Part shown: piece after piece, positions 1 through 64,000 of the stretch
How the letters are laid out: every line of letters starts with the position of its first letter
How positions within the stretch are numbered: position 1 is the stretch's first letter
Assembly: GCF_018327685.1 (NCBI RefSeq)
Contig: NZ_BNEL01000001.1
Span: 5,643,501 to 5,707,500, forward strand
Source: Streptomyces sp. TS71-3
Lineage (GTDB): Bacteria > Actinomycetota > Actinomycetes > Streptomycetales > Streptomycetaceae
Direction of reading: 5' to 3'
DNA: 64,000 nucleotides
The notes under the pieces: model-generated
What the model saw: the letters and a program-made list of their open reading frames with translations, nothing else
The model's database searches: none
What the model was told of the DNA's origin: nothing
Translations under genes and position numbers: made by a program

Positions 1-2
1 TC

Positions 3-353
3 GAGTACGTCTACAACACCCCCTGGGCCCTGAAGTCCTTCGACGGGCGCGAGAAGAGCCTGCTGCGCGAGGCCACCGCCGACGTGCTGCCGCGCTCGGT
101 GTACGAGCGGGTCAAGAGCCCCTACCCGTCCACCCAGGACCCCAAGTACGCCGTCGCGCTCCAGGAGCACGTCAGGGACCTGCTGTCCAAGCCGTCGCAC
201 CGGGTGTTCGACATCGTCGACCGCGGCCGGCTCGAAAGCGCCGCGTCCAGCGAGGCACCGCAGATCACCCAGGCCTCCCGGCGCGGTCTGGAGCGGGCGC
301 TCGACCTCGCGCTCTGGCTGGACATGTACCAGCCCGAACTGGTCCTGAGCTGA
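3..353 (+). CDS. Asparagine synthase (glutamine-hydrolysing), C-terminal fragment
   Basis: The window opens inside this gene, so only the last 116 residues are visible. They match the end of the synthetase domain of AsnB-type enzymes, which use ATP and glutamine-derived ammonia to amidate aspartate. The visible signs are the E-Y-V-Y-N-T-P start of the fragment, the K-S-F-D-G-R-E-K-S-L-L-R-E segment, and the L-P-R-S-V-Y-E-R-V-K-S-P-Y-P stretch typical of the C-terminal helical part. The N-terminal Cys-type glutaminase domain and the PP-loop lie outside the window, so I cannot say whether this is the housekeeping enzyme or a paralogue in a biosynthetic cluster. A hairpin terminator follows directly. 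Confidence 0.8.
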   Translation, partial: EYVYNTPWALKSFDGREKSLLREATADVLPRSVYERVKSPYPSTQDPKYAVALQEHVRDLLSKPSHRVFDIVDRGRLESAASSEAPQITQASRRGLERALDLALWLDMYQPELVLS

Positions 354-371
354 CAGAGCCGTTGGCTCCCG

Positions 372-404
372 CGGCCGGCAGGCGCATCCGGTGCCTGCCG
401 GCCG
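372..404. terminator. Hairpin terminator after the asparagine synthase gene
   Basis: A 12-bp perfect inverted repeat (372-383 with 393-404) with a 9-base loop starts 18 bases after the stop codon. It is followed by a C-rich then short T run. This is the usual intrinsic-terminator form in high-GC actinomycetes. Confidence 0.6.
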
Positions 405-511
405 GCCCCCTTTCCGGGCGGGGCGCTCGGGACATGCGCCCCGCGGCCGGGTGACATATCCCTCGGCCGGATGAGGGGAGCGCGGGTCGCCACGGAGAGA
501 CAATCAGGGTC

Positions 512-1270
512 ATGCCAGCTTCTGCCCTGCACTCCATACTCGCCGGCCCGCCGCCGCTGTTCGACATCTCCGCGGGGCAGGGTCTGCGGCAGTTCGCCGA
601 GTTGGGTGTGGCCCTGCTGCTGTCGTCGCTGATCGGCCTGGAGCGTGAGGCGCGGCAGAAGAGCGCGGGGCTGCGCACCCACACCCTGGTCGGGGTCGGC
701 AGCGCGCTCTTCATGGAGGTCTCGCAGCACGGCTTCGGCGCGGTCCTCGGCCTCGACAGCGTCGCGTTCGACCCGTCCCGGGTGGCCGCGCAGATCGTGT
801 CGGGCATCGGCTTCATCGGCGGTGGTCTGATCTTCGTCAGGCGGGACGCCGTGCGCGGCCTCACCACGGCGGCGACCGTATGGCTGACCTGCGCCATAGG
901 CATGGCGTGCGGCGGCGGACTGGTACTGCTCGCCGCGGGGGCCACCGTGGTGCACTTCCTGGTGATCCGGGGCTTCCCCCGGATGTTCGCCTGGCTGCCG
1001 TCGGCGGCCCCCGCCGGGCTGGTGGAGCTGCGGCTGCGGTACCTGCCGCGCAGGGGGCTGCTCGGCAGGGCGCTCGAACTGTGCACGGGGCGCGGCTTCC
1101 AGGTCGTGGACGTCCAGGTGGAGGAGCGGCAGGAGGGCGGGGACGGTCCCGTCGACGTCGTCCTGCGGCTGGCGGGCTCCAGTGCCGCGCACGAGCTCGT
1201 GGCGGAACTGGCGGAGTGGGACGGCGTCAGCGGGGTGCGCCTCGGGCGGGAGCCGGACCGTACGGAGTGA
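512..1270 (+). CDS. MgtC/SapB family membrane protein
   Basis: 252 residues. The N-terminal half has the MgtC/SapB signature: a hydrophobic helix, then G-L-E-R-E at 42-46, S-A-G-L-R-T-H at 51-57, and the glycine-rich segment around 98-106 (S-G-I-G-F-I-G-G-G) before L-T-T-A-A-T-V-W. Four to five membrane segments are predicted by eye within the first 160 residues. The remaining roughly 90 residues form a soluble ACT-like tail, as in longer members. The family is linked to magnesium homeostasis, virulence and interaction with the F1F0 ATPase; it is not a proven magnesium transporter. It stands alone, and no magnesium-responsive leader was recognised upstream. Confidence 0.85.
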   Translation: MPASALHSILAGPPPLFDISAGQGLRQFAELGVALLLSSLIGLEREARQKSAGLRTHTLVGVGSALFMEVSQHGFGAVLGLDSVAFDPSRVAAQIVSGIGFIGGGLIFVRRDAVRGLTTAATVWLTCAIGMACGGGLVLLAAGATVVHFLVIRGFPRMFAWLPSAAPAGLVELRLRYLPRRGLLGRALELCTGRGFQVVDVQVEERQEGGDGPVDVVLRLAGSSAAHELVAELAEWDGVSGVRLGREPDRTE

Positions 1271-1426
1271 GCCATCGCTCACCGTGCCGGACGGCGGTCC
1301 GTCCCGCACCCTCGCCGGCGTGCCGTATTCCTTCCGTGCCCCACCCGATTCCTTCCGCGCCTCGCCCGGCGTGCCGATCCGTGACGCGTTCCCGGCAGCG
1401 TGACCGGCATGGGCGGCATGGCCGGG

Positions 1427-1465
1427 AGATAGACAGGCAAACTTTGCAGTTAACCCTGTCTATCT
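1427..1465. promoter_or_regulatory. 11-bp perfect inverted repeat, probable operator of the MFS exporter
   Basis: AGATAGACAGG at 1427-1437 is repeated in inverted form at 1455-1465 with a 17-base spacer. It sits just upstream of the MFS gene start, in sequence less GC-rich than its surroundings. TetR- and MarR-type regulators of drug exporters bind sites of this form, but no such regulator gene lies next to it. Because the right arm ends only 10 bases before the ATG at 1476, the true start may be further downstream. Confidence 0.55.
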
Positions 1466-1475
1466 TCTACTCTGG

Positions 1476-3095
1476 ATGCATGCAGTACGCATCCGATCCG
1501 ACACGGGTGAGCCGGTGACACACCGAGGCACCCAGGACGCCGGCGCACGGCCCACCACCCCCGGGCCCCGCGCCGCCGGTCCCGCAGAAGCCCGCCCGGC
1601 CGTCCTCGCGGGCCCCGAGGCGCACGCCGCGCAGGTGCGCAGCCGGACGACCGGCGCACGCGCGGCGGGCCCGGGCGGTGCGGCGCCGTGGGACCCCCGC
1701 AGCGGCGGGGACGGCCGGGAGCGGCCGGGCTTCAGCGCCCGCCTCACCGCGCCACTGCTGCTGGGCTCCCTGCTCAACCCCCTGAACACCACCATGATCT
1801 CCACCGCTCTGGTGGCGATCGGCCATGGCTTCGGCATCGGCGCCGCCCAGACCGCCTGGCTGATCTCCGTGCTCTACCTGGCCAGCGCCGTCGCCCAGCC
1901 CGTGCTCGGGAGGCTCGCCGACGTGCTCGGGCCGCGGCGGGTCTTCCTCGGCGGCCTCGTCGTGGTCGCCGCCTCGGGCCTGGTCGGGACGCTCGCGCCG
2001 ACGTTCGCCTGGCTGCTGGTGTCCCGGCTGCTGCTCGGCATCGGCACTTCCGCGGCGTACCCGGCGGCGATGTCGGTGCTGCGCGACGAGTCGCGACGGG
2101 TCGGCCGCAGCACGCCCCGTCCGGTGCTGGCGCGGCTGTCCTTCGCGGCGCTCGGCAGCGCCGCCGTCGGCCCCACGCTGGGCGGGCTGCTGGTGACGGC
2201 GGTCGGCTGGCGCGGCATCTTCGCGGTGAACGTGCCGGTGGCCGTGATCGCCTTCGCCAGCGCCCTGGTGTGGATTCCCGCCGACCCGCGGCGCGGCGAG
2301 CGGTCCGGTGCCCCGGACGCGCCGGCCGGCGACCGGCCGCGCGCGGCGCTCGACCCGCTCGGCATCGGGCTGTTCTCCGGCGTGCTGACCGTGCTGGTCT
2401 TCTTCCTGCTCGACCTCTCCCACCCGATGTGGTGGCTGCTCGCGCCGTTCGCCGTGCTGACCGCGGCCCTGGTCCTGTGGCAACTGCGCCGCGCCCATCC
2501 CTTCATCGACCTGCGCATGCTCGCCGGCAACCCCGCCCTGGCGCGCACCTACCTGCGGCACGGCGTGAGCTATCTGCTGATCTACTGCGTGATGTACGGC
2601 TACACGCAGTGGCTGGAGGAGGGCCGGGGCTTCACGTCCGGCCACACCGGGCTGCTGATGCTGCCGATGTCCGTGTGCGCGCTCGCCTGCTCGCTGCTCG
2701 GCGCCCGTACCAAGGGCATCCGCGCCCCGCTCATCGTCGGCAGCGTGCTGCTCACCGTGGGCGCGGGCGTCCTGACACTGCTGGGCGGCGCCACCCCGCT
2801 GGCCCTCCTGCTGCTGGTCGGCGCCTGCTTCGGCATTCCGCAGGGGCTGATCGGCACCAGCAACCAGGCGGCCGTGCAGTTCCACGCCCCGGCCGGCGAC
2901 ATCGGCGCGGCGGCCGGACTCCAGCGCACCGCCCAGTACCTCGGCGCCATCACCGCGTCCAGCCTGATCGCGCTCGCCTACGGGCAGCGGGCGAACGACG
3001 CGGGCCTCCACCTGATGGGCATGGCCTCCGGTGTGCTCGGCGTCCTCCTGATCGCCCTCACGGTCACCGACCGGGCGCTCAGACGGCGGGTCTGA
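1476..3095 (+). CDS. MFS transporter, drug:H+ antiporter type
   Basis: 539 residues from the first ATG. The first 85 or so are Pro/Ala/Gly-rich and unlike any membrane protein. The real start is probably internal, for example GTG at 1515, or the extension is a cytoplasmic tail. The transporter core begins near residue 88 with L-T-A-P-L-L-L-G-S-L-L-N-P-L-N-T-T-M. It shows the A-type motif G-R-L-A-D-V-L-G-P-R-R between helices 2 and 3, and about 12-14 membrane segments by eye. Such proteins export drugs or metabolites with proton exchange; the substrate cannot be read from sequence. The strong inverted repeat upstream suggests repression by an unlinked regulator. The stop codon lies in the first unit of a 17-bp tandem repeat. 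Confidence 0.8.
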   Translation: MHAVRIRSDTGEPVTHRGTQDAGARPTTPGPRAAGPAEARPAVLAGPEAHAAQVRSRTTGARAAGPGGAAPWDPRSGGDGRERPGFSARLTAPLLLGSLLNPLNTTMISTALVAIGHGFGIGAAQTAWLISVLYLASAVAQPVLGRLADVLGPRRVFLGGLVVVAASGLVGTLAPTFAWLLVSRLLLGIGTSAAYPAAMSVLRDESRRVGRSTPRPVLARLSFAALGSAAVGPTLGGLLVTAVGWRGIFAVNVPVAVIAFASALVWIPADPRRGERSGAPDAPAGDRPRAALDPLGIGLFSGVLTVLVFFLLDLSHPMWWLLAPFAVLTAALVLWQLRRAHPFIDLRMLAGNPALARTYLRHGVSYLLIYCVMYGYTQWLEEGRGFTSGHTGLLMLPMSVCALACSLLGARTKGIRAPLIVGSVLLTVGAGVLTLLGGATPLALLLLVGACFGIPQGLIGTSNQAAVQFHAPAGDIGAAAGLQRTAQYLGAITASSLIALAYGQRANDAGLHLMGMASGVLGVLLIALTVTDRALRRRV

Positions 3096-3158
3096 GCCCG
3101 CGGCGGGTTTGAGCCCGCGGCGGGTTTGAGCCCGCGGCGGGTTTGAGCCCGCGGCGGG
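3085..3158. repeat. 17-bp tandem repeat, four units plus a partial
   Basis: Units GGCGGGTTTGAGCCCGC occupy 3085-3101 (one T to C change), 3102-3118, 3119-3135 and 3136-3152, with a partial fifth. Each unit can itself fold into a small hairpin (GCGGG/CCCGC). The first unit contains the MFS stop codon. Confidence 0.85.
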
Positions 3159-3216
3159 GGTGCTCGGACGGCGGACGTGGGGTTCCGGACGTGGGATTCC
3201 GGAGGTGGAACCATCC

Positions 3217-3268
3217 CCGACGGGCCGTTCCCCGTACCCCGGGCGGGGTGTGGGGAACGGCCCGTCGG
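3217..3268. terminator. Bidirectional terminator between convergent genes
   Basis: A 17-bp perfect inverted repeat pairs 3217-3233 with 3252-3268. The 18-base loop contains a further small hairpin. It lies between the convergent MFS (+) and esterase (-) genes and would serve both. Confidence 0.75.
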
Positions 3269-3369
3269 ACTCCCGGCCACCGGCCGGCTGGTGCGGGACC
3301 GCAAGGGCCCCGGCCCGGCGAGACAGGGCAGGTGGGGGGCGCCTCCAGGCGGCCTCCCCGCGGTCTCCC

Positions 3370-4344
3370 TCAGCCCTGCCGCAGCAGCGGCGGCAGCCAC
3401 CGCAGTTGTGCCGCCTCCTGGAACGGACCGCCGCCCTCGTGGGCGTTGAAGTCGTACACCTCGATGGCCTTGTCGGCGTTGCCGTAGGCGTTGAACGCCG
3501 CGAAGACGGTCGACGGCGGGCAGGTCATGTCCTCCAGGGCGGTGGAGAACAGCGCCGGGGCCCGGCCGCGTGCGGCGAAGTGCACCCCGTCGAAGTACGC
3601 GAGCGCCCCCTTCACCTGCTCGGTGTGGCCGCGGTGGGCCTTGAGGTACCTGCCGATCTCCCGGTACGGGTCGCGGTCGGTCAGCGTGATCGCCCGCGGG
3701 AAGTCGCACAGGAAGGGGACGTCGGGGGCCACGGCCACCAGGTCGGGCACCAGGCCAGAGACGGCGAGCGTGATGCCGCCGCCCTGGCTGATCCCGGTCA
3801 CCGCGGTACGTGCGGCGTCGGCCAGCGGGTGGGACCGGGCGGCCTCCACGGCGCGCACGGCGTCCGTGAACACCCGCCGGTAGTAGTACTCGTGGGGGTC
3901 CTCGATGCCCCGCGTCATGTAGCCGGGGTGGGCGGGCGCGCTGCCCGCCGGGTCCGGGGTGTCGCCGGGGGTGTTGCTGCTGCCCTGGCCCCGGGTGTCC
4001 ATCACGAAGTGGGCGAAGCCCGCCGAGGGCCACAGCAGGTGGGTGTGCGCGAGGCCGCGCCCGCCGCCGTACCCCACGAAGGTGACCACCAGCGGAAGCG
4101 GCTCGACGGCCCCCGCGGGCAGCGTCAGCCAGCCTCTCACCGGGTGGCCGCCGTACCCCGCGAACGTCACGTCGAACACCTCGACCGTGCGCAGGTGCGT
4201 GTCCACCGGATCGAAGCGGGCGTCGAGCGCGTGGTCGCGCGTCTCGGCGAGGGTCTTCGCCCAGAACGCGTCGAAGTCCTCGGGCTCCACGGACACGCTG
4301 CGGTAGTCGCGGAGCCGGTCCAGGGGCAGGTCGAACAGAGCCAT
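3370..4344 (-). CDS. Acetyl xylan esterase / cephalosporin-C deacetylase family
   Basis: 324 residues, the usual length for this alpha/beta-hydrolase family (carbohydrate esterase family 7). The nucleophile is Ser186 in G-I-S-Q-G-G-G, with Asp272 (E-D-M-T-C-P-P) and His302 (N-A-H-E-G-G) completing the triad; Tyr92 in the G-Y-G-G-G loop fits the oxyanion hole. Members remove acetyl groups from xylo-oligosaccharides, other small esters and sometimes cephalosporin C. There is no signal peptide, so it would act on imported substrates in the cytoplasm. The start at 4344 gives M-A-L-F-D-L-P, the normal family N-terminus. An upstream in-frame extension is Arg/Pro-rich and discarded. Confidence 0.9.
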   Translation of the reverse strand: MALFDLPLDRLRDYRSVSVEPEDFDAFWAKTLAETRDHALDARFDPVDTHLRTVEVFDVTFAGYGGHPVRGWLTLPAGAVEPLPLVVTFVGYGGGRGLAHTHLLWPSAGFAHFVMDTRGQGSSNTPGDTPDPAGSAPAHPGYMTRGIEDPHEYYYRRVFTDAVRAVEAARSHPLADAARTAVTGISQGGGITLAVSGLVPDLVAVAPDVPFLCDFPRAITLTDRDPYREIGRYLKAHRGHTEQVKGALAYFDGVHFAARGRAPALFSTALEDMTCPPSTVFAAFNAYGNADKAIEVYDFNAHEGGGPFQEAAQLRWLPPLLRQG

Positions 4345-4582
4345 GCGGAACCGCCTTGGGATGGAAGATCGGGCATCCGCACGGTACGTCCTCGCGCGCG
4401 ATGATGGCAGAGGCTCTTCCCGAGGCGGAACGCGATCGGCGGTGGTGTCCCGGCCGCCCGGGTAGCATCCGGCTGCGGCCGCCCGGAGTTCCGGGCCGCC
4501 GCGGTCACCGGGACGCGCCGGCGCCGGCATCCACCGAGGGCCCACCGGCGGCCAGGGCCCTCGCGCAGACGGGAGGAAGACC

Positions 4583-5137
4583 GTGCCATCCCACCCGGCA
4601 CCGTCCGAGCCGGCAGGCGGCGTGCTCGCCCGGGCGGCCCATCTGCTCGACGAGGCGGCAGCGGAGCACGGCGGAGCGCTGTGGCGGCTGGCCGCGGAGG
4701 GCAGGCAACTGGACGCCAACCTCGTCAGGCTCGCGGCCGGCACGTCCGTGCCCGAGCACGTGGAGCCGGACCTCGACGTGCTGGTGTGCGTGGTGGCCGG
4801 CGGCGGAGCGCTCCGTACGGACGCCGGCGAGCAGGAGCTGCGGCCCGGATTCGTGGCCTGGCTTCCGCACGGCACCCGCCGGGCCGTCCGCGCGGGCGCC
4901 GCGGATCTGGCCTACGTCACCGTCCACCGCCGCCGCCCGGGGCTGACCATCGGCACCCGGGACGACGCCGCCCGCACGGCGCCACCCACGCCCCGGGCAC
5001 CCAGGGACACCGTGGTGACCGAGGGCGGCGAACCGGCCTGCCTGCTGCACCGGGTGTGCCCCGAATGCGGCCGCCTCGCGCAGGAGAGCGACGCCCGCTA
5101 CTGCGCCCGGTGCGGCGAGCCGCTGCCCGCCGATTGA
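4583..5137 (+). CDS. Cupin-fold protein with C-terminal zinc ribbon
   Basis: 184 residues, GTG start chosen because GGAGG sits at 4572-4576. Residues 45-120 look like a small cupin barrel: an L-X-R-L-A-A-G start, V-E-P-D-L-D-V-L-V-C-V-V-A-G-G-G, then R-P-G-F-V-A-W-L-P-H-G. The metal-binding His residues of classical cupins are mostly absent. The C-terminus carries a four-cysteine zinc ribbon, Cys159/Cys162 and Cys174/Cys177, separated from the barrel by a Pro/Thr-rich linker. A sensory or binding role is plausible; no enzyme activity is claimed. It is transcribed divergently from the esterase. Confidence 0.65.
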   Translation: MPSHPAPSEPAGGVLARAAHLLDEAAAEHGGALWRLAAEGRQLDANLVRLAAGTSVPEHVEPDLDVLVCVVAGGGALRTDAGEQELRPGFVAWLPHGTRRAVRAGAADLAYVTVHRRRPGLTIGTRDDAARTAPPTPRAPRDTVVTEGGEPACLLHRVCPECGRLAQESDARYCARCGEPLPAD

Positions 5138-5529
5138 CGGCAGCCGGCCTCCGTTCCGCTTCGCGGGCCCACGTCCCCGTGAGCCCATATCCCTCACCGC
5201 GGGGTCCGCCCCGTTCCGCCGGCTCGTATCCCCAGTCCGCCGGGCCCGTCTCTCCGTCATCCCCCGCTCCCTCCGCCAAGCCCACGTCCTCCTCCCGCCA
5301 ATCCCCGCCCCGCTCCACCGCCGCCCGCCACCCGGGTGCCGTCCGCCCGCCACCCGGGTGCCGTCCGCCCGCCACCCGGGTGACGCCGCCCGGCCCCCAC
5401 CGGGCGCGCCGCCCGTGCCCGGCGCCGCGGGCTGCCACCGTGGTCCTGAGCACCAGCAGGCGTGGTCCTGCACGGCGCGGCGGGCGCGGGTCCCGCACAC
5501 CAGCAGGGCGCAGGCGAAGGAGCGGCCCA
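5138..5529. other. 392-base gene-free region with a 22-bp tandem repeat
   Basis: The region holds 2.7 copies of a 22-bp unit (5323-5344, 5345-5366, partial 5367-5382) centred on the palindrome CACCCGGGTG. It leads into the ECF sigma gene, whose ribosome-binding site AAGGAG is just before 5530. I see no convincing coding sequence here. Confidence 0.6.
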
Positions 5530-6117
5530 TTGCACCGGGACGCCACGGAGCCGGCCGAGCGGGAGCGCCGGGAGGACGCGCCCGACGACGCCCTGCTGGT
5601 GGCGCGTGCCCGGGACGGCGACGAGGACTCCTTCGAGGAACTGGTGCACCGGCACAGTCCCGCGCTGCTGAGCCTCGCCACCCGGATGCTGGGGGACCGC
5701 GCGGAGGCCGAGGACGCCGTCCAGGACGCGTTCGTGGGCGCGTGGCGGCGGCTGCCCGAGTTCCGCGGCCAGGCGTCGTTCCGTACGTGGATGTACCGCA
5801 TCGTCACCAACCAGAGCCTCAACCACCTGCGCGCCCGGCACCCCGCCACCAGCCTGGAGGCGGTGCGGGAGCCCGCCGCCCCGGAGCACGAGGCGTCGCC
5901 CGAGCGGCTTGCCGAGTCGAACGCCGCCATGCGCGACCTCGCCGAGGCCATGGCGGACCTGTCGCCGGAGCAGCGCGCCTGCTGGGTGCTGCGGGACCTG
6001 CACGACATGTCGTACGACGAGATCGCCGACGCGGTCGGAGTGGGGCGCCAGGCGGTCCGCGGGCGGATCTTCCGGGCCCGGCGCCATCTGACGGCGGCCA
6101 TGGAGGCATGGCGGTGA
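5530..6117 (+). CDS. ECF-type RNA polymerase sigma factor
   Basis: 195 residues from a TTG start with AAGGAG seven bases upstream; no ATG/GTG gives a better fit. Sigma region 2 runs from about residue 18 to 90 (E-E-L-V-H-R-H, A-E-D-A-V-Q-D-A-F-V-G-A-W-R-R-L, F-R-T-W-M-Y-R-I-V-T-N). Region 4 runs from about 130 to 190 (S-P-E-Q-R-A-C-W-V-L-R-D-L, M-S-Y-D-E-I-A-D-A-V-G, V-R-G-R-I-F-R-A-R). The next gene overlaps its end by 10 bases and begins with a zinc-anti-sigma-like motif, so the pair looks like a sigma/anti-sigma unit. Confidence 0.88.
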   Translation: MHRDATEPAERERREDAPDDALLVARARDGDEDSFEELVHRHSPALLSLATRMLGDRAEAEDAVQDAFVGAWRRLPEFRGQASFRTWMYRIVTNQSLNHLRARHPATSLEAVREPAAPEHEASPERLAESNAAMRDLAEAMADLSPEQRACWVLRDLHDMSYDEIADAVGVGRQAVRGRIFRARRHLTAAMEAWR

Positions 6118-6866
6118 GCGAGAGCCACGGGCGTTCCGCCGGAGTCCCGGACGACGAGCTGCTGCCCTGCGGAAGGTTCCTCAGCGTGATCTGGGAGGCC
6201 GGCCACGCGGGGACGGCCGCGGAGGACCCGCATATGCGCACCTGCCCGTACTGCACGGCGGCCCTGCACGAACTGCGGGCCCTCGACCGGTTCGTCGAGC
6301 AGGCCCGCACCGCGGACCACCTGCCGCCCGGCGCGGACCGGCCGGCGCCCACCGTGGTGGGGACGCCGGGGGCCGCGGACGACCCGTTCACGGCCCGGGT
6401 GATGGAACTGGTCCGCCTGGAGCTGAGGCCCGGCCGGTCGCTCCCGCTCGGGCGGCCCGGAGAGGACCTGTGGATCGTGGAGGCGGCGGTGGCCAAGGCA
6501 TTCCGCGCGGCGGTCGACACGCTGCCGGGGGTGCGCGCGGGCAGCTGCCGGGTGCGCCCCGCGAGCCCGGACGCCGACGGGCAGCGGGGTCCGGTGCTGG
6601 TGCGCATCGAGGTGGTGAGCTCCCTGGAGCACAACCTCCAGGACGTCGCCGAAGCGGTGCGGCACCGCGTCCTGGACACCGCCCGGCGGGCGGTCGGCCT
6701 CCTCGTGGACGCCGTCGACGTGACCGTCGCCGACATCCTGGACGACGGGGGCCGCGCCCGGGGCGCCACCTTCAGCGACGGGGGTGGAGCCGGCGGCACG
6801 GACACGGGCGCCCGCGGAGGCCGGGGGAACGACGACCGGGGCGGGAGGGCCGATGACGACGCATGA
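6108..6866 (+). CDS. Anti-sigma-like zinc motif fused to an Asp23/Gls24-type domain
   Basis: 252 residues, overlapping the sigma gene by 10 bases. Near the N-terminus is His42-X3-Cys46-X2-Cys49, the core of zinc-binding anti-sigma domains (H-X3-C-X2-C). No membrane helix follows. Residues about 105-215 resemble the Asp23/Gls24 family: alternating strands such as R-A-G-S-C-R-V-R-P and P-V-L-V-R-I-E-V-V-S, then a helix H-N-L-Q-D-V-A-E-A-V-R-H-R-V. That family associates with the cell envelope and stress. The last 40 residues are Gly/Arg/Asp-rich and disordered. Inference: a cytoplasmic regulator coupling envelope stress to the upstream sigma factor. Confidence 0.6.
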   Translation: MAVSESHGRSAGVPDDELLPCGRFLSVIWEAGHAGTAAEDPHMRTCPYCTAALHELRALDRFVEQARTADHLPPGADRPAPTVVGTPGAADDPFTARVMELVRLELRPGRSLPLGRPGEDLWIVEAAVAKAFRAAVDTLPGVRAGSCRVRPASPDADGQRGPVLVRIEVVSSLEHNLQDVAEAVRHRVLDTARRAVGLLVDAVDVTVADILDDGGRARGATFSDGGGAGGTDTGARGGRGNDDRGGRADDDA

Positions 6867-7200
6867 CGTCCGCCGGGCCGTCGAGGAGACCGTGGCCGCC
6901 GCGGCGGAGCGGGTACCGGGCGTCGCCGCCCTCACCCCGCGGCTCTCCCGGCTGCTGGGCGGCACCCGGCACCGCGTCAGGACGGCGGGCGGGCCGGCAC
7001 CCGTACCGGGCGTGCACGCACGGCTCGACGCCGGCCGGCGTACCTGGCAGATCGAGGTGAGGGTCAGCACGGTCAGCGGGCACCGCGCCCTGGACGTCAC
7101 CCGCGCGGTACGGGCGGCCGCAGCCGAGGCCGCCCGGGGCGTGCTGGAGGGAACGGGCGAGGCGGCCGCCGTCACCGTCACCGTCACGGCTCTCGTCTGA
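6853..7200 (+). CDS. Small Asp23/Gls24-like protein
   Basis: 115 residues, start ATG at 6853 overlapping the previous gene by 14 bases after GGGAGG. An N-terminal helix (V-R-R-A-V-E-E-T-V-A-A-A-A) is followed by a strand-turn-strand core (G-V-H-A-R-L-D-A, W-Q-I-E-V-R-V-S-T) and a helix ending in T-V-T-V-T-A-L-V. This is the pattern of short Asp23-type proteins and resembles the second half of its neighbour. It is the last gene of the sigma operon. Function beyond the family link is unknown. Confidence 0.6.
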   Translation: MTTHDVRRAVEETVAAAAERVPGVAALTPRLSRLLGGTRHRVRTAGGPAPVPGVHARLDAGRRTWQIEVRVSTVSGHRALDVTRAVRAAAAEAARGVLEGTGEAAAVTVTVTALV

Positions 7201-7396
7201 GTCCGGTGCGGGGGACCCGCCCGCGATGCGGGGACGGGCAGGCCTGAGGGGCCGTCAGCCTCGGGAGACCAGGGCTCCGGAATGCTGCCCGGGCGCGGAA
7301 AGGCGAGCCGATCCGGAAAGGCCACGGCCCGTCCGGAAACCCCAGCGCCATGGAATTTTGACACGGCCTTGACAAATCCGGAGGGGAATTGCGAGC

Positions 7397-7445
7397 ATGC
7401 AAAAGAATTGAGCTGCCGTGTAAAAAACTTTTGCATTCTGTGCAA
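7397..7445. promoter_or_regulatory. Paired inverted repeats upstream of the sugar dehydrogenase operon
   Basis: ATGCAAAAG at 7397-7405 is inverted at 7428-7436. The right arm overlaps a second palindrome, TTGCA-N5-TGCAA at 7431-7445. TTGACA-like hexamers occur at 7358 and 7369. This AT-rich island in a 401-base gap is the probable promoter/operator of the 7602-11880 operon. A repressor gene is not adjacent. Confidence 0.5.
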
Positions 7446-7601
7446 TAAGTCGCTTGTCACTTCTCTGGGATGGAGGTGTTCCCCACCGCGTCCCAGGGCG
7501 TGCGAGCGTCCCACCACCGCGGCAGCAGAACACACCAGGAGCAAGCGCGGCCGGCGCGCGCCTTGCCTGACACCCCACGCACGTCAGGAAGGAAAAAGCT
7601 C

Positions 7602-10034
7602 ATGTCACGACACCCCCGCAAAGGGTGGAGACTGATCACGGCGCTCGCCATGATCATTGCTGGCGGGGCCGCGGTCGCCCTCCCCGCCAGCGGCGCGTCA
7701 CAGGACATTCCCGCCGCCGACTACCAGCAGGTGCAACTCGCCGTGGGCCCCGACGAGCTGGGCGAGGCCATGTCGCTTGCGGTGCTGCCCGACCGGTCCG
7801 TCCTGCACACCTCCAGGGACGGCACCCTGCGGCTCACCGACGCCGGCGGCAACACCAAGGTGGCGGCGAAGCTGAACGTCTACAGCCACGACGAGGAGGG
7901 GCTTCAGGGCGTCGCGGCCGACCCGAACTTCGCCCAGAACCGCTTCGTCTACCTGTACTACTCGCCCCGGCTCAGCACCCCGGACGGCGACGCCCCGGTG
8001 AACGGCTCGGCCGCGGACTTCGAGCCTTTCAAGGGGCACCTGAACCTGTCCCGGTTCGTGCTGAAGAGCGACGGCACGCTGGACACGGCGAGCGAGAAGG
8101 TGCTCCTGGAGGTCGGCAACGACCGGGGGCAGTGCTGCCACGTCGGCGGTGACATCGACTTCGACAGCAAGGGCAACCTCCTGCTGACCACGGGCGACGA
8201 CACCAACCCGTTCGAGTCCCAGGGCTACTCGCCGCTGGACGAACGCGGCGACCGCAACCCGCAGTTCGACGCCCAGCGCTCCGCGGGCAACACCAACGAC
8301 CTGCGCGGCAAGCTGCTGCGCATCCACCCGGAGGCGGACGGCAGCTACACGATTCCTCCCGGCAACCTCTTCGCCAAGGGGACGGCGAACACCCGGCCCG
8401 AGATCTACGCCATGGGCTTCCGCAACCCGTTCCGCATGCAGGTCGACAAGGCGACCGACATCGTCTACCTCGGCGACTACGGACCCGACGCGGGCACCAC
8501 GGCCTCCGACCGCGGCCCGGGCGGGCAGGTGGAGTTCGACCGCATCACCAAGGCGGGCAATTTCGGCTGGCCGTACTGCACCGGCACCAACACCTCCAAC
8601 GAGACGTACAACGAGTACACCTTCCCGAGCGGCCCGTCCGGCGCCAAGTACGACTGCGCGGGCGGTCCGACCAACAACTCGCCCCACAACACCGGCCAGC
8701 AGAAGCTGCCGCCGGCCCAGCCCGCCTGGATCCGCTACGGCGGCGACGCCGGCTCCCCGCCGGAGTTCGGCGGCGGCTCCGAGTCCCCGATGGGCGGCCC
8801 GGTCTACCACTACAACGCGAACCTCGACTCCCCGGTGAAGTTCCCCCAGTCGCTGGACGGCAAGTTCTTCGCCGAGGAGTACGGCCGCAAGTGGATCAAG
8901 CCCATCACGATCAACTCCGACGGCTCCCCGGGCACGATCGAGAGCTTCCCGTGGACCGGAACCCAGGTGATGGACTCGGCGTTCGGCCCGGACGGGGCGC
9001 TGTACGTGCTCGACTACGGCACCGGCTCCGGCAACCAGGCCCTGTACCGCATCGAGTACATCGCGGGCACCAACCGCAGCCCGGTCGCCAAGGCGGCCGC
9101 CGACGTCACCTCCGGAAAGACCCCGCTGACCGTGCACTTCTCCTCCGCGGGCAGCGCGGACCCGGAGGGCGAGGCGCTCAGCTACTCCTGGGACTTCGGT
9201 GACGGGCAGACCTCCACCCAGGCCAACCCGACCCACCAGTACACCGATAACGGCACCTTCAGCCCCACGCTCACCGTCAGGGACCCCGAGGGCCTGACCG
9301 GCACCGCGAGCCTCGTCGTCACCGCGGGCAACACCGCCCCCACGGTGAGCCTGACCAGCCCCGTGGACGGCCAGCTCTTCAGCTTCGGTGACACCGTGCC
9401 CTTCTCGGTGCAGGCGAGCGACCCCGAGGACGGCCAGGTCGACTGCAGCAAGGTGAAGGTCACCTACCTGCTCGGCCACGACAGCCACTCGCACCAGATC
9501 AGCACCAAGACGGGCTGCACCGGGTCGTTCCCGCTGCCGACGGACGGCGAGCACGACAGCGCCGCGAACCTCTACGGTGTCTTCGACGCCGAGTACACCG
9601 ACGCAGGCGGCCTGACCACGCACAGCATCAGGAAGCTCCAGCCCAGGCACCGGCAGGGCGAGCACTTCAGCGCCCAGTCCGGCATCCAGATCGCCGGCCA
9701 CGGGGCGGCCGAGGGCGGCAACACCGTCGGCTTCACCGACAACGGCGACTGGATCTCCTTCACGCCCTACGCGCTGGGCAACGCCAAGACGTTCACCGCG
9801 CGCATCGCCTCCGCGGGTCCCGGCGGCACCATCGAGGTGCGGGCCGGCTCCCAGACGGGCACCCTGCTCGGCACCGTGACCGTGCCCTCCACCGGCGACT
9901 GGGAGAACTACCAGGACGTCAGCGGCGACCTGAGTGGCGGCCCCGAGGACACGACCAGCCTCTACCTGGTCTTCAAGGGCCCGTCCGGACAGGGCAACCT
10001 CTTCGACGTCGACTCCTTCACGATCGGCTCCTGA
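7602..10034 (+). CDS. Secreted PQQ-dependent-type sugar dehydrogenase with PKD and CBM6 domains
   Basis: 810 residues. The start at 7602 follows GGAAGGAAAAAG and gives a clean signal peptide (K-G-W-R-L-I-T-A-L-A-M-I then cleavage near residue 31, S-G-A-S). Residues 36-488 form the six-bladed glucose/sorbosone dehydrogenase propeller: E-G-L-Q-G-V-A, H-V-G-G-D-I-D-F-D, G-F-R-N-P-F-R-M, F-G-W-P-Y-C. A PKD domain covers about 490-575 (W-D-F-G-D-G). An Ig-like segment follows, and residues 686-810 are a CBM6 carbohydrate-binding module (V-G-F-T-D-N-G-D-W-I). It should oxidise a sugar or polysaccharide end outside the cell. The next gene begins one base after its stop. Confidence 0.9.
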   Translation: MSRHPRKGWRLITALAMIIAGGAAVALPASGASQDIPAADYQQVQLAVGPDELGEAMSLAVLPDRSVLHTSRDGTLRLTDAGGNTKVAAKLNVYSHDEEGLQGVAADPNFAQNRFVYLYYSPRLSTPDGDAPVNGSAADFEPFKGHLNLSRFVLKSDGTLDTASEKVLLEVGNDRGQCCHVGGDIDFDSKGNLLLTTGDDTNPFESQGYSPLDERGDRNPQFDAQRSAGNTNDLRGKLLRIHPEADGSYTIPPGNLFAKGTANTRPEIYAMGFRNPFRMQVDKATDIVYLGDYGPDAGTTASDRGPGGQVEFDRITKAGNFGWPYCTGTNTSNETYNEYTFPSGPSGAKYDCAGGPTNNSPHNTGQQKLPPAQPAWIRYGGDAGSPPEFGGGSESPMGGPVYHYNANLDSPVKFPQSLDGKFFAEEYGRKWIKPITINSDGSPGTIESFPWTGTQVMDSAFGPDGALYVLDYGTGSGNQALYRIEYIAGTNRSPVAKAAADVTSGKTPLTVHFSSAGSADPEGEALSYSWDFGDGQTSTQANPTHQYTDNGTFSPTLTVRDPEGLTGTASLVVTAGNTAPTVSLTSPVDGQLFSFGDTVPFSVQASDPEDGQVDCSKVKVTYLLGHDSHSHQISTKTGCTGSFPLPTDGEHDSAANLYGVFDAEYTDAGGLTTHSIRKLQPRHRQGEHFSAQSGIQIAGHGAAEGGNTVGFTDNGDWISFTPYALGNAKTFTARIASAGPGGTIEVRAGSQTGTLLGTVTVPSTGDWENYQDVSGDLSGGPEDTTSLYLVFKGPSGQGNLFDVDSFTIGS

Positions 10035-10035
10035 C

Positions 10036-11880
10036 ATGAGACGACCACGCATACGCCGGGCGGAGCCCCGCCCGACCGAGACCGGGCGCCGCGGCCCGGG
10101 CAGAGGCGTCCTGCGCCGGCTCGCCGCCGGCGTCGCCAGCGCCACCGCCCTGGCGCTCGCGGCGATGTTCGCGGCACCCGGCGCGCAGGCCCGCCCGCAC
10201 CCCCACCCCGACGCCGGCTTCGACGTGCTGGTCTTCTCGAAGACCGCGGGGTTCCGGCACGACTCCATCCCGGCCGGCATCACGGCGATCACCCAGCTCG
10301 GCGCGGCGGACGGCTTCACGGTGACGGCCACCGAGGACGCGTCCGCCTTCACCGCCGCCAACCTCGCCCGGTACGAGGCCGTCGTCTTCCTGAGCACCAC
10401 CGGCGACGTCCTCGACGACACCCAGCAGAACGCCTTCCAGGCCTACGTCGAGAACGGCGGCGGCTACGTCGGCGTGCACGCCGCGGCCGACACCGAGTAC
10501 GACTGGCCCTTCTACGGGGCGCTGATGGGCGCCTGGTTCCAGGGGCACCCGGCGCCGCAGCAGGCCACCGTGGTCACCGAGGACCACCACCACCCGGCCA
10601 CGGCCGGCCTGGACGACCGGTGGACCAGGACCGACGAGTGGTACAACTACCGCACGAACCCGCGCGCCGACGTGCACGTGCTCCAGAGCCTGGACGAGTC
10701 CAGCTACAGCGGCGGCACCATGAACGGCGACCACCCCATCACCTGGTGCCACCCGCAGGGCAAGGGACGGTCGTTCTACACGGGCCTCGGCCACACCCAG
10801 GAGTCGTACTCCGAGGCCGCCTTCCGGTCGCTGCTGCTCGGCGGCATCCAGTACGCGGCCGGTGCGGTCGCCGCTGACTGCGCCCCGCCCACCGCCCAGC
10901 AGCCCGGCACACCCTCGCCGGACGTCCACCTCTTCTACTACCCGTGGTACGGCACACCGGAGGTGAACGGAGACTGGCGGCACTGGCAGCAGGGCGGACA
11001 CACCCCGCCAGAGGACATCGGCGCCGACCTCTACCCGAAGCTCGGCCCGTACGACTCCGGTGACGTGGACGGAGCCGTGGCCCAGCACATGAAGTGGGTC
11101 CGGGAGTCCGGCGCCGGGGTCATCGTCTACAGCTGGTGGGGCCGGGGCAGTTACGAGGACACCCTCGCCCGGCGCGTCCTGGACGCCGCCCAGGCCCAGG
11201 GCATCAAAGTGGCCTGGCACATCGAGCCCTACCAGGGCCGCACCGCCGCCTCCGTGGCCGACGACATCCGGTACATCGACGCCACGTACGGCGGCAGTCC
11301 GGCGTTCTACCGGTCCGCGGACCACGGCAACCGGCCCGCGTTCTACGTCTTCGACAGCCTCCAGATCACCGACTGGTCGGCGCTGGACGCGGTGACGGGC
11401 GGCAACATCGTGCTCGCCCAGACCACCGACACCAGCAAGATCAGCCACTTCAACGGCCTGTACACCTACGACGGCATCGCCGGGGCCACCGCGCCCGGCT
11501 GGAAGAACGCCGGCGACTACGCTCGCCAGCACGGCCTGGTGTGGTCGCCGTCGGTGGCACCCGGGTACCTCGACGACCGGGCGGTGCCCGGCAACACCAC
11601 CCCGACCGTGGGCCGCGACAAGGGCGCGACCTACGACCTGGAGTGGTCGAACGCCCTCGACCCCGCCATCGGCGGCTCGCCCACCTGGGTCTCCGTCACC
11701 TCGTTCAACGAGTGGCACGAGGGCAGCGTCATCGAGCCCGCGGCGGCGAACCCGCCCGCGGGCCACGGGTACCAGACCTATGACGGCGCCTACGGCAAGA
11801 CCGGTGCCGCGGCCGAGACCGCCTATCTCGACCGCACCGCGGAATGGGTCGCGAAGTTCGAGGCCACGCGCCAGGACTGA
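10036..11880 (+). CDS. Secreted ThuA domain fused to a GH99-like endo-mannosidase domain
   Basis: 614 residues. A long Arg-rich signal sequence ends near residue 52 (A-P-G-A-Q-A-R). Residues 59-283 are a ThuA (trehalose-utilisation) glutamine-amidotransferase-like domain: V-L-V-F-S-K-T-A-G-F-R-H-D-S-I, G-G-Y-V-G-V-H-A-A-A-D-T, G-L-G-H-T-Q-E-S-Y. A Pro-rich linker leads to a GH99-like barrel from about 295 to 612, opening F-Y-Y-P-W-Y-G, with W-H-I-E-P-Y-Q-G near 394 and S-F-N-E-W-H-E-G near 556. The acidic residues in those last two motifs match the catalytic region of endo-alpha-mannosidases. Coupled to the upstream dehydrogenase, it suggests extracellular processing of a mannose-containing or related glycan. 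Confidence 0.82.
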   Translation: MRRPRIRRAEPRPTETGRRGPGRGVLRRLAAGVASATALALAAMFAAPGAQARPHPHPDAGFDVLVFSKTAGFRHDSIPAGITAITQLGAADGFTVTATEDASAFTAANLARYEAVVFLSTTGDVLDDTQQNAFQAYVENGGGYVGVHAAADTEYDWPFYGALMGAWFQGHPAPQQATVVTEDHHHPATAGLDDRWTRTDEWYNYRTNPRADVHVLQSLDESSYSGGTMNGDHPITWCHPQGKGRSFYTGLGHTQESYSEAAFRSLLLGGIQYAAGAVAADCAPPTAQQPGTPSPDVHLFYYPWYGTPEVNGDWRHWQQGGHTPPEDIGADLYPKLGPYDSGDVDGAVAQHMKWVRESGAGVIVYSWWGRGSYEDTLARRVLDAAQAQGIKVAWHIEPYQGRTAASVADDIRYIDATYGGSPAFYRSADHGNRPAFYVFDSLQITDWSALDAVTGGNIVLAQTTDTSKISHFNGLYTYDGIAGATAPGWKNAGDYARQHGLVWSPSVAPGYLDDRAVPGNTTPTVGRDKGATYDLEWSNALDPAIGGSPTWVSVTSFNEWHEGSVIEPAAANPPAGHGYQTYDGAYGKTGAAAETAYLDRTAEWVAKFEATRQD

Positions 11881-11897
11881 CCCGGACCGCTGGGGGG

Positions 11898-11931
11898 CGG
11901 CCGCCGGGGCCCTGATGGGCACCGGCGGCCG
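11898..11931. terminator. Terminator hairpin between convergent genes
   Basis: A 10-bp perfect inverted repeat (11898-11907 with 11922-11931) starts 18 bases after the ThuA-GH99 stop. It faces the convergent VOC gene. Confidence 0.55.
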
Positions 11932-11955
11932 TCTCCGGCGTTCCGCCGAGAGGGC

Positions 11956-12372
11956 TCAGGCCCCGCGGGGCTGGTTGAAGCGCAACAGGTTGCCGGCGGG
12001 GTCGCGGAAGGCGCAGTCGCGGACGCCGTAGGGCTGGTCCATGGGCTCCTGGACCACCTCGCCGCCCGCGGCGCTGATGCTCCGGAACGTGGCGTCGCAG
12101 TCGTCCGTGGTGAAGATGACGGCGCGCAGCAGGCCCTTGGCGAGCAGCTCCGCCATGGCCCGCCTGTCGTCCGGCGAGGCGTTCGGGTCGGCGAGGGGCG
12201 GTTCGAGGACGATGCTCACCTCCGGCTGCGAGGGTGCTCCGACGGTCACCCAGCGCATCCCCTCGAACCCGACGTCGTTGCGCACCTCAAGGCCGAGCAC
12301 GTCGCGGTAGAAGGCGATCGCCTTGTCGTGGTCGTCCACGGCGATGAAGCAGGTGGAAAGGCTGATGTCCAT
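11956..12372 (-). CDS. VOC (glyoxalase/bleomycin-resistance fold) protein, copy A
   Basis: 138 residues, one complete VOC module pair: a beta-alpha-beta start (F-I-A-V-D-D-H-D-K-A-I-A-F-Y-R-D-V-L-G-L-E-V) and a second half ending D-P-A-G-N-L-L-R-F. Metal-ligand positions are partly kept. The protein is closely similar to copy B at 12992-13402 (shared [21 protein letters not shown]), so the two arose by local duplication around the AraC regulator. The biochemical role of this subgroup is unknown; resistance or small-molecule binding is possible. Confidence 0.85.
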   Translation of the reverse strand: MDISLSTCFIAVDDHDKAIAFYRDVLGLEVRNDVGFEGMRWVTVGAPSQPEVSIVLEPPLADPNASPDDRRAMAELLAKGLLRAVIFTTDDCDATFRSISAAGGEVVQEPMDQPYGVRDCAFRDPAGNLLRFNQPRGA

Positions 12373-12382
12373 GCCGCTCACG

Positions 12383-12811
12383 CTACGGCTGGGCGACGGC
12401 ACCCGCCCGCGGGTTCCTGACCGGCCGCGTGTGGATCTTGGCGATGCACGCCGGGATGGCGGCGCCGTGATCATGGCTGCGGGCCCGGTAGGCGCTCGGG
12501 CTCTCGCCCACCAGCTGGGTGAAGCGCGAGCTGAAGGACCCCAGCGACGTACAGCCCACCGCGAAGCAGACCTCGGTCACCGACAGGTCGCCGCGCCGCA
12601 GCAGCGCCTTGGCCCGCTCGATGCGCCGGGTCATCAGGTAGCTGTACGGCGACTCGCCGAAGGCGGCGCGGAAGCTGCGGGAGAAGTGGCCCGGGGACAT
12701 CAGCGCGTCGTGTGCCAGAGCGGGCACGTCGAGCGGCTGCGCGTAGTCGCGGTCCATCCGGTCGCGCGCCCGCCGCAGCCGGACGAGGCCGTCGAGGTCC
12801 TGCCGTTTCAC
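12383..12811 (-). CDS. AraC-family transcriptional regulator, single-domain form
   Basis: 142 residues from a GTG at 12811; the sequence upstream in frame is Arg/Pro-rich and not protein-like. It is essentially only the AraC DNA-binding domain with two helix-turn-helix motifs: D-V-P-A-L-A-H-D-A-L-M-S-P-G-H-F-S-R-S-F, then S-V-T-E-V-C-F-A-V-G-C and the signature S-L-G-S-F-S-S-R-F-T-Q-L-V-G-E-S-P. There is no ligand-binding domain, so activity may depend on a partner. It lies 10 bases upstream of VOC copy A on the same strand and divergent from VOC copy B. It probably controls both. Confidence 0.85.
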   Translation of the reverse strand: MKRQDLDGLVRLRRARDRMDRDYAQPLDVPALAHDALMSPGHFSRSFRAAFGESPYSYLMTRRIERAKALLRRGDLSVTEVCFAVGCTSLGSFSSRFTQLVGESPSAYRARSHDHGAAIPACIAKIHTRPVRNPRAGAVAQP

Positions 12812-12991
12812 CGCACCAGTCTCCCACAGCGCCGGGGACCCGGACCGGGGAAGGCCACGGGCGGCGCGAGCGGGGAAGAGCGAGGCCGGAGCGGGCCGGG
12901 AGAGCGGCCGAGCCGCGCACCCCGCGGCCGGGCCCATACCGGTCAGGAATGGAGAAGCGCCGGTCATCGGGCCGTACCTAGGGTGACGGCC

Positions 12992-13402
12992 ATGGACATC
13001 ACCATTCATTCGAGCTTCCTCCCGCACACCGACCCCGACGCGTCCGTGGCCTTCTACCGCGACATCCTGGGCTTCGAGGTCCGCCTGGACGTCGGCAAGG
13101 GCGCGATGCGCTGGATCACGGTCGGCCCCGCCGGCCGGCCCGGCACGTCGATCGTCCTGGAGCCGCCCGTCGCCGACCCCGGCACCGGCGACGACGAGCG
13201 CCGCACCGTCCTGGAGATGATGGCCAAGGGCACCTATGCCCGCGTCATCCTGGCCACCGCCGATCTCGACGCCACCTTCGCACGGGTGCGGGCCGGCGGC
13301 GCCGAGGTCGTCCAGGAGCCCACCGACCAGCCGTACGGCATCCGCGACTGTGCCTTCCGCGATCCCGCGGGCAACATGATCCGCATCAACGAGGTCCGCT
13401 GA
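12992..13402 (+). CDS. VOC (glyoxalase/bleomycin-resistance fold) protein, copy B
   Basis: 136 residues, paralogue of the gene at 11956-12372. It has the same VOC pattern ([35 protein letters not shown]). The start at 12992 gives M-D-I-T-I, parallel to M-D-I-S-L in copy A. It is divergently transcribed from the AraC regulator across a 180-base gap. Confidence 0.85.
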
Positions 13403-13527
13403 GCGTCCGGCGATCGCGTCGCGGAGCGCATGCGGGGCCCGGCCGGGAGCCGGCGCGGCGGCCACCGGGCCGGTCCGAGGCCCCGGCCGGGCGCGCACCC
13501 GACCGGCGCCGCCGGCCGGGAGGGCGG

Positions 13528-13630
13528 TTACCGTTGCGCGACGGAGCCGCCGGAGAGGAATCGGACGAACTTCTCGAAGCTGGTCGGATCGACCCAGGTG
13601 ACGCCGGCCGGCCGCGAAGGCGGCCCGCCC
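13528..13630 (-). pseudogene. Possible gene remnant (C-terminal end of an unknown protein)
   Basis: Reading the minus strand down to a TAA at 13528-13530 gives a protein-like tail: [20 protein letters not shown]. This has far more balanced composition than shadow frames in this DNA. No start codon is found upstream before the UvrA-like gene, so if real it is a truncated relic. I do not recognise the family. Confidence 0.3.
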
Positions 13631-13646
13631 GAGAGATGGAGAGACG

Positions 13647-16037
<2,391 letters not shown>

Positions 16038-16242
16038 CCCGGAACCCCTGGCCCACGAACGGCGATTGACCGGGCGGCGGGGTCCCAGCCCGCCTTCGCG
16101 CCTGAGCGCGGCTCGCCGGACAGGCTGCCGGACACGCCGGGGACTCCGCCGTCGTCGCCAGGAGGCCGGGCGCCGGTTCGGCCATCCGCCCGGTGGAGTC
16201 CACCCTCGACGAGGTGGTCGGGGCAGAGGGAGGATGCCGGCC

Positions 16243-16386
16243 ATGAGCCAGGAGATCCCCCGCCAGGGGCTGCCGTACGAGGACCTGCCGGTGGGACTCT
16301 CGTTCCGGGGTCCCGTCAGGACGGTCACGGACGGACTCGCCGCGCACCGCATGCGGACGCTGCTCGCCGCGGGAGGCCCCGCATGA
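16243..16386 (+). pseudogene. Short coupled ORF resembling the N-terminus of a MaoC-like dehydratase
   Basis: 47 residues from ATG at 16243, with GGGAGG correctly spaced upstream. The segment G-L-P-Y-E-D-L-P-V-G-L-S-F-R-G-P-V-R-T-V-T matches the usual start of MaoC-type (hot-dog fold) dehydratases. The protein then stops after a short unrelated tail, so it is probably what is left after an internal deletion. Its TGA overlaps the ATG of the kinase gene (ATGA at 16383-16386). Translation of this relic may therefore still be needed to load ribosomes onto the kinase message. Confidence 0.5.
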
Positions 16387-17795
16387 GCTTCACGGCGCGG
16401 CTCGACGCGCTGCCCGGTGTCCGGGCGGTGCCCGCGGAGCAGGTGCGGCAGGCGCTCCGGACGGCAGCGCGGGTCGCGTTCCTCGACGACGACCCGACCG
16501 GCACGCAGACCGTGCGGGACCTTCCGGTGCTGACGCGCTGGAGCGTCGAGGACGTGCGCTGGGCGCTGCGGCAGGACACGGCCGGCTTCTTCGTCCTCAC
16601 CAACACCCGAAGCCTCGCCCCGGAACAGGCGGCGGAACGCGACCGCGAGGTCGTCGGGGCCTGCCTCGCGGCGGCCGAGGAGGAGGGGGTGCGGCTGGTC
16701 CTCGCGAGCCGCGGCGACTCCACCCTGCGCGGGCACTTCCCCCTTGAGACGGACGTGATCGGCGAGGTGATCGCGGACCGCGGAGGGAGAGTCGACGGGG
16801 TCGTGCTGGCCCCCGCCTACACCGACGCGGGCCGGGTGACCGTGGACGGGGTGCACTGGCTGCGGTCGCCCGACGGGCTCGTGCCGGTGGCCGACAGCGA
16901 GTTCGCCCGGGACGCCACCTTCGGATTCCGGTCGTCGAGGCTCGCCGACTGGGTGGCCGAGAAGAGCGCGGGACGCATCCCGGCCGACCGTGTCACCGCT
17001 CTGACCATCGACGCCATCCGCCGGGGCACCACCGAGAGCCTGCGCGAGCGCCTGGCAGGCGTGCGCGGCGGGCGCGTCGCCGTGCTGGACGCCGTCGAGG
17101 ACGACGACCTGCGGGCGGCCGTCCTCGCCATCCTCGCGGAGGAGGAGTCCGGCGCCTCGTTCGTGTACCGGATCGGCCCCTCCTTCGTCCGGGCCCGGGT
17201 CGGCCAGGCGGCGCACCCGCCGCTCGCACCGGAGTGGCTCGCGGCGCTGACCCGGACCGGCACGCACGGGCTCCTCGTCGTCGGATCCCATGTGGGGCTG
17301 ACGAGCGGCCAGCTCGCCCGGCTCGCCGAACGGCGCCCCTTCACCGCGGTGGAGCTGGACGTGCCGGCGGTCCTCGACGACGAGCGCGCCGAGGACCACA
17401 TCAGCGCTGCCGTCGCGGCCGCCACGGCGGCGCTCGGCGACGGCCTCGTCGTGCTGAGCACCTCCAGGACCCTGGTCAGGGGCGACGACGAGGCGGCCAG
17501 CCTCGGCATCGCGCGCCGGGTGAGCGCCGCGCTCACGCAGGCCGCCGGCCGGATCGTCGCGGCGCGCCGCCCGGCGTTCGTCGTGGCGAAGGGGGGCATC
17601 ACCTCGTCGGACGTGGCCACCGGCGCCCTGGGCATCGACCGGGCGTGGGCACGCGGCTCGCTGCTGCCCGGGATCGTCTCGCTCTGGGAGCCGGTGGCCG
17701 GGCCCGCGGTGGGACTGCCGTACGTGGTCTTCGCCGGCAACGTCGGCGACCGGGACTCGCTGGCGGACGTGGTCGAGCGCCTGGAGCAGGCATGA
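16383..17795 (+). CDS. otnK: Four-carbon acid sugar kinase family protein (3-oxo-tetronate kinase-like)
   Basis: 470 residues, full length for the former DUF1537 family. The N-terminal substrate domain starts with F-L-D-D-D-P-T-G-T-Q-T at 33-43, the family signature. The C-terminal nucleotide domain ends with V-A-K-G-G-I-T-S-S-D-V-A, the conserved glycine-rich phosphate loop, and V-F-A-G-N-V-G-D. OtnK-type members phosphorylate 3-oxo-tetronates with ATP. Pairing with a DenD-like dehydrogenase at 17938 supports a D-erythronate-type pathway. The decarboxylase (OtnC) and isomerase (OtnI) are not nearby, so the pathway is incomplete here. Symbol assigned by family and context only. Confidence 0.72.
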   Translation: MSFTARLDALPGVRAVPAEQVRQALRTAARVAFLDDDPTGTQTVRDLPVLTRWSVEDVRWALRQDTAGFFVLTNTRSLAPEQAAERDREVVGACLAAAEEEGVRLVLASRGDSTLRGHFPLETDVIGEVIADRGGRVDGVVLAPAYTDAGRVTVDGVHWLRSPDGLVPVADSEFARDATFGFRSSRLADWVAEKSAGRIPADRVTALTIDAIRRGTTESLRERLAGVRGGRVAVLDAVEDDDLRAAVLAILAEEESGASFVYRIGPSFVRARVGQAAHPPLAPEWLAALTRTGTHGLLVVGSHVGLTSGQLARLAERRPFTAVELDVPAVLDDERAEDHISAAVAAATAALGDGLVVLSTSRTLVRGDDEAASLGIARRVSAALTQAAGRIVAARRPAFVVAKGGITSSDVATGALGIDRAWARGSLLPGIVSLWEPVAGPAVGLPYVVFAGNVGDRDSLADVVERLEQA

Positions 17796-17938
17796 GTTCC
17801 CCGCGCCGCCCGCCGGCCGCCCGGACGGAGCGGCCCGTCCGGCCCGCGCGCCGCACGGCACGCGCCGGCGGCACCTCACGCGTGACCCCGCCGCATCGCC
17901 ACCGGCCCACCGGGGCCGGGGAAGGGATGGTCCCCTGA
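17792..17938 (+). CDS. 48-codon overlapping ORF of doubtful reality
   Basis: This ORF starts within the kinase stop (ATGA at 17792-17795) and ends inside the start of the next gene (TGATG at 17936-17940). The predicted 48 residues are Arg/Pro-rich without any fold signature. It may only be a reading bridge that couples translation of the two flanking genes, or a relic. Reported because both overlaps are exact. Confidence 0.25.
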   Translation: MSSPRRPPAARTERPVRPARRTARAGGTSRVTPPHRHRPTGAGEGMVP

Positions 17939-18927
17939 TGAGCACACGAGTCGTCATCACCGGAGGCGCGGGCTTCCTCGGCTCGCTCCTCGCGCGCCGG
18001 CTGCTGGCGTCGCCCATCGCCCTGGACGGCGCGCGGCCAGCGGATGTCGACGAGCTGGTCCTGCTCGACCTGGTCGCCCCGCCGGCCGACCTCGCCGCGG
18101 ACGAGCGGGTACGGCCCGTCTCCGGCGGGCTGGAGGCCGCCGTCGCCGAACTCGGCGAGGCATCGGCCGTGTTCCACCTCGCCGGCGTGGTCAGCGGCGC
18201 CGCCGAGGCGGACTTCGACCTCGGCATGCACACCAACCTCGACGGGACCCGCGCGCTGCTGGAGTACGCACGGCGGCACCGGGTGCCCCCAGTGCTCGTC
18301 TTCTCCAGCTCGCTGGCCGTGTTCGGCAGCGATCCGGCGCTCGGGCCGATCGGCGTCGTAGACGACGACACCCTGCCGAGGCCGCAGTCCAGCTACGGCG
18401 TCCAGAAGTTCATCGGCGAGCAACTGGTCGCGGACTACACGCGCAAGGGCTTCGTCCGGGGCCGCTCCGTGCGGCTGATGACGGTGTCCGTGCGGCCCGG
18501 CAGACCCAACGCGGCGGCGTCGGGCTTCCTCTCCGGGATCATCCGCGAACCGCTCGCCGGCCGGCGGGCCGTCTGCCCCGTACCGCCCGACACCCCGATC
18601 GCGCTGTCCTCGCCCCGGCGCACCCTGGACGGCATCCTGCGCGCAGCCGAGGCCGGCGAGACGGCCTGGGGCAGCCGCACGGCGATGAACCTCCCCGCGC
18701 TCACCACCACCCCCCGCGAGATGGCGGCCGCCCTCGACCGCGTCGCCGGCAGCGGCACCAGCGAGCTGATCGACTGGGCCGAGGACGCCACCGCCGGCTC
18801 GATCGTGGGCAGCTGGCCCGCGGAGTTCCGCACCCCCCGTGCGCACGGGCTGGGCCTGGCCGCCGAGACGTCGTTCGACGACATCGTGCGCGCCTACCTC
18901 ACCGACAACCCGGGGGCGAGATCATGA
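17938..18927 (+). CDS. denD: NAD-dependent epimerase/dehydratase, D-erythronate dehydrogenase-like
   Basis: 329 residues, extended short-chain dehydrogenase. The Rossmann motif is G-G-A-G-F-L-G at 9-15; the catalytic set is Ser124/125 with Tyr153-X3-Lys157 (S-S-Y-G-V-Q-K). The combination of S-S-S-L-A-V-F-G, S-V-R-L-M-T-V-S-V-R-P-G and adjacency to an OtnK-like kinase is characteristic of DenD, which oxidises D-erythronate at C2/C3 before phosphorylation. Sugar-epimerase activity remains an alternative. The gene overlaps the preceding ORF by one base. Confidence 0.75.
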   Translation: MSTRVVITGGAGFLGSLLARRLLASPIALDGARPADVDELVLLDLVAPPADLAADERVRPVSGGLEAAVAELGEASAVFHLAGVVSGAAEADFDLGMHTNLDGTRALLEYARRHRVPPVLVFSSSLAVFGSDPALGPIGVVDDDTLPRPQSSYGVQKFIGEQLVADYTRKGFVRGRSVRLMTVSVRPGRPNAAASGFLSGIIREPLAGRRAVCPVPPDTPIALSSPRRTLDGILRAAEAGETAWGSRTAMNLPALTTTPREMAAALDRVAGSGTSELIDWAEDATAGSIVGSWPAEFRTPRAHGLGLAAETSFDDIVRAYLTDNPGARS

Positions 18928-19046
18928 CCAGGGCGACACGGCCATCAGCCATCGGGTACGGGGGAACGGCGGCCGTGATCCCGGCCGGTGGGCTCGCCTG
19001 GCGGTGGGCCGTGCCCCGTCGCGTCCCTGAGCGGGCCGGGGCGTAG
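18924..19046 (+). CDS. 40-codon overlapping ORF, possible relic
   Basis: ATG at 18924 overlaps the dehydrogenase stop (ATGA), with GGGGGCGAG as a possible ribosome-binding site. The 40 residues begin M-T-R-A-T-R-P-S-A-I-G-Y-G and end quickly. It may be the start of a lost third pathway gene, cut off by a deletion. No family is recognised. Confidence 0.3.
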   Translation: MTRATRPSAIGYGGTAAVIPAGGLAWRWAVPRRVPERAGA

Positions 19047-19059
19047 CCAACCGCACACC

Positions 19060-19470
19060 TCAGGTGTTGCCCGTGCTGCCGGCGAACAGCACACCGGCGA
19101 GGTCGTCGTCCATCGACTTGCGGACCTTGTCCGTCAGCGCGCCCTGGGTGGCCTCGCCGACCACCTCCACCACGCACCGCGCCTCGTGCACGGCCTTCGG
19201 GTACTCCGCCCCGGACCGCTGGGAAACCCGGTCGAAGAACTCCGGCCGGCTCATGCGTATCCCTGTGACGGGCTGGTCGGGAGCCGCGGCGACCCTGCGC
19301 AGGTGCTCGCCGATCTCCATGGGCAGCTGCGCCGCGAGGTGGTCGGCCAGCGGGGCGGGCACGCGCTCGGCCAGGGTCTCCAGGGTCGCCCTGGTGGCCG
19401 TCTCCGCCGCGCCGCGGCTGCTCAGCCGGGCCCGTGCCTGCACCTGGCCGACGAAGGTGTCGTGGTCCAT
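19060..19470 (-). CDS. DUF2267 domain protein
   Basis: 136 residues, all-helical, the full length of the DUF2267 family. Typical features are F-V-G-Q-V-Q-A near the start, A-T-R-A-T-L-E-T-L-A-E-R-V (20s-30s), D-H-L-A-A-Q-L-P near 45, and two later repeats of the same helix pair (E-F-F-D-R-V-S-Q-R and A-R-C-V-V-E-V-V-G-E-A-T). The function of the family is not established. It is convergent with the DenD gene. Confidence 0.85.
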   Translation of the reverse strand: MDHDTFVGQVQARARLSSRGAAETATRATLETLAERVPAPLADHLAAQLPMEIGEHLRRVAAAPDQPVTGIRMSRPEFFDRVSQRSGAEYPKAVHEARCVVEVVGEATQGALTDKVRKSMDDDLAGVLFAGSTGNT

Positions 19471-19899
19471 GAGCGCATCTCCTGACTACTCGGCCGTCAT
19501 GATCTCGCCGACTGGGCCGTCTCGGTCCTCCTCCACCGCCGGCGCCGGGGTCCGGGGGCGCTCCGCCCCGGGATTTCCGGCGGGTACCCAGCAGGCGGCG
19601 GACAAAGCCACGCAAACCTGTCCCCCCCCGGCGCTCCACGGCTCTCCCGGCTCGGGCGTGGCCCGCCGTGCCGCAACGGCGCCTGAGCGGTGCCGCACGG
19701 GTGACCGTCGCGCGGTACCGCACGGGTGATCCGTCGCACGGTGCCGCATGGGTGTTCCGTCGCGGTGGTGCCCGGTCGGGTCGGCACGCTGTCGCGCGTG
19801 CGGCCCCTCCCCGCGGCGCCGCGCGGGTGATCCCGCCGCGGTGCCGTGTCGGCTACCGACGGTGGACCGTGGACCGTGGCACGACCGGCCGCAGGGGGT
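19471..19899. repeat. Gene-free stretch with a 25-26 bp tandem repeat
   Basis: This 429-base region separates DUF2267 from the 36-residue gene. Its only clear structure is a degenerate tandem repeat, CGGTGCCGCACGGGTGA-type units at 19688-19712, 19713-19738 and 19739-19764. No convincing coding sequence was found. Confidence 0.6.
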
Positions 19900-20010
19900 T
19901 CACCTCGTGCTGTGCCGGCCCTTCTTCCACACCCGGCGGCGCTGGCGGGGCGTCAGCTCCCGGCGTCCCGTCTGCTTCAGGTAGATCTGCCTGCGCTGAT
20001 CGTTCTCCAT
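19900..20010 (-). CDS. 36-residue basic protein, small gene
   Basis: A perfect AGGAGG (20020-20025) nine bases before an ATG opens a 37-codon frame. It begins M-E-N-D-Q-R-R-Q-I-Y-L-K-Q-T-G and ends R-R-R-V-W-K-K-G-R-H-S-T-R. About a third of residues are Arg/Lys, consistent with nucleic-acid or ribosome binding. The composition (Asn, Gln, Tyr, Lys) is unlike shadow frames in this DNA, and the ribosome-binding site is among the best in the window. I do not know a function. It is too short for many gene callers. Confidence 0.6.
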   Translation of the reverse strand: MENDQRRQIYLKQTGRRELTPRQRRRVWKKGRHSTR

Positions 20011-20387
20011 GGTGGCGGGCCTCCTCGGGGCCGCCGCGCGCCGCGCCCGTCGGGGCCCGCGCCGGCGGCGGGATCGGTGCTCCTACGTCCACGAATAACC
20101 GGTCACTCGGGCGCCCGCGACCGCTGTGCCGCCGGCGCACCCGGCCGCTGCGGCTGAGGTGCCGGGCGCCCAGGCGGACGCACCGCCGGCCCCGAGCGCC
20201 CCCGAGGACCGCACCGGCAGCGCCGGGGGAGTGCTGCCGGGCACCCCCGCCGGGGTGGACTCGGTAGGCCGGACGGACCCCGGAGCGGGCCGCCGCCCGG
20301 CGCCCCGCACCCGCCGCGGATTACCGTCCGGAACACCGTCCCTGGGCGCCCGAGCCGTGCCCGCACTGCAAGAGGAGCTGACCCTTC
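20011..20387. other. 377-base region between divergent small genes
   Basis: It holds the ribosome-binding site of the 36-residue gene at its left edge and GAGGAG before the metallothionein-like gene at its right edge. No further gene, repeat or obvious operator is seen. Confidence 0.5.
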
Positions 20388-20624
20388 ATGGCCGTCTGCG
20401 AGGTCTGCCGCAACGACTACGAGATGGCGTTCGAGGTGCACGCCGCCGGAGCCGTCCACACCTTCGACAGCATCGAGTGCGCCGCCCAGAAGATGGCCCC
20501 CATCTGCGACAACTGCCAGTGCCGGATCCTCGGCCACGGCCTGGAGTCGGCGGACGGACGGTTCTTCTGCTGTGCGCACTGCGCCCGCGCGCGGGGCGTC
20601 GACCAGCTCATGGACCACGCCTGA
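20388..20624 (+). CDS. Metallothionein-like / zinc-binding small protein
   Basis: 78 residues with nine cysteines: Cys4, Cys7, Cys31, Cys40, Cys43, Cys45, Cys61, Cys62 and Cys65, plus several His. The arrangement C-E-V-C, then F-D-S-I-E-C-A, P-I-C-D-N-C-Q-C and F-F-C-C-A-H-C-A-R matches the prokaryotic metallothionein-related family common in actinomycetes. It should bind zinc or other soft metals; a regulatory role is also possible. GAGGAG lies 11 bases upstream. A strong terminator follows. Confidence 0.8.
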   Translation: MAVCEVCRNDYEMAFEVHAAGAVHTFDSIECAAQKMAPICDNCQCRILGHGLESADGRFFCCAHCARARGVDQLMDHA

Positions 20625-20629
20625 GGTGC

Positions 20630-20673
20630 CCGCCCGGCCCCGGCACCCGCTCCGCGGTGCCGGGGCCGGGCGG
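20630..20673. terminator. Strong bidirectional terminator
   Basis: An 18-bp perfect inverted repeat (20630-20647 with 20656-20673) with an 8-base loop lies between the convergent metallothionein-like and carboxypeptidase genes. Confidence 0.75.
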
Positions 20674-20690
20674 CCACCCGCGTCCGGCGC

Positions 20691-21872
20691 TCAGGAGGAC
20701 GAGCGGCTCCGCGGCCGCAGCGCCAGCCAGCCCCAGCCCGCCATCAGCACCGCCGCCGCCCCCGCCGAGATCAGCGTGCCCAGGCTGAACAGGGGCTTTG
20801 CCGCCAGAACGGGATGCTGCGCCCTGGCCCGCACCACCCGGTGCGGCGCCTGGTGCTGCGGCAGCTTCCCCAGCGAGCCCACCGGCCGCACCTCCCCGGC
20901 CGCCGCGAAGCCCCAGTTCAGCAGGGAGCGCGCCTCGCTGTACACGGCGTGCCCCTCGCCGGACTCCGGATGCATCACCGTCACCAGGATGGTGCGCGAG
21001 CCGCGGTGGGCGGCGGCGATCAGGGTGTTCCCCGCGTTGGTGGTGTAGCCGTTCTTGACGCCGATGAGGCCCTGGTAGTGGCCCACGCCGTCCGCGCCGG
21101 TGAGCAGCCGGTTGGTGTTCTGGATGCTGAACGAGCCCTTCCTGTCGGGGAACCGCGCGAACCCCGTCGAGCAGTAGCGTGCGAACTGCCGGTCGGCGAG
21201 GCCGGCCCTGCCGAACACCGCGAGGTCGTAGGCCGACGAGACCTGCCCGCGCTCGTCGTAGCCGTCCGGCGTGACCACGTGCGTGTCCCGCGCGCCCAGC
21301 TCCACCGCCTTCGCCTGCATCTGCCGCACCGCCGCCCGCTCCCCGCCGACCATGGACGACAGCACGTGCACGGCGTCGTTGCCGGAGCGCAGGAACACCC
21401 CGCGCCACAGGTCGTCCACCCGGTACGTCTGCCCCGGCTCCACCCCGACCAGGCTGCTGCCCTCCCCGACGCCCAGCAGGTCCTTCTGGGTGACCCTGTG
21501 CCGGGTGGTGGCCTTGAGCTGCGGCAGCACCGTCAGCGCGAACAGGGACTTCAGCGTGCTGGCCGGCGGCAGCTTGCGGTGGGCGCCGTGCGCGGCCAGC
21601 ACCTCGCCGCTGACGGCATCCGCGACCAGCCACGATGTCGACGAGACGCTCTCCGGCAGGGCGGGCGCCCCCGCCATCCGGCGCACCTGCGTGCCGGGCC
21701 GGTCCAGCAGCGTCTGCGGGGGCGCGGGCCTGGGCCGGGGCGGGTCGGGCTCGGTGGGGTGGGACGAGCGGGCGAGGGCCGAGGCGGCCGGGCCGGGCAG
21801 CAGCAGAAGCGCGCTGGCGGCGAGGGCGGCCGCGCGGGCGGTCCGCCGGCACGGGCGTGATCTGAGGGCCAT
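20691..21872 (-). CDS. D-alanyl-D-alanine carboxypeptidase (serine-type, family S11)
   Basis: 393 residues. A signal peptide (residues 1-35) is followed by a Pro-rich stretch and the penicillin-binding catalytic domain: S105-T-L-K108 (SXXK), S-G-N at 163-165, and K-N-G at 273-275 in place of the canonical K-T-G. A C-terminal membrane helix (about 355-380) with a basic tail anchors it to the outer face of the membrane. It trims the terminal D-Ala from peptidoglycan stem peptides. The K-N-G variant occurs in some actinomycete homologues and may alter beta-lactam affinity. Confidence 0.88.
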   Translation of the reverse strand: MALRSRPCRRTARAAALAASALLLLPGPAASALARSSHPTEPDPPRPRPAPPQTLLDRPGTQVRRMAGAPALPESVSSTSWLVADAVSGEVLAAHGAHRKLPPASTLKSLFALTVLPQLKATTRHRVTQKDLLGVGEGSSLVGVEPGQTYRVDDLWRGVFLRSGNDAVHVLSSMVGGERAAVRQMQAKAVELGARDTHVVTPDGYDERGQVSSAYDLAVFGRAGLADRQFARYCSTGFARFPDRKGSFSIQNTNRLLTGADGVGHYQGLIGVKNGYTTNAGNTLIAAAHRGSRTILVTVMHPESGEGHAVYSEARSLLNWGFAAAGEVRPVGSLGKLPQHQAPHRVVRARAQHPVLAAKPLFSLGTLISAGAAAVLMAGWGWLALRPRSRSSS

Positions 21873-21977
21873 TCAGCCACCGTAGGAAGAACCGGCCTGC
21901 TTCGCAGATCGGCTTGGGCCGCTCAGGGGCACTGTCCCCCGGACGGGCCCGGCCGAACGGAGTACCACGTCAGGGGT

Positions 21978-22391
21978 GTGCAGGGGAGCGCGGGCGTATG
22001 GCGGCGTCCCGGCCGCCCGGCGCCCATGGTGGTGCGCGAGGACGGCCGCGTCGAGCTCCCCGAGCCGCCCGCCCACGCCACCCCGCTCGGCCTGAGGGGC
22101 GTGGGCGGTATGCCGCCGACGCCGTACCGGGTCGCCTTCGCGCCCGGCGACCAGGTGCTGTTCTACACCGACGGCGTCACCGAGGCCCGCGATGCGAGCG
22201 GCGCCTTCTACCCGCTCGCCCAGCGCGCCGCGCTCCTTATGGCGCGGGACGCGCAGCACGGCCTTGAGGAACTCCGCGCGGACCTGGTCCGGTACGCCGG
22301 CGGGCCCCCGCACGATGACGTGGCCATGGTGCTGGTGCGCCGCTCGGCCGCGGGTCCGGGCGAGGTGCAAGGGGCCCCCGCCGTCAGATGA
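21978..22391 (+). pseudogene. Truncated SpoIIE-type PP2C phosphatase
   Basis: Only the C-terminal 120-137 residues of a PP2C/SpoIIE domain remain. They include the R-P-A-P-M-V-V-R strand (normally G-H-P-P), P-L-G-L near 37-45, the acidic motif F-Y-T-D-G-V-T-E-A-R, and the terminal D-D-V-A-M-V-L-V. The first part of the domain, with its metal-binding G-G-D, is absent upstream, where the DNA runs straight into the carboxypeptidase promoter. It cannot be an active phosphatase and is best seen as a 5-prime-deleted relic. Its end overlaps the glxA stop region by 8 bases. Confidence 0.75.
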
Positions 22392-24315
22392 CGTGCACCC
22401 AGACCGCCTTCGAGGGCGTGCCCTGCTTGCCGGTGGCGAAGACCATGTACCAGCCGGACGGCACCAGGGAGCGGTCCTCGGGAATCGCCGCGGTCAGCCG
22501 CCCGGCACCGCGCTGCACGCGGAGGGCGATGGACCGCTGGTCGAAGTCGGTGACGTGCGTCGCGGACCCGGGCCGCATCAGCCGCACCGTGGCGACGTCC
22601 CCCGCGTCGGGGCTGCGCAGGACGAGCCGTCCCCCGCGCTCCACCCGCTGCCCGCCGTCGAGGGCCAGCCGGGGCCGGTGGCCGTGGTACAGGTACGGCG
22701 GTGAGTAGACCTCCACGCGCTGCTCGAACCGGCCGAGCCGGGTGTTGGCCCTGTCCGAGAAGAGCGGGTCGGAGCCGAACACCGCCACACGCCCGTCCGG
22801 CAGTAGCAGCGCCTCCGTGTGGTAGTCGCGGCCCACGGTCGGCGCCGCCGCGGTGGTGAAGCGGTTGCGCACCGGGTCGTAGAACTGCGCCCCGAGGATG
22901 TTGCTGGCGCCCCGCCCCCGGTAGTCCCGGCTGCCGCCCGTGGTGAAGACCGTGTCGTCCGGCATGATCACGCTGTTCAGGTAGCGGGTCTTCACCGGCA
23001 GCGAGGGCCCGTCCCGGAAGGCGGGGGTGCTCGACCTGAGGTCGATGATCGCCGTGCGCGCCGTCGCCTTCGACGACTCGCCGACGCCGCCGCCGCCGAG
23101 CACCATCACCCGCCGGTCCTGGGCGGGCGGCAGCAGCACGGAGGACGACGTCTCCATGATGTCCGGGTGGCTGAGGCCCTTCACCGGTGTGAACGCGTTG
23201 TCGGCCAGGTTCCACAGGCCGGGCCTGCGGCCCACGTCCGCGGGTCCGTATCCGGCGTTGGAGCCCGTGTAGAAGATCGTGTCACGGCCCGTCAGGAAGA
23301 AGGAGGGGTACGTGGGGAAGAACCTGGTCGGCGCGGCCGACCAGGTCTTGGTCCACGGGTCGTAGATCTCGTTCTTGCCGGGCACCACCTGGCCGATGTC
23401 GTCCAGGCCGGAGACGGCCAGGACGCGGCCGTCGCTGAGCGTGGTCAGCGACGGGTACCAGCGGGCCTCGCGCATCGGGGCGACCCGCTCGTACTTCTCG
23501 GTGACCGGGTCGAACTCGTAGGCGTCCCTGATGCCCTGGAAGTCCTTCTTGTCGAGGCCGAGTTTGTTGGCAATGCCGTAGACGTTGCGGGACGACCTGC
23601 CCTTGAGGCCGCCGATCGAGTACTGCTCGGTGGTGTTGGTGATGCCCCGGGGGCCGTCCTCGGTGGCCTCCACGTAGACGCGGGACTCGCTGGCGGTGAC
23701 GGTGACCGCGCCCGTGCGCCCCCTGACGGCCTTGGTCGCGGGCGGGATCCGGACGGCGACCTGGGTGCGGTACGCCATGCCGGAGGGCGAGCGGAAGACG
23801 GTCCCCTTCGGCAGTACCCTGGCCCGGTCGGGATCCTCGTTCTTGACCAGCATCGGGCCGCCGGCCCGCTTCACGTCGCCCTTCAGCGTCTCGTATCGGC
23901 CGGTGCCGCCCGCCACCAGGATCTTGCCGTCCGCAAGCTGGACCTGCCCCGCGCAGAACATGTCGTCCGGCGTGTCGATCTTCCGGAAGGTGTTCTTCAC
24001 CGGATCCCACAGGGTGCTGCGGAAGCTCCCGCCGTGGAAGTGCTTGATGTCGTTGCCGGACCCCGCCACCAGCAGCACCTTCCCGGTGTGCAGCAGTACC
24101 GCGTGGATCGAGTTGAGTTGGTACGTCTTCGGCATCGAGGCCAGCGCCCAGTGGCCGCGCGCCGCCTTGTACGCGGGCCGGTTGATCGCGTACTGGTGGT
24201 ACTCCTCCTCCGCGAAGCCGATCACCGCGGGTGCGTTCAGCCCGAGCAGCACCAGCACCACACCGGTGCCCAGCCACGTCTTGCGAGCCTTGAGACGGGA
24301 CGGGCGCGGTGTCAT
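22384..24315 (-). CDS. glxA: Galactose-oxidase-like mononuclear radical copper oxidase GlxA
   Basis: 643 residues. An N-terminal membrane anchor (about 14-34) is followed by a seven-bladed Kelch-like propeller. Active-site elements line up with galactose oxidase and Streptomyces GlxA: Cys121 (D-M-F-C-A-G), the Trp286-Tyr287 pair in R-W-Y-P-S (the Tyr that cross-links to Cys), Tyr498-His499 (R-D-Y-H-T-E-A-L-L-L-P-D-G), and His588 (A-T-H-V-T-D-F-D-Q-R). GlxA oxidises a primary alcohol, probably on a cell-surface glycan, and in Streptomyces affects hyphal growth and glycan deposition. It normally sits next to the glycan synthase gene cslA, which is not beside it here. Confidence 0.93.
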   Translation of the reverse strand: MTPRPSRLKARKTWLGTGVVLVLLGLNAPAVIGFAEEEYHQYAINRPAYKAARGHWALASMPKTYQLNSIHAVLLHTGKVLLVAGSGNDIKHFHGGSFRSTLWDPVKNTFRKIDTPDDMFCAGQVQLADGKILVAGGTGRYETLKGDVKRAGGPMLVKNEDPDRARVLPKGTVFRSPSGMAYRTQVAVRIPPATKAVRGRTGAVTVTASESRVYVEATEDGPRGITNTTEQYSIGGLKGRSSRNVYGIANKLGLDKKDFQGIRDAYEFDPVTEKYERVAPMREARWYPSLTTLSDGRVLAVSGLDDIGQVVPGKNEIYDPWTKTWSAAPTRFFPTYPSFFLTGRDTIFYTGSNAGYGPADVGRRPGLWNLADNAFTPVKGLSHPDIMETSSSVLLPPAQDRRVMVLGGGGVGESSKATARTAIIDLRSSTPAFRDGPSLPVKTRYLNSVIMPDDTVFTTGGSRDYRGRGASNILGAQFYDPVRNRFTTAAAPTVGRDYHTEALLLPDGRVAVFGSDPLFSDRANTRLGRFEQRVEVYSPPYLYHGHRPRLALDGGQRVERGGRLVLRSPDAGDVATVRLMRPGSATHVTDFDQRSIALRVQRGAGRLTAAIPEDRSLVPSGWYMVFATGKQGTPSKAVWVHVI

Positions 24316-24845
24316 CGGCTGCCTCCGGTAGCAATCGGACCTGACTACCGACGACTACCGCACCGGCCGAACGGCTCGGCGCAGACACTCTGGGCGCCCC
24401 TGCGGCAATGGCCCGAAACGGGCAACGCGCCCCGGAGCGTGTCCCGTCCGGCATGAGGCGGCCGGCCGTACCCGTGTCCCACGGCGGGTACGGCCGGCCG
24501 ACGGGTAGTGAACGCGCCCGATGACCAGTCGGGCGGTCACTCTGTCACCCCTGCAGCCGTGCGCCTGCCCCCGGTCCGGTCGGCTACACCTGCGTTTCGG
24601 CGTCCGTTCACCACCGCGTGCCCGGACGGGGCCTTCTCGGCCTTGATCACGTCCGTGGCGTGGCGCATTTCCTTCGCCATGAACGGGACTTGGTGATTTC
24701 TTTACAACCGCATGGCCCCTGACAGGCTCTCAAAAGGGTGACACGCACCGCGGCAGCGGGCCGCAGCCGCGGCGCGCGCACCATGCTCGACCGTGCCCCG
24801 CACCACGGCGGCACACCTGGAACCCTTCGAGACCGGATCGGCGGG
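24316..24845. other. 530-base divergent promoter region with an orphan hairpin
   Basis: The region separates glxA (-) from the sigma gene (+). A 16-bp perfect inverted repeat pairs 24459-24474 with 24485-24500 around a 10-base loop; it looks like a terminator, although no gene reads into it. AT-richer sequence near 24690-24735 probably holds the sigma gene promoter. No gene seen. Confidence 0.5.
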
Positions 24846-25391
24846 ATGCGGATGGACGCCGTGCACGACACAGCGTCACGCCCTGCGGGCGGACGACGAG
24901 CAGGCCATGCCCGCGAGGCGGCCGCCGCGGAGCTGTTCGCGGCGGTCTACCCCAGGCTGGCCGGCTGGTGCCGGAGCCTGGTGCGCTCCAACGAGACGGC
25001 CCACGAGATCGCCGCCGAGGCGTTCACCCGGCTCTGGTCGCGCTGGGGGACGGTCGACGCGCCCGTGCCGTACCTCTACTCCATCGCCTCCAACCTGGTC
25101 AAACAGCACTGGCGGCGGACCGACCGGGAACGACAGGCACTGCGCAAGCTGACCAGGGAGGCCACCGAGCCCGCGCCCGCCGCGGACCGGGGAATGGTGA
25201 TCAAGCACCTGGTCCAGGGGTTGCCCGAACGGCTGCGGGTGCCCGTCCTCCTGCACTACTACGCGGGGCTGACGATCGCCGAGATCGCCACCACCCTGCA
25301 CCGCCGCCCCGGAACGGTGAAGAGCGACCTCCACGACGCACGACAGATGCTGAGAGCAGAACTGCGAGGACTTCATGAAACGACGACATGA
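24846..25391 (+). CDS. ECF-like RNA polymerase sigma factor
   Basis: 181 residues from ATG 24846; ATG 24852 and GTG 24738 are alternative starts. Region 2 includes L-F-A-A-V-Y-P-R-L, N-E-T-A-H-E-I-A-A-E-A-F-T-R-L-W and P-Y-L-Y-S-I-A-S-N-L-V-K. Region 4 includes L-P-E-R-L-R-V-P-V-L-L-H-Y-Y-A-G-L, I-A-E-I-A-T-T-L and G-T-V-K-S-D-L-H-D-A-R. The following gene overlaps by 17 bases and encodes a membrane protein with a soluble N-terminus, which is the arrangement of a sigma factor and its membrane-bound partner. Confidence 0.85.
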   Translation: MRMDAVHDTASRPAGGRRAGHAREAAAAELFAAVYPRLAGWCRSLVRSNETAHEIAAEAFTRLWSRWGTVDAPVPYLYSIASNLVKQHWRRTDRERQALRKLTREATEPAPAADRGMVIKHLVQGLPERLRVPVLLHYYAGLTIAEIATTLHRRPGTVKSDLHDARQMLRAELRGLHETTT

Positions 25392-26208
25392 CGATCGCTA
25401 CCGCGACGGTGACCGGGAGCCCTCCGAGCTCGCCGAGGTGTTCCGCGGGCAGACCACCCCGCTGACCCCGCCGCCCGGCAGCTTCGACGAGATCCGGGGG
25501 CGGGCCAGGGGCCGGCGCAGGGCCCGCATGCTCTGGACCGGCCTCGGCGCCGCGGGCTGCATCGCGGCGGCCGCCGTCGCGGTGAACATGACCAACGACT
25601 CGCCGACGACGACCGTCGCGGTGCGTCCCGACGACGCCTCGGCCTCCAGCCCGGCCACCGGCCACACCGAGGCCGGCGGCGGTCCGACGGCCTCCGGCAT
25701 CCCGGACGACTCCGCACCCGCCGCCGGAGGCCAGCCGGCGAAGACGGCGCCGCCGCCGAGGGCGGACACCAGGACCGCGCAGTCCCCGGCCACCTGCAGG
25801 ACCTCCGACCTCACGATCGCCCTGGGCGCGGGGGAGGGGGCGGCCGGCTCGCAGTACCGGCCGCTGCGGGTCACCAACAACGCGAGCACGCCGTGCTCCC
25901 TGTTCGGCTTCCCCGGTGTCTCCTTCGTCGACGCCCAGGGCCACCAGATCGGCAAGCCCGCCGACCGGGACGGCTCCCAGGCCAGCGGCCGGGTGGTGAT
26001 GAAGCCGGGCCAGCGCGAGCAGGTCACGCTGCGCATCGTCGATCCCGGCGTGTACGGGGACGACACGTGCCATGTGACCGACGCCACCGGCGTCCGCGTC
26101 TACCCGCCCGGCCAGAAGGCGTCCGTGGTCGTGCCGGCCACGGGGCTTCGGGGGTGCGAGAGCACCGGCGTCAGCACCCTGAGCGTCACCTCCTACGGCG
26201 TCCACTGA
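25375..26208 (+). CDS. Membrane-anchored DUF4232 protein, probable sigma-factor partner
   Basis: 277 residues. A cytoplasmic N-terminus of about 50 residues contains P-G-S-F-D-E-I-R-G-R-A-R-G-R-R-R. One membrane helix follows (53-71), then a Ser/Thr/Pro-rich linker, and an extracytoplasmic DUF4232 domain (about 140-277) with paired cysteines such as P-A-T-C-R-T-S-D-L and T-P-C-S-L-F-G-F-P-G-V. Topology and overlap with the sigma gene suggest an anti-sigma-like role, but the N-terminal segment lacks a recognised anti-sigma domain, so this is inference. Confidence 0.7.
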   Translation: MKRRHDDRYRDGDREPSELAEVFRGQTTPLTPPPGSFDEIRGRARGRRRARMLWTGLGAAGCIAAAAVAVNMTNDSPTTTVAVRPDDASASSPATGHTEAGGGPTASGIPDDSAPAAGGQPAKTAPPPRADTRTAQSPATCRTSDLTIALGAGEGAAGSQYRPLRVTNNASTPCSLFGFPGVSFVDAQGHQIGKPADRDGSQASGRVVMKPGQREQVTLRIVDPGVYGDDTCHVTDATGVRVYPPGQKASVVVPATGLRGCESTGVSTLSVTSYGVH

Positions 26209-26315
26209 TCCGGGGCACGGCCTGTCCCAGGGCTGCGGCGGGCCGAGCCCTTCGCGGTCCGGGGCGGCACCAGCGTCCGCGGACCCGCCCGTCCCCTCGC
26301 TCCGCCCGTCCCCTC

Positions 26316-26352
26316 GCTCCGCCCGGCCCCTCGCCGAGGGGCCGGGCGGAGC
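26316..26352. terminator. Terminator after the DUF4232 gene
   Basis: A 17-bp perfect inverted repeat (26316-26332 with 26336-26352) has a 3-base loop. Just upstream, the left-arm sequence is tandemly repeated twice more in slightly altered form. Confidence 0.7.
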
Positions 26353-26390
26353 AGCGCGCCCCCTCGCCTGGCTCGCAGCCCGATGGCCGT

Positions 26391-26415
26391 ATTAAATTAG
26401 TTGACGTCATGCAAG
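26391..26415. promoter_or_regulatory. AT-rich promoter/operator of the MFS-marR operon
   Basis: A short AT-rich stretch (ATTAAATTAG) runs into the palindrome TGACGTCA at 26402-26409, 47 bases before the MFS start. It is the most AT-rich point for several kilobases and a natural binding site for the MarR protein encoded two genes on. Confidence 0.45.
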
Positions 26416-26455
26416 TGAAATGCGGAGTCGTCGACCGCGGTGGGAGTGGTTCCGG

Positions 26456-28276
26456 GTGGCACAGGCTGCTGAGGTGAGGAAGGCGGGGACACCACCCGCA
26501 CCAGCCGGGCCGGGGTACAAGTGGATCGCCCTGTCCAACACGACCCTCGGTGTGCTGATCGCCACGATCAACCAGTCGATCATGCTGATCGCCCTCCCGG
26601 ACATCTTCCGGGGCATCGGCGTCGACCCGCTGGAGCCCGGCAACACCAGCCTGCTGCTCTGGCTGATCATGAGCTACCTCGTGGTCACGGCCGTCCTCGT
26701 GGTCAGCTTCGGCAGGCTCGGCGACATCTACGGCAGGACCCGGATGTACAACCTGGGCTTCGCCGTCTTCACCGTGTTCTCGGTGCTGCTCTCCGTGACC
26801 TGGATGACGGGCACGGGCGCCGCGATGTGGCTGATCGCCATGCGTGTCCTGCAGGGTGTCGGCGGGGCGATGCTGATGGCCAACTCCAGCGCGATCCTGA
26901 CCGACGCGTTCCCCGCCCGCCAGCGCGGCCTCGCGCTGGGGCTCAACCAGGTCGCGGGCATCGCCGGATCGTTCGTGGGCCTGGTGCTCGGCGGCCTGCT
27001 GGGACCGGTCGACTGGCGCCTGGTCTTCCTGGTGTCCGTGCCGTTCGGCGTCTTCGGCACCATCTGGGCGTACATGCGCCTGCGCGACACCGGCCTGCGC
27101 ACCCCCGCACGGCTCGACTGGTGGGGCAACATCACCTTCGCGATCGGGCTGGTCGCCGTGCTCACCGGCATCACCTACGGGATCCAGCCGTACGCGGGGC
27201 ACAGCATGGGCTGGACCAACCCGCTCGTCCTCGCGGCCATGATCGGCGGCCTGGCCGTGCTCGCCGTCTTCTGCGTGATCGAGACCAAGGTCGAGTCGCC
27301 GATGTTCCACCTGGGCCTGTTCCGGATTCGGGCCTTCACGGCGGGGAACCTCGCGGGACTGCTCGCCTCGCTGGGCCGCGGCGGGCTGATGTTCGTCCTG
27401 ATCATCTGGTTGCAGGGCATCTGGCTGCCCCGGCACGGCTACAGCTTCGCCCAGACCCCCCTCTGGGCGGGCATCTACATGCTGCCGCTGACGGTCGGCT
27501 TCCTGGTGGCGGGCCCGCTGTCCGGCTGGCTCTCGGACCGGTTCGGCGCCCGTACCTTCGCCACCGGCGGCATGGCGCTGGCGGCCGCCACCTTCGTCGG
27601 GCTGGAAGTCCTGCCGGTGGACTTCTCCTACGTCTGGTTCGCCCTGATCCTGCTGCTCAACGGCATCGGCATGGGCCTGTTCGCGTCGCCGAACCGCGCC
27701 GCCATCATGAACAGCCTGCCCCCGGACCAGCGCGGTGTCGGCGCGGGCATCAGCACCACGTTCCAGAACTCCGCCATGGTGCTGTCCATCGGCATCTTCT
27801 TCTCGCTTATGATCACCGGCCTGGCCGGCTCGCTGCCGCACGCGCTCAGCAGCGGCCTGACAGCGCAGGGCGTGCCCACCGCCGACGCCGACAAGATCGC
27901 GGCGCTGCCGCCGGTGGGCGTGCTCTTCGCCTCGCTCCTCGGCTACAACCCGATCAGGACCCTGCTGGGCCCGCACGTCCTGAGCCACCTGCCCGCCGGG
28001 CACGCCTCGTACCTGACGGGCCGCCAGTTCTTCCCCCAGCTCATCTCCGGACCGTTCGCCGACGGCCTCTCCGTCGCCTTCGGGTTCGCCATCGCCTGCT
28101 GCCTCGTCGCAGGATTCGCCTCGCTGCTGCGCGGCGGGCGGTACTACCACGACGACCGCGGGAGCCGGACGTCCGCGACCCCGTCCGCCGCGGCCCCGGC
28201 CACCCCGGACGCGGGCGGCACCGAGCCCGAACCGCCCGCGCAGCACTCCGCGGACAGCCGTCCGGGGCGCACCTGA
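26456..28276 (+). CDS. MFS transporter, DHA2 (EmrB/QacA) type
   Basis: 606 residues from GTG 26456, chosen for GGGAG about nine bases upstream; ATG 26420 is an alternative. Fourteen membrane segments are expected. Family marks include T-I-N-Q-S-I-M-L-I-A-L-P near the start, G-R-L-G-D-I-Y-G-R-T in loop 2-3, and R-V-L-Q-G-V-G-G-A-M-L in motif C of helix 5. The C-terminal tail is Pro/Ala-rich. It should export drugs or metabolites. Its stop overlaps the start of a MarR regulator (TGATG), so exporter and sensor are co-translated. Confidence 0.88.
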   Translation: MAQAAEVRKAGTPPAPAGPGYKWIALSNTTLGVLIATINQSIMLIALPDIFRGIGVDPLEPGNTSLLLWLIMSYLVVTAVLVVSFGRLGDIYGRTRMYNLGFAVFTVFSVLLSVTWMTGTGAAMWLIAMRVLQGVGGAMLMANSSAILTDAFPARQRGLALGLNQVAGIAGSFVGLVLGGLLGPVDWRLVFLVSVPFGVFGTIWAYMRLRDTGLRTPARLDWWGNITFAIGLVAVLTGITYGIQPYAGHSMGWTNPLVLAAMIGGLAVLAVFCVIETKVESPMFHLGLFRIRAFTAGNLAGLLASLGRGGLMFVLIIWLQGIWLPRHGYSFAQTPLWAGIYMLPLTVGFLVAGPLSGWLSDRFGARTFATGGMALAAATFVGLEVLPVDFSYVWFALILLLNGIGMGLFASPNRAAIMNSLPPDQRGVGAGISTTFQNSAMVLSIGIFFSLMITGLAGSLPHALSSGLTAQGVPTADADKIAALPPVGVLFASLLGYNPIRTLLGPHVLSHLPAGHASYLTGRQFFPQLISGPFADGLSVAFGFAIACCLVAGFASLLRGGRYYHDDRGSRTSATPSAAAPATPDAGGTEPEPPAQHSADSRPGRT

Positions 28277-28917
28277 TGCCCGCCCGCATGCCCGCGAACC
28301 GCGCGACGGCACGGGGGACGGCCGGAACGGCCCGGTCCGACGGTGCCGGTGCCGGTGCCGACGAGGCTGCCGGAGCTCGCGAGACGGACGGCGCCCCGGG
28401 TGCCGGCAACCCCGGCGGGGCCCGCTACGCTCCCGATGTGGGCAACGCCACAGATTCCGACGCCGCCGCCGAGCTGGCCGCACGGCTGCGTGCCGCGATC
28501 CAGCACCTCCTGCCGCTGCTGCGCGCTCAGAGCGTGCACAGCGACCTCACCCCGAGCCGGCTGGCGGCCCTGGCGGCGCTCGGGGACGCCGGGCCGCTGC
28601 GCATCAGCGATCTCGCCGGGCGCATGGGCATCGCACTGTCCACGGCCTCCCGCATGATCGACCTCCTGGAAGGGCTCGGCTGGACCGAGCGCCGGCCCGA
28701 CCCGGTGGACCAGCGCGCCAGCCTGGTCAGCCTCGGCCACGAGGGGCGCGCGCTGCTCGACGCGGTGCGCAAGGAGCACGCGGGCAAGCTCGCCAACGAG
28801 ATCGCGCGCCTGCGTCCCGACCACGCACGCCGGCTGCACGACGCGCTGCCGGCCCTGGAGGCCCTGGCCGCCGCGGCACCGCCGCGCGTGGGCCCCTGCG
28901 CGGACGGCCGGGCGTAG
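28276..28917 (+). CDS. MarR-family transcriptional regulator
   Basis: 213 residues from the coupled ATG. The first 54 are low-complexity, and GTG 28438 is an alternative start giving a normal 159-residue MarR. The winged helix-turn-helix spans about 85-150: L-T-P-S-R-L-A-A-L-A-A-L, L-R-I-S-D-L-A-G-R-M-G-I-A-L-S-T-A-S-R-M-I-D-L-L-type recognition helices, and wing R-R-P-D-P-V-D-Q-R-A. It is expected to repress its own operon and release DNA when the exporter substrate binds. Confidence 0.85.
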   Translation: MPARMPANRATARGTAGTARSDGAGAGADEAAGARETDGAPGAGNPGGARYAPDVGNATDSDAAAELAARLRAAIQHLLPLLRAQSVHSDLTPSRLAALAALGDAGPLRISDLAGRMGIALSTASRMIDLLEGLGWTERRPDPVDQRASLVSLGHEGRALLDAVRKEHAGKLANEIARLRPDHARRLHDALPALEALAAAAPPRVGPCADGRA

Positions 28918-29056
28918 GGGACACGTGCGGCCCGCCGCACCGGGCGGGACCTTCCCATGGGCTACTCCGTACACCGGGAGGCCGCTGCAGACGCGCCACG
29001 TGACTGCGGCGTGTTCCCGTCCCCGCGCGATGCCGGAGGCCGAGAGGCCCTGGGCC

Positions 29057-29078
29057 GTGTCCGCCGGACACAACCTAG
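29057..29078. repeat. Partial terminal repeat abutting MITE copy 1
   Basis: Positions 29060-29078 match the right end of the MITE (29292-29310) at 18 of 19 bases and share its CTAG. The segment also contains the perfect palindrome GTGTCCG-C-CGGACAC at 29057-29071. It looks like the end of a second, otherwise lost, element joined directly to copy 1. Confidence 0.6.
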
Positions 29079-29310
29079 GTCGTGTCCGGCGGATCTTCGT
29101 GGATCAGCCTGCGGTGTCTGGTGCCGTGCATCGCAAGGCGGAGGATCGTCCTCGTACGGGGCGTACTCGGATGACTCCGACAACGCGGCGAGGTGCGGTG
29201 CTGGGGGCACTCCCCCACTGCCCTGAACGGGCGTGGGAGGTACCCCCACCCACGCCCTTCAGGCAGTGGGGGAGTCGCGGGCCCACGAAGATCCGCCGGA
29301 CACGACCTAG
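29075..29310. mobile_element. MITE-like element, copy 1 (236 bp)
   Basis: The element is bounded by a perfect 28-bp terminal inverted repeat (29075-29102 with 29283-29310) starting CTAGGTCGTGTCCGGCGG. It has no transposase gene. Inside, 29209-29275 forms a hairpin with about 27 paired bases and two single-base bulges. A second copy at 62479-62714 has the same length, about five differences, and the opposite orientation. The reverse strand near one end reads like the last codons of a transposase, so it may be a deletion derivative of a full insertion sequence. CTAG at each end could be a target duplication or part of the repeat. It lies between the convergent marR and PrmC-like genes. Confidence 0.88.
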
Positions 29311-30170
29311 TCCACGGCTGCCGCGGGCCGCGTGCCGATGACCACGGTCGCCCCGAGCTCCTCCTCGGCGGCCACCTCCGCCACGAGGCCGCCGGACGTG
29401 AAGGCCGCCACGGCCGACGGGGCCTGGCGCGTGCTGGTCTCGATCAGCACATGACCGCCGGGCGCCAGCCAGAGCGGCGCCCGCGCGGCCACCCGCCGCA
29501 GCACGTGGAGCCCGTCGGAGCCGCCGTCCAGGGCGACCGGCGGCTCGTGGACGCGGGCCTCCTGGGGGAGCAGGGCCATGTCGGCGGTGGGCACGTACGG
29601 CACGTTGGCGGTGAGGACGTCGACGCGACCGCGCAGCCCCTCGGGGAGCGGATCGAACAGATCGCCCTCGTGGACGGTACCGCCCGGCAGGTTGAGGCGG
29701 GCACACCGTACGGCCGCCGGGTCCACGTCGGCGGCGTGCAGCTCGGCGCCCGGCACGGCCGCGCCGAGCGCGGCGGCCAGCGCCCCCGAGCCGCAGCACA
29801 GATCGACGATCACCGCACGCGGCGGCGCGAGCGCGACGGCCCGGCCCACCAGGAACTCGGTTCGGCGCCGGGGCACGAAGACCCCGGGGGCCACGGTGAT
29901 CCGCAGGCCGCGGAACTCGGCCCAGCCGAGGACGTGCTCCAGCGGGAGGCCCCTGGCGCGCCGTTCCACCATGGCGGCCAGTTCGTCCGGCGTGCGGGCC
30001 TCGGCGAGCAGCAGGTCCGCCTCGTCCTCGGCGAAGACGCAGCCGGAGGCGCGCAGCACGCCGGTGATCGCCGCATGGCCGAGTCCGGGCGCGGCGGAAC
30101 GCGCCCCGGCGGCGCCTGAAGCGGGCGGACCGGAGGCGGCGGGGGAGGAGTGGGAGTGGGTTTCGGACAT
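29307..30170 (-). CDS. PrmC/HemK-like protein N5-glutamine methyltransferase paralogue
   Basis: 287 residues. The class I methyltransferase core has D-L-C-C-G-S-G at 123-129 as the SAM loop. The substrate motif is N-V-P-Y at 189-192 rather than N-P-P-Y, and F-V-P-R at 98-101 replaces the usual helical-domain junction. This corresponds to the actinomycete PrmC-related subgroup, whose substrate is unproven; canonical PrmC methylates the GGQ glutamine of release factors. The first 30 residues are low-complexity. The TAG stop lies within the terminal CTAG of the MITE, so the extreme C-terminus may have been reset by the insertion. A short upstream ORF precedes it. Confidence 0.78.
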   Translation of the reverse strand: MSETHSHSSPAASGPPASGAAGARSAAPGLGHAAITGVLRASGCVFAEDEADLLLAEARTPDELAAMVERRARGLPLEHVLGWAEFRGLRITVAPGVFVPRRRTEFLVGRAVALAPPRAVIVDLCCGSGALAAALGAAVPGAELHAADVDPAAVRCARLNLPGGTVHEGDLFDPLPEGLRGRVDVLTANVPYVPTADMALLPQEARVHEPPVALDGGSDGLHVLRRVAARAPLWLAPGGHVLIETSTRQAPSAVAAFTSGGLVAEVAAEEELGATVVIGTRPAAAVD

Positions 30171-30226
30171 GGGGCAGGAGAGCCTTTCGGGACGCCGAGG
30201 GGCGCTCCCCGTCTCTGTCCGAGGTC

Positions 30227-30295
30227 CTATGCCGAGGGGACCGGACGGTCGCGAGGCGGGAGCACCCGACCTGATACCGCGGTAATGGGGCTCAC
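30227..30295 (-). promoter_or_regulatory. Possible leader peptide upstream of the PrmC-like gene
   Basis: A perfect AGGAGG (30295-30300 on the minus strand) precedes a 22-codon frame ending with TAG at 30227, 56 bases before the methyltransferase start. The GTG at 30295 is too close to the AGGAGG. An in-frame ATT at 30286 has ideal spacing (8 bases), which would make a 19-residue peptide. Such short ORFs often control a downstream gene by attenuation. No function is proven. Confidence 0.35.
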
Positions 30296-30367
30296 CTCCT
30301 CAGTCGTCCAGTGTGTGGCCCGGCCACCCTACCCCAGCGTGCCCGGGCGCCAGGGGCGGGGCCGTGC

Positions 30368-31312
30368 TCAGCTCTGGTCGAACAGCGCGCTGACCGACTC
30401 GCCGTTGTGGATGCGCCGCACCGCCTCGGCGAGGGCCGGAGCGATGGACAGAACCGTCAGCTTCTCGGTGGTGTCGCCGTCCGGCACCGGCACCGTGTTC
30501 GTGCAGACGACCTCCAGCACGTCGGGCTGCTCGCCGAGCCGCCGCAGGGCGCCCGCCGCGAACAGCCCGTGGGTGCAGGCGATGCGGATCGAGCGCGGCC
30601 GCAGCTCGCGCAGCCGGTCCAGCAGCTCCAGCACGGTGCTGCCCTTGGCGATCTCGTCGTCCAGGACGATCACGTCCCGGTCGGCGACCTCACCGATGAC
30701 GGAGCTGATGCTGACCCGGTCGTCGGCGAACCGCTGCTTGGCACCGGCCGCCACCTGCGCCCCCAGCATTCGCGCGAAGGCCGCCGCCTCCTTGGCGTAG
30801 CCGAGGTCGGGGGAGACCACCGTGGTACGCGACAGGTCACGGCCCCTGAAGTGCCGCGCCAGCTCCCGCAGCGCGTGCAGGTGGTCCACCGGCACCGAGA
30901 AGAACCCGTGCACCTGCGGGGAGTGCAGGGCCATCGTCAGCACCCGGCCGGCCCCGGCCGCGACCAGCAGGTCGGCGACGAGCCGCCCGCCGAGCGAGAT
31001 CCGGGGGGCGTCCTTCTTGTCGGAGCGCGCGTAGGCGTAGTGCGGCATGACGACGGTGATCCGCCCCGCCGACGCGCCGCGGGCCGCGTCGCACATCATC
31101 AGCAGCTCCACGAGGTGCTCCTGTACCGGGGCGACGAGCGGCTGGATCAGGAAGACGTCGCGCTCGCGGCAGTTGGACTGCAACTGCACCTCGAGGCAGT
31201 CATTGGCGAAGCGGCTGGAGCGTACCGGGCTGAGCGGCACCTTGAGGTGCGCGCACACCTCCGCGGCCAGCTCCGGGTGGGCGCTGCCGCTGAACACGGT
31301 GATGTCACGCAA
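30368..31312 (-). CDS. prs: Ribose-phosphate pyrophosphokinase (PRPP synthetase)-like protein
   Basis: 314 residues, normal Prs length, with both phosphoribosyltransferase-fold halves. The ATP-binding part has H-Y-A-Y-A-R-S-D-K-K at 91-100 (canonical Y-A-R-Q-D-R-K) and His130 (A-L-H-S). The PRPP loop is D-D-E-I-A-K-G-S-T at 218-226 instead of the usual D-D-M-I-D-T-G-G-T. The flexible-loop K-R-R is K-Q-R. Canonical Prs makes PRPP from ribose-5-phosphate and ATP. The altered loops point to a paralogue with changed regulation or substrate rather than the housekeeping enzyme, though activity is likely kept. Confidence 0.8.
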   Translation of the reverse strand: MRDITVFSGSAHPELAAEVCAHLKVPLSPVRSSRFANDCLEVQLQSNCRERDVFLIQPLVAPVQEHLVELLMMCDAARGASAGRITVVMPHYAYARSDKKDAPRISLGGRLVADLLVAAGAGRVLTMALHSPQVHGFFSVPVDHLHALRELARHFRGRDLSRTTVVSPDLGYAKEAAAFARMLGAQVAAGAKQRFADDRVSISSVIGEVADRDVIVLDDEIAKGSTVLELLDRLRELRPRSIRIACTHGLFAAGALRRLGEQPDVLEVVCTNTVPVPDGDTTEKLTVLSIAPALAEAVRRIHNGESVSALFDQS

Positions 31313-31386
31313 GAACCGCTCCTCGACGCAGGTCCGTGATCGGCCGGACGCACGCCATGGTACTGACCGGCCGGAACCCGGCGTTT

Positions 31387-32136
31387 TCAGGATGCGCGTT
31401 CGTAGGCGAGCTGCGCGGCGGCCCGGACGGAGCCCCGGTGCAGGGGGCCATGGCCCGGCAGCAGGGTGTCGCCTTCCAGCTTCTCGATGATCCGCAGGGA
31501 CTCGCGTGTCCCGGCGCGGTCCTTGTCGAACATCACGGGCAGCAGCTGCGGGCCGCTCGTCCCCGATATGGCGTGGCCGCTGACGAGCGCGTCGCCGCTG
31601 ATCACCAGGCCGGCGTCGGGCAGGTGGTAGACGCTGTGGCCCGCGGTGTGCCCGGGGGTGAGCACCGGAACCGGCCGGCCGGGCAGGTCCAGGGGGCCGG
31701 GCGCGGGGAACGGCTGCGGGGAGCTCACCCGGACGTCACCGAGCCCGCCGGAGCGCACCGCGTGTACCGCCCAGGGCAGGACGCGCGGCCGCCACGCGTT
31801 GGCCAGGATCCGGCCGGCGGAGACCTGGTGGACGAACTCCCGCCGGGCGTGCGGCACTTCGGCCTCGTGCAGGTAGACCGGCGTGCCGTGGGCGGCGCTC
31901 AGGTACTCGACCGATCCCAGGTGGTCCGCGTGGCCATGGGTGACGAGGACGGCGCGTACGGACTCGGGGCGGTGCCCGAGGGACGCCAGCGATTCGAGCA
32001 GCAGGGCGCGGTCGCCGGGGTAGCCGGTGTCGATCAGGGTGACGTCGTCGCCCTCGGCGATGACGACCCAGTTGGTGTTGCTGCCGTGCACCAGATGCAC
32101 ACCGGCAGCAGCCTGGACGATGGTGTCTTCCCGCAT
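31387..32136 (-). CDS. MBL-fold metallo-hydrolase
   Basis: 249 residues. The metallo-beta-lactamase metal site is intact: T-H-G-H-A-D-H at 66-72 (His67, His69, Asp71, His72), T-P-G-H-T-A-G-H further on, G-D-A-L-V-S-G and the final P-G-H-G-P. No signal peptide, so it is cytoplasmic. Members include glyoxalase II, lactonases and arylsulfatase-like enzymes; the substrate cannot be chosen here. GGGAAGG precedes the ATG. It is transcribed in the same direction as the Prs-like gene but 74 bases before it, so the two may be co-transcribed. Confidence 0.85.
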   Translation of the reverse strand: MREDTIVQAAAGVHLVHGSNTNWVVIAEGDDVTLIDTGYPGDRALLLESLASLGHRPESVRAVLVTHGHADHLGSVEYLSAAHGTPVYLHEAEVPHARREFVHQVSAGRILANAWRPRVLPWAVHAVRSGGLGDVRVSSPQPFPAPGPLDLPGRPVPVLTPGHTAGHSVYHLPDAGLVISGDALVSGHAISGTSGPQLLPVMFDKDRAGTRESLRIIEKLEGDTLLPGHGPLHRGSVRAAAQLAYERAS

Positions 32137-32408
32137 GACCTTCCCGATGTGTCGAGCCCTGGCCCGGACAGGATCCCAAAGAGGTTAGAGGATCGGCGAT
32201 CCGCGCCGACGGGCGCCCCCCTGTTCCGACCGCCGGATCCGGCTGAAAGGGCAGGTCGGGTGGGCCACCCCGCTGTGGCATGATCCGCCCGGGACATCGG
32301 AGGGCCGTTCGACCGGGACCCGCGCCTGTGCGCCGCCGTCCCGGTGCCACGGCCTGCCCGCGCGCATGCCGCCCGTCCGCAAGCACACCGCAGCGAGGAA
32401 AGACCTCC

Positions 32409-32700
32409 ATGATCCAGGTGCTCTGGCTCGGCACCCTGCTCGGCGCCGGCGCGGCGCTGTCCGTCGGCCCGGTGTTCGTCACCATCATCCAGACCGCGGC
32501 CACCCGCGGCTTCGCCTCCGCGCTGCGCGTCATCCTCGGCTCCGCCACCGCCGACCTGGTGCTGCTCGTACCCGCCTTGGCGTTCGCCTGGCTGATCGCA
32601 GCCGTCGCTCAGGCGTCCTTCTGGGTCGGCCTGGCCGGGGCCGTCTGCTTCCTCTGGCTCGCGGTGGCGGCCGTCCGCGACGCCCGCCGCCTGTGGCGGG
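32409..32700 (+). pseudogene. Truncated LysE-family transporter
   Basis: The frame opens normally after GAGGAAAG and encodes about 97 residues of a LysE/RhtB exporter: L-W-L-G-T-L-L-G-A-G-A-A-L-S-V-G-P-V-F and three membrane segments up to D-A-R-R-L-W-R-G-R. At about 32700 homology stops abruptly and another gene, in a different frame, begins. A complete LysE protein has about 200 residues and six membrane segments, so this half cannot function. Confidence 0.75.
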
Positions 32701-33556
32701 GCCGTTCGGAGACTCGCCGGAAGTTCTGCTCCAGCAAGTGCGGAAGAACTCCGGCTACGTCGCCAAGTTGCTCGATGCCAAGAAGACGCTTTCGGAGCAG
32801 CGTCGCCTGCTGGTTATCGGCGGGTGGCTCTCCTTGCTGGGTGCGACGGTGCACATTGACCTGAACCAGGACTCGGCCGCGACGGCCAGATTGCAGACGT
32901 CGGCAATGCTGGCGCGTGAAGCGGGGCATCCCGATATCGAAGCCTGGTGTTTTGAGACCGAGGCGTGGCGAGTGCTCACCGCGGGCGACTACAAGCGCGC
33001 CGTGGAACTCTCCCGTGCCGCCCAGCGGATAGCTCCGAAGGGGACTTCCGTGCTGATCCAGGCAACTGCGCAAGAGGGCCGTGCTCATGCGCGGTTGGGG
33101 AATTCGCAAGAGACGTACTCCGCTGTTGAGCGCGTGCAGCAGATGTCTGATGCGCTCGGGAACTCCGACACACCCGAACACCATTACCGTTACGATCCGG
33201 AAAAGTCCGTTTCGTACACAGCGACAACGCTGGCGTGGCTCGGGGATGGCACGGCAGAGACCTACGCGCGTGAGGTAGTTGCGCGGCTCGGTCCCCGAGA
33301 CGACGTCTCTCGCTGGCCCAGGCGAGTTGCCTCGGCCCACATTGACCTGGCTCTCGCGCTGCTGTCTGCGAATCAGCACGATGAGGCGTGTGAATCGGCC
33401 GAGAAGGCGATCCTCAGCGGCAAGGTCGTGCCGTCGAACCACTGGCGTGCACTGGAAGTCGTGCGAGCAGTCGAACGCCGCGGCCTTCCCGAGGCTACGC
33501 GACTTCGGGAGGCGTACCAGGAGATGCGCCCGCCGAAGGAACTCACGCAGGACTGA
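32701..33556 (+). pseudogene. 5-prime-truncated TPR-containing regulator (XRE type)
   Basis: About 284 residues from the break point to the stop, reading P-F-G-D-S-P-E-V-L-L-Q-Q-V-R onward. It is the helical TPR half of the large Streptomyces family of XRE-type regulators, with paired helices such as A-M-L-A-R-E-A-G-H-P-D-I and A-V-E-L-S-R-A-A-Q-R. The DNA-binding N-terminal domain is missing. GC content is visibly lower than on either side, which suggests acquired DNA. It is joined out of frame to the LysE remnant. Confidence 0.72.
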
Positions 33557-33570
33557 GAGGAAGTGAGCCG

Positions 33571-33597
33571 ATGGTGAATACGATGTCTCCAAGCTGA
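33571..33597 (+). pseudogene. Start of a lost gene
   Basis: GAGAGGAAG precedes an ATG opening only eight codons (M-V-N-T-M-S-P-S) before TGA. Together with the preceding fragment it looks like the beginning of the next gene on the same acquired segment, cut at its 3-prime side. Confidence 0.3.
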
Positions 33598-33618
33598 CCG
33601 CCTGACGCGGTGCGAGAG

Positions 33619-34713
33619 TCAAGATCCCGGATCGGGCCCCCCGGCCGCGCCGAACGGCAACCCCCTAGCCCCCGCGGCGAAGCCGCCCCAGGCACCGGCG
33701 CCGGCCGCCGCAGGCTCCGCACAAGACCCCCGCACCACCAGCCGGGTCGGCAGCATCACCTGCCCCTCGCCGGGCTCGCGCCCACCGAGGAGGTCGAGCA
33801 GCATCTCCACCGCCCGCTGCCCCATGAGCTGCAACGGCTGCTCGATGGTGGTGAGCGCGGGCTCCACCATCGTGCTCTCGGGGATGTTGTCGAACCCGAT
33901 CACCGACAGGTCCTGAGGCACCCGCATGCCGAGGGTCAGGGCGGTCTCCATGGTGGCTATCGCGGTCACGTCGTTCGCCGCGAAGACGGCGGTGGGCCGC
34001 TGGGGGAGCGTCAGGAGCGCCCTGGCGGCGTTCGACGACTCGTGGGCCTCGTAGCCGGCGTTGCGCAGCAGGTCCGGGTCGAAGGGGATGCCGGCGGCCT
34101 TAAGCGCGCTGCGGTAGCCGGCCTCCCGCTGCCTGCTGGACTCCAGGTCCCTGGGGGGCCGGCCGAGGAAGCCGATGCGGCGGTGGCCGAGTTCCAGCAG
34201 GTGTTCCACGGCGAGGCGCGCCCCGCGGGCGTTGTCCGCCGCCACCGTCCAGCCGTCGTCGCCCCCGCTGTGCGGATCCACCGCGACCACCGGCGAGCCG
34301 ATGTCCCGGGTGGAGACGGTGGGCGTCACCAGTACCGCGCCGTCGATCAGCGTCCCCGACAGCCGCGACAGGTAGCGCCGTTCCCAGCCGACCCGCCCGC
34401 CGGCCTCCCCGCCGGTCGAGTACACGACCAGCTCGTATCCGGTGCCCTTGAGGCCGCGTGCCACGCCTTTCAGCAGCTCGGCGCTGTACGGCTCTATGGC
34501 CCACACCAGCACGCCGACGACGTTGGTGCGGTGGTTGCGCAGGCTCCGTGCGACCAGGCTCGACTCGTAGCCCAGTTCGTCGATGGCGGCGCGCACCCGC
34601 AGCAGGGTGTCCGCGGCCACTCCATGGCGATCGTTGAGCACCTTGGAGACGGTCGCTACCGAGACGCCCGCCTGCGCGGCGACCTCCCGGATGGTCACTC
34701 GGTTGCTCGTCAC
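33619..34713 (-). CDS. LacI-family transcriptional regulator
   Basis: 364 residues from GTG 34713, which gives V-T-S-N-R-V-T-I-R-E-V-A-A-Q-A-G, the canonical LacI helix-turn-helix start. The hinge helix is near 50, and a periplasmic-binding-protein-like sensor domain covers about 60-335 (G-F-D-N-I-P-E near the end). A Gly/Ala-rich tail closes the protein. It is divergent from a sugar ABC importer. Two overlapping palindromes lie 34 bases upstream and another before the importer, so it very likely represses the importer operon and itself until a sugar binds. Confidence 0.9.
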   Translation of the reverse strand: MTSNRVTIREVAAQAGVSVATVSKVLNDRHGVAADTLLRVRAAIDELGYESSLVARSLRNHRTNVVGVLVWAIEPYSAELLKGVARGLKGTGYELVVYSTGGEAGGRVGWERRYLSRLSGTLIDGAVLVTPTVSTRDIGSPVVAVDPHSGGDDGWTVAADNARGARLAVEHLLELGHRRIGFLGRPPRDLESSRQREAGYRSALKAAGIPFDPDLLRNAGYEAHESSNAARALLTLPQRPTAVFAANDVTAIATMETALTLGMRVPQDLSVIGFDNIPESTMVEPALTTIEQPLQLMGQRAVEMLLDLLGGREPGEGQVMLPTRLVVRGSCAEPAAAGAGAWGGFAAGARGLPFGAAGGPDPGS

Positions 34714-34746
34714 GGTCCGGATTCTACTGTCCTGTCCCGCCGCCAC

Positions 34747-34766
34747 CGATAACGTTATCGATAACG
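34747..34766. promoter_or_regulatory. Overlapping LacI-type operator palindromes
   Basis: Two perfect 14-bp palindromes overlap by eight bases: CGATAACGTTATCG at 34747-34760 and CGTTATCGATAACG at 34753-34766. LacI-family operators have this central CG and form. They sit 34 bases upstream of the lacI start, ideal for autorepression. Apart from this and the site at 35049, the 421-base divergent region shows nothing else. Confidence 0.65.
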
Positions 34767-35048
34767 ATTGACAAGTCCCGGGCGCCGCTTGCACGATGGC
34801 CGGGCGCCGGCGGTGAGAGGCCTTGCCGCAGGCGCGAGAGGCGTCAGGTGACACGTGTGCGGCGCCGGTCGGCCGGTCATCACTTCAGGGGTCGTGGTGG
34901 CGTGAACCGCCGGGGATCGCACGGGCCGAGGGCCCCGGGCGACGGAGGTTGGGGACGAATCCGATCAAGGGGGAAGCCGCTTACGGGAGTTGCAGCGCTC
35001 CGCCGTGATCCGCACTACCATCCGCAGGCGACCCCTGGGCGTGGTCCC

Positions 35049-35062
35049 GGAAAGCGCTTGCT
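35049..35062. promoter_or_regulatory. Second LacI-type operator, upstream of the ABC operon
   Basis: GGAAAGCGCTTGCT contains the palindrome AAGCGCTT (35052-35059), close to the classic LacI/CcpA-like core. It is about 75 bases before the binding-protein gene, where it could block that promoter. Confidence 0.5.
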
Positions 35063-35134
35063 GCAGCTGGTGCCGCGCCATCCCCATCCGACCCCCGGAC
35101 ACGACGACGTGGCCGGGGAAGAGAGGCGGACAGC

Positions 35135-36463
35135 ATGACGGCATCGGTCACCCCACGAAGGACCGTCCTCGCGGCGGGACTGGCCATCCTGTTCGGCAGT
35201 GCGGTGGCGGGCTGCGGCACCTCGGGACCCAAGCCCGGCGGCGCGGGAGGCTCCACCGACGGCGCGTCGGCGTGGATCCTCAGCGGCGTGACGGAGCAGA
35301 CCTTCCACAACACCTTCAACTCGTGGAACGACGCCCACCCCGATCAGAAGTTCGACGTCCAGGCCTTCGCCAACGACCCGTACAAGCAGAAGATCCGCAC
35401 CGCGGTCGGCGCGGGCCAGGCCCCCACCCTGATCTACGGCTGGGGCGGCGGCGTCCTGGAGTCCTACGTGCGGGCCAAGGCGGTGGAGGACCTGAGCGAC
35501 CTCGCCGCCGACGCCGAGGTGAAGGGCCGCTTCCTCTCCTCGGTCGCGAACGGCGGGAAGGTCGGCGGCAAGACGTACGCGCTGCCGAACAACGGCATCA
35601 AGCCGGTGATGATCTACTACAACAAGGAGCTCTTCGCCCAGATCGGTGCCGAGCCGCCGAAGACCTGGGACGAGCTGATGAGCCAGGTCGACGACTTCAA
35701 GCAGGCCAAGATCGCGCCGTTCACGGTGAGCGGCCAGGCCAAGTGGCCGCTGCTGCCGTGGCTCTCGTACCTGATGGACCGCATCGGCGGCCCCGGCGTG
35801 CTGGAGGACATCCTGGCCGGCAAGGCGAAGGCGTGGTCCGACCCGGCGGTGACCCAGGCGAACACCAAGATCCAGGAGCTGGTCGACGCCGGCGGCTTCG
35901 TGTCGGACTTCGCCTCCATCACCACCGACAGCGGCGCCGACGTGGCCCTGCTGTACACCGGCAAGGCCGCCATGACGCTGGCGCTGCCGTCCGCCTACCA
36001 GACCATCCAGCAGTCCGACCCGAAGTTCGTCTCGGACGGCAAGCTCGGCTACTTCCCCTTCCCGACGGTCTCCGGCGGGAAGGGCGACCCGGACGACGTG
36101 GTCGGCAACCCCTCCAACTACTGGTCGATCTCGGCGTCCGCCTCCGACGACGAGAAGAAGACCGCCCGCGCCTACCTGAAGGACGCTCTGCTCAAGGGCT
36201 CCTACATCGACGACCTGCTCAAGGACGGCAACGTGCCGCCGGTGGCCGATCTCGGCCCCCGGATCGCCAAGTCGAGCGATCCCGACTACTTCGACGCGGT
36301 CTACAGCATGACCGCGAAAGCCCCGAACTTCGCCCTCTCGCTGGACCAGGCGCTCGGCCCCAAGGCCGGCGACGCGGTGCTCACCAACCTCCAGCAGATC
36401 TTCCTCAAGGAGATCACCCCGGAGAAGTTCGCGGACAACATGAACGCCACCCTCTCCGGCTGA
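35135..36463 (+). CDS. ABC sugar importer, extracellular solute-binding lipoprotein
   Basis: 442 residues. A signal peptide ends in the lipobox A-V-A-G-C with Cys27 as the lipidation site. The rest is a family 1 solute-binding protein: F-N-S-W-N-D-A-H-P-D, Y-A-L-P-N-N-G-I-K-P-V-M-I-Y-Y-N-K-E-L-F, and T-W-D-E-L. It captures a sugar, probably an oligosaccharide given the cytoplasmic GH5 enzyme downstream. The ATPase subunit is not encoded here, as is usual in Streptomyces, where a shared MsiK-type ATPase serves many importers. Confidence 0.9.
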   Translation: MTASVTPRRTVLAAGLAILFGSAVAGCGTSGPKPGGAGGSTDGASAWILSGVTEQTFHNTFNSWNDAHPDQKFDVQAFANDPYKQKIRTAVGAGQAPTLIYGWGGGVLESYVRAKAVEDLSDLAADAEVKGRFLSSVANGGKVGGKTYALPNNGIKPVMIYYNKELFAQIGAEPPKTWDELMSQVDDFKQAKIAPFTVSGQAKWPLLPWLSYLMDRIGGPGVLEDILAGKAKAWSDPAVTQANTKIQELVDAGGFVSDFASITTDSGADVALLYTGKAAMTLALPSAYQTIQQSDPKFVSDGKLGYFPFPTVSGGKGDPDDVVGNPSNYWSISASASDDEKKTARAYLKDALLKGSYIDDLLKDGNVPPVADLGPRIAKSSDPDYFDAVYSMTAKAPNFALSLDQALGPKAGDAVLTNLQQIFLKEITPEKFADNMNATLSG

Positions 36464-36475
36464 AATCGAGTTGAC

Positions 36476-37399
36476 GTGTCGGTCCTGCATCCCCGAACCC
36501 CGGCGGCCCCCTCCCGGAGCACCCTCGACAGACGCCACGGCGCCAGCGGACTGCTGGTCCTGCCTGCGCTGCTGATGTTCCTCGTCTTCGCCGTGCTGCC
36601 GCTCGCCGGTGCCGCGGTCCTCAGCTTCACGCGGTGGGACGGCCTCAGCGGCATCGGCTGGGCCGGCCTGCACAACTGGTCCGCCGTGATGCAGGACCCG
36701 GTGACCGGCAACGCACTGCTGCTCACGTTCAAGATCATCGTGGTGTCCTGGCTGGTGCAGACCCCGATCAGCCTGCTGCTCGGGGTCTTCACCGCCGGCA
36801 CCCAGCGCTACCGCGCGGTGCTCGCCGCGCTCTACTTCATCCCGCTGCTGCTCTCCTCGGCGGCGGTCGCCATCGCGTTCAAGGCCATCCTCGACCCGCA
36901 CTTCGGCATCGGGGGCGCGCCCGGCCTCGGCTTCCTCGCGCAGAACTGGCTGGGCGACCCGAGCCTGGTGCTGTACGTGGTGATCTTCGTGATCGCCTGG
37001 CAGTTCGTGCCCTTCCACACGCTGCTGTACCAGGCCGCCGTACGGCAGGTCCCCACCTCGCTCTACGAGGCGGCGACCATCGACGGGGCGGGACGCTTCC
37101 AGCAGTTCGCCTACGTCACGCTGCCGCAGTTGCGCGGCACGATCATCACCTCGTCCACGCTGATGGTCACCGGCTCGCTGACCTACTTCGACGTGGTCTT
37201 CGTCCTCACCGGGGGAGGCCCGGGCAACAGCACCCGGCTGCTGCCCCTCGACATGTACCTCACCGGCTTCGCCGCCAACGACATGGGCGCCGCCAGCGTG
37301 CTGGCCGTGATCCTCGTGGTGATCGGGCTCGCCCTGGCGCTCGCGCTGACCAGGTTCACGGGCTTCAGCCGGATGCGCAGCGACCAGGAAGGGCTCTGA
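36476..37399 (+). CDS. ABC sugar importer permease 1 (MalF type)
   Basis: 307 residues, GTG start 12 bases after the binding-protein stop. Six membrane segments are expected. The EAA loop that contacts the ATPase reads Y-E-A-A-T-I-D-G-A-G-R-F-Q-Q-F at roughly 198-212. The end overlaps the second permease by one base (TGATG). Confidence 0.9.
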   Translation: MSVLHPRTPAAPSRSTLDRRHGASGLLVLPALLMFLVFAVLPLAGAAVLSFTRWDGLSGIGWAGLHNWSAVMQDPVTGNALLLTFKIIVVSWLVQTPISLLLGVFTAGTQRYRAVLAALYFIPLLLSSAAVAIAFKAILDPHFGIGGAPGLGFLAQNWLGDPSLVLYVVIFVIAWQFVPFHTLLYQAAVRQVPTSLYEAATIDGAGRFQQFAYVTLPQLRGTIITSSTLMVTGSLTYFDVVFVLTGGGPGNSTRLLPLDMYLTGFAANDMGAASVLAVILVVIGLALALALTRFTGFSRMRSDQEGL

Positions 37400-38304
37400 T
37401 GGCCACCACGACCACCCCGGCAGCGAGGTCCGGCACCCGGTTCGGACGGCCGGCGGCCCCGCCGCGCCGCCGCAGGGCGGGCACCCCCCGCAGGAAGCCC
37501 AACGTGCCCGCCGCGCTCGCCGGGTTCGTCTGGCTGGCCGTGATCATCCTGCCCGTCTACTACGTGGTCATCACCAGCCTGCGCGGCCAGGCCGGCTTCT
37601 TCTCCGGCAACCCGCTCGCGCCGACCCACGACCTCACCCTCGGCAACTACACGGAAGTCCTCGACAAGGGCTTCGGGACGTACTTCCTGAACAGCGTCAC
37701 GGTGACCACCGCCTCGGTGGCGCTGACCGTCGCCCTGTCCCTGATGGCCGCCTACGCGGTGGTGCGCGGGCGGGGCCGGCTGGTGCGCTCCGCCTTCTCG
37801 CTCTTCCTGCTGGGGCTCGCCATCCCCGTGCACGCCACGATCATCCCGCTCTACTACATGATCACGCGTGTGCACCTCTACGACAGCCTGCTCGCCCTGA
37901 TCCTGCCGTCCATCGGCTTCGCCGTGCCGGTCACCGTCCTCATCCTCGCGAACTTCATCCGGGACATCCCGCGCGAGCTCTTCGAGTCCATGCGCCTGGA
38001 CGGCGGCAACGACGCACGGATCCTCTGGCACCTCGTCGTCCCGCTGGCCCGCCCCGCCATCGTCACCGTCTCCATCTACGACGCCCTGCACGTCTGGAAC
38101 GGCTTCCTCTTCCCCCTGATCCTCACGCAGAGTCCCGGCCGGCGGGTGCTGCCGATGGCGCTGTGGACGTTCCAGGGCGAGTTCACCGTCAACGTCCCCG
38201 CGGTGCTCGCCGCCGTGGTGCTGTCCACCCTGCCGATGCTCGCCGCCTACCTCGTCGGGCGCCGCCACCTCATCCGCGGCCTGACCGCCGGATTCAGCCG
38301 GTGA
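37399..38304 (+). CDS. ABC sugar importer permease 2 (MalG type)
   Basis: 301 residues. A Pro/Arg-rich 35-residue head precedes six membrane segments. The EAA loop is F-E-S-M-R-L-D-G-G-N-D-A-R-I near 195. Coupled to permease 1 by a one-base overlap. Confidence 0.9.
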   Translation: MATTTTPAARSGTRFGRPAAPPRRRRAGTPRRKPNVPAALAGFVWLAVIILPVYYVVITSLRGQAGFFSGNPLAPTHDLTLGNYTEVLDKGFGTYFLNSVTVTTASVALTVALSLMAAYAVVRGRGRLVRSAFSLFLLGLAIPVHATIIPLYYMITRVHLYDSLLALILPSIGFAVPVTVLILANFIRDIPRELFESMRLDGGNDARILWHLVVPLARPAIVTVSIYDALHVWNGFLFPLILTQSPGRRVLPMALWTFQGEFTVNVPAVLAAVVLSTLPMLAAYLVGRRHLIRGLTAGFSR

Positions 38305-38377
38305 GCGCGGGGCGCAGGAGCCCCCTCACCCGCACACCCCCCGCGGCGGACGCCGCAGCACGCAAGGAGTACGGCCT

Positions 38378-39763
38378 ATGAACGACGCGTCCGTGATGCT
38401 CCACGTCGAGGACGACCACCTGGCCACCGCCACCGGTGAACCCGTGCGGCTGCGCGGCGTCGGACTCGGCGGCTGGATGAACATGGAGAACTTCATCACC
38501 GGCTTTCCGGCGACCGAGGAGCTCCAGCGCGGCGCCCTGCGCCGTGTCGTCGGCGAGGAGGCCTACCACGCCTTCTTCGACCGCTTCCTGGAGGTGTTCT
38601 TCACGGACGCCGACGCCGCCCTGCTCGCCGGGATGGGCATGAACTGCGTCCGGGTGCCCTTCCACTACCGGCACTTCGAGGACGACGACCGGCCCATGGA
38701 GCTGAAGAAGCAGGGCTTCGACCTGCTGGACCGGGTGGTCGACAGCTGCGCGCGGCACGGCCTCTACACGGTGCTCGACCTGCACGCCGCGCCCGGCTAC
38801 CACAACCAGCGCTGGCACAGCGACAATCCCACGCACCGCTCGTTCTTCTGGACCCACCGCCACTTCCAGGACCGCGTGGTGCACCTGTGGGAGGCCCTGG
38901 CGGACCACTACCGCGGCAACCCCATGGTGGCCGGCTACAACCCCCTGAACGAGCCCGCGGACTCCGACGGCCTCACCATCGGACCCTTCTACGAGCGGCT
39001 GCACGCCGCGATCAGGGCGGTCGACCCGGACCACACCATCTTCCTCGACGGCAACCGGCACGCCACCGAGTTCGACTCCTTCCGCGACCCGTGGCCGAAC
39101 ACCGTCTACACCGTCCACGACTACGCCCTCGCCGGCTTCGCCGACAGCGGCGACTACCCGGGCTTCTCCCGCGGCCAGTACGTGAACCGCGACTTCCTCG
39201 AAAGCCGCTTCCTGACCCGGTCCGCGTACATGCGCAGCACCCGCACCCCCATATGGGTCGGCGAGTTCGGCCCGGTCTACAGCGGCGACGCGAAGCGCGA
39301 CGCGGCCCGCTACAGGGTGCTCGCCGACCAGCTCGCCCTCTACGACGAGCTGGGCGCCGGGTGGAGCCTGTGGACGTACAAGGACATCGGCCTCCAGGGC
39401 ATCGCGCACCTGCCCGCCGAGTCCCCGTACCTGCGGCGGATCGCCCCCGTCCTGGAGAAGAAGGCGCGGCTCGGCGTCGACGTGTGGGGCGGGGTGGACA
39501 CCGGCGTGCGGCACATCCTCGACCCGATCGAGCGGACCGTCGCGGAGGAGTTCCCGTCCTTCGACCCGCTGCCGTTCGGCCAGCAGCAGTGGATCCACGT
39601 GCTGGTGCGGCACATCCTGCTCGCCGAGCCCATGGTCGACGACTTCGCCCGCTGCTTCGCCGGGCTCGACGCAGACGGCATGCGGGCGCTCGCCGACTGC
39701 TTCGCGCTGGAGCGGTGCGCCGTGCGCACCCCGCTTGTTGACCTGCTCAAGGAGCACCTGTGA
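38378..39763 (+). CDS. Cytoplasmic glycoside hydrolase family 5 enzyme
   Basis: 461 residues with a GH5-type TIM barrel. R-G-V-G-L-G-G-W-M-N near the start is the substrate-site loop. The acid/base Glu is in N-P-L-N-E-P (about 190) and the nucleophile Glu in W-V-G-E-F-G (about 296). There is no signal peptide, so it acts on imported glucosides or oligosaccharides after the ABC importer. The C-terminal 80 residues are helical and unassigned. Its stop overlaps the GTG of the next gene (GTGA). Confidence 0.87.
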   Translation: MNDASVMLHVEDDHLATATGEPVRLRGVGLGGWMNMENFITGFPATEELQRGALRRVVGEEAYHAFFDRFLEVFFTDADAALLAGMGMNCVRVPFHYRHFEDDDRPMELKKQGFDLLDRVVDSCARHGLYTVLDLHAAPGYHNQRWHSDNPTHRSFFWTHRHFQDRVVHLWEALADHYRGNPMVAGYNPLNEPADSDGLTIGPFYERLHAAIRAVDPDHTIFLDGNRHATEFDSFRDPWPNTVYTVHDYALAGFADSGDYPGFSRGQYVNRDFLESRFLTRSAYMRSTRTPIWVGEFGPVYSGDAKRDAARYRVLADQLALYDELGAGWSLWTYKDIGLQGIAHLPAESPYLRRIAPVLEKKARLGVDVWGGVDTGVRHILDPIERTVAEEFPSFDPLPFGQQQWIHVLVRHILLAEPMVDDFARCFAGLDADGMRALADCFALERCAVRTPLVDLLKEHL

Positions 39764-40851
39764 GGATCACCGCGATCGAGACGCTGCTGCGCGGCCCGCT
39801 CGCCGCCGTCCGGGTCCACACCGACGACGGCCTCACCGGCATCGGGCAGACCGCACCCTACGAGGCGGCCACCAGCGTCGGAGTCCTGCACACCATGGTC
39901 GCCCCGCTCTTCCTCGGCAGGGACCCGTGGGACGTCGAGGCGCTCGTCGACGCCTGCGTACGGCACCACTACAAGTTCTCCGGCGGATTCCTGCTGCGCG
40001 CGCTCGCCGGTGTGGACACCGCGCTGTGGGACGTCCTCGGCAAGGCCGCGGGCCGGCCCGTCAGCCAGCTCCTCGGCGGGCACGCCAGGGCGTCGGTGCC
40101 GATGTACGCCTCCAGCATGCGCCGCGACATCACGCCCGAGGCGGAGGGCGAGCGCCTGGCGGAGGCGATCGCGGAGCGGGGATTCAGGGCGGTGAAGATC
40201 CGCGTCGGCGAGGCCATGGGCCGCGACCGGGACGCCGCGCCCCGCAGGACCGAGCGGATCGTGCCGCACCTGCGCGACGCGCTCGGCGACGACGTCGACC
40301 TGTCCGCGGACGCCAACGGCGGCTACTCGGCGGGCCGTGCCATCAGGGTCGGCCGGATGCTGGAGGAACACGGCTACTTCCACTTCGAGGAGCCCTGCCC
40401 CTTCCCGGACATCGAGCAGACCGCGCGGGTCGCCGCCGCCCTCGACATCCCCGTCTCCGGCGGCGAGCAGGACACGTCGCTGGCGCAGTTCCACCGCATG
40501 ATCAGCACCGGTGCCGTGGACATCGTGCAGCCGGACATCGGCTACCTCGGCGGCGTGTCGCGGGCCCGCAAGGTCGCCGTGCTCGCCGAGGCCGCGGGCA
40601 TCCCCTGCACCCCGCACTGCGCCAACGACTCGCTGCTGCAGGTCTTCAGCCTGCACCTCGCCGCCGCGCAGCCCGCGTGCAGCCAGTACCAGGAGTGGAG
40701 CATCGAGAACACGCCGTGGACGCAGGGCGTCTACGCGCCGCTGCTGAAGGTGGCGGACGGCGAGGTCGCCGCGCCCACCGCGCCGGGCTGGGGCATCGTG
40801 CTCGACCCCGACTTCGTACGGGCCGCGGAGTGCCGCCGCTCCGCGCTGTGA
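39760..40851 (+). CDS. Mandelate racemase / muconate lactonising enzyme superfamily protein
   Basis: 363 residues, enolase superfamily. Metal ligands are in S-A-D-A-N-G-G-Y (Asp), F-E-E-P (Glu) and S-G-G-E-Q (Glu). A general acid/base His in T-P-H-C-A-N with Asp in Q-P-D-I-G-Y, plus A-V-K-I-R-V as the second-strand lysine motif, place it in the mandelate racemase subgroup, which contains acid-sugar dehydratases. In this operon it probably handles an aldonate or uronate released by the GH5 enzyme. The precise substrate is unknown. Confidence 0.87.
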   Translation: MRITAIETLLRGPLAAVRVHTDDGLTGIGQTAPYEAATSVGVLHTMVAPLFLGRDPWDVEALVDACVRHHYKFSGGFLLRALAGVDTALWDVLGKAAGRPVSQLLGGHARASVPMYASSMRRDITPEAEGERLAEAIAERGFRAVKIRVGEAMGRDRDAAPRRTERIVPHLRDALGDDVDLSADANGGYSAGRAIRVGRMLEEHGYFHFEEPCPFPDIEQTARVAAALDIPVSGGEQDTSLAQFHRMISTGAVDIVQPDIGYLGGVSRARKVAVLAEAAGIPCTPHCANDSLLQVFSLHLAAAQPACSQYQEWSIENTPWTQGVYAPLLKVADGEVAAPTAPGWGIVLDPDFVRAAECRRSAL

Positions 40852-41216
40852 CGAGCAGTAGGCGCCGTGAACCGCGGGAGCCGTGAACCGCGGGAGCCGT
40901 GAACCGCGGGAGCCGTGAGCTGAAGGAGTCGTGAACCGTAGGAGTCGCGAGCCGGAGCGGCGGTGGTCCATGGGTGCCGTGAACCGCGCCCGCCGCCCCT
41001 GCGCCGGGCCGGGCGCCGCAGCGCCGTCGCCGAGCGTGGTGAGCCCTCACGCAGACATAGGTGGCGGGGACATGCATCCGCCTGCGACCTGCCGTTCCCG
41101 GCCGGTGGCGGCCTTTTCGACCTTGTGCCGGTCACAGGGGGTGCGCAAGCGGGCCGAAAGCGCTGTAATGGCCAATTGAGGTCAGCGACGGCTCGACGGG
41201 ACGGGGAACGGGAGCG
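40852..41216. repeat. Gene-free region with a 16-bp tandem repeat
   Basis: Six 16-bp units cover 40865-40960. The first three (CCGTGAACCGCGGGAG) are identical and the next three have drifted; the array starts 14 bases after the MR/MLE stop. The rest of the 365-base gap is the promoter region of the phosphatase gene and shows no other gene. Confidence 0.75.
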
Positions 41217-43643
41217 TTGCGTGTCGAAAGTGCGCTGGAGGCGATCCCCTCGGATCTGGACGCCCAGGGGCGTGCCCGGTCCGTCGTGGAACAGGTCCTG
41301 GTCTTCACCGATGCCACGCATGCGGCCGTCTACCAGCCGGCACGAGCCGGCGAGGAGCTGCGCCTGACCGTCGCGGCGGGCGTGCCCGGGTCGCTCTACG
41401 GCCTCGTGGACGGCTACGCGACCGGCGGCGACGCCCCGGTGGCCGCCGCGCACCGCTCTCGAACGCCGCTCTGGCTGGCGGCCGAGGAGCTGGCGGGGCG
41501 GCCCGGTGCCGGTGGGACCGCAACCAAGGACATGGCGCTTGCGGTCCTGCCGCTGACCGGGGACGGTGCGGGCCGCGGCTGCCTGCTGGCGGTGGGGGAC
41601 GGTCCTGAGGGCTTCGGCGAGGAGGACCGGCGGCGTCTGGAGCTGTTCGCGGGCGCGGTCGTGGCCCCGTCGGCGCGCCGGATGCCGCCCGGTGCCACGA
41701 TGGTCACACCGGACGGCGACGTGCCCGTCAGCACCTTCACCCTGTCCATGGACACCGGTCACATCGAGGTCGCCGAGCACGTGTTGGACCTCTTCGGCAT
41801 CCACCCGGAGGACTTCGACGGCCGGGTGGAGACCCTGCTGTCGCTGACCGTGCCGGAGGACCTGCCCACGCTGATGTCCGTGGTCGAGCCCGACCACATG
41901 GCCATCGGCGACCGCGAGCTCGACTTCCGTATCCGCCGTCCGTCCGGGGAGCCCAGGTGGCTGCGGCTGCGCGGCCAGGTGCTGCCCGGCGGCCCGGACC
42001 ACCCGCCGCAGTTGCTCGGCACCGTCGTCGACACCTCCCTGCTGGGGCCCGGCGCCAACGACGTCTTCCGCATCCAGCAGCTCGCCGCCGTGCTGGCGGC
42101 CGCAGGAACCGTCCGCGACGCGAGCCACGCCATCGTCGCGGCCCTGCGCCAGCCGCTCGGCGCGGACCGGGCCGCGCTCGCCGAGGTGGAGTCGGACCGG
42201 CTCGTCGTCACCGTCCTGGATCCGCCCGAGCCTGAGGCATGGCCGGAGCTGTGGCGCGCCGAGTGGCGCACCGAGTGGCCGGACGCGCCGATGCGTTCGA
42301 TGCCCACCGTCGCCGCCGCCCTCCAGGACGGCCGGCCCGTGGTGTGGCCCGCGGGCGCCTCCCTCGAACCCGCGCTCGCCGGTGTCGGTCCCGGCGGCCT
42401 CGCCGTCATGCCGCTGCCCGCACGGGGACGAACGGTCGGCGTCTGCGTCTTCGGCTGGGACGAGCCGCACACCTCGGGACCCGACGAACGCTCCCTGCTC
42501 ACCGCGGCCGCGGGGCTCGCGGGCCAGGAACTCACGCGCGTGCACGCCCTCGACGCCGAGCACGAACTCGTCGGCATGCTCCAGCGCTCCCTGCTGCCGC
42601 GCCGGCTGCCCCCGCTGCCCGGCGGGCGCGCGGTGGCCCGCTACCTGCCCAGCACCGTCGGCCTCGAGGTCGGCGGCGACTGGTACGACGTGATTCCCAT
42701 GCCCGACAGCCATGTCGCCCTCGTCATCGGAGACGTCCAGGGCCACAACGCCGGTGCCGCCACGCTGATGGGCCAGATGCGCACCGCGCTGCGCGCCTAC
42801 GCGGTCGAGGGGCACCCCCCGGACGTGGTCGTCTCGCACGCCAACCGGCTGCTGCTGGGCATGGAGAGCGACCTCTTCGCCACCTGCTGCTATGTCGACG
42901 TCGACATGGAGGAGGGCACCGCCTGGTGCGTCCGGGCCGGCCACCTGCCGCCGGTGCTGCGCCACCCCGACGGCTCGACGCAGGCGGTGGTGACCGAGGG
43001 CGGGCCGCCGCTCGGCGTGGTCACCGAGGCGGAGTTCCCCATGACGCCCCTGCGGCTGCTGCCCGGCTCGATGCTGGTGCTCACCACCGACGGCCTGGTG
43101 GAGACCGCGGACCTCGATCTCGACGACGGCCTGCTCAGACTCCGTGAGCAGCTGGAGCGAGCCGATCCGGGCCACCTCGGCCAGGTCGCGGACATGCTCC
43201 TCGCCGGCGGCAACCGCAACGACGACGTGGCGCTGCTCCTGCTGCGCTACGACGGCATGGAGGTGCGCCCGCGGCGCGAGAGCTGGACGATCTGGCGGGT
43301 TCCGGAGGCGCCGCGGCACGCCCGCCGCTTCACCACCCGCACGCTGCGCGCCTGGGGGGTCACCCACGACCTCGACGCGGTCCTGCTCGTCGTCTCCGAA
43401 CTGGTCACCAACGCCCTGGTGCACACCGACGGGCAGGTGCGCCTCGAACTGACCCTCATCAACGACCGGCTGCGGATCGCCGTCGGCGACTCCTCACCGC
43501 GCACTCCCATCAAGCCGACCAACATCGGCTGGGAGGCCACCGGCGGCCGCGGCATCCTGCTGGTGCAGGCCGTGTCCGACGCCTCGGGGACCGTGCCGGT
43601 GAGCGGCGGCAAGCAGGTGTGGAGCGAGATCGAGCTGGGGTGA
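41217..43643 (+). CDS. SpoIIE-type PP2C phosphatase with GAF/PAS sensors and HATPase domain
   Basis: 808 residues from TTG 41217. Order by eye: GAF-like (10-160), PAS-like (170-275, D-L-F-G-I-H-P-E-D-F), second GAF-like (285-440), SpoIIE/PP2C catalytic domain (455-690) with G-G-D-W-Y-D-V near 485, I-G-D-V-Q-G-H, T-T-D-G-L-V-E and N-D-D-V-A-L-L, and an RsbW-like kinase/ATPase domain (700-808) with S-E-L-V-T-N-A-L-V-H and G-G-R-G-I. Such proteins switch sigma factors through anti-sigma antagonists. No partner is adjacent. The small frame at 21978-22391 is a relic of the same family. Confidence 0.9.
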   Translation: MRVESALEAIPSDLDAQGRARSVVEQVLVFTDATHAAVYQPARAGEELRLTVAAGVPGSLYGLVDGYATGGDAPVAAAHRSRTPLWLAAEELAGRPGAGGTATKDMALAVLPLTGDGAGRGCLLAVGDGPEGFGEEDRRRLELFAGAVVAPSARRMPPGATMVTPDGDVPVSTFTLSMDTGHIEVAEHVLDLFGIHPEDFDGRVETLLSLTVPEDLPTLMSVVEPDHMAIGDRELDFRIRRPSGEPRWLRLRGQVLPGGPDHPPQLLGTVVDTSLLGPGANDVFRIQQLAAVLAAAGTVRDASHAIVAALRQPLGADRAALAEVESDRLVVTVLDPPEPEAWPELWRAEWRTEWPDAPMRSMPTVAAALQDGRPVVWPAGASLEPALAGVGPGGLAVMPLPARGRTVGVCVFGWDEPHTSGPDERSLLTAAAGLAGQELTRVHALDAEHELVGMLQRSLLPRRLPPLPGGRAVARYLPSTVGLEVGGDWYDVIPMPDSHVALVIGDVQGHNAGAATLMGQMRTALRAYAVEGHPPDVVVSHANRLLLGMESDLFATCCYVDVDMEEGTAWCVRAGHLPPVLRHPDGSTQAVVTEGGPPLGVVTEAEFPMTPLRLLPGSMLVLTTDGLVETADLDLDDGLLRLREQLERADPGHLGQVADMLLAGGNRNDDVALLLLRYDGMEVRPRRESWTIWRVPEAPRHARRFTTRTLRAWGVTHDLDAVLLVVSELVTNALVHTDGQVRLELTLINDRLRIAVGDSSPRTPIKPTNIGWEATGGRGILLVQAVSDASGTVPVSGGKQVWSEIELG

Positions 43644-43679
43644 CCCCCGCGTCGCGCCCCGTCGGGCGGGATGGGCCGG

Positions 43680-44825
43680 TCAGGCCCCGGGGACGGTCTG
43701 GTGGATCCGGCGGAGGAAGGCGGCGTTGTCCGGGGTCGAGCGCAGCCGGTCCAGCAGGGTTTCGAGCCCGGCGTGGCCGTCGCCGGCGGCAAGGGCGCGG
43801 CGCAGTCCCCGCAGGGCCGTCAGTTCGGCGGACGGGACGAGGAGTTCCTCGCGCCGGGTGCCGGAGGCGGGGATGTCGACGGCGGGGAAGAGGCGCTTGT
43901 CGGCCTGGGCCCGGTCGAGGCGCAGTTCCATGTTGCCGGTGCTCTTGAGCTCCTCGAAGAAGTAGTCGTCGGCGCGGGAGCCCGTCTCGACGAGCGCGGT
44001 GGCGAGGATGGTGAGGGAGCCGGCCTCCTCGGTGAGCCGGGCGGCACCGAAGAGCCGCTTGGGGCCGTGCAGCGCGGAGGCGTCCACCCCGCCGCTGAGG
44101 GTGCGTCCGCCCGCGGCGGCCGCGTTGTTGTGGGCGCGGCACAGCCTGGTCAGGGAGTCCAGCAGGATGACGACGTCGCGGCCGTCCTCGACCATCCGCT
44201 GGGCGCGTGCGACGGCGAGCTCCGCGAGGGCGATGTGTTCCCTGGCCGACCGGTCGAAGGTGGAGGCCAGCACCTCGCCGTGCACCCGGCGGCGCATGTC
44301 CGTGACCTCCTCGGGGCGTTCGTCGAGCAGCACCACCATGAGGTGGCACTCGGGGTGGTTGGCGGCGAGCGACGCGGCGAGCTGTTGCAGCACCACCGTC
44401 TTGCCGGCCTTGGGAGGGGCCACGATCAGCCCGCGCTGCCCTTTGCCGACGGGGGCCACCAGGTCGACGACGCGCCCGGTGAGGCCGCTGCCGGAGTGCT
44501 CCAGGCGGAGCCGTTCAAGGGGGTGCAGGGGTGTCAGGTCGTGGAAGTGCGGCCTGTCGCTCCGCCGGCCGGGCGGTCGCCCGTTGACGAGGGCGACCTC
44601 GCCGAGCGAGCGCTTCGCGCCCAGCTCGCCGACGACGGTGTCGCCGTTGCGCAGGCCGAGACGGCGGATCTGCGCGGCGGACACCTGGGCGTCGCGGGGC
44701 TGCGGCAGCAGCTCAGGCCCGCGCAGGAAGCCCTGCCCGTTCCTGGTGATGTCGAGGACGCCGGCGGTCTGCTCGGGGCGCTGCCCGGCGGACGGCGGCG
44801 TCGTGGGTTCGAGTGTGGTGGTCAT
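43680..44825 (-). CDS. rho: Transcription termination factor Rho, short paralogue
   Basis: 381 residues, far shorter than the roughly 700-residue housekeeping Rho of Streptomyces, lacking the long Arg/Asp-rich insertion. It keeps an OB-fold RNA-binding domain (V-L-D-I-T-R-N-G-Q-G-F-L-R), Walker A A-P-P-K-A-G-K-T, the L-D-E-R-P-E-E-V-T-D-M segment, Walker B V-I-L-L-D-S-L-T-R-L, the Q-loop, and the R-loop region F-E-E-L-K-S-T-G-N-M-E-L. It should form a hexameric RNA helicase. The residues known to contact bicyclomycin appear conserved, so a simple drug-resistant copy is not indicated. GAAAGGA lies just upstream of the start. Confidence 0.9.
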   Translation of the reverse strand: MTTTLEPTTPPSAGQRPEQTAGVLDITRNGQGFLRGPELLPQPRDAQVSAAQIRRLGLRNGDTVVGELGAKRSLGEVALVNGRPPGRRSDRPHFHDLTPLHPLERLRLEHSGSGLTGRVVDLVAPVGKGQRGLIVAPPKAGKTVVLQQLAASLAANHPECHLMVVLLDERPEEVTDMRRRVHGEVLASTFDRSAREHIALAELAVARAQRMVEDGRDVVILLDSLTRLCRAHNNAAAAGGRTLSGGVDASALHGPKRLFGAARLTEEAGSLTILATALVETGSRADDYFFEELKSTGNMELRLDRAQADKRLFPAVDIPASGTRREELLVPSAELTALRGLRRALAAGDGHAGLETLLDRLRSTPDNAAFLRRIHQTVPGA

Positions 44826-45248
44826 TCAGGTCCTTTCACGGGACGGCCCGAACTGGGCCAGGAATCGGTCCGGCGCCGGTGGCGATGGCTGCGACGCCAT
44901 CGGACGATGACGGCGAGGCCGTCGGACGGGGCGCGGACGGCCCGGTGACGGTGCGGCCTGCGCACACGTGGGGCCGGGAGCGGAGAACCGGCAGAAGGCC
45001 GAGCAGCGGCCTCAAGCCCGCGGCGAACGAAACAGCAGGTCACACACGAGACCGGGTGCTCTCGAGAAGAGAGCGAGCCATCGGCCGGAGGAGAGAAGCA
45101 CGGGCGCCATGAACACGGCGCACACACATGCCGTGACCACTGTACCACCGACCCCGCCGGGCGTCACCGGCTGCCGAGGCCTGCTCGTGCCGCGTGTCCC
45201 TCGGCAGTGCGGCCACCGAGGCCGTTCGCGCCCCTGCGCTCCGGGCCT
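44826..45248. other. 423-base gap with the probable leader of the rho paralogue
   Basis: On the minus strand this is the upstream region of the Rho gene. A small hairpin (GCTCTC with GAGAGC) lies near 45056-45072. A long untranslated leader would fit Rho autoregulation, but no promoter could be placed. No gene seen. Confidence 0.4.
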
Positions 45249-48200
45249 TCAGGCTCCGTGGCCGAGCCGGACGCCGTCGACCTCGTCCGGTGCGGTGCCG
45301 TCCGGGGACACGCAGGCCAACGCCGCCCGGACCGCCTCGGTCAGGCGGCCGGCGACGTCCGTTCCGAGCGCGGTGACCAGCGGTTCGGCAGCGCACTCCA
45401 GCAGGGCCATCGCCCTGCTCCAGTTCTCCAGAACGGAGTCGTGCAGCAGTCGGAGCGCGACGGCCGGCGGCCGGAGCCCGAGCAGGACCGGGAACAGCCT
45501 CGTCACCGCCTCGTCCTGTTCCACCCGGCTGAACGGGTCGTCGGGCAGCCGCTCGGCCTCGGCGAGCAACTCGACGGGATCGACCAGTTCGCCGAGCACC
45601 GGCGAGCACGCGAACTGCAGGAGGGTGACCACCCGCTGCGCCCCACGGCCCTCGCTCGCGTCGACGATCTCCCCGGCCAGACGCCGGACCCGGTCGTCGA
45701 CCGGCCGCAGCCGGGCGGCGAACTCGACGAGCCCGGCGGCTGCCGGCAGGCGGTCGCCGGACGCCAGGGCACGGACCTTCTCGGCGAAGGCGCCGCTGAT
45801 GGGCTCGCCCTCGCCGGCGGTGACCAGGTCGACGGCGGCCGCGTACACCGGGTCTTTGATCACCATCTCGGCGGCGCGGCCACGTCGCGGCGCGATGAGG
45901 GACTCGTGGAACGCCACCGCCGCGCGGGCGATGTCCAACGCGGTGTCAGGGTGGCCCTCCGGCACGGCCGGCCGCGAGATCACGTCCTCGTGCACGCGCT
46001 GGAACGTCGGGTAGGGCGCTCTGCCGCTCAGCACGCTGCCGGCGTACGCCGCCGACGCGAACGTCACGAACGACAGCTGGAACGCGTGCTGGAGGTAGCC
46101 GAGGCCCGCGTCACCCAGCAGGTGCAGTCCGGTGTCGGCCTCGTGGGGGATGAGCCGGATCGCGGCCTCGAACAGGGCCCGGTGGTCTGGCCGGACGTAG
46201 GCGAAGGCGAAGCCGTCCTGGTCGTCCACCGTCCACGCGTACGAGGGAATGCCGGACAGGGCCCGGCCGACCTCGGCCCAGAGCCTGCCGGCCCGCTCCG
46301 CCGCGCCCGTCTCGGCGGCGGACCGGAACAACGCGGCCGTGCCGATGGCTCGCTCGCCGCCGTCGGTGAGCGAGTGGACGAGTGCGGAGGCGAGGCGTGG
46401 CTCCCGGTCCACGACGGTTTCGGCGAGGACCCGGACGGTGCGCGCCAGGGAGTAGGGATTCCCGCTCGACCACGAGCCGGGCGCCATGGCCCGGATGAGG
46501 TCCGCCGGGTCGTGGTGGAAGCGCCGCTCGCTGAGGAACTGCCAGTCCCTGGTGTGGTTGTACAGGAACGGCAGGTGTTCCGCCCGTTCAGCCGGAGATC
46601 CCGGCCCACGGGGCGGTGAGGCCCCGGTGAGCGGGTAGTACGGCCCAAGGCGCCGGTCGACGAGCGGCGGTGCCTGTTCCGCGGACCGGTGGATCCCGGC
46701 CAGGATGGTCCGCGGGGTGTCGGAGTCGCCGCGGTCGAGGAGCGCGTGGGCGATCCGGGCCAGCGTGGAGTACCGGTCGGGCAGGAACTCGGACCAGCCG
46801 ACGTTGGCCATCTCGCCGGCGGCCGCGACCGCGCGCTGCGGATCGTATCCGGCCAGCTCCAGGGCCACGGTCCGCAGCTCCGACTCGCGGAAACTGTAGG
46901 AGACAGTGCCTCCGCCGGGGTCGGCGGGGCGGATCATGGCGTGGGCCCGCTCGACCATGCGCTGTGCCTCGGAGCGGTCGAACCGGGCGACGACCTTGCT
47001 GACCCGTATGCGGGTCCACACCGTGTCGTTCCAGGCGACCAGCCGGTCGAGCAGGGCCCGTGCGCGGTCCAGGGCGCCGAACCGAGCCCACAGCGTCGCC
47101 GCGCGCAGGAACGCGTCGTCGACAAGGCCGTCGACCTCGATGGCGTCCAGCCGGTCCAGGAGGGCCCTGGCGGTCGTGCGGTCGTGCTCGGCCAGTCGGG
47201 AGGCCGCCTCGACGATGCCCTCGGTCCGTTCCGCGGCATCCGGGGCTTCCCGGTCGACCGCGGTGAGCAGGGCGGCGAGGTGTCCCGCGGCACGGTCCGC
47301 GTCGACGGCCGCCCAGGCCGCGGCCAGGCCGGCCCGGGTGCGCAACTCGTCGGTGAGCGCGGCGCCGGACAGGGCGTCCTCGGCGAGCCGCAGCAGATCG
47401 GGGAGGTCGCCGGGCTCGGCCCGCGCCGCGAGGTCCAGGTAGGCGCCGGCCCGGTCGGTGCGGATCGACGCGACCAGCGCCCGCGCCGCCTCCAGGTCGC
47501 CGGTTGCCTCCGCAGCCGCGCGGTAGACCGGGTCCGGGGCTTCGGACCGGCCGGTCGCCGAGGCGCGTTCCCACAGGCGCAGGGCGCGGGGCAGGTCGTG
47601 CGGCGCAAGTACACGCGCCGCCCGCTTCAGCGGATGCCTGCTCGGCGCCGTCGGGTCGCCGTCCCGTGCCTCGTCCGCCGGGACCGTCAGCGCCGTCTCC
47701 ACGAGCAGGTCCAGCAGTTCCGTGCGCAGCGGCCTGCTCCGGTTGACGATCTCCACCGCCGCCTCGAACTGCTGGAGCGAGGGCGGCTGCGCGGACAGGT
47801 GCTCCAGCGCCTCCTCGGTGCGGCCGAGGCGGACCAGCAGGCCGAGCACGGCCGGTGCCAGGGTGCGCATGCCGCGCAGCACCTGCCGGCGGACCACGCC
47901 CAGGTACAGCACGGCCGGTATGCCCGTGGCCGGCGGGAAGCGGTTGACGACCCGCTCGCCGACCAGGTCGAGCAGCCGGAGGAAGTGCCGGTCCGAGCCG
48001 AGGTCCGCCCGGATCGCCCGTCGCAGCCCGCCGCAGACCAGATGCACCGCTCCGTCCGCGACCGCGGGGCGGCACCGGATGGTGTGTTCCGCCAGGTGCG
48101 TCAGCCCGTAGCGGTCCACCGCGGGCCAGTCGACCTCCGCCCAGGACGCGGCCGCGCCGCGGTAGTGCCGGACGATCCGCTCGTGCCACTCCTGGGTGTC

Positions 48201-49565
48201 CACCGCGTAGTCGGGGTGCTCGCGCGCGGTCCGCTCGCCGGCCAGGAACTCGCCGATCGAGGCGTGGTAGAAGGCCAGGCGCTCGCCGCGCACGTCGAGC
48301 AGCCACCGCAGCCGCGCCAGCACGTTGCGCACCGCCCGCGGCCACACCCGGATGCCGGCGAGCGCGGTCAGCTCCTCGACGGTCAGCGGGTCGCGCGCCA
48401 CGGTCAGCACGCCGAGGAGCGGTTGGCCGACCGTCTCCCAGGCCGGCGCCGTCCGCCCGGCGGCACCGGCCGGGTCGCGGATCTCCAGCATGCCGAGGTT
48501 CTCGATGTCGGTACGCGCGGTCGCCACGAAGAACGCGTACAGCCCGCCGAGGCCGGGCGGCAGGTCGTTCAGCGCGAGGAGCTTGGGCAGCAGTACCCCG
48601 TCGTCAGCTGTGGCCGCGTCGGTCAGCGCCCGTGCGTAGGCCGCCAGGTGGAGGAAGTTCCCGGCCGCCCTGCGAACCGCGTCCCGGCGCAGCGTCCGAG
48701 GATCGTGGCCGCGGCACCGGGCCGCACGGGTGACGGCCTCGGTGCCCAGCACGTGTTCCGCGTAGCCGGCGAGGTCGTCGTGCACCTGCGGGGAGCCGGG
48801 GTCGATGGCGACCTCGTGCAGCCGGTGTGCCCGGCTCAGCCGCAGGGGTTCGAGTGCCGGGTGCGGTCGCGAGGTGAGCACGAGGCGCACGTTGCGCGGC
48901 AGTTCCGGCCCGCGCACGAGCCAGTCCAGCAGGTCCGCGTGCCTGCCGGCCAACTCGTCGAGCGCGTCGAGGAGGATCACGATCCTGGCGTCCGGGTCCT
49001 CGGCGAGCAGGACCTCGGCCGGGTCGATCAGTGCGAGGTGGGCGAGGTTGTCGGGTTCCAGCAGCCGGGGTTCGAGGGTGGCGGTGCCGATCTCGATGCC
49101 GCTGACGCTGCCGGATACCACGTGGGTGACGCGCTGCTCCAGCGCGAGGGTGGCGGTGCGGTGGAACGGGGACGCCGTCAGGTCGGCGATCCGGATGCCG
49201 ACGGCGCGGCCACCGGCTTCCACGGTGTCGATGTGCTGGCGCACCACCACTTCGAGCCGGTCCTGCCGGAAGAGCTCGGGCCGGTGGCGGGCGAGTTGGT
49301 GGCCGATCGACAGCAGGAACGACTGGACGTCCCCGCCGGCCAGCGCGGTCCGGCTGTCCCGGCGGACGAAGTACCGCAGCCGGTCGGGCCGGGACCTGGC
49401 CAGTGAGGCCAGCATGCTGGTCTTGCCCGCCCCCGGCTCCCCGGTCACCAGCACGTAGCCGGCGTCGCCGGCCAGCGCCCGCTCGATCCGTTCCCGGAGC
49501 CAGCGGCGCTCGACGAAGTCCGGCCCGGTGCGGTCCCGGACCAGGTCCTCGAACGGCTGGGTCAC
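45249..49565 (-). CDS. Large STAND-type NTPase with helical-repeat C-terminus
   Basis: 1438 residues from GTG 49565; GTG 49574 and 49616 are in-frame alternatives, the latter overlapping the partner gene. The N-terminal NTPase module starts at once, with no effector domain before it: Walker A G-E-P-G-A-G-K-T-S at 42-50, Walker B V-I-L-L-D-A-L-D-E-L at 196-205, sensor L-V-L-T-S-R-P-H at 228-235, and a winged-helix-like segment about 380-445 ending Y-H-A-S-I-G-E-F-L. From about 450 to the end it is a long Ala/Leu/Arg-rich array of helix pairs (TPR/ARM-like). This is the build of STAND/NACHT sensor proteins used in signalling and phage defence, where the repeats sense a trigger and the NTPase oligomerises. 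A separate effector would have to be supplied, perhaps by the partner gene 16 bases upstream. Confidence 0.75.
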   Translation of the reverse strand: MTQPFEDLVRDRTGPDFVERRWLRERIERALAGDAGYVLVTGEPGAGKTSMLASLARSRPDRLRYFVRRDSRTALAGGDVQSFLLSIGHQLARHRPELFRQDRLEVVVRQHIDTVEAGGRAVGIRIADLTASPFHRTATLALEQRVTHVVSGSVSGIEIGTATLEPRLLEPDNLAHLALIDPAEVLLAEDPDARIVILLDALDELAGRHADLLDWLVRGPELPRNVRLVLTSRPHPALEPLRLSRAHRLHEVAIDPGSPQVHDDLAGYAEHVLGTEAVTRAARCRGHDPRTLRRDAVRRAAGNFLHLAAYARALTDAATADDGVLLPKLLALNDLPPGLGGLYAFFVATARTDIENLGMLEIRDPAGAAGRTAPAWETVGQPLLGVLTVARDPLTVEELTALAGIRVWPRAVRNVLARLRWLLDVRGERLAFYHASIGEFLAGERTAREHPDYAVDTQEWHERIVRHYRGAAASWAEVDWPAVDRYGLTHLAEHTIRCRPAVADGAVHLVCGGLRRAIRADLGSDRHFLRLLDLVGERVVNRFPPATGIPAVLYLGVVRRQVLRGMRTLAPAVLGLLVRLGRTEEALEHLSAQPPSLQQFEAAVEIVNRSRPLRTELLDLLVETALTVPADEARDGDPTAPSRHPLKRAARVLAPHDLPRALRLWERASATGRSEAPDPVYRAAAEATGDLEAARALVASIRTDRAGAYLDLAARAEPGDLPDLLRLAEDALSGAALTDELRTRAGLAAAWAAVDADRAAGHLAALLTAVDREAPDAAERTEGIVEAASRLAEHDRTTARALLDRLDAIEVDGLVDDAFLRAATLWARFGALDRARALLDRLVAWNDTVWTRIRVSKVVARFDRSEAQRMVERAHAMIRPADPGGGTVSYSFRESELRTVALELAGYDPQRAVAAAGEMANVGWSEFLPDRYSTLARIAHALLDRGDSDTPRTILAGIHRSAEQAPPLVDRRLGPYYPLTGASPPRGPGSPAERAEHLPFLYNHTRDWQFLSERRFHHDPADLIRAMAPGSWSSGNPYSLARTVRVLAETVVDREPRLASALVHSLTDGGERAIGTAALFRSAAETGAAERAGRLWAEVGRALSGIPSYAWTVDDQDGFAFAYVRPDHRALFEAAIRLIPHEADTGLHLLGDAGLGYLQHAFQLSFVTFASAAYAGSVLSGRAPYPTFQRVHEDVISRPAVPEGHPDTALDIARAAVAFHESLIAPRRGRAAEMVIKDPVYAAAVDLVTAGEGEPISGAFAEKVRALASGDRLPAAAGLVEFAARLRPVDDRVRRLAGEIVDASEGRGAQRVVTLLQFACSPVLGELVDPVELLAEAERLPDDPFSRVEQDEAVTRLFPVLLGLRPPAVALRLLHDSVLENWSRAMALLECAAEPLVTALGTDVAGRLTEAVRAALACVSPDGTAPDEVDGVRLGHGA

Positions 49566-49581
49566 CCGGGCCACCCGCCCA

Positions 49582-50115
49582 TCAGCGCCCGGACCCGTCG
49601 GTGCCCAGGTCGACACCGACGGCCTCGCCGCCGCGTTCCACCCGGCCCACCCGGGTGGTGCCCTCGATGGTACCGGCCGCCCGGTCGGCGCGGACCGCCG
49701 CGACGTAACCGGCCACTGTGTCGGCGTCCACGCTGCCGCGGACCAGCACGGCGTCGCGCGACTCCCCGGCGAACACCACCGGCGTGCCGTGAACGGCGGC
49801 GATCACGCCGCGCAGGGCGTCGACCGTCCGCAGCAGGCGCTCGTCGGCCGGGTCGACCGGGTCGATTCCCGAGGCGTACTCGTGCAGTCGGGCCCGCAGC
49901 GCCCGCAGGTCGTCCTCGAAACGGCCCACCAGGGCCGGGTCGGCGCCCGGCAGCGCCTCCGGCTCGGCGATGCAGGGTGGCGTCGCGGTCTCGGCGCCGG
50001 CTTCGCCGGACCGTTCACGGCGGAGCCTGAGGAGTTCCCCGGCCTGCCCGTAGAGGAACCTGATGCCCTCGGTCAGCGCCGTCACGCCGAGCGTGATCAG
50101 GGGCAGTTCCGGCAT
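49582..50115 (-). CDS. Small partner protein of the STAND NTPase, unknown family
   Basis: 177 residues, ending 16 bases before the NTPase start, so the two are almost certainly one operon. The N-terminus (M-P-E-L-P-L-I-T-L-G-V-T-A-L-T-E-G-I-R-F-L-Y) is an amphipathic or weakly membrane-binding helix. A helical middle follows (F-E-D-D-L-R-A-L-R-A-R-L-H-E-Y-A), and residues 115-175 are strand-rich (T-P-V-V-F-A-G-E-S, V-L-V-R-G-S-V-D-A-D-T-V). No catalytic motif is recognised. It could be a membrane-acting effector or an adaptor. I do not assign a family. Confidence 0.6.
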   Translation of the reverse strand: MPELPLITLGVTALTEGIRFLYGQAGELLRLRRERSGEAGAETATPPCIAEPEALPGADPALVGRFEDDLRALRARLHEYASGIDPVDPADERLLRTVDALRGVIAAVHGTPVVFAGESRDAVLVRGSVDADTVAGYVAAVRADRAAGTIEGTTRVGRVERGGEAVGVDLGTDGSGR

Positions 50116-50334
50116 GGCACCTCGTGTCGCCGCTCGGGTAGGGAGGACTGCGTCGAAGTGTAGGCAGCCTGTGCGGCGAAGGTGACCGTTTTGCCGAGGG
50201 CGGGGCCCGGTGCGGTGCTCGGCGGCAGGGTGCTCCGGGGGGACTTGCCGCCGGGGCGGGCCGGATCGGCCGCGCCCCGGGCGCCGGGATTCCCGGCTCC
50301 CGGGGCGCGAGCTGCGGGCCCCGGCGGCGAGCCG

Positions 50335-51639
50335 TCACCGCGCCCCGGCGACCAGCCCGGCCCGGGCGCCGGCCGGCGGCTTCCGCCTCTCGTACCGCTT
50401 CGGCAGGAGCAGCAGCGATCCCGCGCCGATGACGGCGAGCACGGTCATCACCACGAATCCGCTGGAGAAGCTGCCGGTCACGCTGACGATGAAGCCCATC
50501 ACGGAGGGCGCGACGATGCCGGACAGCGCGAACGAGGCGTCGGCGAAACCGGCCGCGACGCCGGGCTGTGAGGGCGCCGCGTCGATCGCGGCGACCCACC
50601 AGATGCCACCGGTCACGAAGCCCAGGCCGACTCCGATCGAGATGAAGGTCACCGCGACGGTCAGGGACGGCGACGTGAAGATCGGGATCAGCGCGGTGCC
50701 GGAGAGCAGCAGCGCGACACCCATGATGGTGAGGCGGCTTCTGGGGTCGCCGGTCCGGGCGAAGACCCGGTCGGTGATCACGCCGCCGATGAGGGCGCCG
50801 CCGATGCCGGCCGCCCAGGGCGCGACGGTGAACAGGCCGACCGCGGTGATGCCGAGGTGGTACTGCGACGACAGGTACTCCGGCAGCCAGTACATGAAGC
50901 CCCAGAACATGAAGCCCCACGCGAAGTAGCCGACCGCGATGATCCACAGGTTCCGGTTGGTGAGCACCGGGCGCCACTGGATCCGCTCCGTCGAGGACCG
51001 TTCCTCCGCGAGCTGTCCGGCGGCGATGTGCTCGTGCTCCGCCGCCGACACCTTCCCGTGCTCGTGCGGGGTGTTCCTGAGCAGCGCCCAGGCGACCACG
51101 AACCACAGCGCTCCGAGCCCGGCGAGCACCCAGAACATGCCCTGCCAGCCCACCGCCGCGATCAGCTGCGTCACCAGCGGACCGCCGATCAGCAGGGATC
51201 CGGCCACGGCGACACCGCCGACCATCGCGAGCGCGATCCCGCGTTCCTTCTGCGGCATCCAGCGGCTGACCGTGCGGCTCGCCGCGGGGAAGCCGGGGCC
51301 CTCGCCCGCACCGAGGACGATCCGGGCGATGAACAGTCCGACGAACGAGCCCGAGATCGGGGTCACCGCGGTGACGACCGACCATACGGCCACGCCCACC
51401 AGCAGGATGCGCCGTGCGCCGTAGCGGTCGACCAGCGGGCCGGCCAGGAACGCGAACACCATGTAGCCGATGGAGAAGGCGCTGCTGATCAGCCCGTACT
51501 GGGACGTGCTGATGCCGAAGGCCTTGGTGAGCGGGGCGACCGCGTAGCTGATGGCACTGCGGTCGATGTAGTTGATCACGATCAGGGCGACGATCAGGGC
51601 GAGCGTCAGCCACCGGACGTTGGAGCGCGAGGAACTCAT
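50335..51639 (-). CDS. MFS transporter, anion:cation symporter (ACS) type
   Basis: 434 residues, 12 membrane segments. It starts N-V-R-W-L-T-L-A-L-I-V, with N-Y-I-D-R-S-A-I-S-Y, the G-P-L-V-D-R-Y-G-A-R-R loop and A-G-E-G-P-G-F-P-A-A-S-R-T-V, all typical of the ACS branch that takes up organic acids (glucarate, tartrate, phthalate-type). It is the most downstream gene of the minus-strand half of the catabolic locus and probably imports its carboxylate substrate. Confidence 0.85.
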   Translation of the reverse strand: MSSSRSNVRWLTLALIVALIVINYIDRSAISYAVAPLTKAFGISTSQYGLISSAFSIGYMVFAFLAGPLVDRYGARRILLVGVAVWSVVTAVTPISGSFVGLFIARIVLGAGEGPGFPAASRTVSRWMPQKERGIALAMVGGVAVAGSLLIGGPLVTQLIAAVGWQGMFWVLAGLGALWFVVAWALLRNTPHEHGKVSAAEHEHIAAGQLAEERSSTERIQWRPVLTNRNLWIIAVGYFAWGFMFWGFMYWLPEYLSSQYHLGITAVGLFTVAPWAAGIGGALIGGVITDRVFARTGDPRSRLTIMGVALLLSGTALIPIFTSPSLTVAVTFISIGVGLGFVTGGIWWVAAIDAAPSQPGVAAGFADASFALSGIVAPSVMGFIVSVTGSFSSGFVVMTVLAVIGAGSLLLLPKRYERRKPPAGARAGLVAGAR

Positions 51640-51677
51640 GGTTCACCTCGGATGAGTGATGGGGAGTCTGTCCTGCC

Positions 51678-53141
51678 TCATGTGCCGGCCGCCACCGCGG
51701 ACAGCGCACGGGTCAGGCCCGTGGTGTCCTTGGCGGCGGTGATGTTCCACACCTCCTCGGCCAGCGCCCGCACCGCTGACTCGTCGCCGGCGCCGAGGGC
51801 GTTGGCGAGGAACTTCGCGGTGAGTTCCGTGGCGTCCAGAGGGTCCTGCGGGCTCCCCCTGTTGACCATGACACGTTCGGTCACGGTGGATCCGTCGTCG
51901 AGTTCCGCCGTGAGGACGGCCGGGAACTGGTGCGGGAAGACGGCGGTGCACTCCTCGTCCGCGACGCAGGTCACGCGCCCGGCCAGGTCGAGGCGCCGGG
52001 GATCGGCCGCCGCCTCGTCCGTGAAGTCCTGGTGGAACACTCCGAGTCCGCGGCCCGGAGCGCCGGGTTCCGCGAGCAGTCCGGCCGCCACGGTGTAGGG
52101 GCCGCTGAACGCCGCGTGGTAGCCGGAGCGCGGGCGTTCCTTCTCGGCCGCGGGCTCCGCGATGGTGCGCAGGACGGGGGCCGGCACGCCGAGCGTCAGC
52201 CGGGCGATCTGCCCGGGGTCGACGCCGCGGCGGCGCAGCCGCATGGCGGCGTCCACGCCCGCGTGGGTGAAGTGGTTGCACGGGTACGGCTTGATGAACA
52301 GCCGGGACAGCTCCCAGCGCTCGCCGAGCCCGTCGGTGGTCGCCGCCACCGCGGCGTCCCGGTCGAAGCGCTCGCCGCAGAACGCCTGGAAGAAGCCGAA
52401 GCGGCCCTCCAGGACGGTGGGCGGCCCGGTCAGGCCGAGCCGTGCCATGTCGGCCGCGACCACACCGGCGTGCGCGGCCCAGCCGCAGTGCACCCGCTTG
52501 ACGGTGCCCCCCGTGCGGTTGGCCTCGATGATGCCGGAGCCCATGCTCGCCGCGATGCCGATCGCCGAGCGGATGCCGTCGGTGTCCAGGCCGCGCAGCA
52601 TCGCGGCGGCCACCGCGGCACCGATCGCGCCGCAGATGGCGGTGGCGTGCAGCCCCCGTTCGAAGAACACGGAGTTGCCGAGCTCCTCGTCGTACTGCGC
52701 CATGCCGAGCCTGCACGTGACCTCGATGCCGACGGCCGCCGCGTCGAGGAGCCCCGCCCCGGTGGCGCCGACCGCCTCCGCGGTGGCGAGGGCGGCGGGC
52801 AGGACGGACGCCGACGGGTGCAGCACGGACGGCAGATGGGTGTCGTCGAAGTCCAGGCTGTGCGCGAGAGTGCCGTTGACCAGCGCCGCCGACGGCGCGG
52901 GCAGCCGGGTCGCGGAGCCGATGACGGTCGCGGCGGGGGTGCCGCCCCACTCGTCCACCAGCTCCCGCACCGCGGTGCCGGGCCGCTCGTGCAGCGCGGC
53001 GAGGCTGTTGCCGAGCAGGTCGAGCAGGTGGCCGGCGGCCTTCTCGCGCAGGTCGGCGCGGAGTTCACCGTCCCGGATCCCGGCGGCGAACTCCGCGAGC
53101 CGCTGGGCGGGGGTGGCCGTGGTCGTGGCGTGCGTGGTCAT
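51678..53141 (-). CDS. MmgE/PrpD family protein, copy A
   Basis: 487 residues, full length for the 2-methylcitrate-dehydratase-like fold. Features are G-T-L-A-H-S-L-D-F-D-D-T-H (the family active-site region), H-P-S-A-S-V-L-P-A-A-L, and K-P-Y-P-C-N-H-F-T-H. Besides 2-methylcitrate dehydratase, this family includes cis-aconitate decarboxylase and epimerases acting on iminodisuccinate-type compounds, so the reaction is open. Its start overlaps the cyclase stop (ATGA at 53141). Confidence 0.85.
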   Translation of the reverse strand: MTTHATTTATPAQRLAEFAAGIRDGELRADLREKAAGHLLDLLGNSLAALHERPGTAVRELVDEWGGTPAATVIGSATRLPAPSAALVNGTLAHSLDFDDTHLPSVLHPSASVLPAALATAEAVGATGAGLLDAAAVGIEVTCRLGMAQYDEELGNSVFFERGLHATAICGAIGAAVAAAMLRGLDTDGIRSAIGIAASMGSGIIEANRTGGTVKRVHCGWAAHAGVVAADMARLGLTGPPTVLEGRFGFFQAFCGERFDRDAAVAATTDGLGERWELSRLFIKPYPCNHFTHAGVDAAMRLRRRGVDPGQIARLTLGVPAPVLRTIAEPAAEKERPRSGYHAAFSGPYTVAAGLLAEPGAPGRGLGVFHQDFTDEAAADPRRLDLAGRVTCVADEECTAVFPHQFPAVLTAELDDGSTVTERVMVNRGSPQDPLDATELTAKFLANALGAGDESAVRALAEEVWNITAAKDTTGLTRALSAVAAGT

Positions 53142-54004
53142 CAGGCCACCACCGCGACCGGGCGGATGGGGGAGCCGGTGCCGCCGACGATCCTGAGCGG
53201 GGCGACGACGAAGAGGAACGCGTGCCGGCCCGTGGCGGCCAGGTCCTCCAGCGCGAGGTGCTCCATGATGTAGACGCCGTGGTCGACCAGCAGCAGCCGG
53301 TGGACCGGCAGGACGCTGTGGCCGGCGCCCGGCGGTATCTGCTCGCAGGCGGTGGTGTCGGAGCCGACAGCCCGGACGCCGCGTGCCACGAGCCAGCTTC
53401 CCGCGTCCTCGGTGATGCCGGGCACCCCGGACTCCTTGCCGAGATAGGCGGCCGGGTCGCCGAAGTTCCTCGCCCAGCCGGTGCGGACGAGCGCGACGTC
53501 ACCAGGCCGGGGCTCCGCGCCGCCCTGCTCGGCGGCGCGCTCCAGGTCGGCGGCGGTGACGCCGTACCCTCCGGGCAGGGTGTCGACGCCGTGGCCGGCG
53601 GCGGCGTCGAGGAGGACCCCGCGGGTGACCATGGCGGGGGTCTGCTCGGCGCCGTGCTGCGAGAACGCCCCGCCGGTCTGCGCCTCGGCGGCGTCGATCC
53701 CGCCGTGCAGCATGCCGTTGTGGCTGACGTGGGAGAGCGCGTCGATGTGGGTGCCGACGTGGCCCCCGGTGACGATCACCTCGTTGGCGGCGGAGCCGCC
53801 GTCCGGGCGGACCATGTCGCCGTGCCGGCGGGCCAGCGTCATGCGGAAGCCGGGGTGGTTGGGCGAGCACGGCATCCCGGTGAACAGCGGCTGTCCCAGC
53901 TCGACGATGTGCGGGTCCGCCGGCAGAGCGTCCAGCAGGGGATTGGCCGACCGCTGGTACGGCTGGGATGGCTGCGATGCCTGGGGTGGCTGGGATGAGG
54001 TCAT
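53141..54004 (-). CDS. Cyclase family (kynurenine formamidase-like) metal hydrolase
   Basis: 287 residues. The metal site motif H-X3-H-X-D is His82, His86, Asp88 (G-H-V-G-T-H-I-D), with His92 following (S-H-V-S-H). This fold hydrolyses amides and cyclic amides or lactones, for example kynurenine formamidase and isatin hydrolase. In this locus it could open or trim an amide intermediate. The first 25 residues are Ser/Gln/Pro-rich. Confidence 0.83.
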   Translation of the reverse strand: MTSSQPPQASQPSQPYQRSANPLLDALPADPHIVELGQPLFTGMPCSPNHPGFRMTLARRHGDMVRPDGGSAANEVIVTGGHVGTHIDALSHVSHNGMLHGGIDAAEAQTGGAFSQHGAEQTPAMVTRGVLLDAAAGHGVDTLPGGYGVTAADLERAAEQGGAEPRPGDVALVRTGWARNFGDPAAYLGKESGVPGITEDAGSWLVARGVRAVGSDTTACEQIPPGAGHSVLPVHRLLLVDHGVYIMEHLALEDLAATGRHAFLFVVAPLRIVGGTGSPIRPVAVVA

Positions 54005-54202
54005 GGCCTGCCTTGCGTGGAGAGTGGTGGAGGAGCGGTACGCGTCCGCTGCTCGGTGGTGTTCCGGTGTTCGCGGGGGTGGGCCCGTGGGGTCGGGGTG
54101 GGGGCCCGTGGGGTCGGAGTGGGGCCCGTGGGGTTGGGGTGGGGCACGTGGGGTCGGAGTGGGGCCCGTGGGGTCGGGGTGGGCCCGCGTGGCCGCGGGC
54201 GT
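54005..54202. repeat. 20-bp tandem repeat in the gap upstream of the cyclase gene
   Basis: Five near-identical 20-21 bp units (CCCGTGGGGTCGGGGTGGGG type) occupy 54084-54184. The G-rich strand could form G-quadruplex-like structures. The array separates the CoA-lyase stop from the cyclase start on the minus strand. Confidence 0.75.
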
Positions 54203-55075
54203 TCAGCCCGCGCGGTCAAGCACCCATCGGGCGCGGGCCACGACCGCCGGATCGATCAGGCGGCCGCGGTCGTCGAGCCACGCGGCGCTGCCGGCCTCCT
54301 GGGCCCGGCGGAGGGAGTCGACCAGCCGGCGCGCTTCCTCGACCTCCTCGGAGCGGGGGGTGAAGACCGCGTTCACGACGGGCACCTGCTTGGGGTGGAC
54401 GACGGATCGGCCGAAGAAGCCCTGGGCACTCGCGCGTTCGGTGGTGGCGGCGAGTCCGTCGAGGTCCGTCACGTCCGTCCACACGCTCTGTACCGGGCTC
54501 GGGAGCCCGGCCGCGCGTGCCGCGTTCACGATGCGTGCGCGCGCCCAGTCGAGCGCCTCGTCGCCGTGCACCCGGAGGTCGGCGCTGAGATCGGCCTCGC
54601 CGAGCGAGAGGAACGTCACCTGCGCCGCCGCAGTGGCGAGTTCGAAGGCGCGCTCGACCGCGAGCGCCGTCTCGAAGAGCAGGTGCAGGGGTGCGTCCAC
54701 ATGGCGCAGCACGGTCGCGACGTCCTCGGGGCTCTCGCACTTGGGGAGCCGCAGACCCTGCACGGGGGCGCCGGCGAGGGCCGCCAGGTCGGCCTTCCCG
54801 TAGGGGAGTGCGACCTGGTTGACACGGAGCCACAGCGGTTTGGGCCAGTCCTCTCCGACGGCCTTGACGGCGGCCGCGCGCGCCTCGTCCTTGCGGTCGG
54901 GCGGCACGGCGTCCTCCAGGTCGAGGACGACGGCGTCCGCCTCGCCCCGCATCGCCTTGTCGAGGAGGTCGGGGCGGATGGCGGGGACGTACAGCCAGGA
55001 CCGTATGCCGGTGCGGCCGGCGGTGCCGGCGCTGGTCTCGGTGCTGCTGCCGGGGTCCGTCGCGCGGGTGCTCAT
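54203..55075 (-). CDS. HpcH/HpaI or citrate-lyase-beta type CoA ester lyase
   Basis: 290 residues, start 55075. The CitE-like barrel shows S-W-L-Y-V-P-A near the start, D-A-V-V-L-D-L-E-D-A-V, L-R-V-N near 83-86, L-L-F-E-T-A (metal-binding Glu) and a second acidic region L-G-E-A-D-L-S-A-D. Family members cleave malyl-, citramalyl- or related 3-hydroxyacyl-CoA thioesters. Following a CaiB-type transferase (4-base overlap), it fits CoA activation then aldol cleavage. Confidence 0.85.
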   Translation of the reverse strand: MSTRATDPGSSTETSAGTAGRTGIRSWLYVPAIRPDLLDKAMRGEADAVVLDLEDAVPPDRKDEARAAAVKAVGEDWPKPLWLRVNQVALPYGKADLAALAGAPVQGLRLPKCESPEDVATVLRHVDAPLHLLFETALAVERAFELATAAAQVTFLSLGEADLSADLRVHGDEALDWARARIVNAARAAGLPSPVQSVWTDVTDLDGLAATTERASAQGFFGRSVVHPKQVPVVNAVFTPRSEEVEEARRLVDSLRRAQEAGSAAWLDDRGRLIDPAVVARARWVLDRAG

Positions 55076-56289
55076 ACGACGCCCCGCTGCGTGAGGGAGG
55101 CGATCTCGTCCGCGCCGACGCCGTACGCGCCGAGCACCTCCGCGGTGTCGCGGCCCTTGCGGGGACCGGGCCAGCGGACCTGCCCCGGAGTGTCGCTGAG
55201 CCGGAAGGGCACGTTCTGGAATCTGATGGTGCCGAGTTCCTCGTCCTCGACCGAGGTGACCGTCTTGAGGGCCTGGAACTGCGGGTCGGAGAAGATGTCG
55301 CTCATGTCGTAGATCGGTGCCACGGCGGCCTGGGCCTCCTCGAAGGCCGCCATCACCTCGGCGCGGGTGCGCTCGGCGATCCAGGAGCTGACCGCGCCGT
55401 CCAGCTCGTCCGCGTGCCGGGCCCGCTCGGCGCCCGAGGCGAACCACGGCTCGTCGATGTACTCGGGGTGCCCGACCAGGCGCAGCACCCGCTCGGCTAT
55501 GGACTGCGCGCTGGTGGAGACGGCGACCCACGTGCCGTCCTTCGTGCGGTACGTGTTGCGGGGGGCGTTGTTGGCCGACCTGTTGCCGGTCCGCTGCTGG
55601 AGCTCGCCGAGCTGGTCGTAGGCGATGGCCTGCGGTCCGAGCAGCGTGATCATCGGCTCGATGATCGCCAGGTCGAGCACCTGGCCGCGGCCCGTGCGCT
55701 CCCGGGCGTGCAGCGCGGTCATGATGCCGAACGCGGCGGTGAGCGCGGACACGCCGTCGGCCAGTCCGAACGGTGGGAGGGTCGGCGGCCCGTCGGGCTC
55801 GCCCGTGATGGCGGCGAAGCCGCTCATCGCCTCGGCGAGCGTGCCGAAGCCCGGCCGCTTGGCGTAGGGGCCCTGCTGCCCGAACCCGGTGACCCGCGCG
55901 AGGACCAGGCGCGGGTTGGCCTCGGCGAGCGTCTCGTAGCCGAGACCCCAGCGCTCCAGCGTGCCGGGCCGGAAGTTCTCGATGACGACGTCCGCGTCGG
56001 CGGCCATGCGGCGGAAGATGTCCTGGCCCTCGGGACTGCCGAGGTAGAGGGTGATCGCCTTCTTGTTGCGGGAGAGCATCTTCCACCACAGGCCCACCCC
56101 GTCCTTGCTGGCGCCGTGGTGGCGTACCGGATCGCCCTTGGGGTGCTCGACCTTGATGACCTCGGCGCCGAAGTCGGCGAGCAGGGTGGCGGCGAGGGGG
56201 CCCGCGAAGAGCGTGGCGATGTCCAGCACCTTGATGCCGTCGAGGGCCGCTCGGCCGTCCACGTGGGGCCCGGGTGGGGTGTGGGTCAT
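55072..56289 (-). CDS. CaiB/BaiF (class III) CoA transferase
   Basis: 405 residues. The N-terminal motif is K-V-L-D-I-A-T-L-F-A-G-P, then L-A-D-F-G-A-E-V-I-K-V-E-H-P and E-N-F-R-P-G-T-L-E-R-W-G. The region holding the catalytic Asp in many members reads R-P-G-F-G-T-L-A-E-A-M-S-G here, with Gly where Asp is often seen; this occurs in a subgroup whose chemistry is less clear. It should move CoA between carboxylic acids. The gene overlaps both neighbours by four bases. Confidence 0.85.
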   Translation of the reverse strand: MTHTPPGPHVDGRAALDGIKVLDIATLFAGPLAATLLADFGAEVIKVEHPKGDPVRHHGASKDGVGLWWKMLSRNKKAITLYLGSPEGQDIFRRMAADADVVIENFRPGTLERWGLGYETLAEANPRLVLARVTGFGQQGPYAKRPGFGTLAEAMSGFAAITGEPDGPPTLPPFGLADGVSALTAAFGIMTALHARERTGRGQVLDLAIIEPMITLLGPQAIAYDQLGELQQRTGNRSANNAPRNTYRTKDGTWVAVSTSAQSIAERVLRLVGHPEYIDEPWFASGAERARHADELDGAVSSWIAERTRAEVMAAFEEAQAAVAPIYDMSDIFSDPQFQALKTVTSVEDEELGTIRFQNVPFRLSDTPGQVRWPGPRKGRDTAEVLGAYGVGADEIASLTQRGVV

Positions 56290-57116
56290 GGGGGTCCTTC
56301 CGTCATCGCGTGGGAGCCGGCCGTGGGGGAGGCCGCCCGACCGCCGGCGTTGGTGGCCTTCCAGCCGAGCTGGGTGGAGATCTCACGGGCCGCCTCGACC
56401 ACGCGGGGCGCGCAGTCGCGGACGAACTGCGGGGTGAAGCGGGAGCGCGGGCCGCACACGGACACCGAGCCGCGGACGTCGCCGTCGAGGCCGAACACGG
56501 GGGCGGCGACGGAGCCGGCGTCGGCCTGGCGCTCGCCCTGGGAGCTGGCGTATCCGAGCTCCCTGACCGCGGCCAGTTCGGTGCGGAGCGTCTCGGGGTC
56601 GGTGATGGTCCGGTCGGTGAGCACGGCGAGTTCCGCGGTGAGGATCTCCTCGCGCCGCCGCTGCGGCAGGAAGGCGAGGAGGCACTTGCCGGAGCTGCCG
56701 GCGTGCAGGGGGAACCTGCGGCCGAGTTCGACGGTCATCTTCACCTCGTGGGTGCTGACGATCTGGTCGACGTAGGCGCGCCCACCGGGCACGGGGGCCG
56801 TGAGCGTCACCGTCTCCTGCGTCTGGAGCTGGAGCCGCCGAAGTGCTTCGGCGGCGACGGCTCGCAGGTCGAACTCGCGCAGGGCGCGGGCTCCGAGCGC
56901 GGCGGCGGTCGGGCCGAGACGGTACAGGCGCGTCCGCTCGTCGAGGACCACCATGCCGCGGGCGACGAGCGTCTGCAGGATGCGGTGCACCACGGCTTTG
57001 CTGAGGCCGAGTTCGCGTGCGATCCAGGACACCCCGAGGTCGTCGGGTGCGTCGGTGAAGAGCAGGAGCACGTCGATCACTCGCCCTGCGGTCTCGGTTC
57101 CGGGTCGGGTCGTCAT
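56286..57116 (-). CDS. IclR-family transcriptional regulator
   Basis: 276 residues. The winged helix-turn-helix spans about 12-70 (V-S-W-I-A-R-E-L-G-L-S-K-A-V-V-H-R-I-L-Q-T-L) and the effector-binding domain about 90-250 (H-A-G-S-S-G-K-C-L-L-A-F). The gene heads the minus-strand operon and is divergent from the plus-strand operon. Two related operator-like repeats lie in the gap. It is expected to control both operons in response to the pathway substrate or an intermediate. Confidence 0.9.
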   Translation of the reverse strand: MTTRPGTETAGRVIDVLLLFTDAPDDLGVSWIARELGLSKAVVHRILQTLVARGMVVLDERTRLYRLGPTAAALGARALREFDLRAVAAEALRRLQLQTQETVTLTAPVPGGRAYVDQIVSTHEVKMTVELGRRFPLHAGSSGKCLLAFLPQRRREEILTAELAVLTDRTITDPETLRTELAAVRELGYASSQGERQADAGSVAAPVFGLDGDVRGSVSVCGPRSRFTPQFVRDCAPRVVEAAREISTQLGWKATNAGGRAASPTAGSHAMTEGPP

Positions 57117-57178
57117 GGGCCCATTCTCTTCCGCCTCCCTTGGCCGCGATCCGGAGCCTCCCCGAATCGGACGCTTCT

Positions 57179-57208
57179 GCTGTACCGCTCAATGGAACGC
57201 CAGGGAAG
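57179..57208. promoter_or_regulatory. Operator-like repeat A (IclR proximal)
   Basis: A 30-bp sequence identical at 26 positions to repeat B at 57322-57351, in the same orientation. It contains TACCG-N5-TGGAA, a weakened form of the B palindrome. It lies 63 bases upstream of the iclR start. Confidence 0.6.
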
Positions 57209-57321
57209 CATTGACGCCGGGCCCGGTCAAGGGGTGATGCCCAGGAAATATCGGCGTTACATGGATCTTGCCGGGAGGTATTGACGTTCTTTTGCCAGCG
57301 CTGGAATCATCGAGTCCGTTA

Positions 57322-57351
57322 GCTGTTCCGCTGAACGGAACGCTAGGGAAG
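57322..57351. promoter_or_regulatory. Operator-like repeat B (prpD proximal)
   Basis: It contains the perfect palindrome TTCCG-N5-CGGAA at 57326-57340, a common IclR-type operator form. Its right end merges into the ribosome-binding site GGAAGGAGG of the prpD-like gene, so binding here would block transcription or initiation. Confidence 0.65.
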
Positions 57352-57362
57352 GAGGTGGGCAG

Positions 57363-58805
57363 GTGCCCCCCGATCCGCCCGGAGCAGATCCGCACCGGCC
57401 GGGCGACGCCAAGGAAGCAGCCCGGCGCCACACCGCGGACCTCGGGTGCTGGGCCGCCCGGCTCTCCTGGTCCGACGTGCCCGACAGCGTCCGCGAGCGC
57501 CTCTCGCTGGTCCTGCTCGACACCCTGGCCGTGACGCTCGCCGGTGCCCGCACCGAGGGCCAGCGCCGCATCCGGGCCGCCTGGCCCACGCCCCCGGGGG
57601 ACGCCCCCGTGCTCGGCGCGGGTGTCCTGACGCAGGCCGACACCGCCGCATACCTGAATGCGACCGCCCTGGTGTGCAGCGAGCTCGACGAGGGCGGGAA
57701 GTACGCCAAGGGCCACCCCGCGGGGCACGCGTTCCCCGCGATCCTCGCCCTGGCCGCATCGATGGGCTCCCCCGGGGAAGCGACCGCGCGGGCCCTGCTC
57801 GCCGGCTACGAGGTCGCCGCGCGCTTCGGCCGCGCCACCTCGCTCGCTCCCGGCGTCCACCCGCACGGGAACTGGGGGGTGACCGGTGCCGCCGCGGGCT
57901 GCGCGATCCTGCTCGGCCTGCCCGCATCCCAGGTCGCGGCGGCTGTCGACACCGCCGCGGCACTGCCGGTCGCCGGGCACTTCGACTCCGCGCTCGACGG
58001 CCACCGCGCCCGGGACGCCTGGATGGCCGCGGCCGCGGTGAACGGGCTGGCGGCGGCGCGGCTCGCCGCCGCCGGCGTCGTGCGCAACACCGGCACGGCC
58101 GCCCTGTCGCTCGGCCGGCTCCTCGGCGACTTCGACGCGCCGGTGCTCACCGGCGCGCTGGGCGAGGACTGGCAGATCGAGCACAACTACTTCAAGCGGC
58201 ACGCCGCGTGCTCGTACACGCACCCGGCCGCCGACCTCGCCCTGGAACTGCGCGCCCGGCACCTTTCGACCAGGACGGGCGCCCAGGTGGTCGACGCCGT
58301 GACGGAGGTCCGCGTGGACACGCACGCGCTGGCCGCACCGCTGAACCGCACGCGCTGGGACGGCGGCCTGGCCGCGATGTTCTCCATCCCCTACACCGTC
58401 GCCACCGCTCTGCTGGACGGCGCGGTGGCCCCCGGCACGGCGGACGCGACCGAGGCCGACCGGCCCGACATCCACGCCCTGGCCCGCAAGGTCGCGGTCG
58501 CCGAGGACCCGGCACTGACCGCTCGCCTGCCGCGCGAGCGCCCCACCCGCCTGACCGCGGTCCTCGAAGGCGGCCGGCGGGTGGAGCTCCGCGCACCGGG
58601 CCCCGTCGGGGACAGCGACCACCATCCGTTCACACCGCACTCGCTCGCCGCGGTGCTCGCCGATCTGCTGGGCGACGGCGCCCTGGTGGACCGGCTGCGG
58701 CGCACGGCGGACGACCTGCCGGCGGCCGGCGACGTGGGACCGCCGCTGCGAGAGCTCGCCCGCCTCACCACCGGCACGGCAGCGGCACAAGGAGGCATCG
58801 CATGA
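57363..58805 (+). CDS. MmgE/PrpD family protein, copy B
   Basis: 480 residues from GTG 57363 after AAGGAGG. It has the same fold as copy A but is diverged: A-Y-L-N-A-T-A-L-V-C-S-E-L-D-E-G-G-K replaces the H-S-L-D-F-D-D region, followed by G-H-P-A-G-H-A-F-P-A-I-L-A. The E-H-N-Y-F-K-R-H-A-A-C segment replaces K-P-Y-P-C-N. Two unlike PrpD proteins in one locus suggest two steps, for example an epimerisation and a dehydration or decarboxylation. Next gene overlaps (ATGA). Confidence 0.83.
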   Translation: MPPDPPGADPHRPGDAKEAARRHTADLGCWAARLSWSDVPDSVRERLSLVLLDTLAVTLAGARTEGQRRIRAAWPTPPGDAPVLGAGVLTQADTAAYLNATALVCSELDEGGKYAKGHPAGHAFPAILALAASMGSPGEATARALLAGYEVAARFGRATSLAPGVHPHGNWGVTGAAAGCAILLGLPASQVAAAVDTAAALPVAGHFDSALDGHRARDAWMAAAAVNGLAAARLAAAGVVRNTGTAALSLGRLLGDFDAPVLTGALGEDWQIEHNYFKRHAACSYTHPAADLALELRARHLSTRTGAQVVDAVTEVRVDTHALAAPLNRTRWDGGLAAMFSIPYTVATALLDGAVAPGTADATEADRPDIHALARKVAVAEDPALTARLPRERPTRLTAVLEGGRRVELRAPGPVGDSDHHPFTPHSLAAVLADLLGDGALVDRLRRTADDLPAAGDVGPPLRELARLTTGTAAAQGGIA

Positions 58806-59437
58806 GAATCCTCTCCGTCACCCCGATACGGGTGGGCGCCGGCGAACTGGCCCGGCGCCGCGACCGCTACCGGCGCCTGGCGCCGCCCGGCGTGGAACTC
58901 GTCCTTGAGGAGGTGGGCGAGGACGCACCCGAGCAGTTCGCGACCCCCGACGACATCGCCGCCTCGACCGCCTCGGTCACCGCGGCACTGGCCGCGGCCC
59001 CGGACGGGGACCTCGCCTGCCGGATGCCGGACTGCGTGCTCGACCCCGCCGTCCCCGTGGAACCGGACGGCGCGGCGGTCCCGACCGTCGGCATGCTGCG
59101 GCTCAGCGCGGCGCACCTCGTCGCCAGCGGGCGCACCTTCGGCGCCGTCACCCGCAACCACGCCATCGGCGAGGCGCTCGCCCGGCGGGTCGAGGAGTAC
59201 GGGTACGGGCCCTGGTTCGCCGGTGTGATCGTGCTCGACCTCGCCTTCGACGCCATCCCCGACACCGGCCGCTGGAACGGCGCCGTGCGCGCCGCGCTCG
59301 ACGGCTTCGCCGCCCGGGGCGTGACGGCCGTGATCAACGGCTGCTCGGCCGTCGACACCGACGCGCCGCACCCGGTGGAGCTCGTGGACCCGGCCGCGCT
59401 GGCCCTGCGGCTGCTCGCTGCGGGAGCCCGGCCGTGA
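58802..59437 (+). CDS. Asp/Glu racemase superfamily protein
   Basis: 211 residues. It starts M-R-I-L-S-V-T-P-I-R-V, and N-G-C-S-A-V-D near 180 retains a conserved cysteine of this superfamily. The first catalytic Cys region is replaced by D-L-A-C-R-M-P-D-C. The superfamily includes aspartate and hydantoin racemases and maleate cis-trans isomerase. With a hydantoinase-like amidohydrolase in the same operon, hydantoin- or carbamoyl-type racemisation, or maleate-type isomerisation, are both possible. Confidence 0.65.
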   Translation: MRILSVTPIRVGAGELARRRDRYRRLAPPGVELVLEEVGEDAPEQFATPDDIAASTASVTAALAAAPDGDLACRMPDCVLDPAVPVEPDGAAVPTVGMLRLSAAHLVASGRTFGAVTRNHAIGEALARRVEEYGYGPWFAGVIVLDLAFDAIPDTGRWNGAVRAALDGFAARGVTAVINGCSAVDTDAPHPVELVDPAALALRLLAAGARP

Positions 59438-60822
59438 CCGGGCAGGCGGAGGACTTCGCCGTCGACCTGGTGGTGGCGGGAGCCGGCGGCGGCCTCGCCG
59501 GGGCGCTCAGGGCGGCCGAGCTCGGCCTCAGCGTGCTCGTCGTGGACCCCGACGAGCAGTTCCTGCGCGGCAACAACACCTCGATGTCCACCGCGATGAT
59601 CCCCGGCGCGGGCTCGCGCTGGCAGCGCGCCGCCGGGGTCGAGGACGGCCCCGCCCGCTTCCTCGCCGACATCACCGCGAAGACCCACGGCACGGCCGAC
59701 CCGGCGCTCGCGGCCGCCCTGGCCAGGGTCAGCGCGCCGCTGGTGGAGTGGCTGGCCGACGCGGTGGACGTGCCGCTGCACCTGGTGCGCGACTTCAGCT
59801 ATCCGGGCCACAGCGCCGACCGGCTGCACACCGTCGAGGGGCGCCACGGATCGGCCCTCCTGCGCCACCTGCACGAACGGGCCCGGCGCTCCCCCTCGAT
59901 CGACCTGCTGGTCCCCGCGCGCCTCGTGGACGTCGAGCGGGGCGCGGAGGGCGGGGTCACCGGCGCGGTCGTCGAGTACCCGGGCGGCCGCCGGGAGGCC
60001 ATCGCCACCCGGGCCGTGCTGCTGGCGACCAACGGGTACGGCGCGAACCGCGAGCTGGTGGCGGAGAACATACCGGACATCTCGGCCGCCGATTACCATG
60101 GCGGTCAGTTCTCCACCGGAGACGGCCTGGCGATCGGGCTGCGGCACGGCGCGCGGTCCGCCTTCATGGACGCCTACCAGGGCCATGCGGCCCTCGCGCG
60201 CCGCTCGCGGACGCTGGTGGGCTGGGCCACGATCATGCACGGCGCGATCATGGTCGACGAGGGTGGCGAGCGGTTCGGGGACGAGACCACCGGCTACTCG
60301 GAGTACGCGGCGGCACTCGCCGCCCGTCCCGGTGCGCACGGCTGGATCGTCCTGGACCGCCGCATCCACGACCTGTGCCTGTCGTTCGCCGACTTCCGCC
60401 AGACCGTGGAGGCGGGGGCGGTGGTGTGGGCGGAGGATCCCGCCGCGCTGGCGGAGCGCGTCGGCTGTGACGCGAAGGCGCTCGCGGAGTCGGTGTCGGA
60501 ACAGGTAGCCCTGGCCACCGGGGCGGCCGGGGGAGACCGGTTCGGCAGGACCTTCCTCGAGGAGCCGTTGCAGGGGCCGTTCGCGGCCGTCGAGGTGATC
60601 CCCGCCCTGTTCCACACCCAGGGCGGCCTCGTGGTCGACGGCGAGGCCCGCGTCCTCGGCGGGGACGGGGTGCCGATCCGCGGCCTCTTCGCCTCGGGCG
60701 GGGCGGCGCACGGCATCTCCGGACGGGGCGCCGACGGGTATCTGGCGGGCAACGGCCTGCTTCCGGCACTCGGACTCGCCTGGCAGGCGGCCACCGCCCT
60801 GTCCGGCACCACTGCACACTGA
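59434..60822 (+). CDS. FAD-dependent oxidoreductase, fumarate-reductase flavoprotein type
   Basis: 462 residues, GTG start overlapping the previous stop (GTGA). The FAD site is G-A-G-G-G-L-A-G-A at 16-24, followed by V-V-D-P. The C-terminal F-A-S-G-G-A-A-H-G-I-S-G-R-G-A-D-G-Y-L-A-type G-rich segment is characteristic of the fumarate reductase / ketosteroid dehydrogenase group. N-N-T-S-M-S-T-A-M-I-P-G lies in the substrate region. It probably introduces or removes an activated C=C bond. Confidence 0.83.
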   Translation: MTGQAEDFAVDLVVAGAGGGLAGALRAAELGLSVLVVDPDEQFLRGNNTSMSTAMIPGAGSRWQRAAGVEDGPARFLADITAKTHGTADPALAAALARVSAPLVEWLADAVDVPLHLVRDFSYPGHSADRLHTVEGRHGSALLRHLHERARRSPSIDLLVPARLVDVERGAEGGVTGAVVEYPGGRREAIATRAVLLATNGYGANRELVAENIPDISAADYHGGQFSTGDGLAIGLRHGARSAFMDAYQGHAALARRSRTLVGWATIMHGAIMVDEGGERFGDETTGYSEYAAALAARPGAHGWIVLDRRIHDLCLSFADFRQTVEAGAVVWAEDPAALAERVGCDAKALAESVSEQVALATGAAGGDRFGRTFLEEPLQGPFAAVEVIPALFHTQGGLVVDGEARVLGGDGVPIRGLFASGGAAHGISGRGADGYLAGNGLLPALGLAWQAATALSGTTAH

Positions 60823-60838
60823 GAGAGGCACAGGCACC

Positions 60839-62305
60839 ATGACCGAACTGGATCTGCTGATCAAGAACGTGCGTCTGGTGAAGCACGACGCCCCGGACAT
60901 CCCCACCACGGACATCGGCGTCAAGGACGGCGTGTTCCACCGCATCGCCCCCGGCATCCCGGCCTCCGGCGCCGCCCAGGTGGTCGACGGCAAGGGGCTG
61001 CTCGCCTTCCCCGGCGTCGTCGACGCCCACCAGCACTGGGGGATCTACAACCCGCTGTCGGACGACACGGTGACCGAGAGCCGCGCCTGCGCCCAGGGCG
61101 GTGTGACGACGGCCCTCACGTACATGCGGACCGGGCAGTACTACATGAACCGCGGCGGCAGCTACGACGAGGTCTTCCCGCTCGTCCTCGACGCATCCGA
61201 GGGCCGGTCGCACGTCGACTACGGCTTCCACCTCGCGCCCATGCAGAAGTCGCACATCGACGAGATCCCCGAGCTCATCGCCCGCTTCGGCGTCACCTCG
61301 TTCAAGGTCTTCATGTTCTACGGCAGCCACGGCCTGCACGGGCGCTCCGCCGACCAGAACTCCTTCCTCATGATCCCGCCCGGTGAGCGCTACGACCTGG
61401 CGCACTTCGAGTTCGTGATGCGCGGCGTGCAGGCGGCACGCAAGGCGTACCCGGAGCTCGCGGACAGCATCTCGCTCTCCCTGCACTGCGAGACCGCCGA
61501 GATCATGACCGCGTACACCAGACTGGTCGAGGAGGAGGGCAGGCTCGACGGCCTCGCCGCCTACAGCGCCTCGCGCCCGCCGCACTCGGAGGGACTCGCG
61601 GTCACCATCGCGAGCTACCTCGCGGCCGAGACGAACCTGCCGAACATCAACCTGCTCCACCTGTCGTCGCGCAAGGCGATCGAGGCCGCGATGCTGATGG
61701 CGAAGACGTTCCCCCAGGTCGACTTCCGCCGCGAGGTGACGATCGGCCACCTGCTCGCGAACATCGAGACCGCCTCCGGCGTCGGCGGCAAGGTCAACCC
61801 CCCGCTGCGCCCGCAGGAGGACGTGGACGCGCTGTGGGAGCACCTGGTGGCCGGCGACGTCGACTGGGTCGTCAGCGACCACGCCTGCTGCAAGGAGGAG
61901 ACGAAGTTCGGCGACCCCAAGAGCGACGTGTTCGCGGCCAAGTCCGGGTTCGGTGGCACGGAGTACCTGCTGCCGGGCCTCGCGGGCGCGGCACCCGCCC
62001 ACGGCCTGCCGCTGCAGAAGGTCGCGGAGCTCACCTCATGGTCCCCGGCACAGCGCTTCGGGCTGTCCACGAAGGGGCAGATCGCCGAGGGCTACGACGC
62101 CGACCTGGCACTCGTCGACCCGTCGGCGTCCTGGACCGTGGACGCCGCCGACTCGGAGTCCGCACAGGAGTACACGCCGCTGCAGGGCCTGGAGGTGGGC
62201 GCACGCGTGGAGTCCACGTTCCTGCGCGGCACGCAGGTCTACGGCGACCGCAAGGTCATGGGCGCCCCCCGGGGCCGCTACCTGTCGCGGCCCACCAAGC
62301 GGTGA
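60839..62305 (+). CDS. Dihydropyrimidinase/hydantoinase-like cyclic amidohydrolase
   Basis: 488 residues. A binuclear metal site is visible: His64-X-His66 in V-D-A-H-Q-H-W-G, a carboxylatable Lys near 156 (S-F-K-V-F-M-F-Y-G), His near 216 (S-L-H-C-E-T), His near 275 (L-L-H-L-S-S) and Asp near 346 (V-V-S-D-H-A). This set defines cyclic-amide hydrolases such as hydantoinase, dihydropyrimidinase and allantoinase. The closing residues W-S-P-A-Q-R-F-G and K-G-Q-I-A-E-G-Y-D-A-D fit. It likely opens a ring early in the pathway. Confidence 0.88.
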   Translation: MTELDLLIKNVRLVKHDAPDIPTTDIGVKDGVFHRIAPGIPASGAAQVVDGKGLLAFPGVVDAHQHWGIYNPLSDDTVTESRACAQGGVTTALTYMRTGQYYMNRGGSYDEVFPLVLDASEGRSHVDYGFHLAPMQKSHIDEIPELIARFGVTSFKVFMFYGSHGLHGRSADQNSFLMIPPGERYDLAHFEFVMRGVQAARKAYPELADSISLSLHCETAEIMTAYTRLVEEEGRLDGLAAYSASRPPHSEGLAVTIASYLAAETNLPNINLLHLSSRKAIEAAMLMAKTFPQVDFRREVTIGHLLANIETASGVGGKVNPPLRPQEDVDALWEHLVAGDVDWVVSDHACCKEETKFGDPKSDVFAAKSGFGGTEYLLPGLAGAAPAHGLPLQKVAELTSWSPAQRFGLSTKGQIAEGYDADLALVDPSASWTVDAADSESAQEYTPLQGLEVGARVESTFLRGTQVYGDRKVMGAPRGRYLSRPTKR

Positions 62306-62397
62306 GGTCCCGCAGCCCGGCGGATCAGATCGAACGGGGGAGCGGCGCGCGGCGGCCGGGGACGGGGGGCCGGGTGGCCCACCGCCCCGGCGTCTTC

Positions 62398-62457
62398 GGC
62401 GACCCGTCCGCCGGCGACGCGTCCTGCTGCGACCCGTCCTCCAGCGACCCGTCCTCC
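62398..62457. repeat. 15-bp tandem repeat, four units
   Basis: Degenerate units around GCGACCCGTCC lie at 62398-62412, 62413-62427, 62428-62442 and 62443-62457, between the amidohydrolase stop and MITE copy 2. The rest of this gap (62306-62478) shows nothing. Confidence 0.65.
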
Positions 62458-62478
62458 CGAGGATCCCGCCGGCCGGCC

Positions 62479-62714
62479 CTAGGTCGTGTCCGGCGGATCT
62501 TCGTGGGCCCGCGACTCCCCCACTGCCTGAAGGGCGTGGGTGGGGGTACCTCCCACGCCCGTTCAGGGCAGTGGGGGAGTGCCCCCAGTACCGCACCTCG
62601 CCGCGTTGTCGGAGTCATCCGGGTACGCCCAGTACGAGGATGATCCTCCGCCTTGCGATGCACGGCACCAGACGCCGCAGGCTGATCCACGAAGATCCGC
62701 CGGACACGACCTAG
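62479..62714. mobile_element. MITE-like element, copy 2 (236 bp, inverted relative to copy 1)
   Basis: It has the same 28-bp terminal inverted repeats and length as 29075-29310, about 98 percent identical after reverse complementing. The internal hairpin is at 62514-62580. Like copy 1 it lies between convergent genes (amidohydrolase + and MFS -). CTAG at 62711-62714 supplies the MFS stop codon. No transposase is encoded, so it would need one in trans. Confidence 0.88.
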
Positions 62715-64000
62715 CCGCGCTCGGCCGGACTCGCCGCAGACCGTACCGGCACGTCCCCCGCCTGTACGGCCGGTGAGCCGCGCTCGGCCGGGTCGCCCCC
62801 GACCCGCGTGCCGCTCCCGACCCGGGCCGCCGCCCGGTCCTGTGGCCGTACCAGGACCAGCACGAGCAGTCCGCCGACGAGGGTCGCGACGGCCGACAGC
62901 AGGAAGATGCGGTCGAGGCCGTCGGCGAAGGCCTGGCGCACCAGGTGCCGGAACGCGTCGCGGTGAGTGGCGGGTACCGCCGACAGCAGGCGCCGCGCCT
63001 GTCCCGCCGCCAGCGCGGAGGCGGCCCGGTCGGGATCCGGCACCGTGCCCGGCCCCGCGAGTGCGGCGGCGGCCCGGCTGGTGAAGACCGCGCCGAGCAC
63101 GGCTATCGCCAGGGTCATGCCCAGCTGGCGGAAGGTGTTGACCGCGCCGCCGGCCATCCCCGCCTGCCGCGGCGGCACGGTGGAGGTGGCCGCCGAGACC
63201 AGTACCGGAGTGGCGAGCCCCACGCCGATCCCGGAGACCACCAGGCCCCCGATGAGAGACGCCTGCCCCGAGCCCGCCGTCACTCCGGCCCACATCAAGA
63301 GCATGCCGGCCGCGACGAACAGCAGACCCGCGCCGATCGGCAGCCGCGGAGCGAACCGCTGCATGTGCCGCCCGGCCACGGCCGCCACGAGGAACGACGC
63401 CCCCGCCAACGGCGTCAGCGCCAGACCCGCCGCCACAGGGCTGAGGTCCAGGACGGACTGGAGCCACAGCGAGACCAGCACCAGGGAGCCGAAGGCCCCG
63501 CCCTGCAACAGCAGCGCACCGCCCATCAGGCCCGCGAAGGACGGGCGGCGCAGCAGCGCCGGATCCAGCATCGGGGTGCCCGCGCGCCGCGCCGTACGGT
63601 GCTCGATCACCCCGAACGCCGCGAGAGCCAGCACGGTGACGGCGAACGACGCCAGGATCTCGGCCGAGGTCCAGCCCGCCTCCGCGCCCCGGATGAGCCC
63701 GTAGGTGAGTGCGCCCGCGGCGGCGGTGAAGGCCGCCGCGCCGGGGAGGTCGACGCGGGCACGCGTGCCGGGGCCGGTCGGCGCCGGCCGGTCGGCGTGC
63801 ACCACGCGCAGCGTCAGGGCGATGGCGACCGCGGCGATCGGCAGGTTGACCCAGAAGATCGCCGGCCAGTTCAGGTGCTCGGTGAGCAGGCCGCCCATCA
63901 GGGGCCCCGCGGCGGCGGCCGCCCCGTTGGCCGCGCCCCACACGCCGAAGGCCGTCCCCCGGTCCCGGCCCTGGTAGGAGGCGAGCAGGAGGGCGGGCGC
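62711..64000 (-). CDS. MFS transporter, DHA2 type, partial (5-prime end outside the window)
   Basis: 430 codons are visible; the start and first helices lie beyond the window. Seen are F-G-V-W-G-A-A-N-G-A-A-A-A-A-G-P-L-M-G-G (motif C of helix 5), N-W-P-A-I-F-W-V-N-L-P, and later membrane segments through L-S-A-V-A-T-L-V-G-G-L-L-V-L-V-L-V. The hydrophilic tail ends A-S-P-A-E-R-G followed by a TAG contributed by MITE copy 2. Probable drug or metabolite exporter. Confidence 0.85.
   Translation of the reverse strand, partial: APALLLASYQGRDRGTAFGVWGAANGAAAAAGPLMGGLLTEHLNWPAIFWVNLPIAAVAIALTLRVVHADRPAPTGPGTRARVDLPGAAAFTAAAGALTYGLIRGAEAGWTSAEILASFAVTVLALAAFGVIEHRTARRAGTPMLDPALLRRPSFAGLMGGALLLQGGAFGSLVLVSLWLQSVLDLSPVAAGLALTPLAGASFLVAAVAGRHMQRFAPRLPIGAGLLFVAAGMLLMWAGVTAGSGQASLIGGLVVSGIGVGLATPVLVSAATSTVPPRQAGMAGGAVNTFRQLGMTLAIAVLGAVFTSRAAAALAGPGTVPDPDRAASALAAGQARRLLSAVPATHRDAFRHLVRQAFADGLDRIFLLSAVATLVGGLLVLVLVRPQDRAAARVGSGTRVGGDPAERGSPAVQAGDVPVRSAASPAERG

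What the first reader, a model, noticed from the sequence alone, without database searches (positions are those of the whole stretch)
29075..62714. Two 236-bp MITE-like copies with perfect 28-bp terminal repeats in opposite orientation
29075-29310 and 62479-62714 have equal length, identical terminal repeats and only about five internal differences, 33 kb apart and inverted to each other. Near-identity implies recent movement or gene conversion, so an active transposase of a matching family may exist elsewhere in the genome. Recombination between the copies would invert the whole 33-kb segment, including the importer, STAND and catabolic loci.
Basis: seen in the sequence. Interest (0 to 1): 0.7.

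Follow-up and report, generated by a model that had tools for sequence, protein, structure and literature searches.

The report
Jumping hairpin element with RNA core
The two repeats are copies of a short mobile hairpin present more than forty times in this Streptomyces-like genome; it lands at CTAG sites, often exactly on gene stop codons, shares its ends with insertion sequences found in other species, and carries a core that looks like a conserved folded RNA.

Summary
Observation confirmed: 29075-29310 (+) and 62479-62714 (-) are both 236 bp, differ at 5 positions and have identical 28-bp inverted ends. They belong to a family with at least 44 two-ended copies in this 9.79-Mb genome: 34 of 230-238 bp, 7 of 169-170 bp lacking a nested hairpin, 3 variants. 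Target is CTAG/YTAR with an inferred TA duplication. In 24 of 44 copies, both window copies included, the flanking TAG is a neighbouring gene's stop codon, against 11 of 70 control CTAGs. IS5-family insertion sequences with the same or nearly the same 21-bp end exist in other species of the genus, but no such transposase was found here. The unexpected part: across species the ends differ while the core persists. In 22 aligned elements 40 of 57 pairs show two-sided compensatory change, G-U exceeds A-C 118 to 7 in the core, and two bulges are nearly invariant. One end type resembles IS630, others IS5. Best reading: a MITE carrying a selected structured RNA, mobilised in trans by whichever CTAG-targeting transposase its ends match. 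RNA function is untested. A resident active transposase is not supported; inversion is untested.

The parts
29075..29310 (+). Copy 1 (element proper 29078-29307 if the duplication is TA)
62479..62714 (-). Copy 2, inverted, 5 substitutions from copy 1
29075..29102 (+). Left 28-bp terminal repeat, copy 1 (begins with target CTA)
29283..29310 (-). Right 28-bp terminal repeat, copy 1 (ends with target TAG)
62479..62506 (+). Terminal repeat of copy 2 (low-coordinate end)
62687..62714 (-). Terminal repeat of copy 2 (high-coordinate end)
29101..29204 (+). Conserved structured core, copy 1; nearly invariant strands around 29128-29145 and 29177-29192
62585..62688 (-). Conserved structured core, copy 2
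29209..29275 (+). Nested palindromic hairpin present in the 236-bp form, absent from the 169-bp form
62514..62580 (-). Same nested hairpin in copy 2
29307..30170 (-). Methyltransferase-domain gene (HemK/PrmC-like by eye) whose stop codon TAG (29307-29309) lies in the CTAG of copy 1
   Evidence: Pfam PF05175 above cut-off; best 80 relatives in other actinobacteria 54-74% identical
62711..63943 (-). MFS transporter gene whose stop codon TAG (62711-62713) lies in the CTAG of copy 2
   Evidence: Pfam PF07690 above cut-off
29050..29078 (+). Probable collapsed older element: two end halves head to head, abutting copy 1
   Evidence: sequence

Best explanation
A non-autonomous DNA transposon (MITE). 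Shown: many near-identical copies, fixed ends, a CTAG/YTAR target, the same ends on IS5-family insertion sequences in other species, no such transposase found in this genome, frequent landing exactly at TAG stop codons, and a core conserved across species as a base-paired structure. Inferred: an IS5-type transposase acting in trans cut at the ends and inserted the element at YTAR, duplicating TA; this helper was later lost or never resident. Because the element starts with G after TA (CTA|GGTC...GACC|TAG), insertion at a TAG stop recreates the stop, so such insertions should be harmless and survive. The interior would be read out as RNA when the upstream gene is transcribed past its stop; selection keeps one long hairpin with two near-invariant bulges (AAG, CAA), through G-U pairs on one strand. 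Its most likely role is as a 3'-UTR hairpin that ends or trims the transcript, possibly with a partner binding the bulges; that role is a guess. The core is modular: it occurs with the ends of different CTAG-targeting transposases (IS5-type and, by end similarity, IS630-type), so it can change driver when one is lost.
For: Copies and ends. Target: 31 of 44 copies CTAG on both sides, 3 others built of CTAG, TTAG or CTAA, 9 with one flank departing from CTAG by one or two bases, 1 with a damaged end. Donor type: L198 (946 bp, both ends identical over 26 bp, of which 21 match the element exactly); L213 (965 bp) and L206 with one mismatch in the end; the two transposase halves of L206 match NCBIfam NF033580 IS5 above cut-off (137.9 and 137.7 bits, cut-off 110) and Pfam PF13340 and PF01609. 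Absent here. Stop codons: 24 of 44 against 11 of 70 control CTAGs, Fisher p 2e-5; of 25 coding frames running into a copy, 24 have the TAG in frame. RNA: 96.1% of cells paired against 77.3% in shuffles; 40 of 57 pairs with two-sided change; 0 of 500 shuffles reach any of the five measures; slid controls 34-45% paired. Strand: 37 of 37 elements fold better on the core strand (mean 24 kcal/mol); a strand-neutral self-alignment gives 288 G-T against 84 A-C, G-T in excess in 37 of 37. Modularity: L082/L089 cores 94% identical, ends 30%; no core was found inside the insertion sequences, only beside three of them.
Against: No expression data, no helper in the genome, no empty site. The strand bias is inherited, so 37 of 37 is not 37 independent events; the structure was derived from the same alignment. 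Ends must match for transposition whatever happens at RNA level. Orientation relative to the gene whose stop is used is not significantly biased (16 sense, 7 antisense, 1 undetermined, p 0.09), which gives no support to a strand-specific 3'-UTR role. Core and end similarity still correlate weakly (rho 0.22). Stop-codon calls rest on a GC-position heuristic, and the control CTAGs come from fetched loci, not a random sample. IS630 likeness rests on one left end (28 of 31 bases) and 10 of the first 11 bases of the right end, read by eye.
Confidence: 0.72

Rival explanations
1. An ordinary MITE: the palindromic arms stay matched because hairpin template switching or gene conversion repairs one arm from the other, and the core is merely old; no RNA function.
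For: Ends match well in many families; palindromes are prone to such correction (general knowledge); a collapsed remnant (29050-29078) suggests hairpin-driven change; orientation to genes is not significantly biased.
Against: Arm correction is strand-symmetric and removes wobble, yet G-U exceeds A-C (118 to 7 in the core; 288 to 84 strand-neutral). The bulges with their short flanking helices are the most conserved columns while the outer stems vary. Columns 67-68/107-108 (read by eye from the alignment) switch between GA/GA, CC/GG and GC/GC.
Confidence: 0.25
2. An internally deleted copy of one IS5 element that once lived in this genome.
For: Shared 21-bp end with IS5-family elements of other species.
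Against: In the insertion-sequence loci searched with the model the core lies beside, not inside, the insertion sequence (3 loci: L168, L177, L188), and the same core carries unrelated ends in other species.
Confidence: 0.07
3. Not mobile: a conserved terminator or RNA hairpin repeated by chance or by recombination.
For: Long hairpin, z -12.5, often at gene ends.
Against: At least 44 copies in different places with exact ends and a fixed target, and insertion sequences with the same ends.
Confidence: 0.02

Closest known systems
IS5-family insertion sequences, NCBIfam NF033580 type (DUF4096 plus DDE domain, two overlapping frames)
   Same: Same 21-bp end (exact in L198 and L197, one mismatch in others) and CTAG flanks; presumed donor of transposase
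   Different: They carry a transposase and no core; found in other species, not here
ERIC/IRU and other TA-ended enterobacterial MITEs (PMC2229807, passages read)
   Same: 127-bp intergenic repeat, TA at the ends, co-transcribed with genes, RNA conformation reported to affect mRNA stability
   Different: No sequence relation tested; different length and hosts; interchangeable ends were not mentioned in the passages read
Correia/NEMIS elements (PMC2229807 and PMC10969869, passages read)
   Same: TIR-bounded repeats transcribed with genes; RNase III cleavage at the ends reported
   Different: Neisseria; no sequence relation tested
GTAG-tagged REPs (PMC3733652, abstract start and one passage read)
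   Same: Their ends often supply a TAG stop to flanking ORFs
   Different: 20-40 bp palindromes, against 159-238 bp here with 25-bp inverted ends
IS630-family element with CTAG ends in this genome (L064)
   Same: Left end 28 of 31 bases like the ends of elements L089/L141 in genome G012
   Different: Its ends differ from those of the window copies; helper role unproven

Membership tests
MITE | Short (under about 500 bp, recalled), multi-copy, no transposase gene | tested here: met
   159-238 bp, 44 two-ended copies; too short to hold a transposase gene
MITE | Terminal inverted repeats shared with an autonomous element | tested here: met
   21 bp identical to the IS5-family element L198 of another species; no such transposase in this genome
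MITE | Target-site duplication | tested here: inconclusive
   TA inferred from variant flanks; no empty site available (nearest relatives of the neighbouring gene 74% identical or less)
MITE | Movement by the partner transposase | not testable with these tools
   needs a transposition assay
IS5 (as donor) | Transposase of IS5 type | tested here: met
   NF033580 above cut-off for both halves of L206 and for L174
IS5 (as donor) | YTAR/CTAG target (recalled as an IS5 trait) | tested here: met
   CTAG flanks of L198 and L174
Known Rfam RNA family | Score above a family's gathering cut-off | tested here: not met
   0 matches in the window and in 20 loci; for L082 the best weak match is mir-1397, 21.4 bits against cut-off 70, E 0.035, taken as chance
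Structured RNA | Compensatory change and one-strand wobble pairs | tested here: met
   with the ancestry caveat
Structured RNA | Transcribed and folded in cells | not testable with these tools
   no expression data
REP/BIME with RAYT | REP-type palindrome with a Y1 transposase partner | not tested
   set aside because of long TIRs, paired CTAG flanks and a DDE partner

The most novel reading that the evidence does not exclude
A new family of mobile structured RNA in Streptomyces and relatives: the selected unit is the RNA core, which survives by being attached to the ends of successive CTAG-targeting DDE transposases (IS5 and IS630 types), lands at TAG stop codons where it is tolerated, and acts in the 3' UTR or in trans through its two near-invariant bulges.
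Probability: 0.35. Interest if true: 0.82.

Novelty: new variant of a known kind. Interest (0 to 1): 0.6.

Why it matters
MITEs are usually described as decayed copies of one insertion sequence. Here the interior is what persists and the ends are what changes, the pairing evolves like an RNA, and insertion spares the host by rebuilding stop codons. If the RNA reading holds, it is an RNA family not in Rfam 15, with DNA matches in 27 of 60 sampled relatives (the weakest of these may be chance), and it gives a concrete system for asking why a transposon would conserve an RNA. For genome reading it also explains one class of hairpins beside Streptomyces stop codons.

Tried and rejected
Resident helper: searches of this genome with PF13359, PF13358, PF01609, PF13586 and an IS5 transposase half found no element with these ends; the 502-aa and 417-aa elements have other ends and a duplication I read by eye as 8 bp around CTAG. 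A transposase beside a core in G005 (L092/L111) first looked like a donor, but the element only lies next to it. Rfam: nothing above cut-off. Phages: one weak hit to the hairpin part. Plasmids: 84 records (67 Streptomyces) matched at E up to 10, none over 80% of the query. Empty site: no close relative. SD-like and kink-turn-like readings of the bulges were considered and dropped because variants in the alignment break them. Gene-orientation heuristic: 12 convergent, 22 codirectional, 2 divergent, 8 undetermined of 44 copies; 68 control CTAGs: 7 convergent, 29 codirectional, 15 divergent, 12 undetermined, 5 inside; too rough to lean on (it misplaces copy 1). Literature: listings showed no paper on such an element in Streptomyces; only openly licensed PMC papers are held.
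Full report
THE OBSERVATION. Both copies are 236 bp, inverted to each other, differ at five positions and share a perfect 28-bp terminal repeat. The window is contig 1, 5643501-5707500, of a 9.79-Mb, three-contig genome, window GC 73%; that it is Streptomyces or close to it is my inference from size, GC and related records. The 21-bp end CTAGGTCGTGTCCGGCGGATC occurs 93 times with up to two mismatches, the reversed control never. Among fetched loci 44 elements have both ends: 34 of 230-238 bp, 7 of 169-170 bp, and three variants (L051, 202 bp; L052 and L053, 159 bp, with most of the core missing). The 34 full copies differ by 2.3% on average, two pairs being identical, so spread was recent. Flanks are CTAG on both sides in 31 of 44; three copies with TTAG or CTAA flanks place a TA duplication inside YTAR; 9 have one flank departing from CTAG by one or two bases and one has a damaged end.

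THE NESTED HAIRPIN. The 236-bp form is the 169-bp form plus a 67-bp palindrome. Hairpins 96-97% identical to it lie in another element family of this genome with quite different ends (L036-L039). In other species short palindromes, mostly TGGGGG...GGGGGAG, sit at several positions inside related elements: 9 of the 11 longer elements that I picked have such an insertion. This looks like a second, smaller palindromic repeat that inserts into the first.

WHERE IT LANDS. Copy 1 supplies the CTAG that holds the TAG stop of a methyltransferase gene (29307-30170, minus); copy 2 does the same for an MFS transporter gene (62711-63943, minus). By a GC-position heuristic 24 of 44 copies abut a gene whose stop is the flanking TAG, against 11 of 70 other CTAGs in fetched DNA of this genome (Fisher p 2e-5); of 25 coding frames running into a copy, 24 have the TAG in frame. 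CTAG is rare here: 7 in the window, four of them ends of these two copies, against 154 expected from base composition and 35 from a Markov estimate. Because the element begins with G after TA, insertion rebuilds the stop. Whether this is targeting or survival of harmless insertions I cannot separate. GTAG-type REPs are reported to supply TAG stops too (PMC3733652, one passage read).

THE DRIVER. In this genome no matching transposase was found with the four families and the one protein tried. In 392 genomes of the genus the pattern CTAGGYCGTGTCCGGCNGAT occurs in 14, this one included. Among these, L198 (946 bp, genome G343) and L213 (965 bp, G295) have such ends on both sides of IS5-type transposase frames; L206 (G064) has the two overlapping frames intact, though its far end was not found; L197 and L199 look alike by eye at their starts, far ends not found either. 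Both halves of the L206 protein match NF033580, IS5 family. L174 (G044) is a 1033-bp IS5 element with a related end. The frames of L198 and L213 are interrupted, so those copies may be dead.

ENDS CHANGE, CORE STAYS. The first 133 bases of copy 1 find matches in 28 of 61 genomes (this one included), in 4 of 14 genera; at most 14 candidates per genome were scored. I extracted 66 elements with a script; 36 passed two filters (end match score 14 or more, length 160-182 bp) and, with the 169-bp form of this genome (L048), make the set of 37 (35 distinct); 30 were left out. Ends differ between species (for example GGGGGTTTCGTTTGG, AAGGGCTGTCCCG, GGCCGTCTCTTTCGG, GTGCCGTGACCGG) while the core is recognisable: L082 and L089 are 94% identical in the core and 30% in the ends; other pairs have like ends and unlike cores (overall the two still correlate weakly, rho 0.22). 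The L089 ends match the left end of an IS630-type element of this genome at 28 of 31 bases and its right end at 10 of the first 11. A model search found an intact element with our ends in a further species (L195, G080). In the 30 loci fetched for IS5-type transposases it found three elements (L168, L177, L188), each abutting what I read as the end of the insertion sequence, not inside it; L174, L176, L197, L198, L199, L206 and L213 gave no hit.

THE CORE BEHAVES LIKE RNA. For alignment A3 I gave 22 of the 35 distinct elements, dropping by hand nine near-duplicates and four that align poorly or have odd length (L092, L093, L100, L105); all of these 13 are in the set of 37. The consensus is one long hairpin. 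In it 96.1% of 1230 cells pair (shuffles 77.3%), 40 of 57 pairs show two-sided change (shuffles 23.2), none of 500 shuffles reaches any measure, and sliding by one to three columns drops pairing to 34-45%. Most conserved are an AAG bulge and a CAA bulge with their short flanking helices. G-U pairs outnumber A-C pairs 118 to 7 in the core and 28 to 9 in the ends; all 37 elements fold better on the core strand, by 24 kcal/mol on average (5.7 at least, L093). A test that does not favour either strand gives 288 G-T to 84 A-C, with G-T in excess in 37 of 37. Shared ancestry inflates these counts, and the structure came from the same alignment. Arm-to-arm correction of a DNA palindrome would not explain a one-strand wobble bias or conserved unpaired bases; selection on an RNA would. 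Copy 1 itself folds at -178.5 kcal/mol, z -12.5; its reverse strand at -160.6, z -11.6. No Rfam family is reached.

AGAINST THE RNA READING. Orientation relative to the gene whose stop is used is 16 sense, 7 antisense, 1 undetermined (p 0.09), so there is no clear strand preference. There are no expression data. A weak Rfam resemblance to a microRNA precursor family (mir-1397, E 0.035, far below its cut-off) I take as chance.

INVERSION. Two 98%-identical inverted repeats 33 kb apart could recombine, but the genome has dozens of such copies and no sister strain was available; nothing here bears on it.

LITERATURE. Delihas 2007 (PMC2229807, passages) describes ERIC and other small mobile repeats with RNA hairpins acting on mRNA. 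A 2024 review of prokaryotic MITEs (PMC10969869, passages) contains neither the word Streptomyces nor actinobacteria in its main text. The listings of seven searches showed no description of this element; the library holds only openly licensed papers, so prior description cannot be excluded.

VERDICT. Element, family and target: solid. Donor type: well supported, from other species. RNA selection: probable. Function of the RNA: open.

Noticed in passing
29050-29078: A probable collapsed older element, two end halves head to head, abuts copy 1; hairpin deletion may leave such stubs.
   Followed up: partly
L112, L113, L115, L035 (this genome): Two other insertion-sequence families also insert at CTAG: 2 of 5 copies of the 502-aa element sit in the CTAG at an end of this element, and 2 of 3 copies of the 417-aa element in front of a solo end stub, so the elements may act as landing pads.
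   Followed up: partly
L015, L026, L045 (this genome): Three copies of the element share the same outer flank (TGTATTGCCCTGTGAGG...), an unidentified repeated sequence abutting their CTAG.
   Followed up: no
L035, L115, L117, L118, L033 (this genome): Solo copies of the first 15 bases of the end (TAGGTCGTGTCCGGC) followed by unrelated DNA, five in the genome; more than base composition predicts by a hand estimate made in no call. Origin unclear.
   Followed up: partly
L036-L039 (this genome): A second element family with ends AGGGGTCCTTGCACTATGAGCG or close to it shares the nested hairpin and a core-like stretch.
   Followed up: partly
L087, L125, L133, L134, L139, L140, L161 (other genomes): Short TGGGGG...GGGGGAG-like palindromes inserted at different positions inside the elements: a second, smaller repeat.
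   Followed up: partly
L194, L208, L214, L217, L223 (G097): The same IS5-type end begins repeats with an apparently unrelated palindromic interior, so other passengers may use these ends too.
   Followed up: no
L188 (G004) 1128-2387: A further IS5-type element with perfect CTAGAGCGTGTCTC ends, abutted by a core-bearing element that shares its CTAG.
   Followed up: partly
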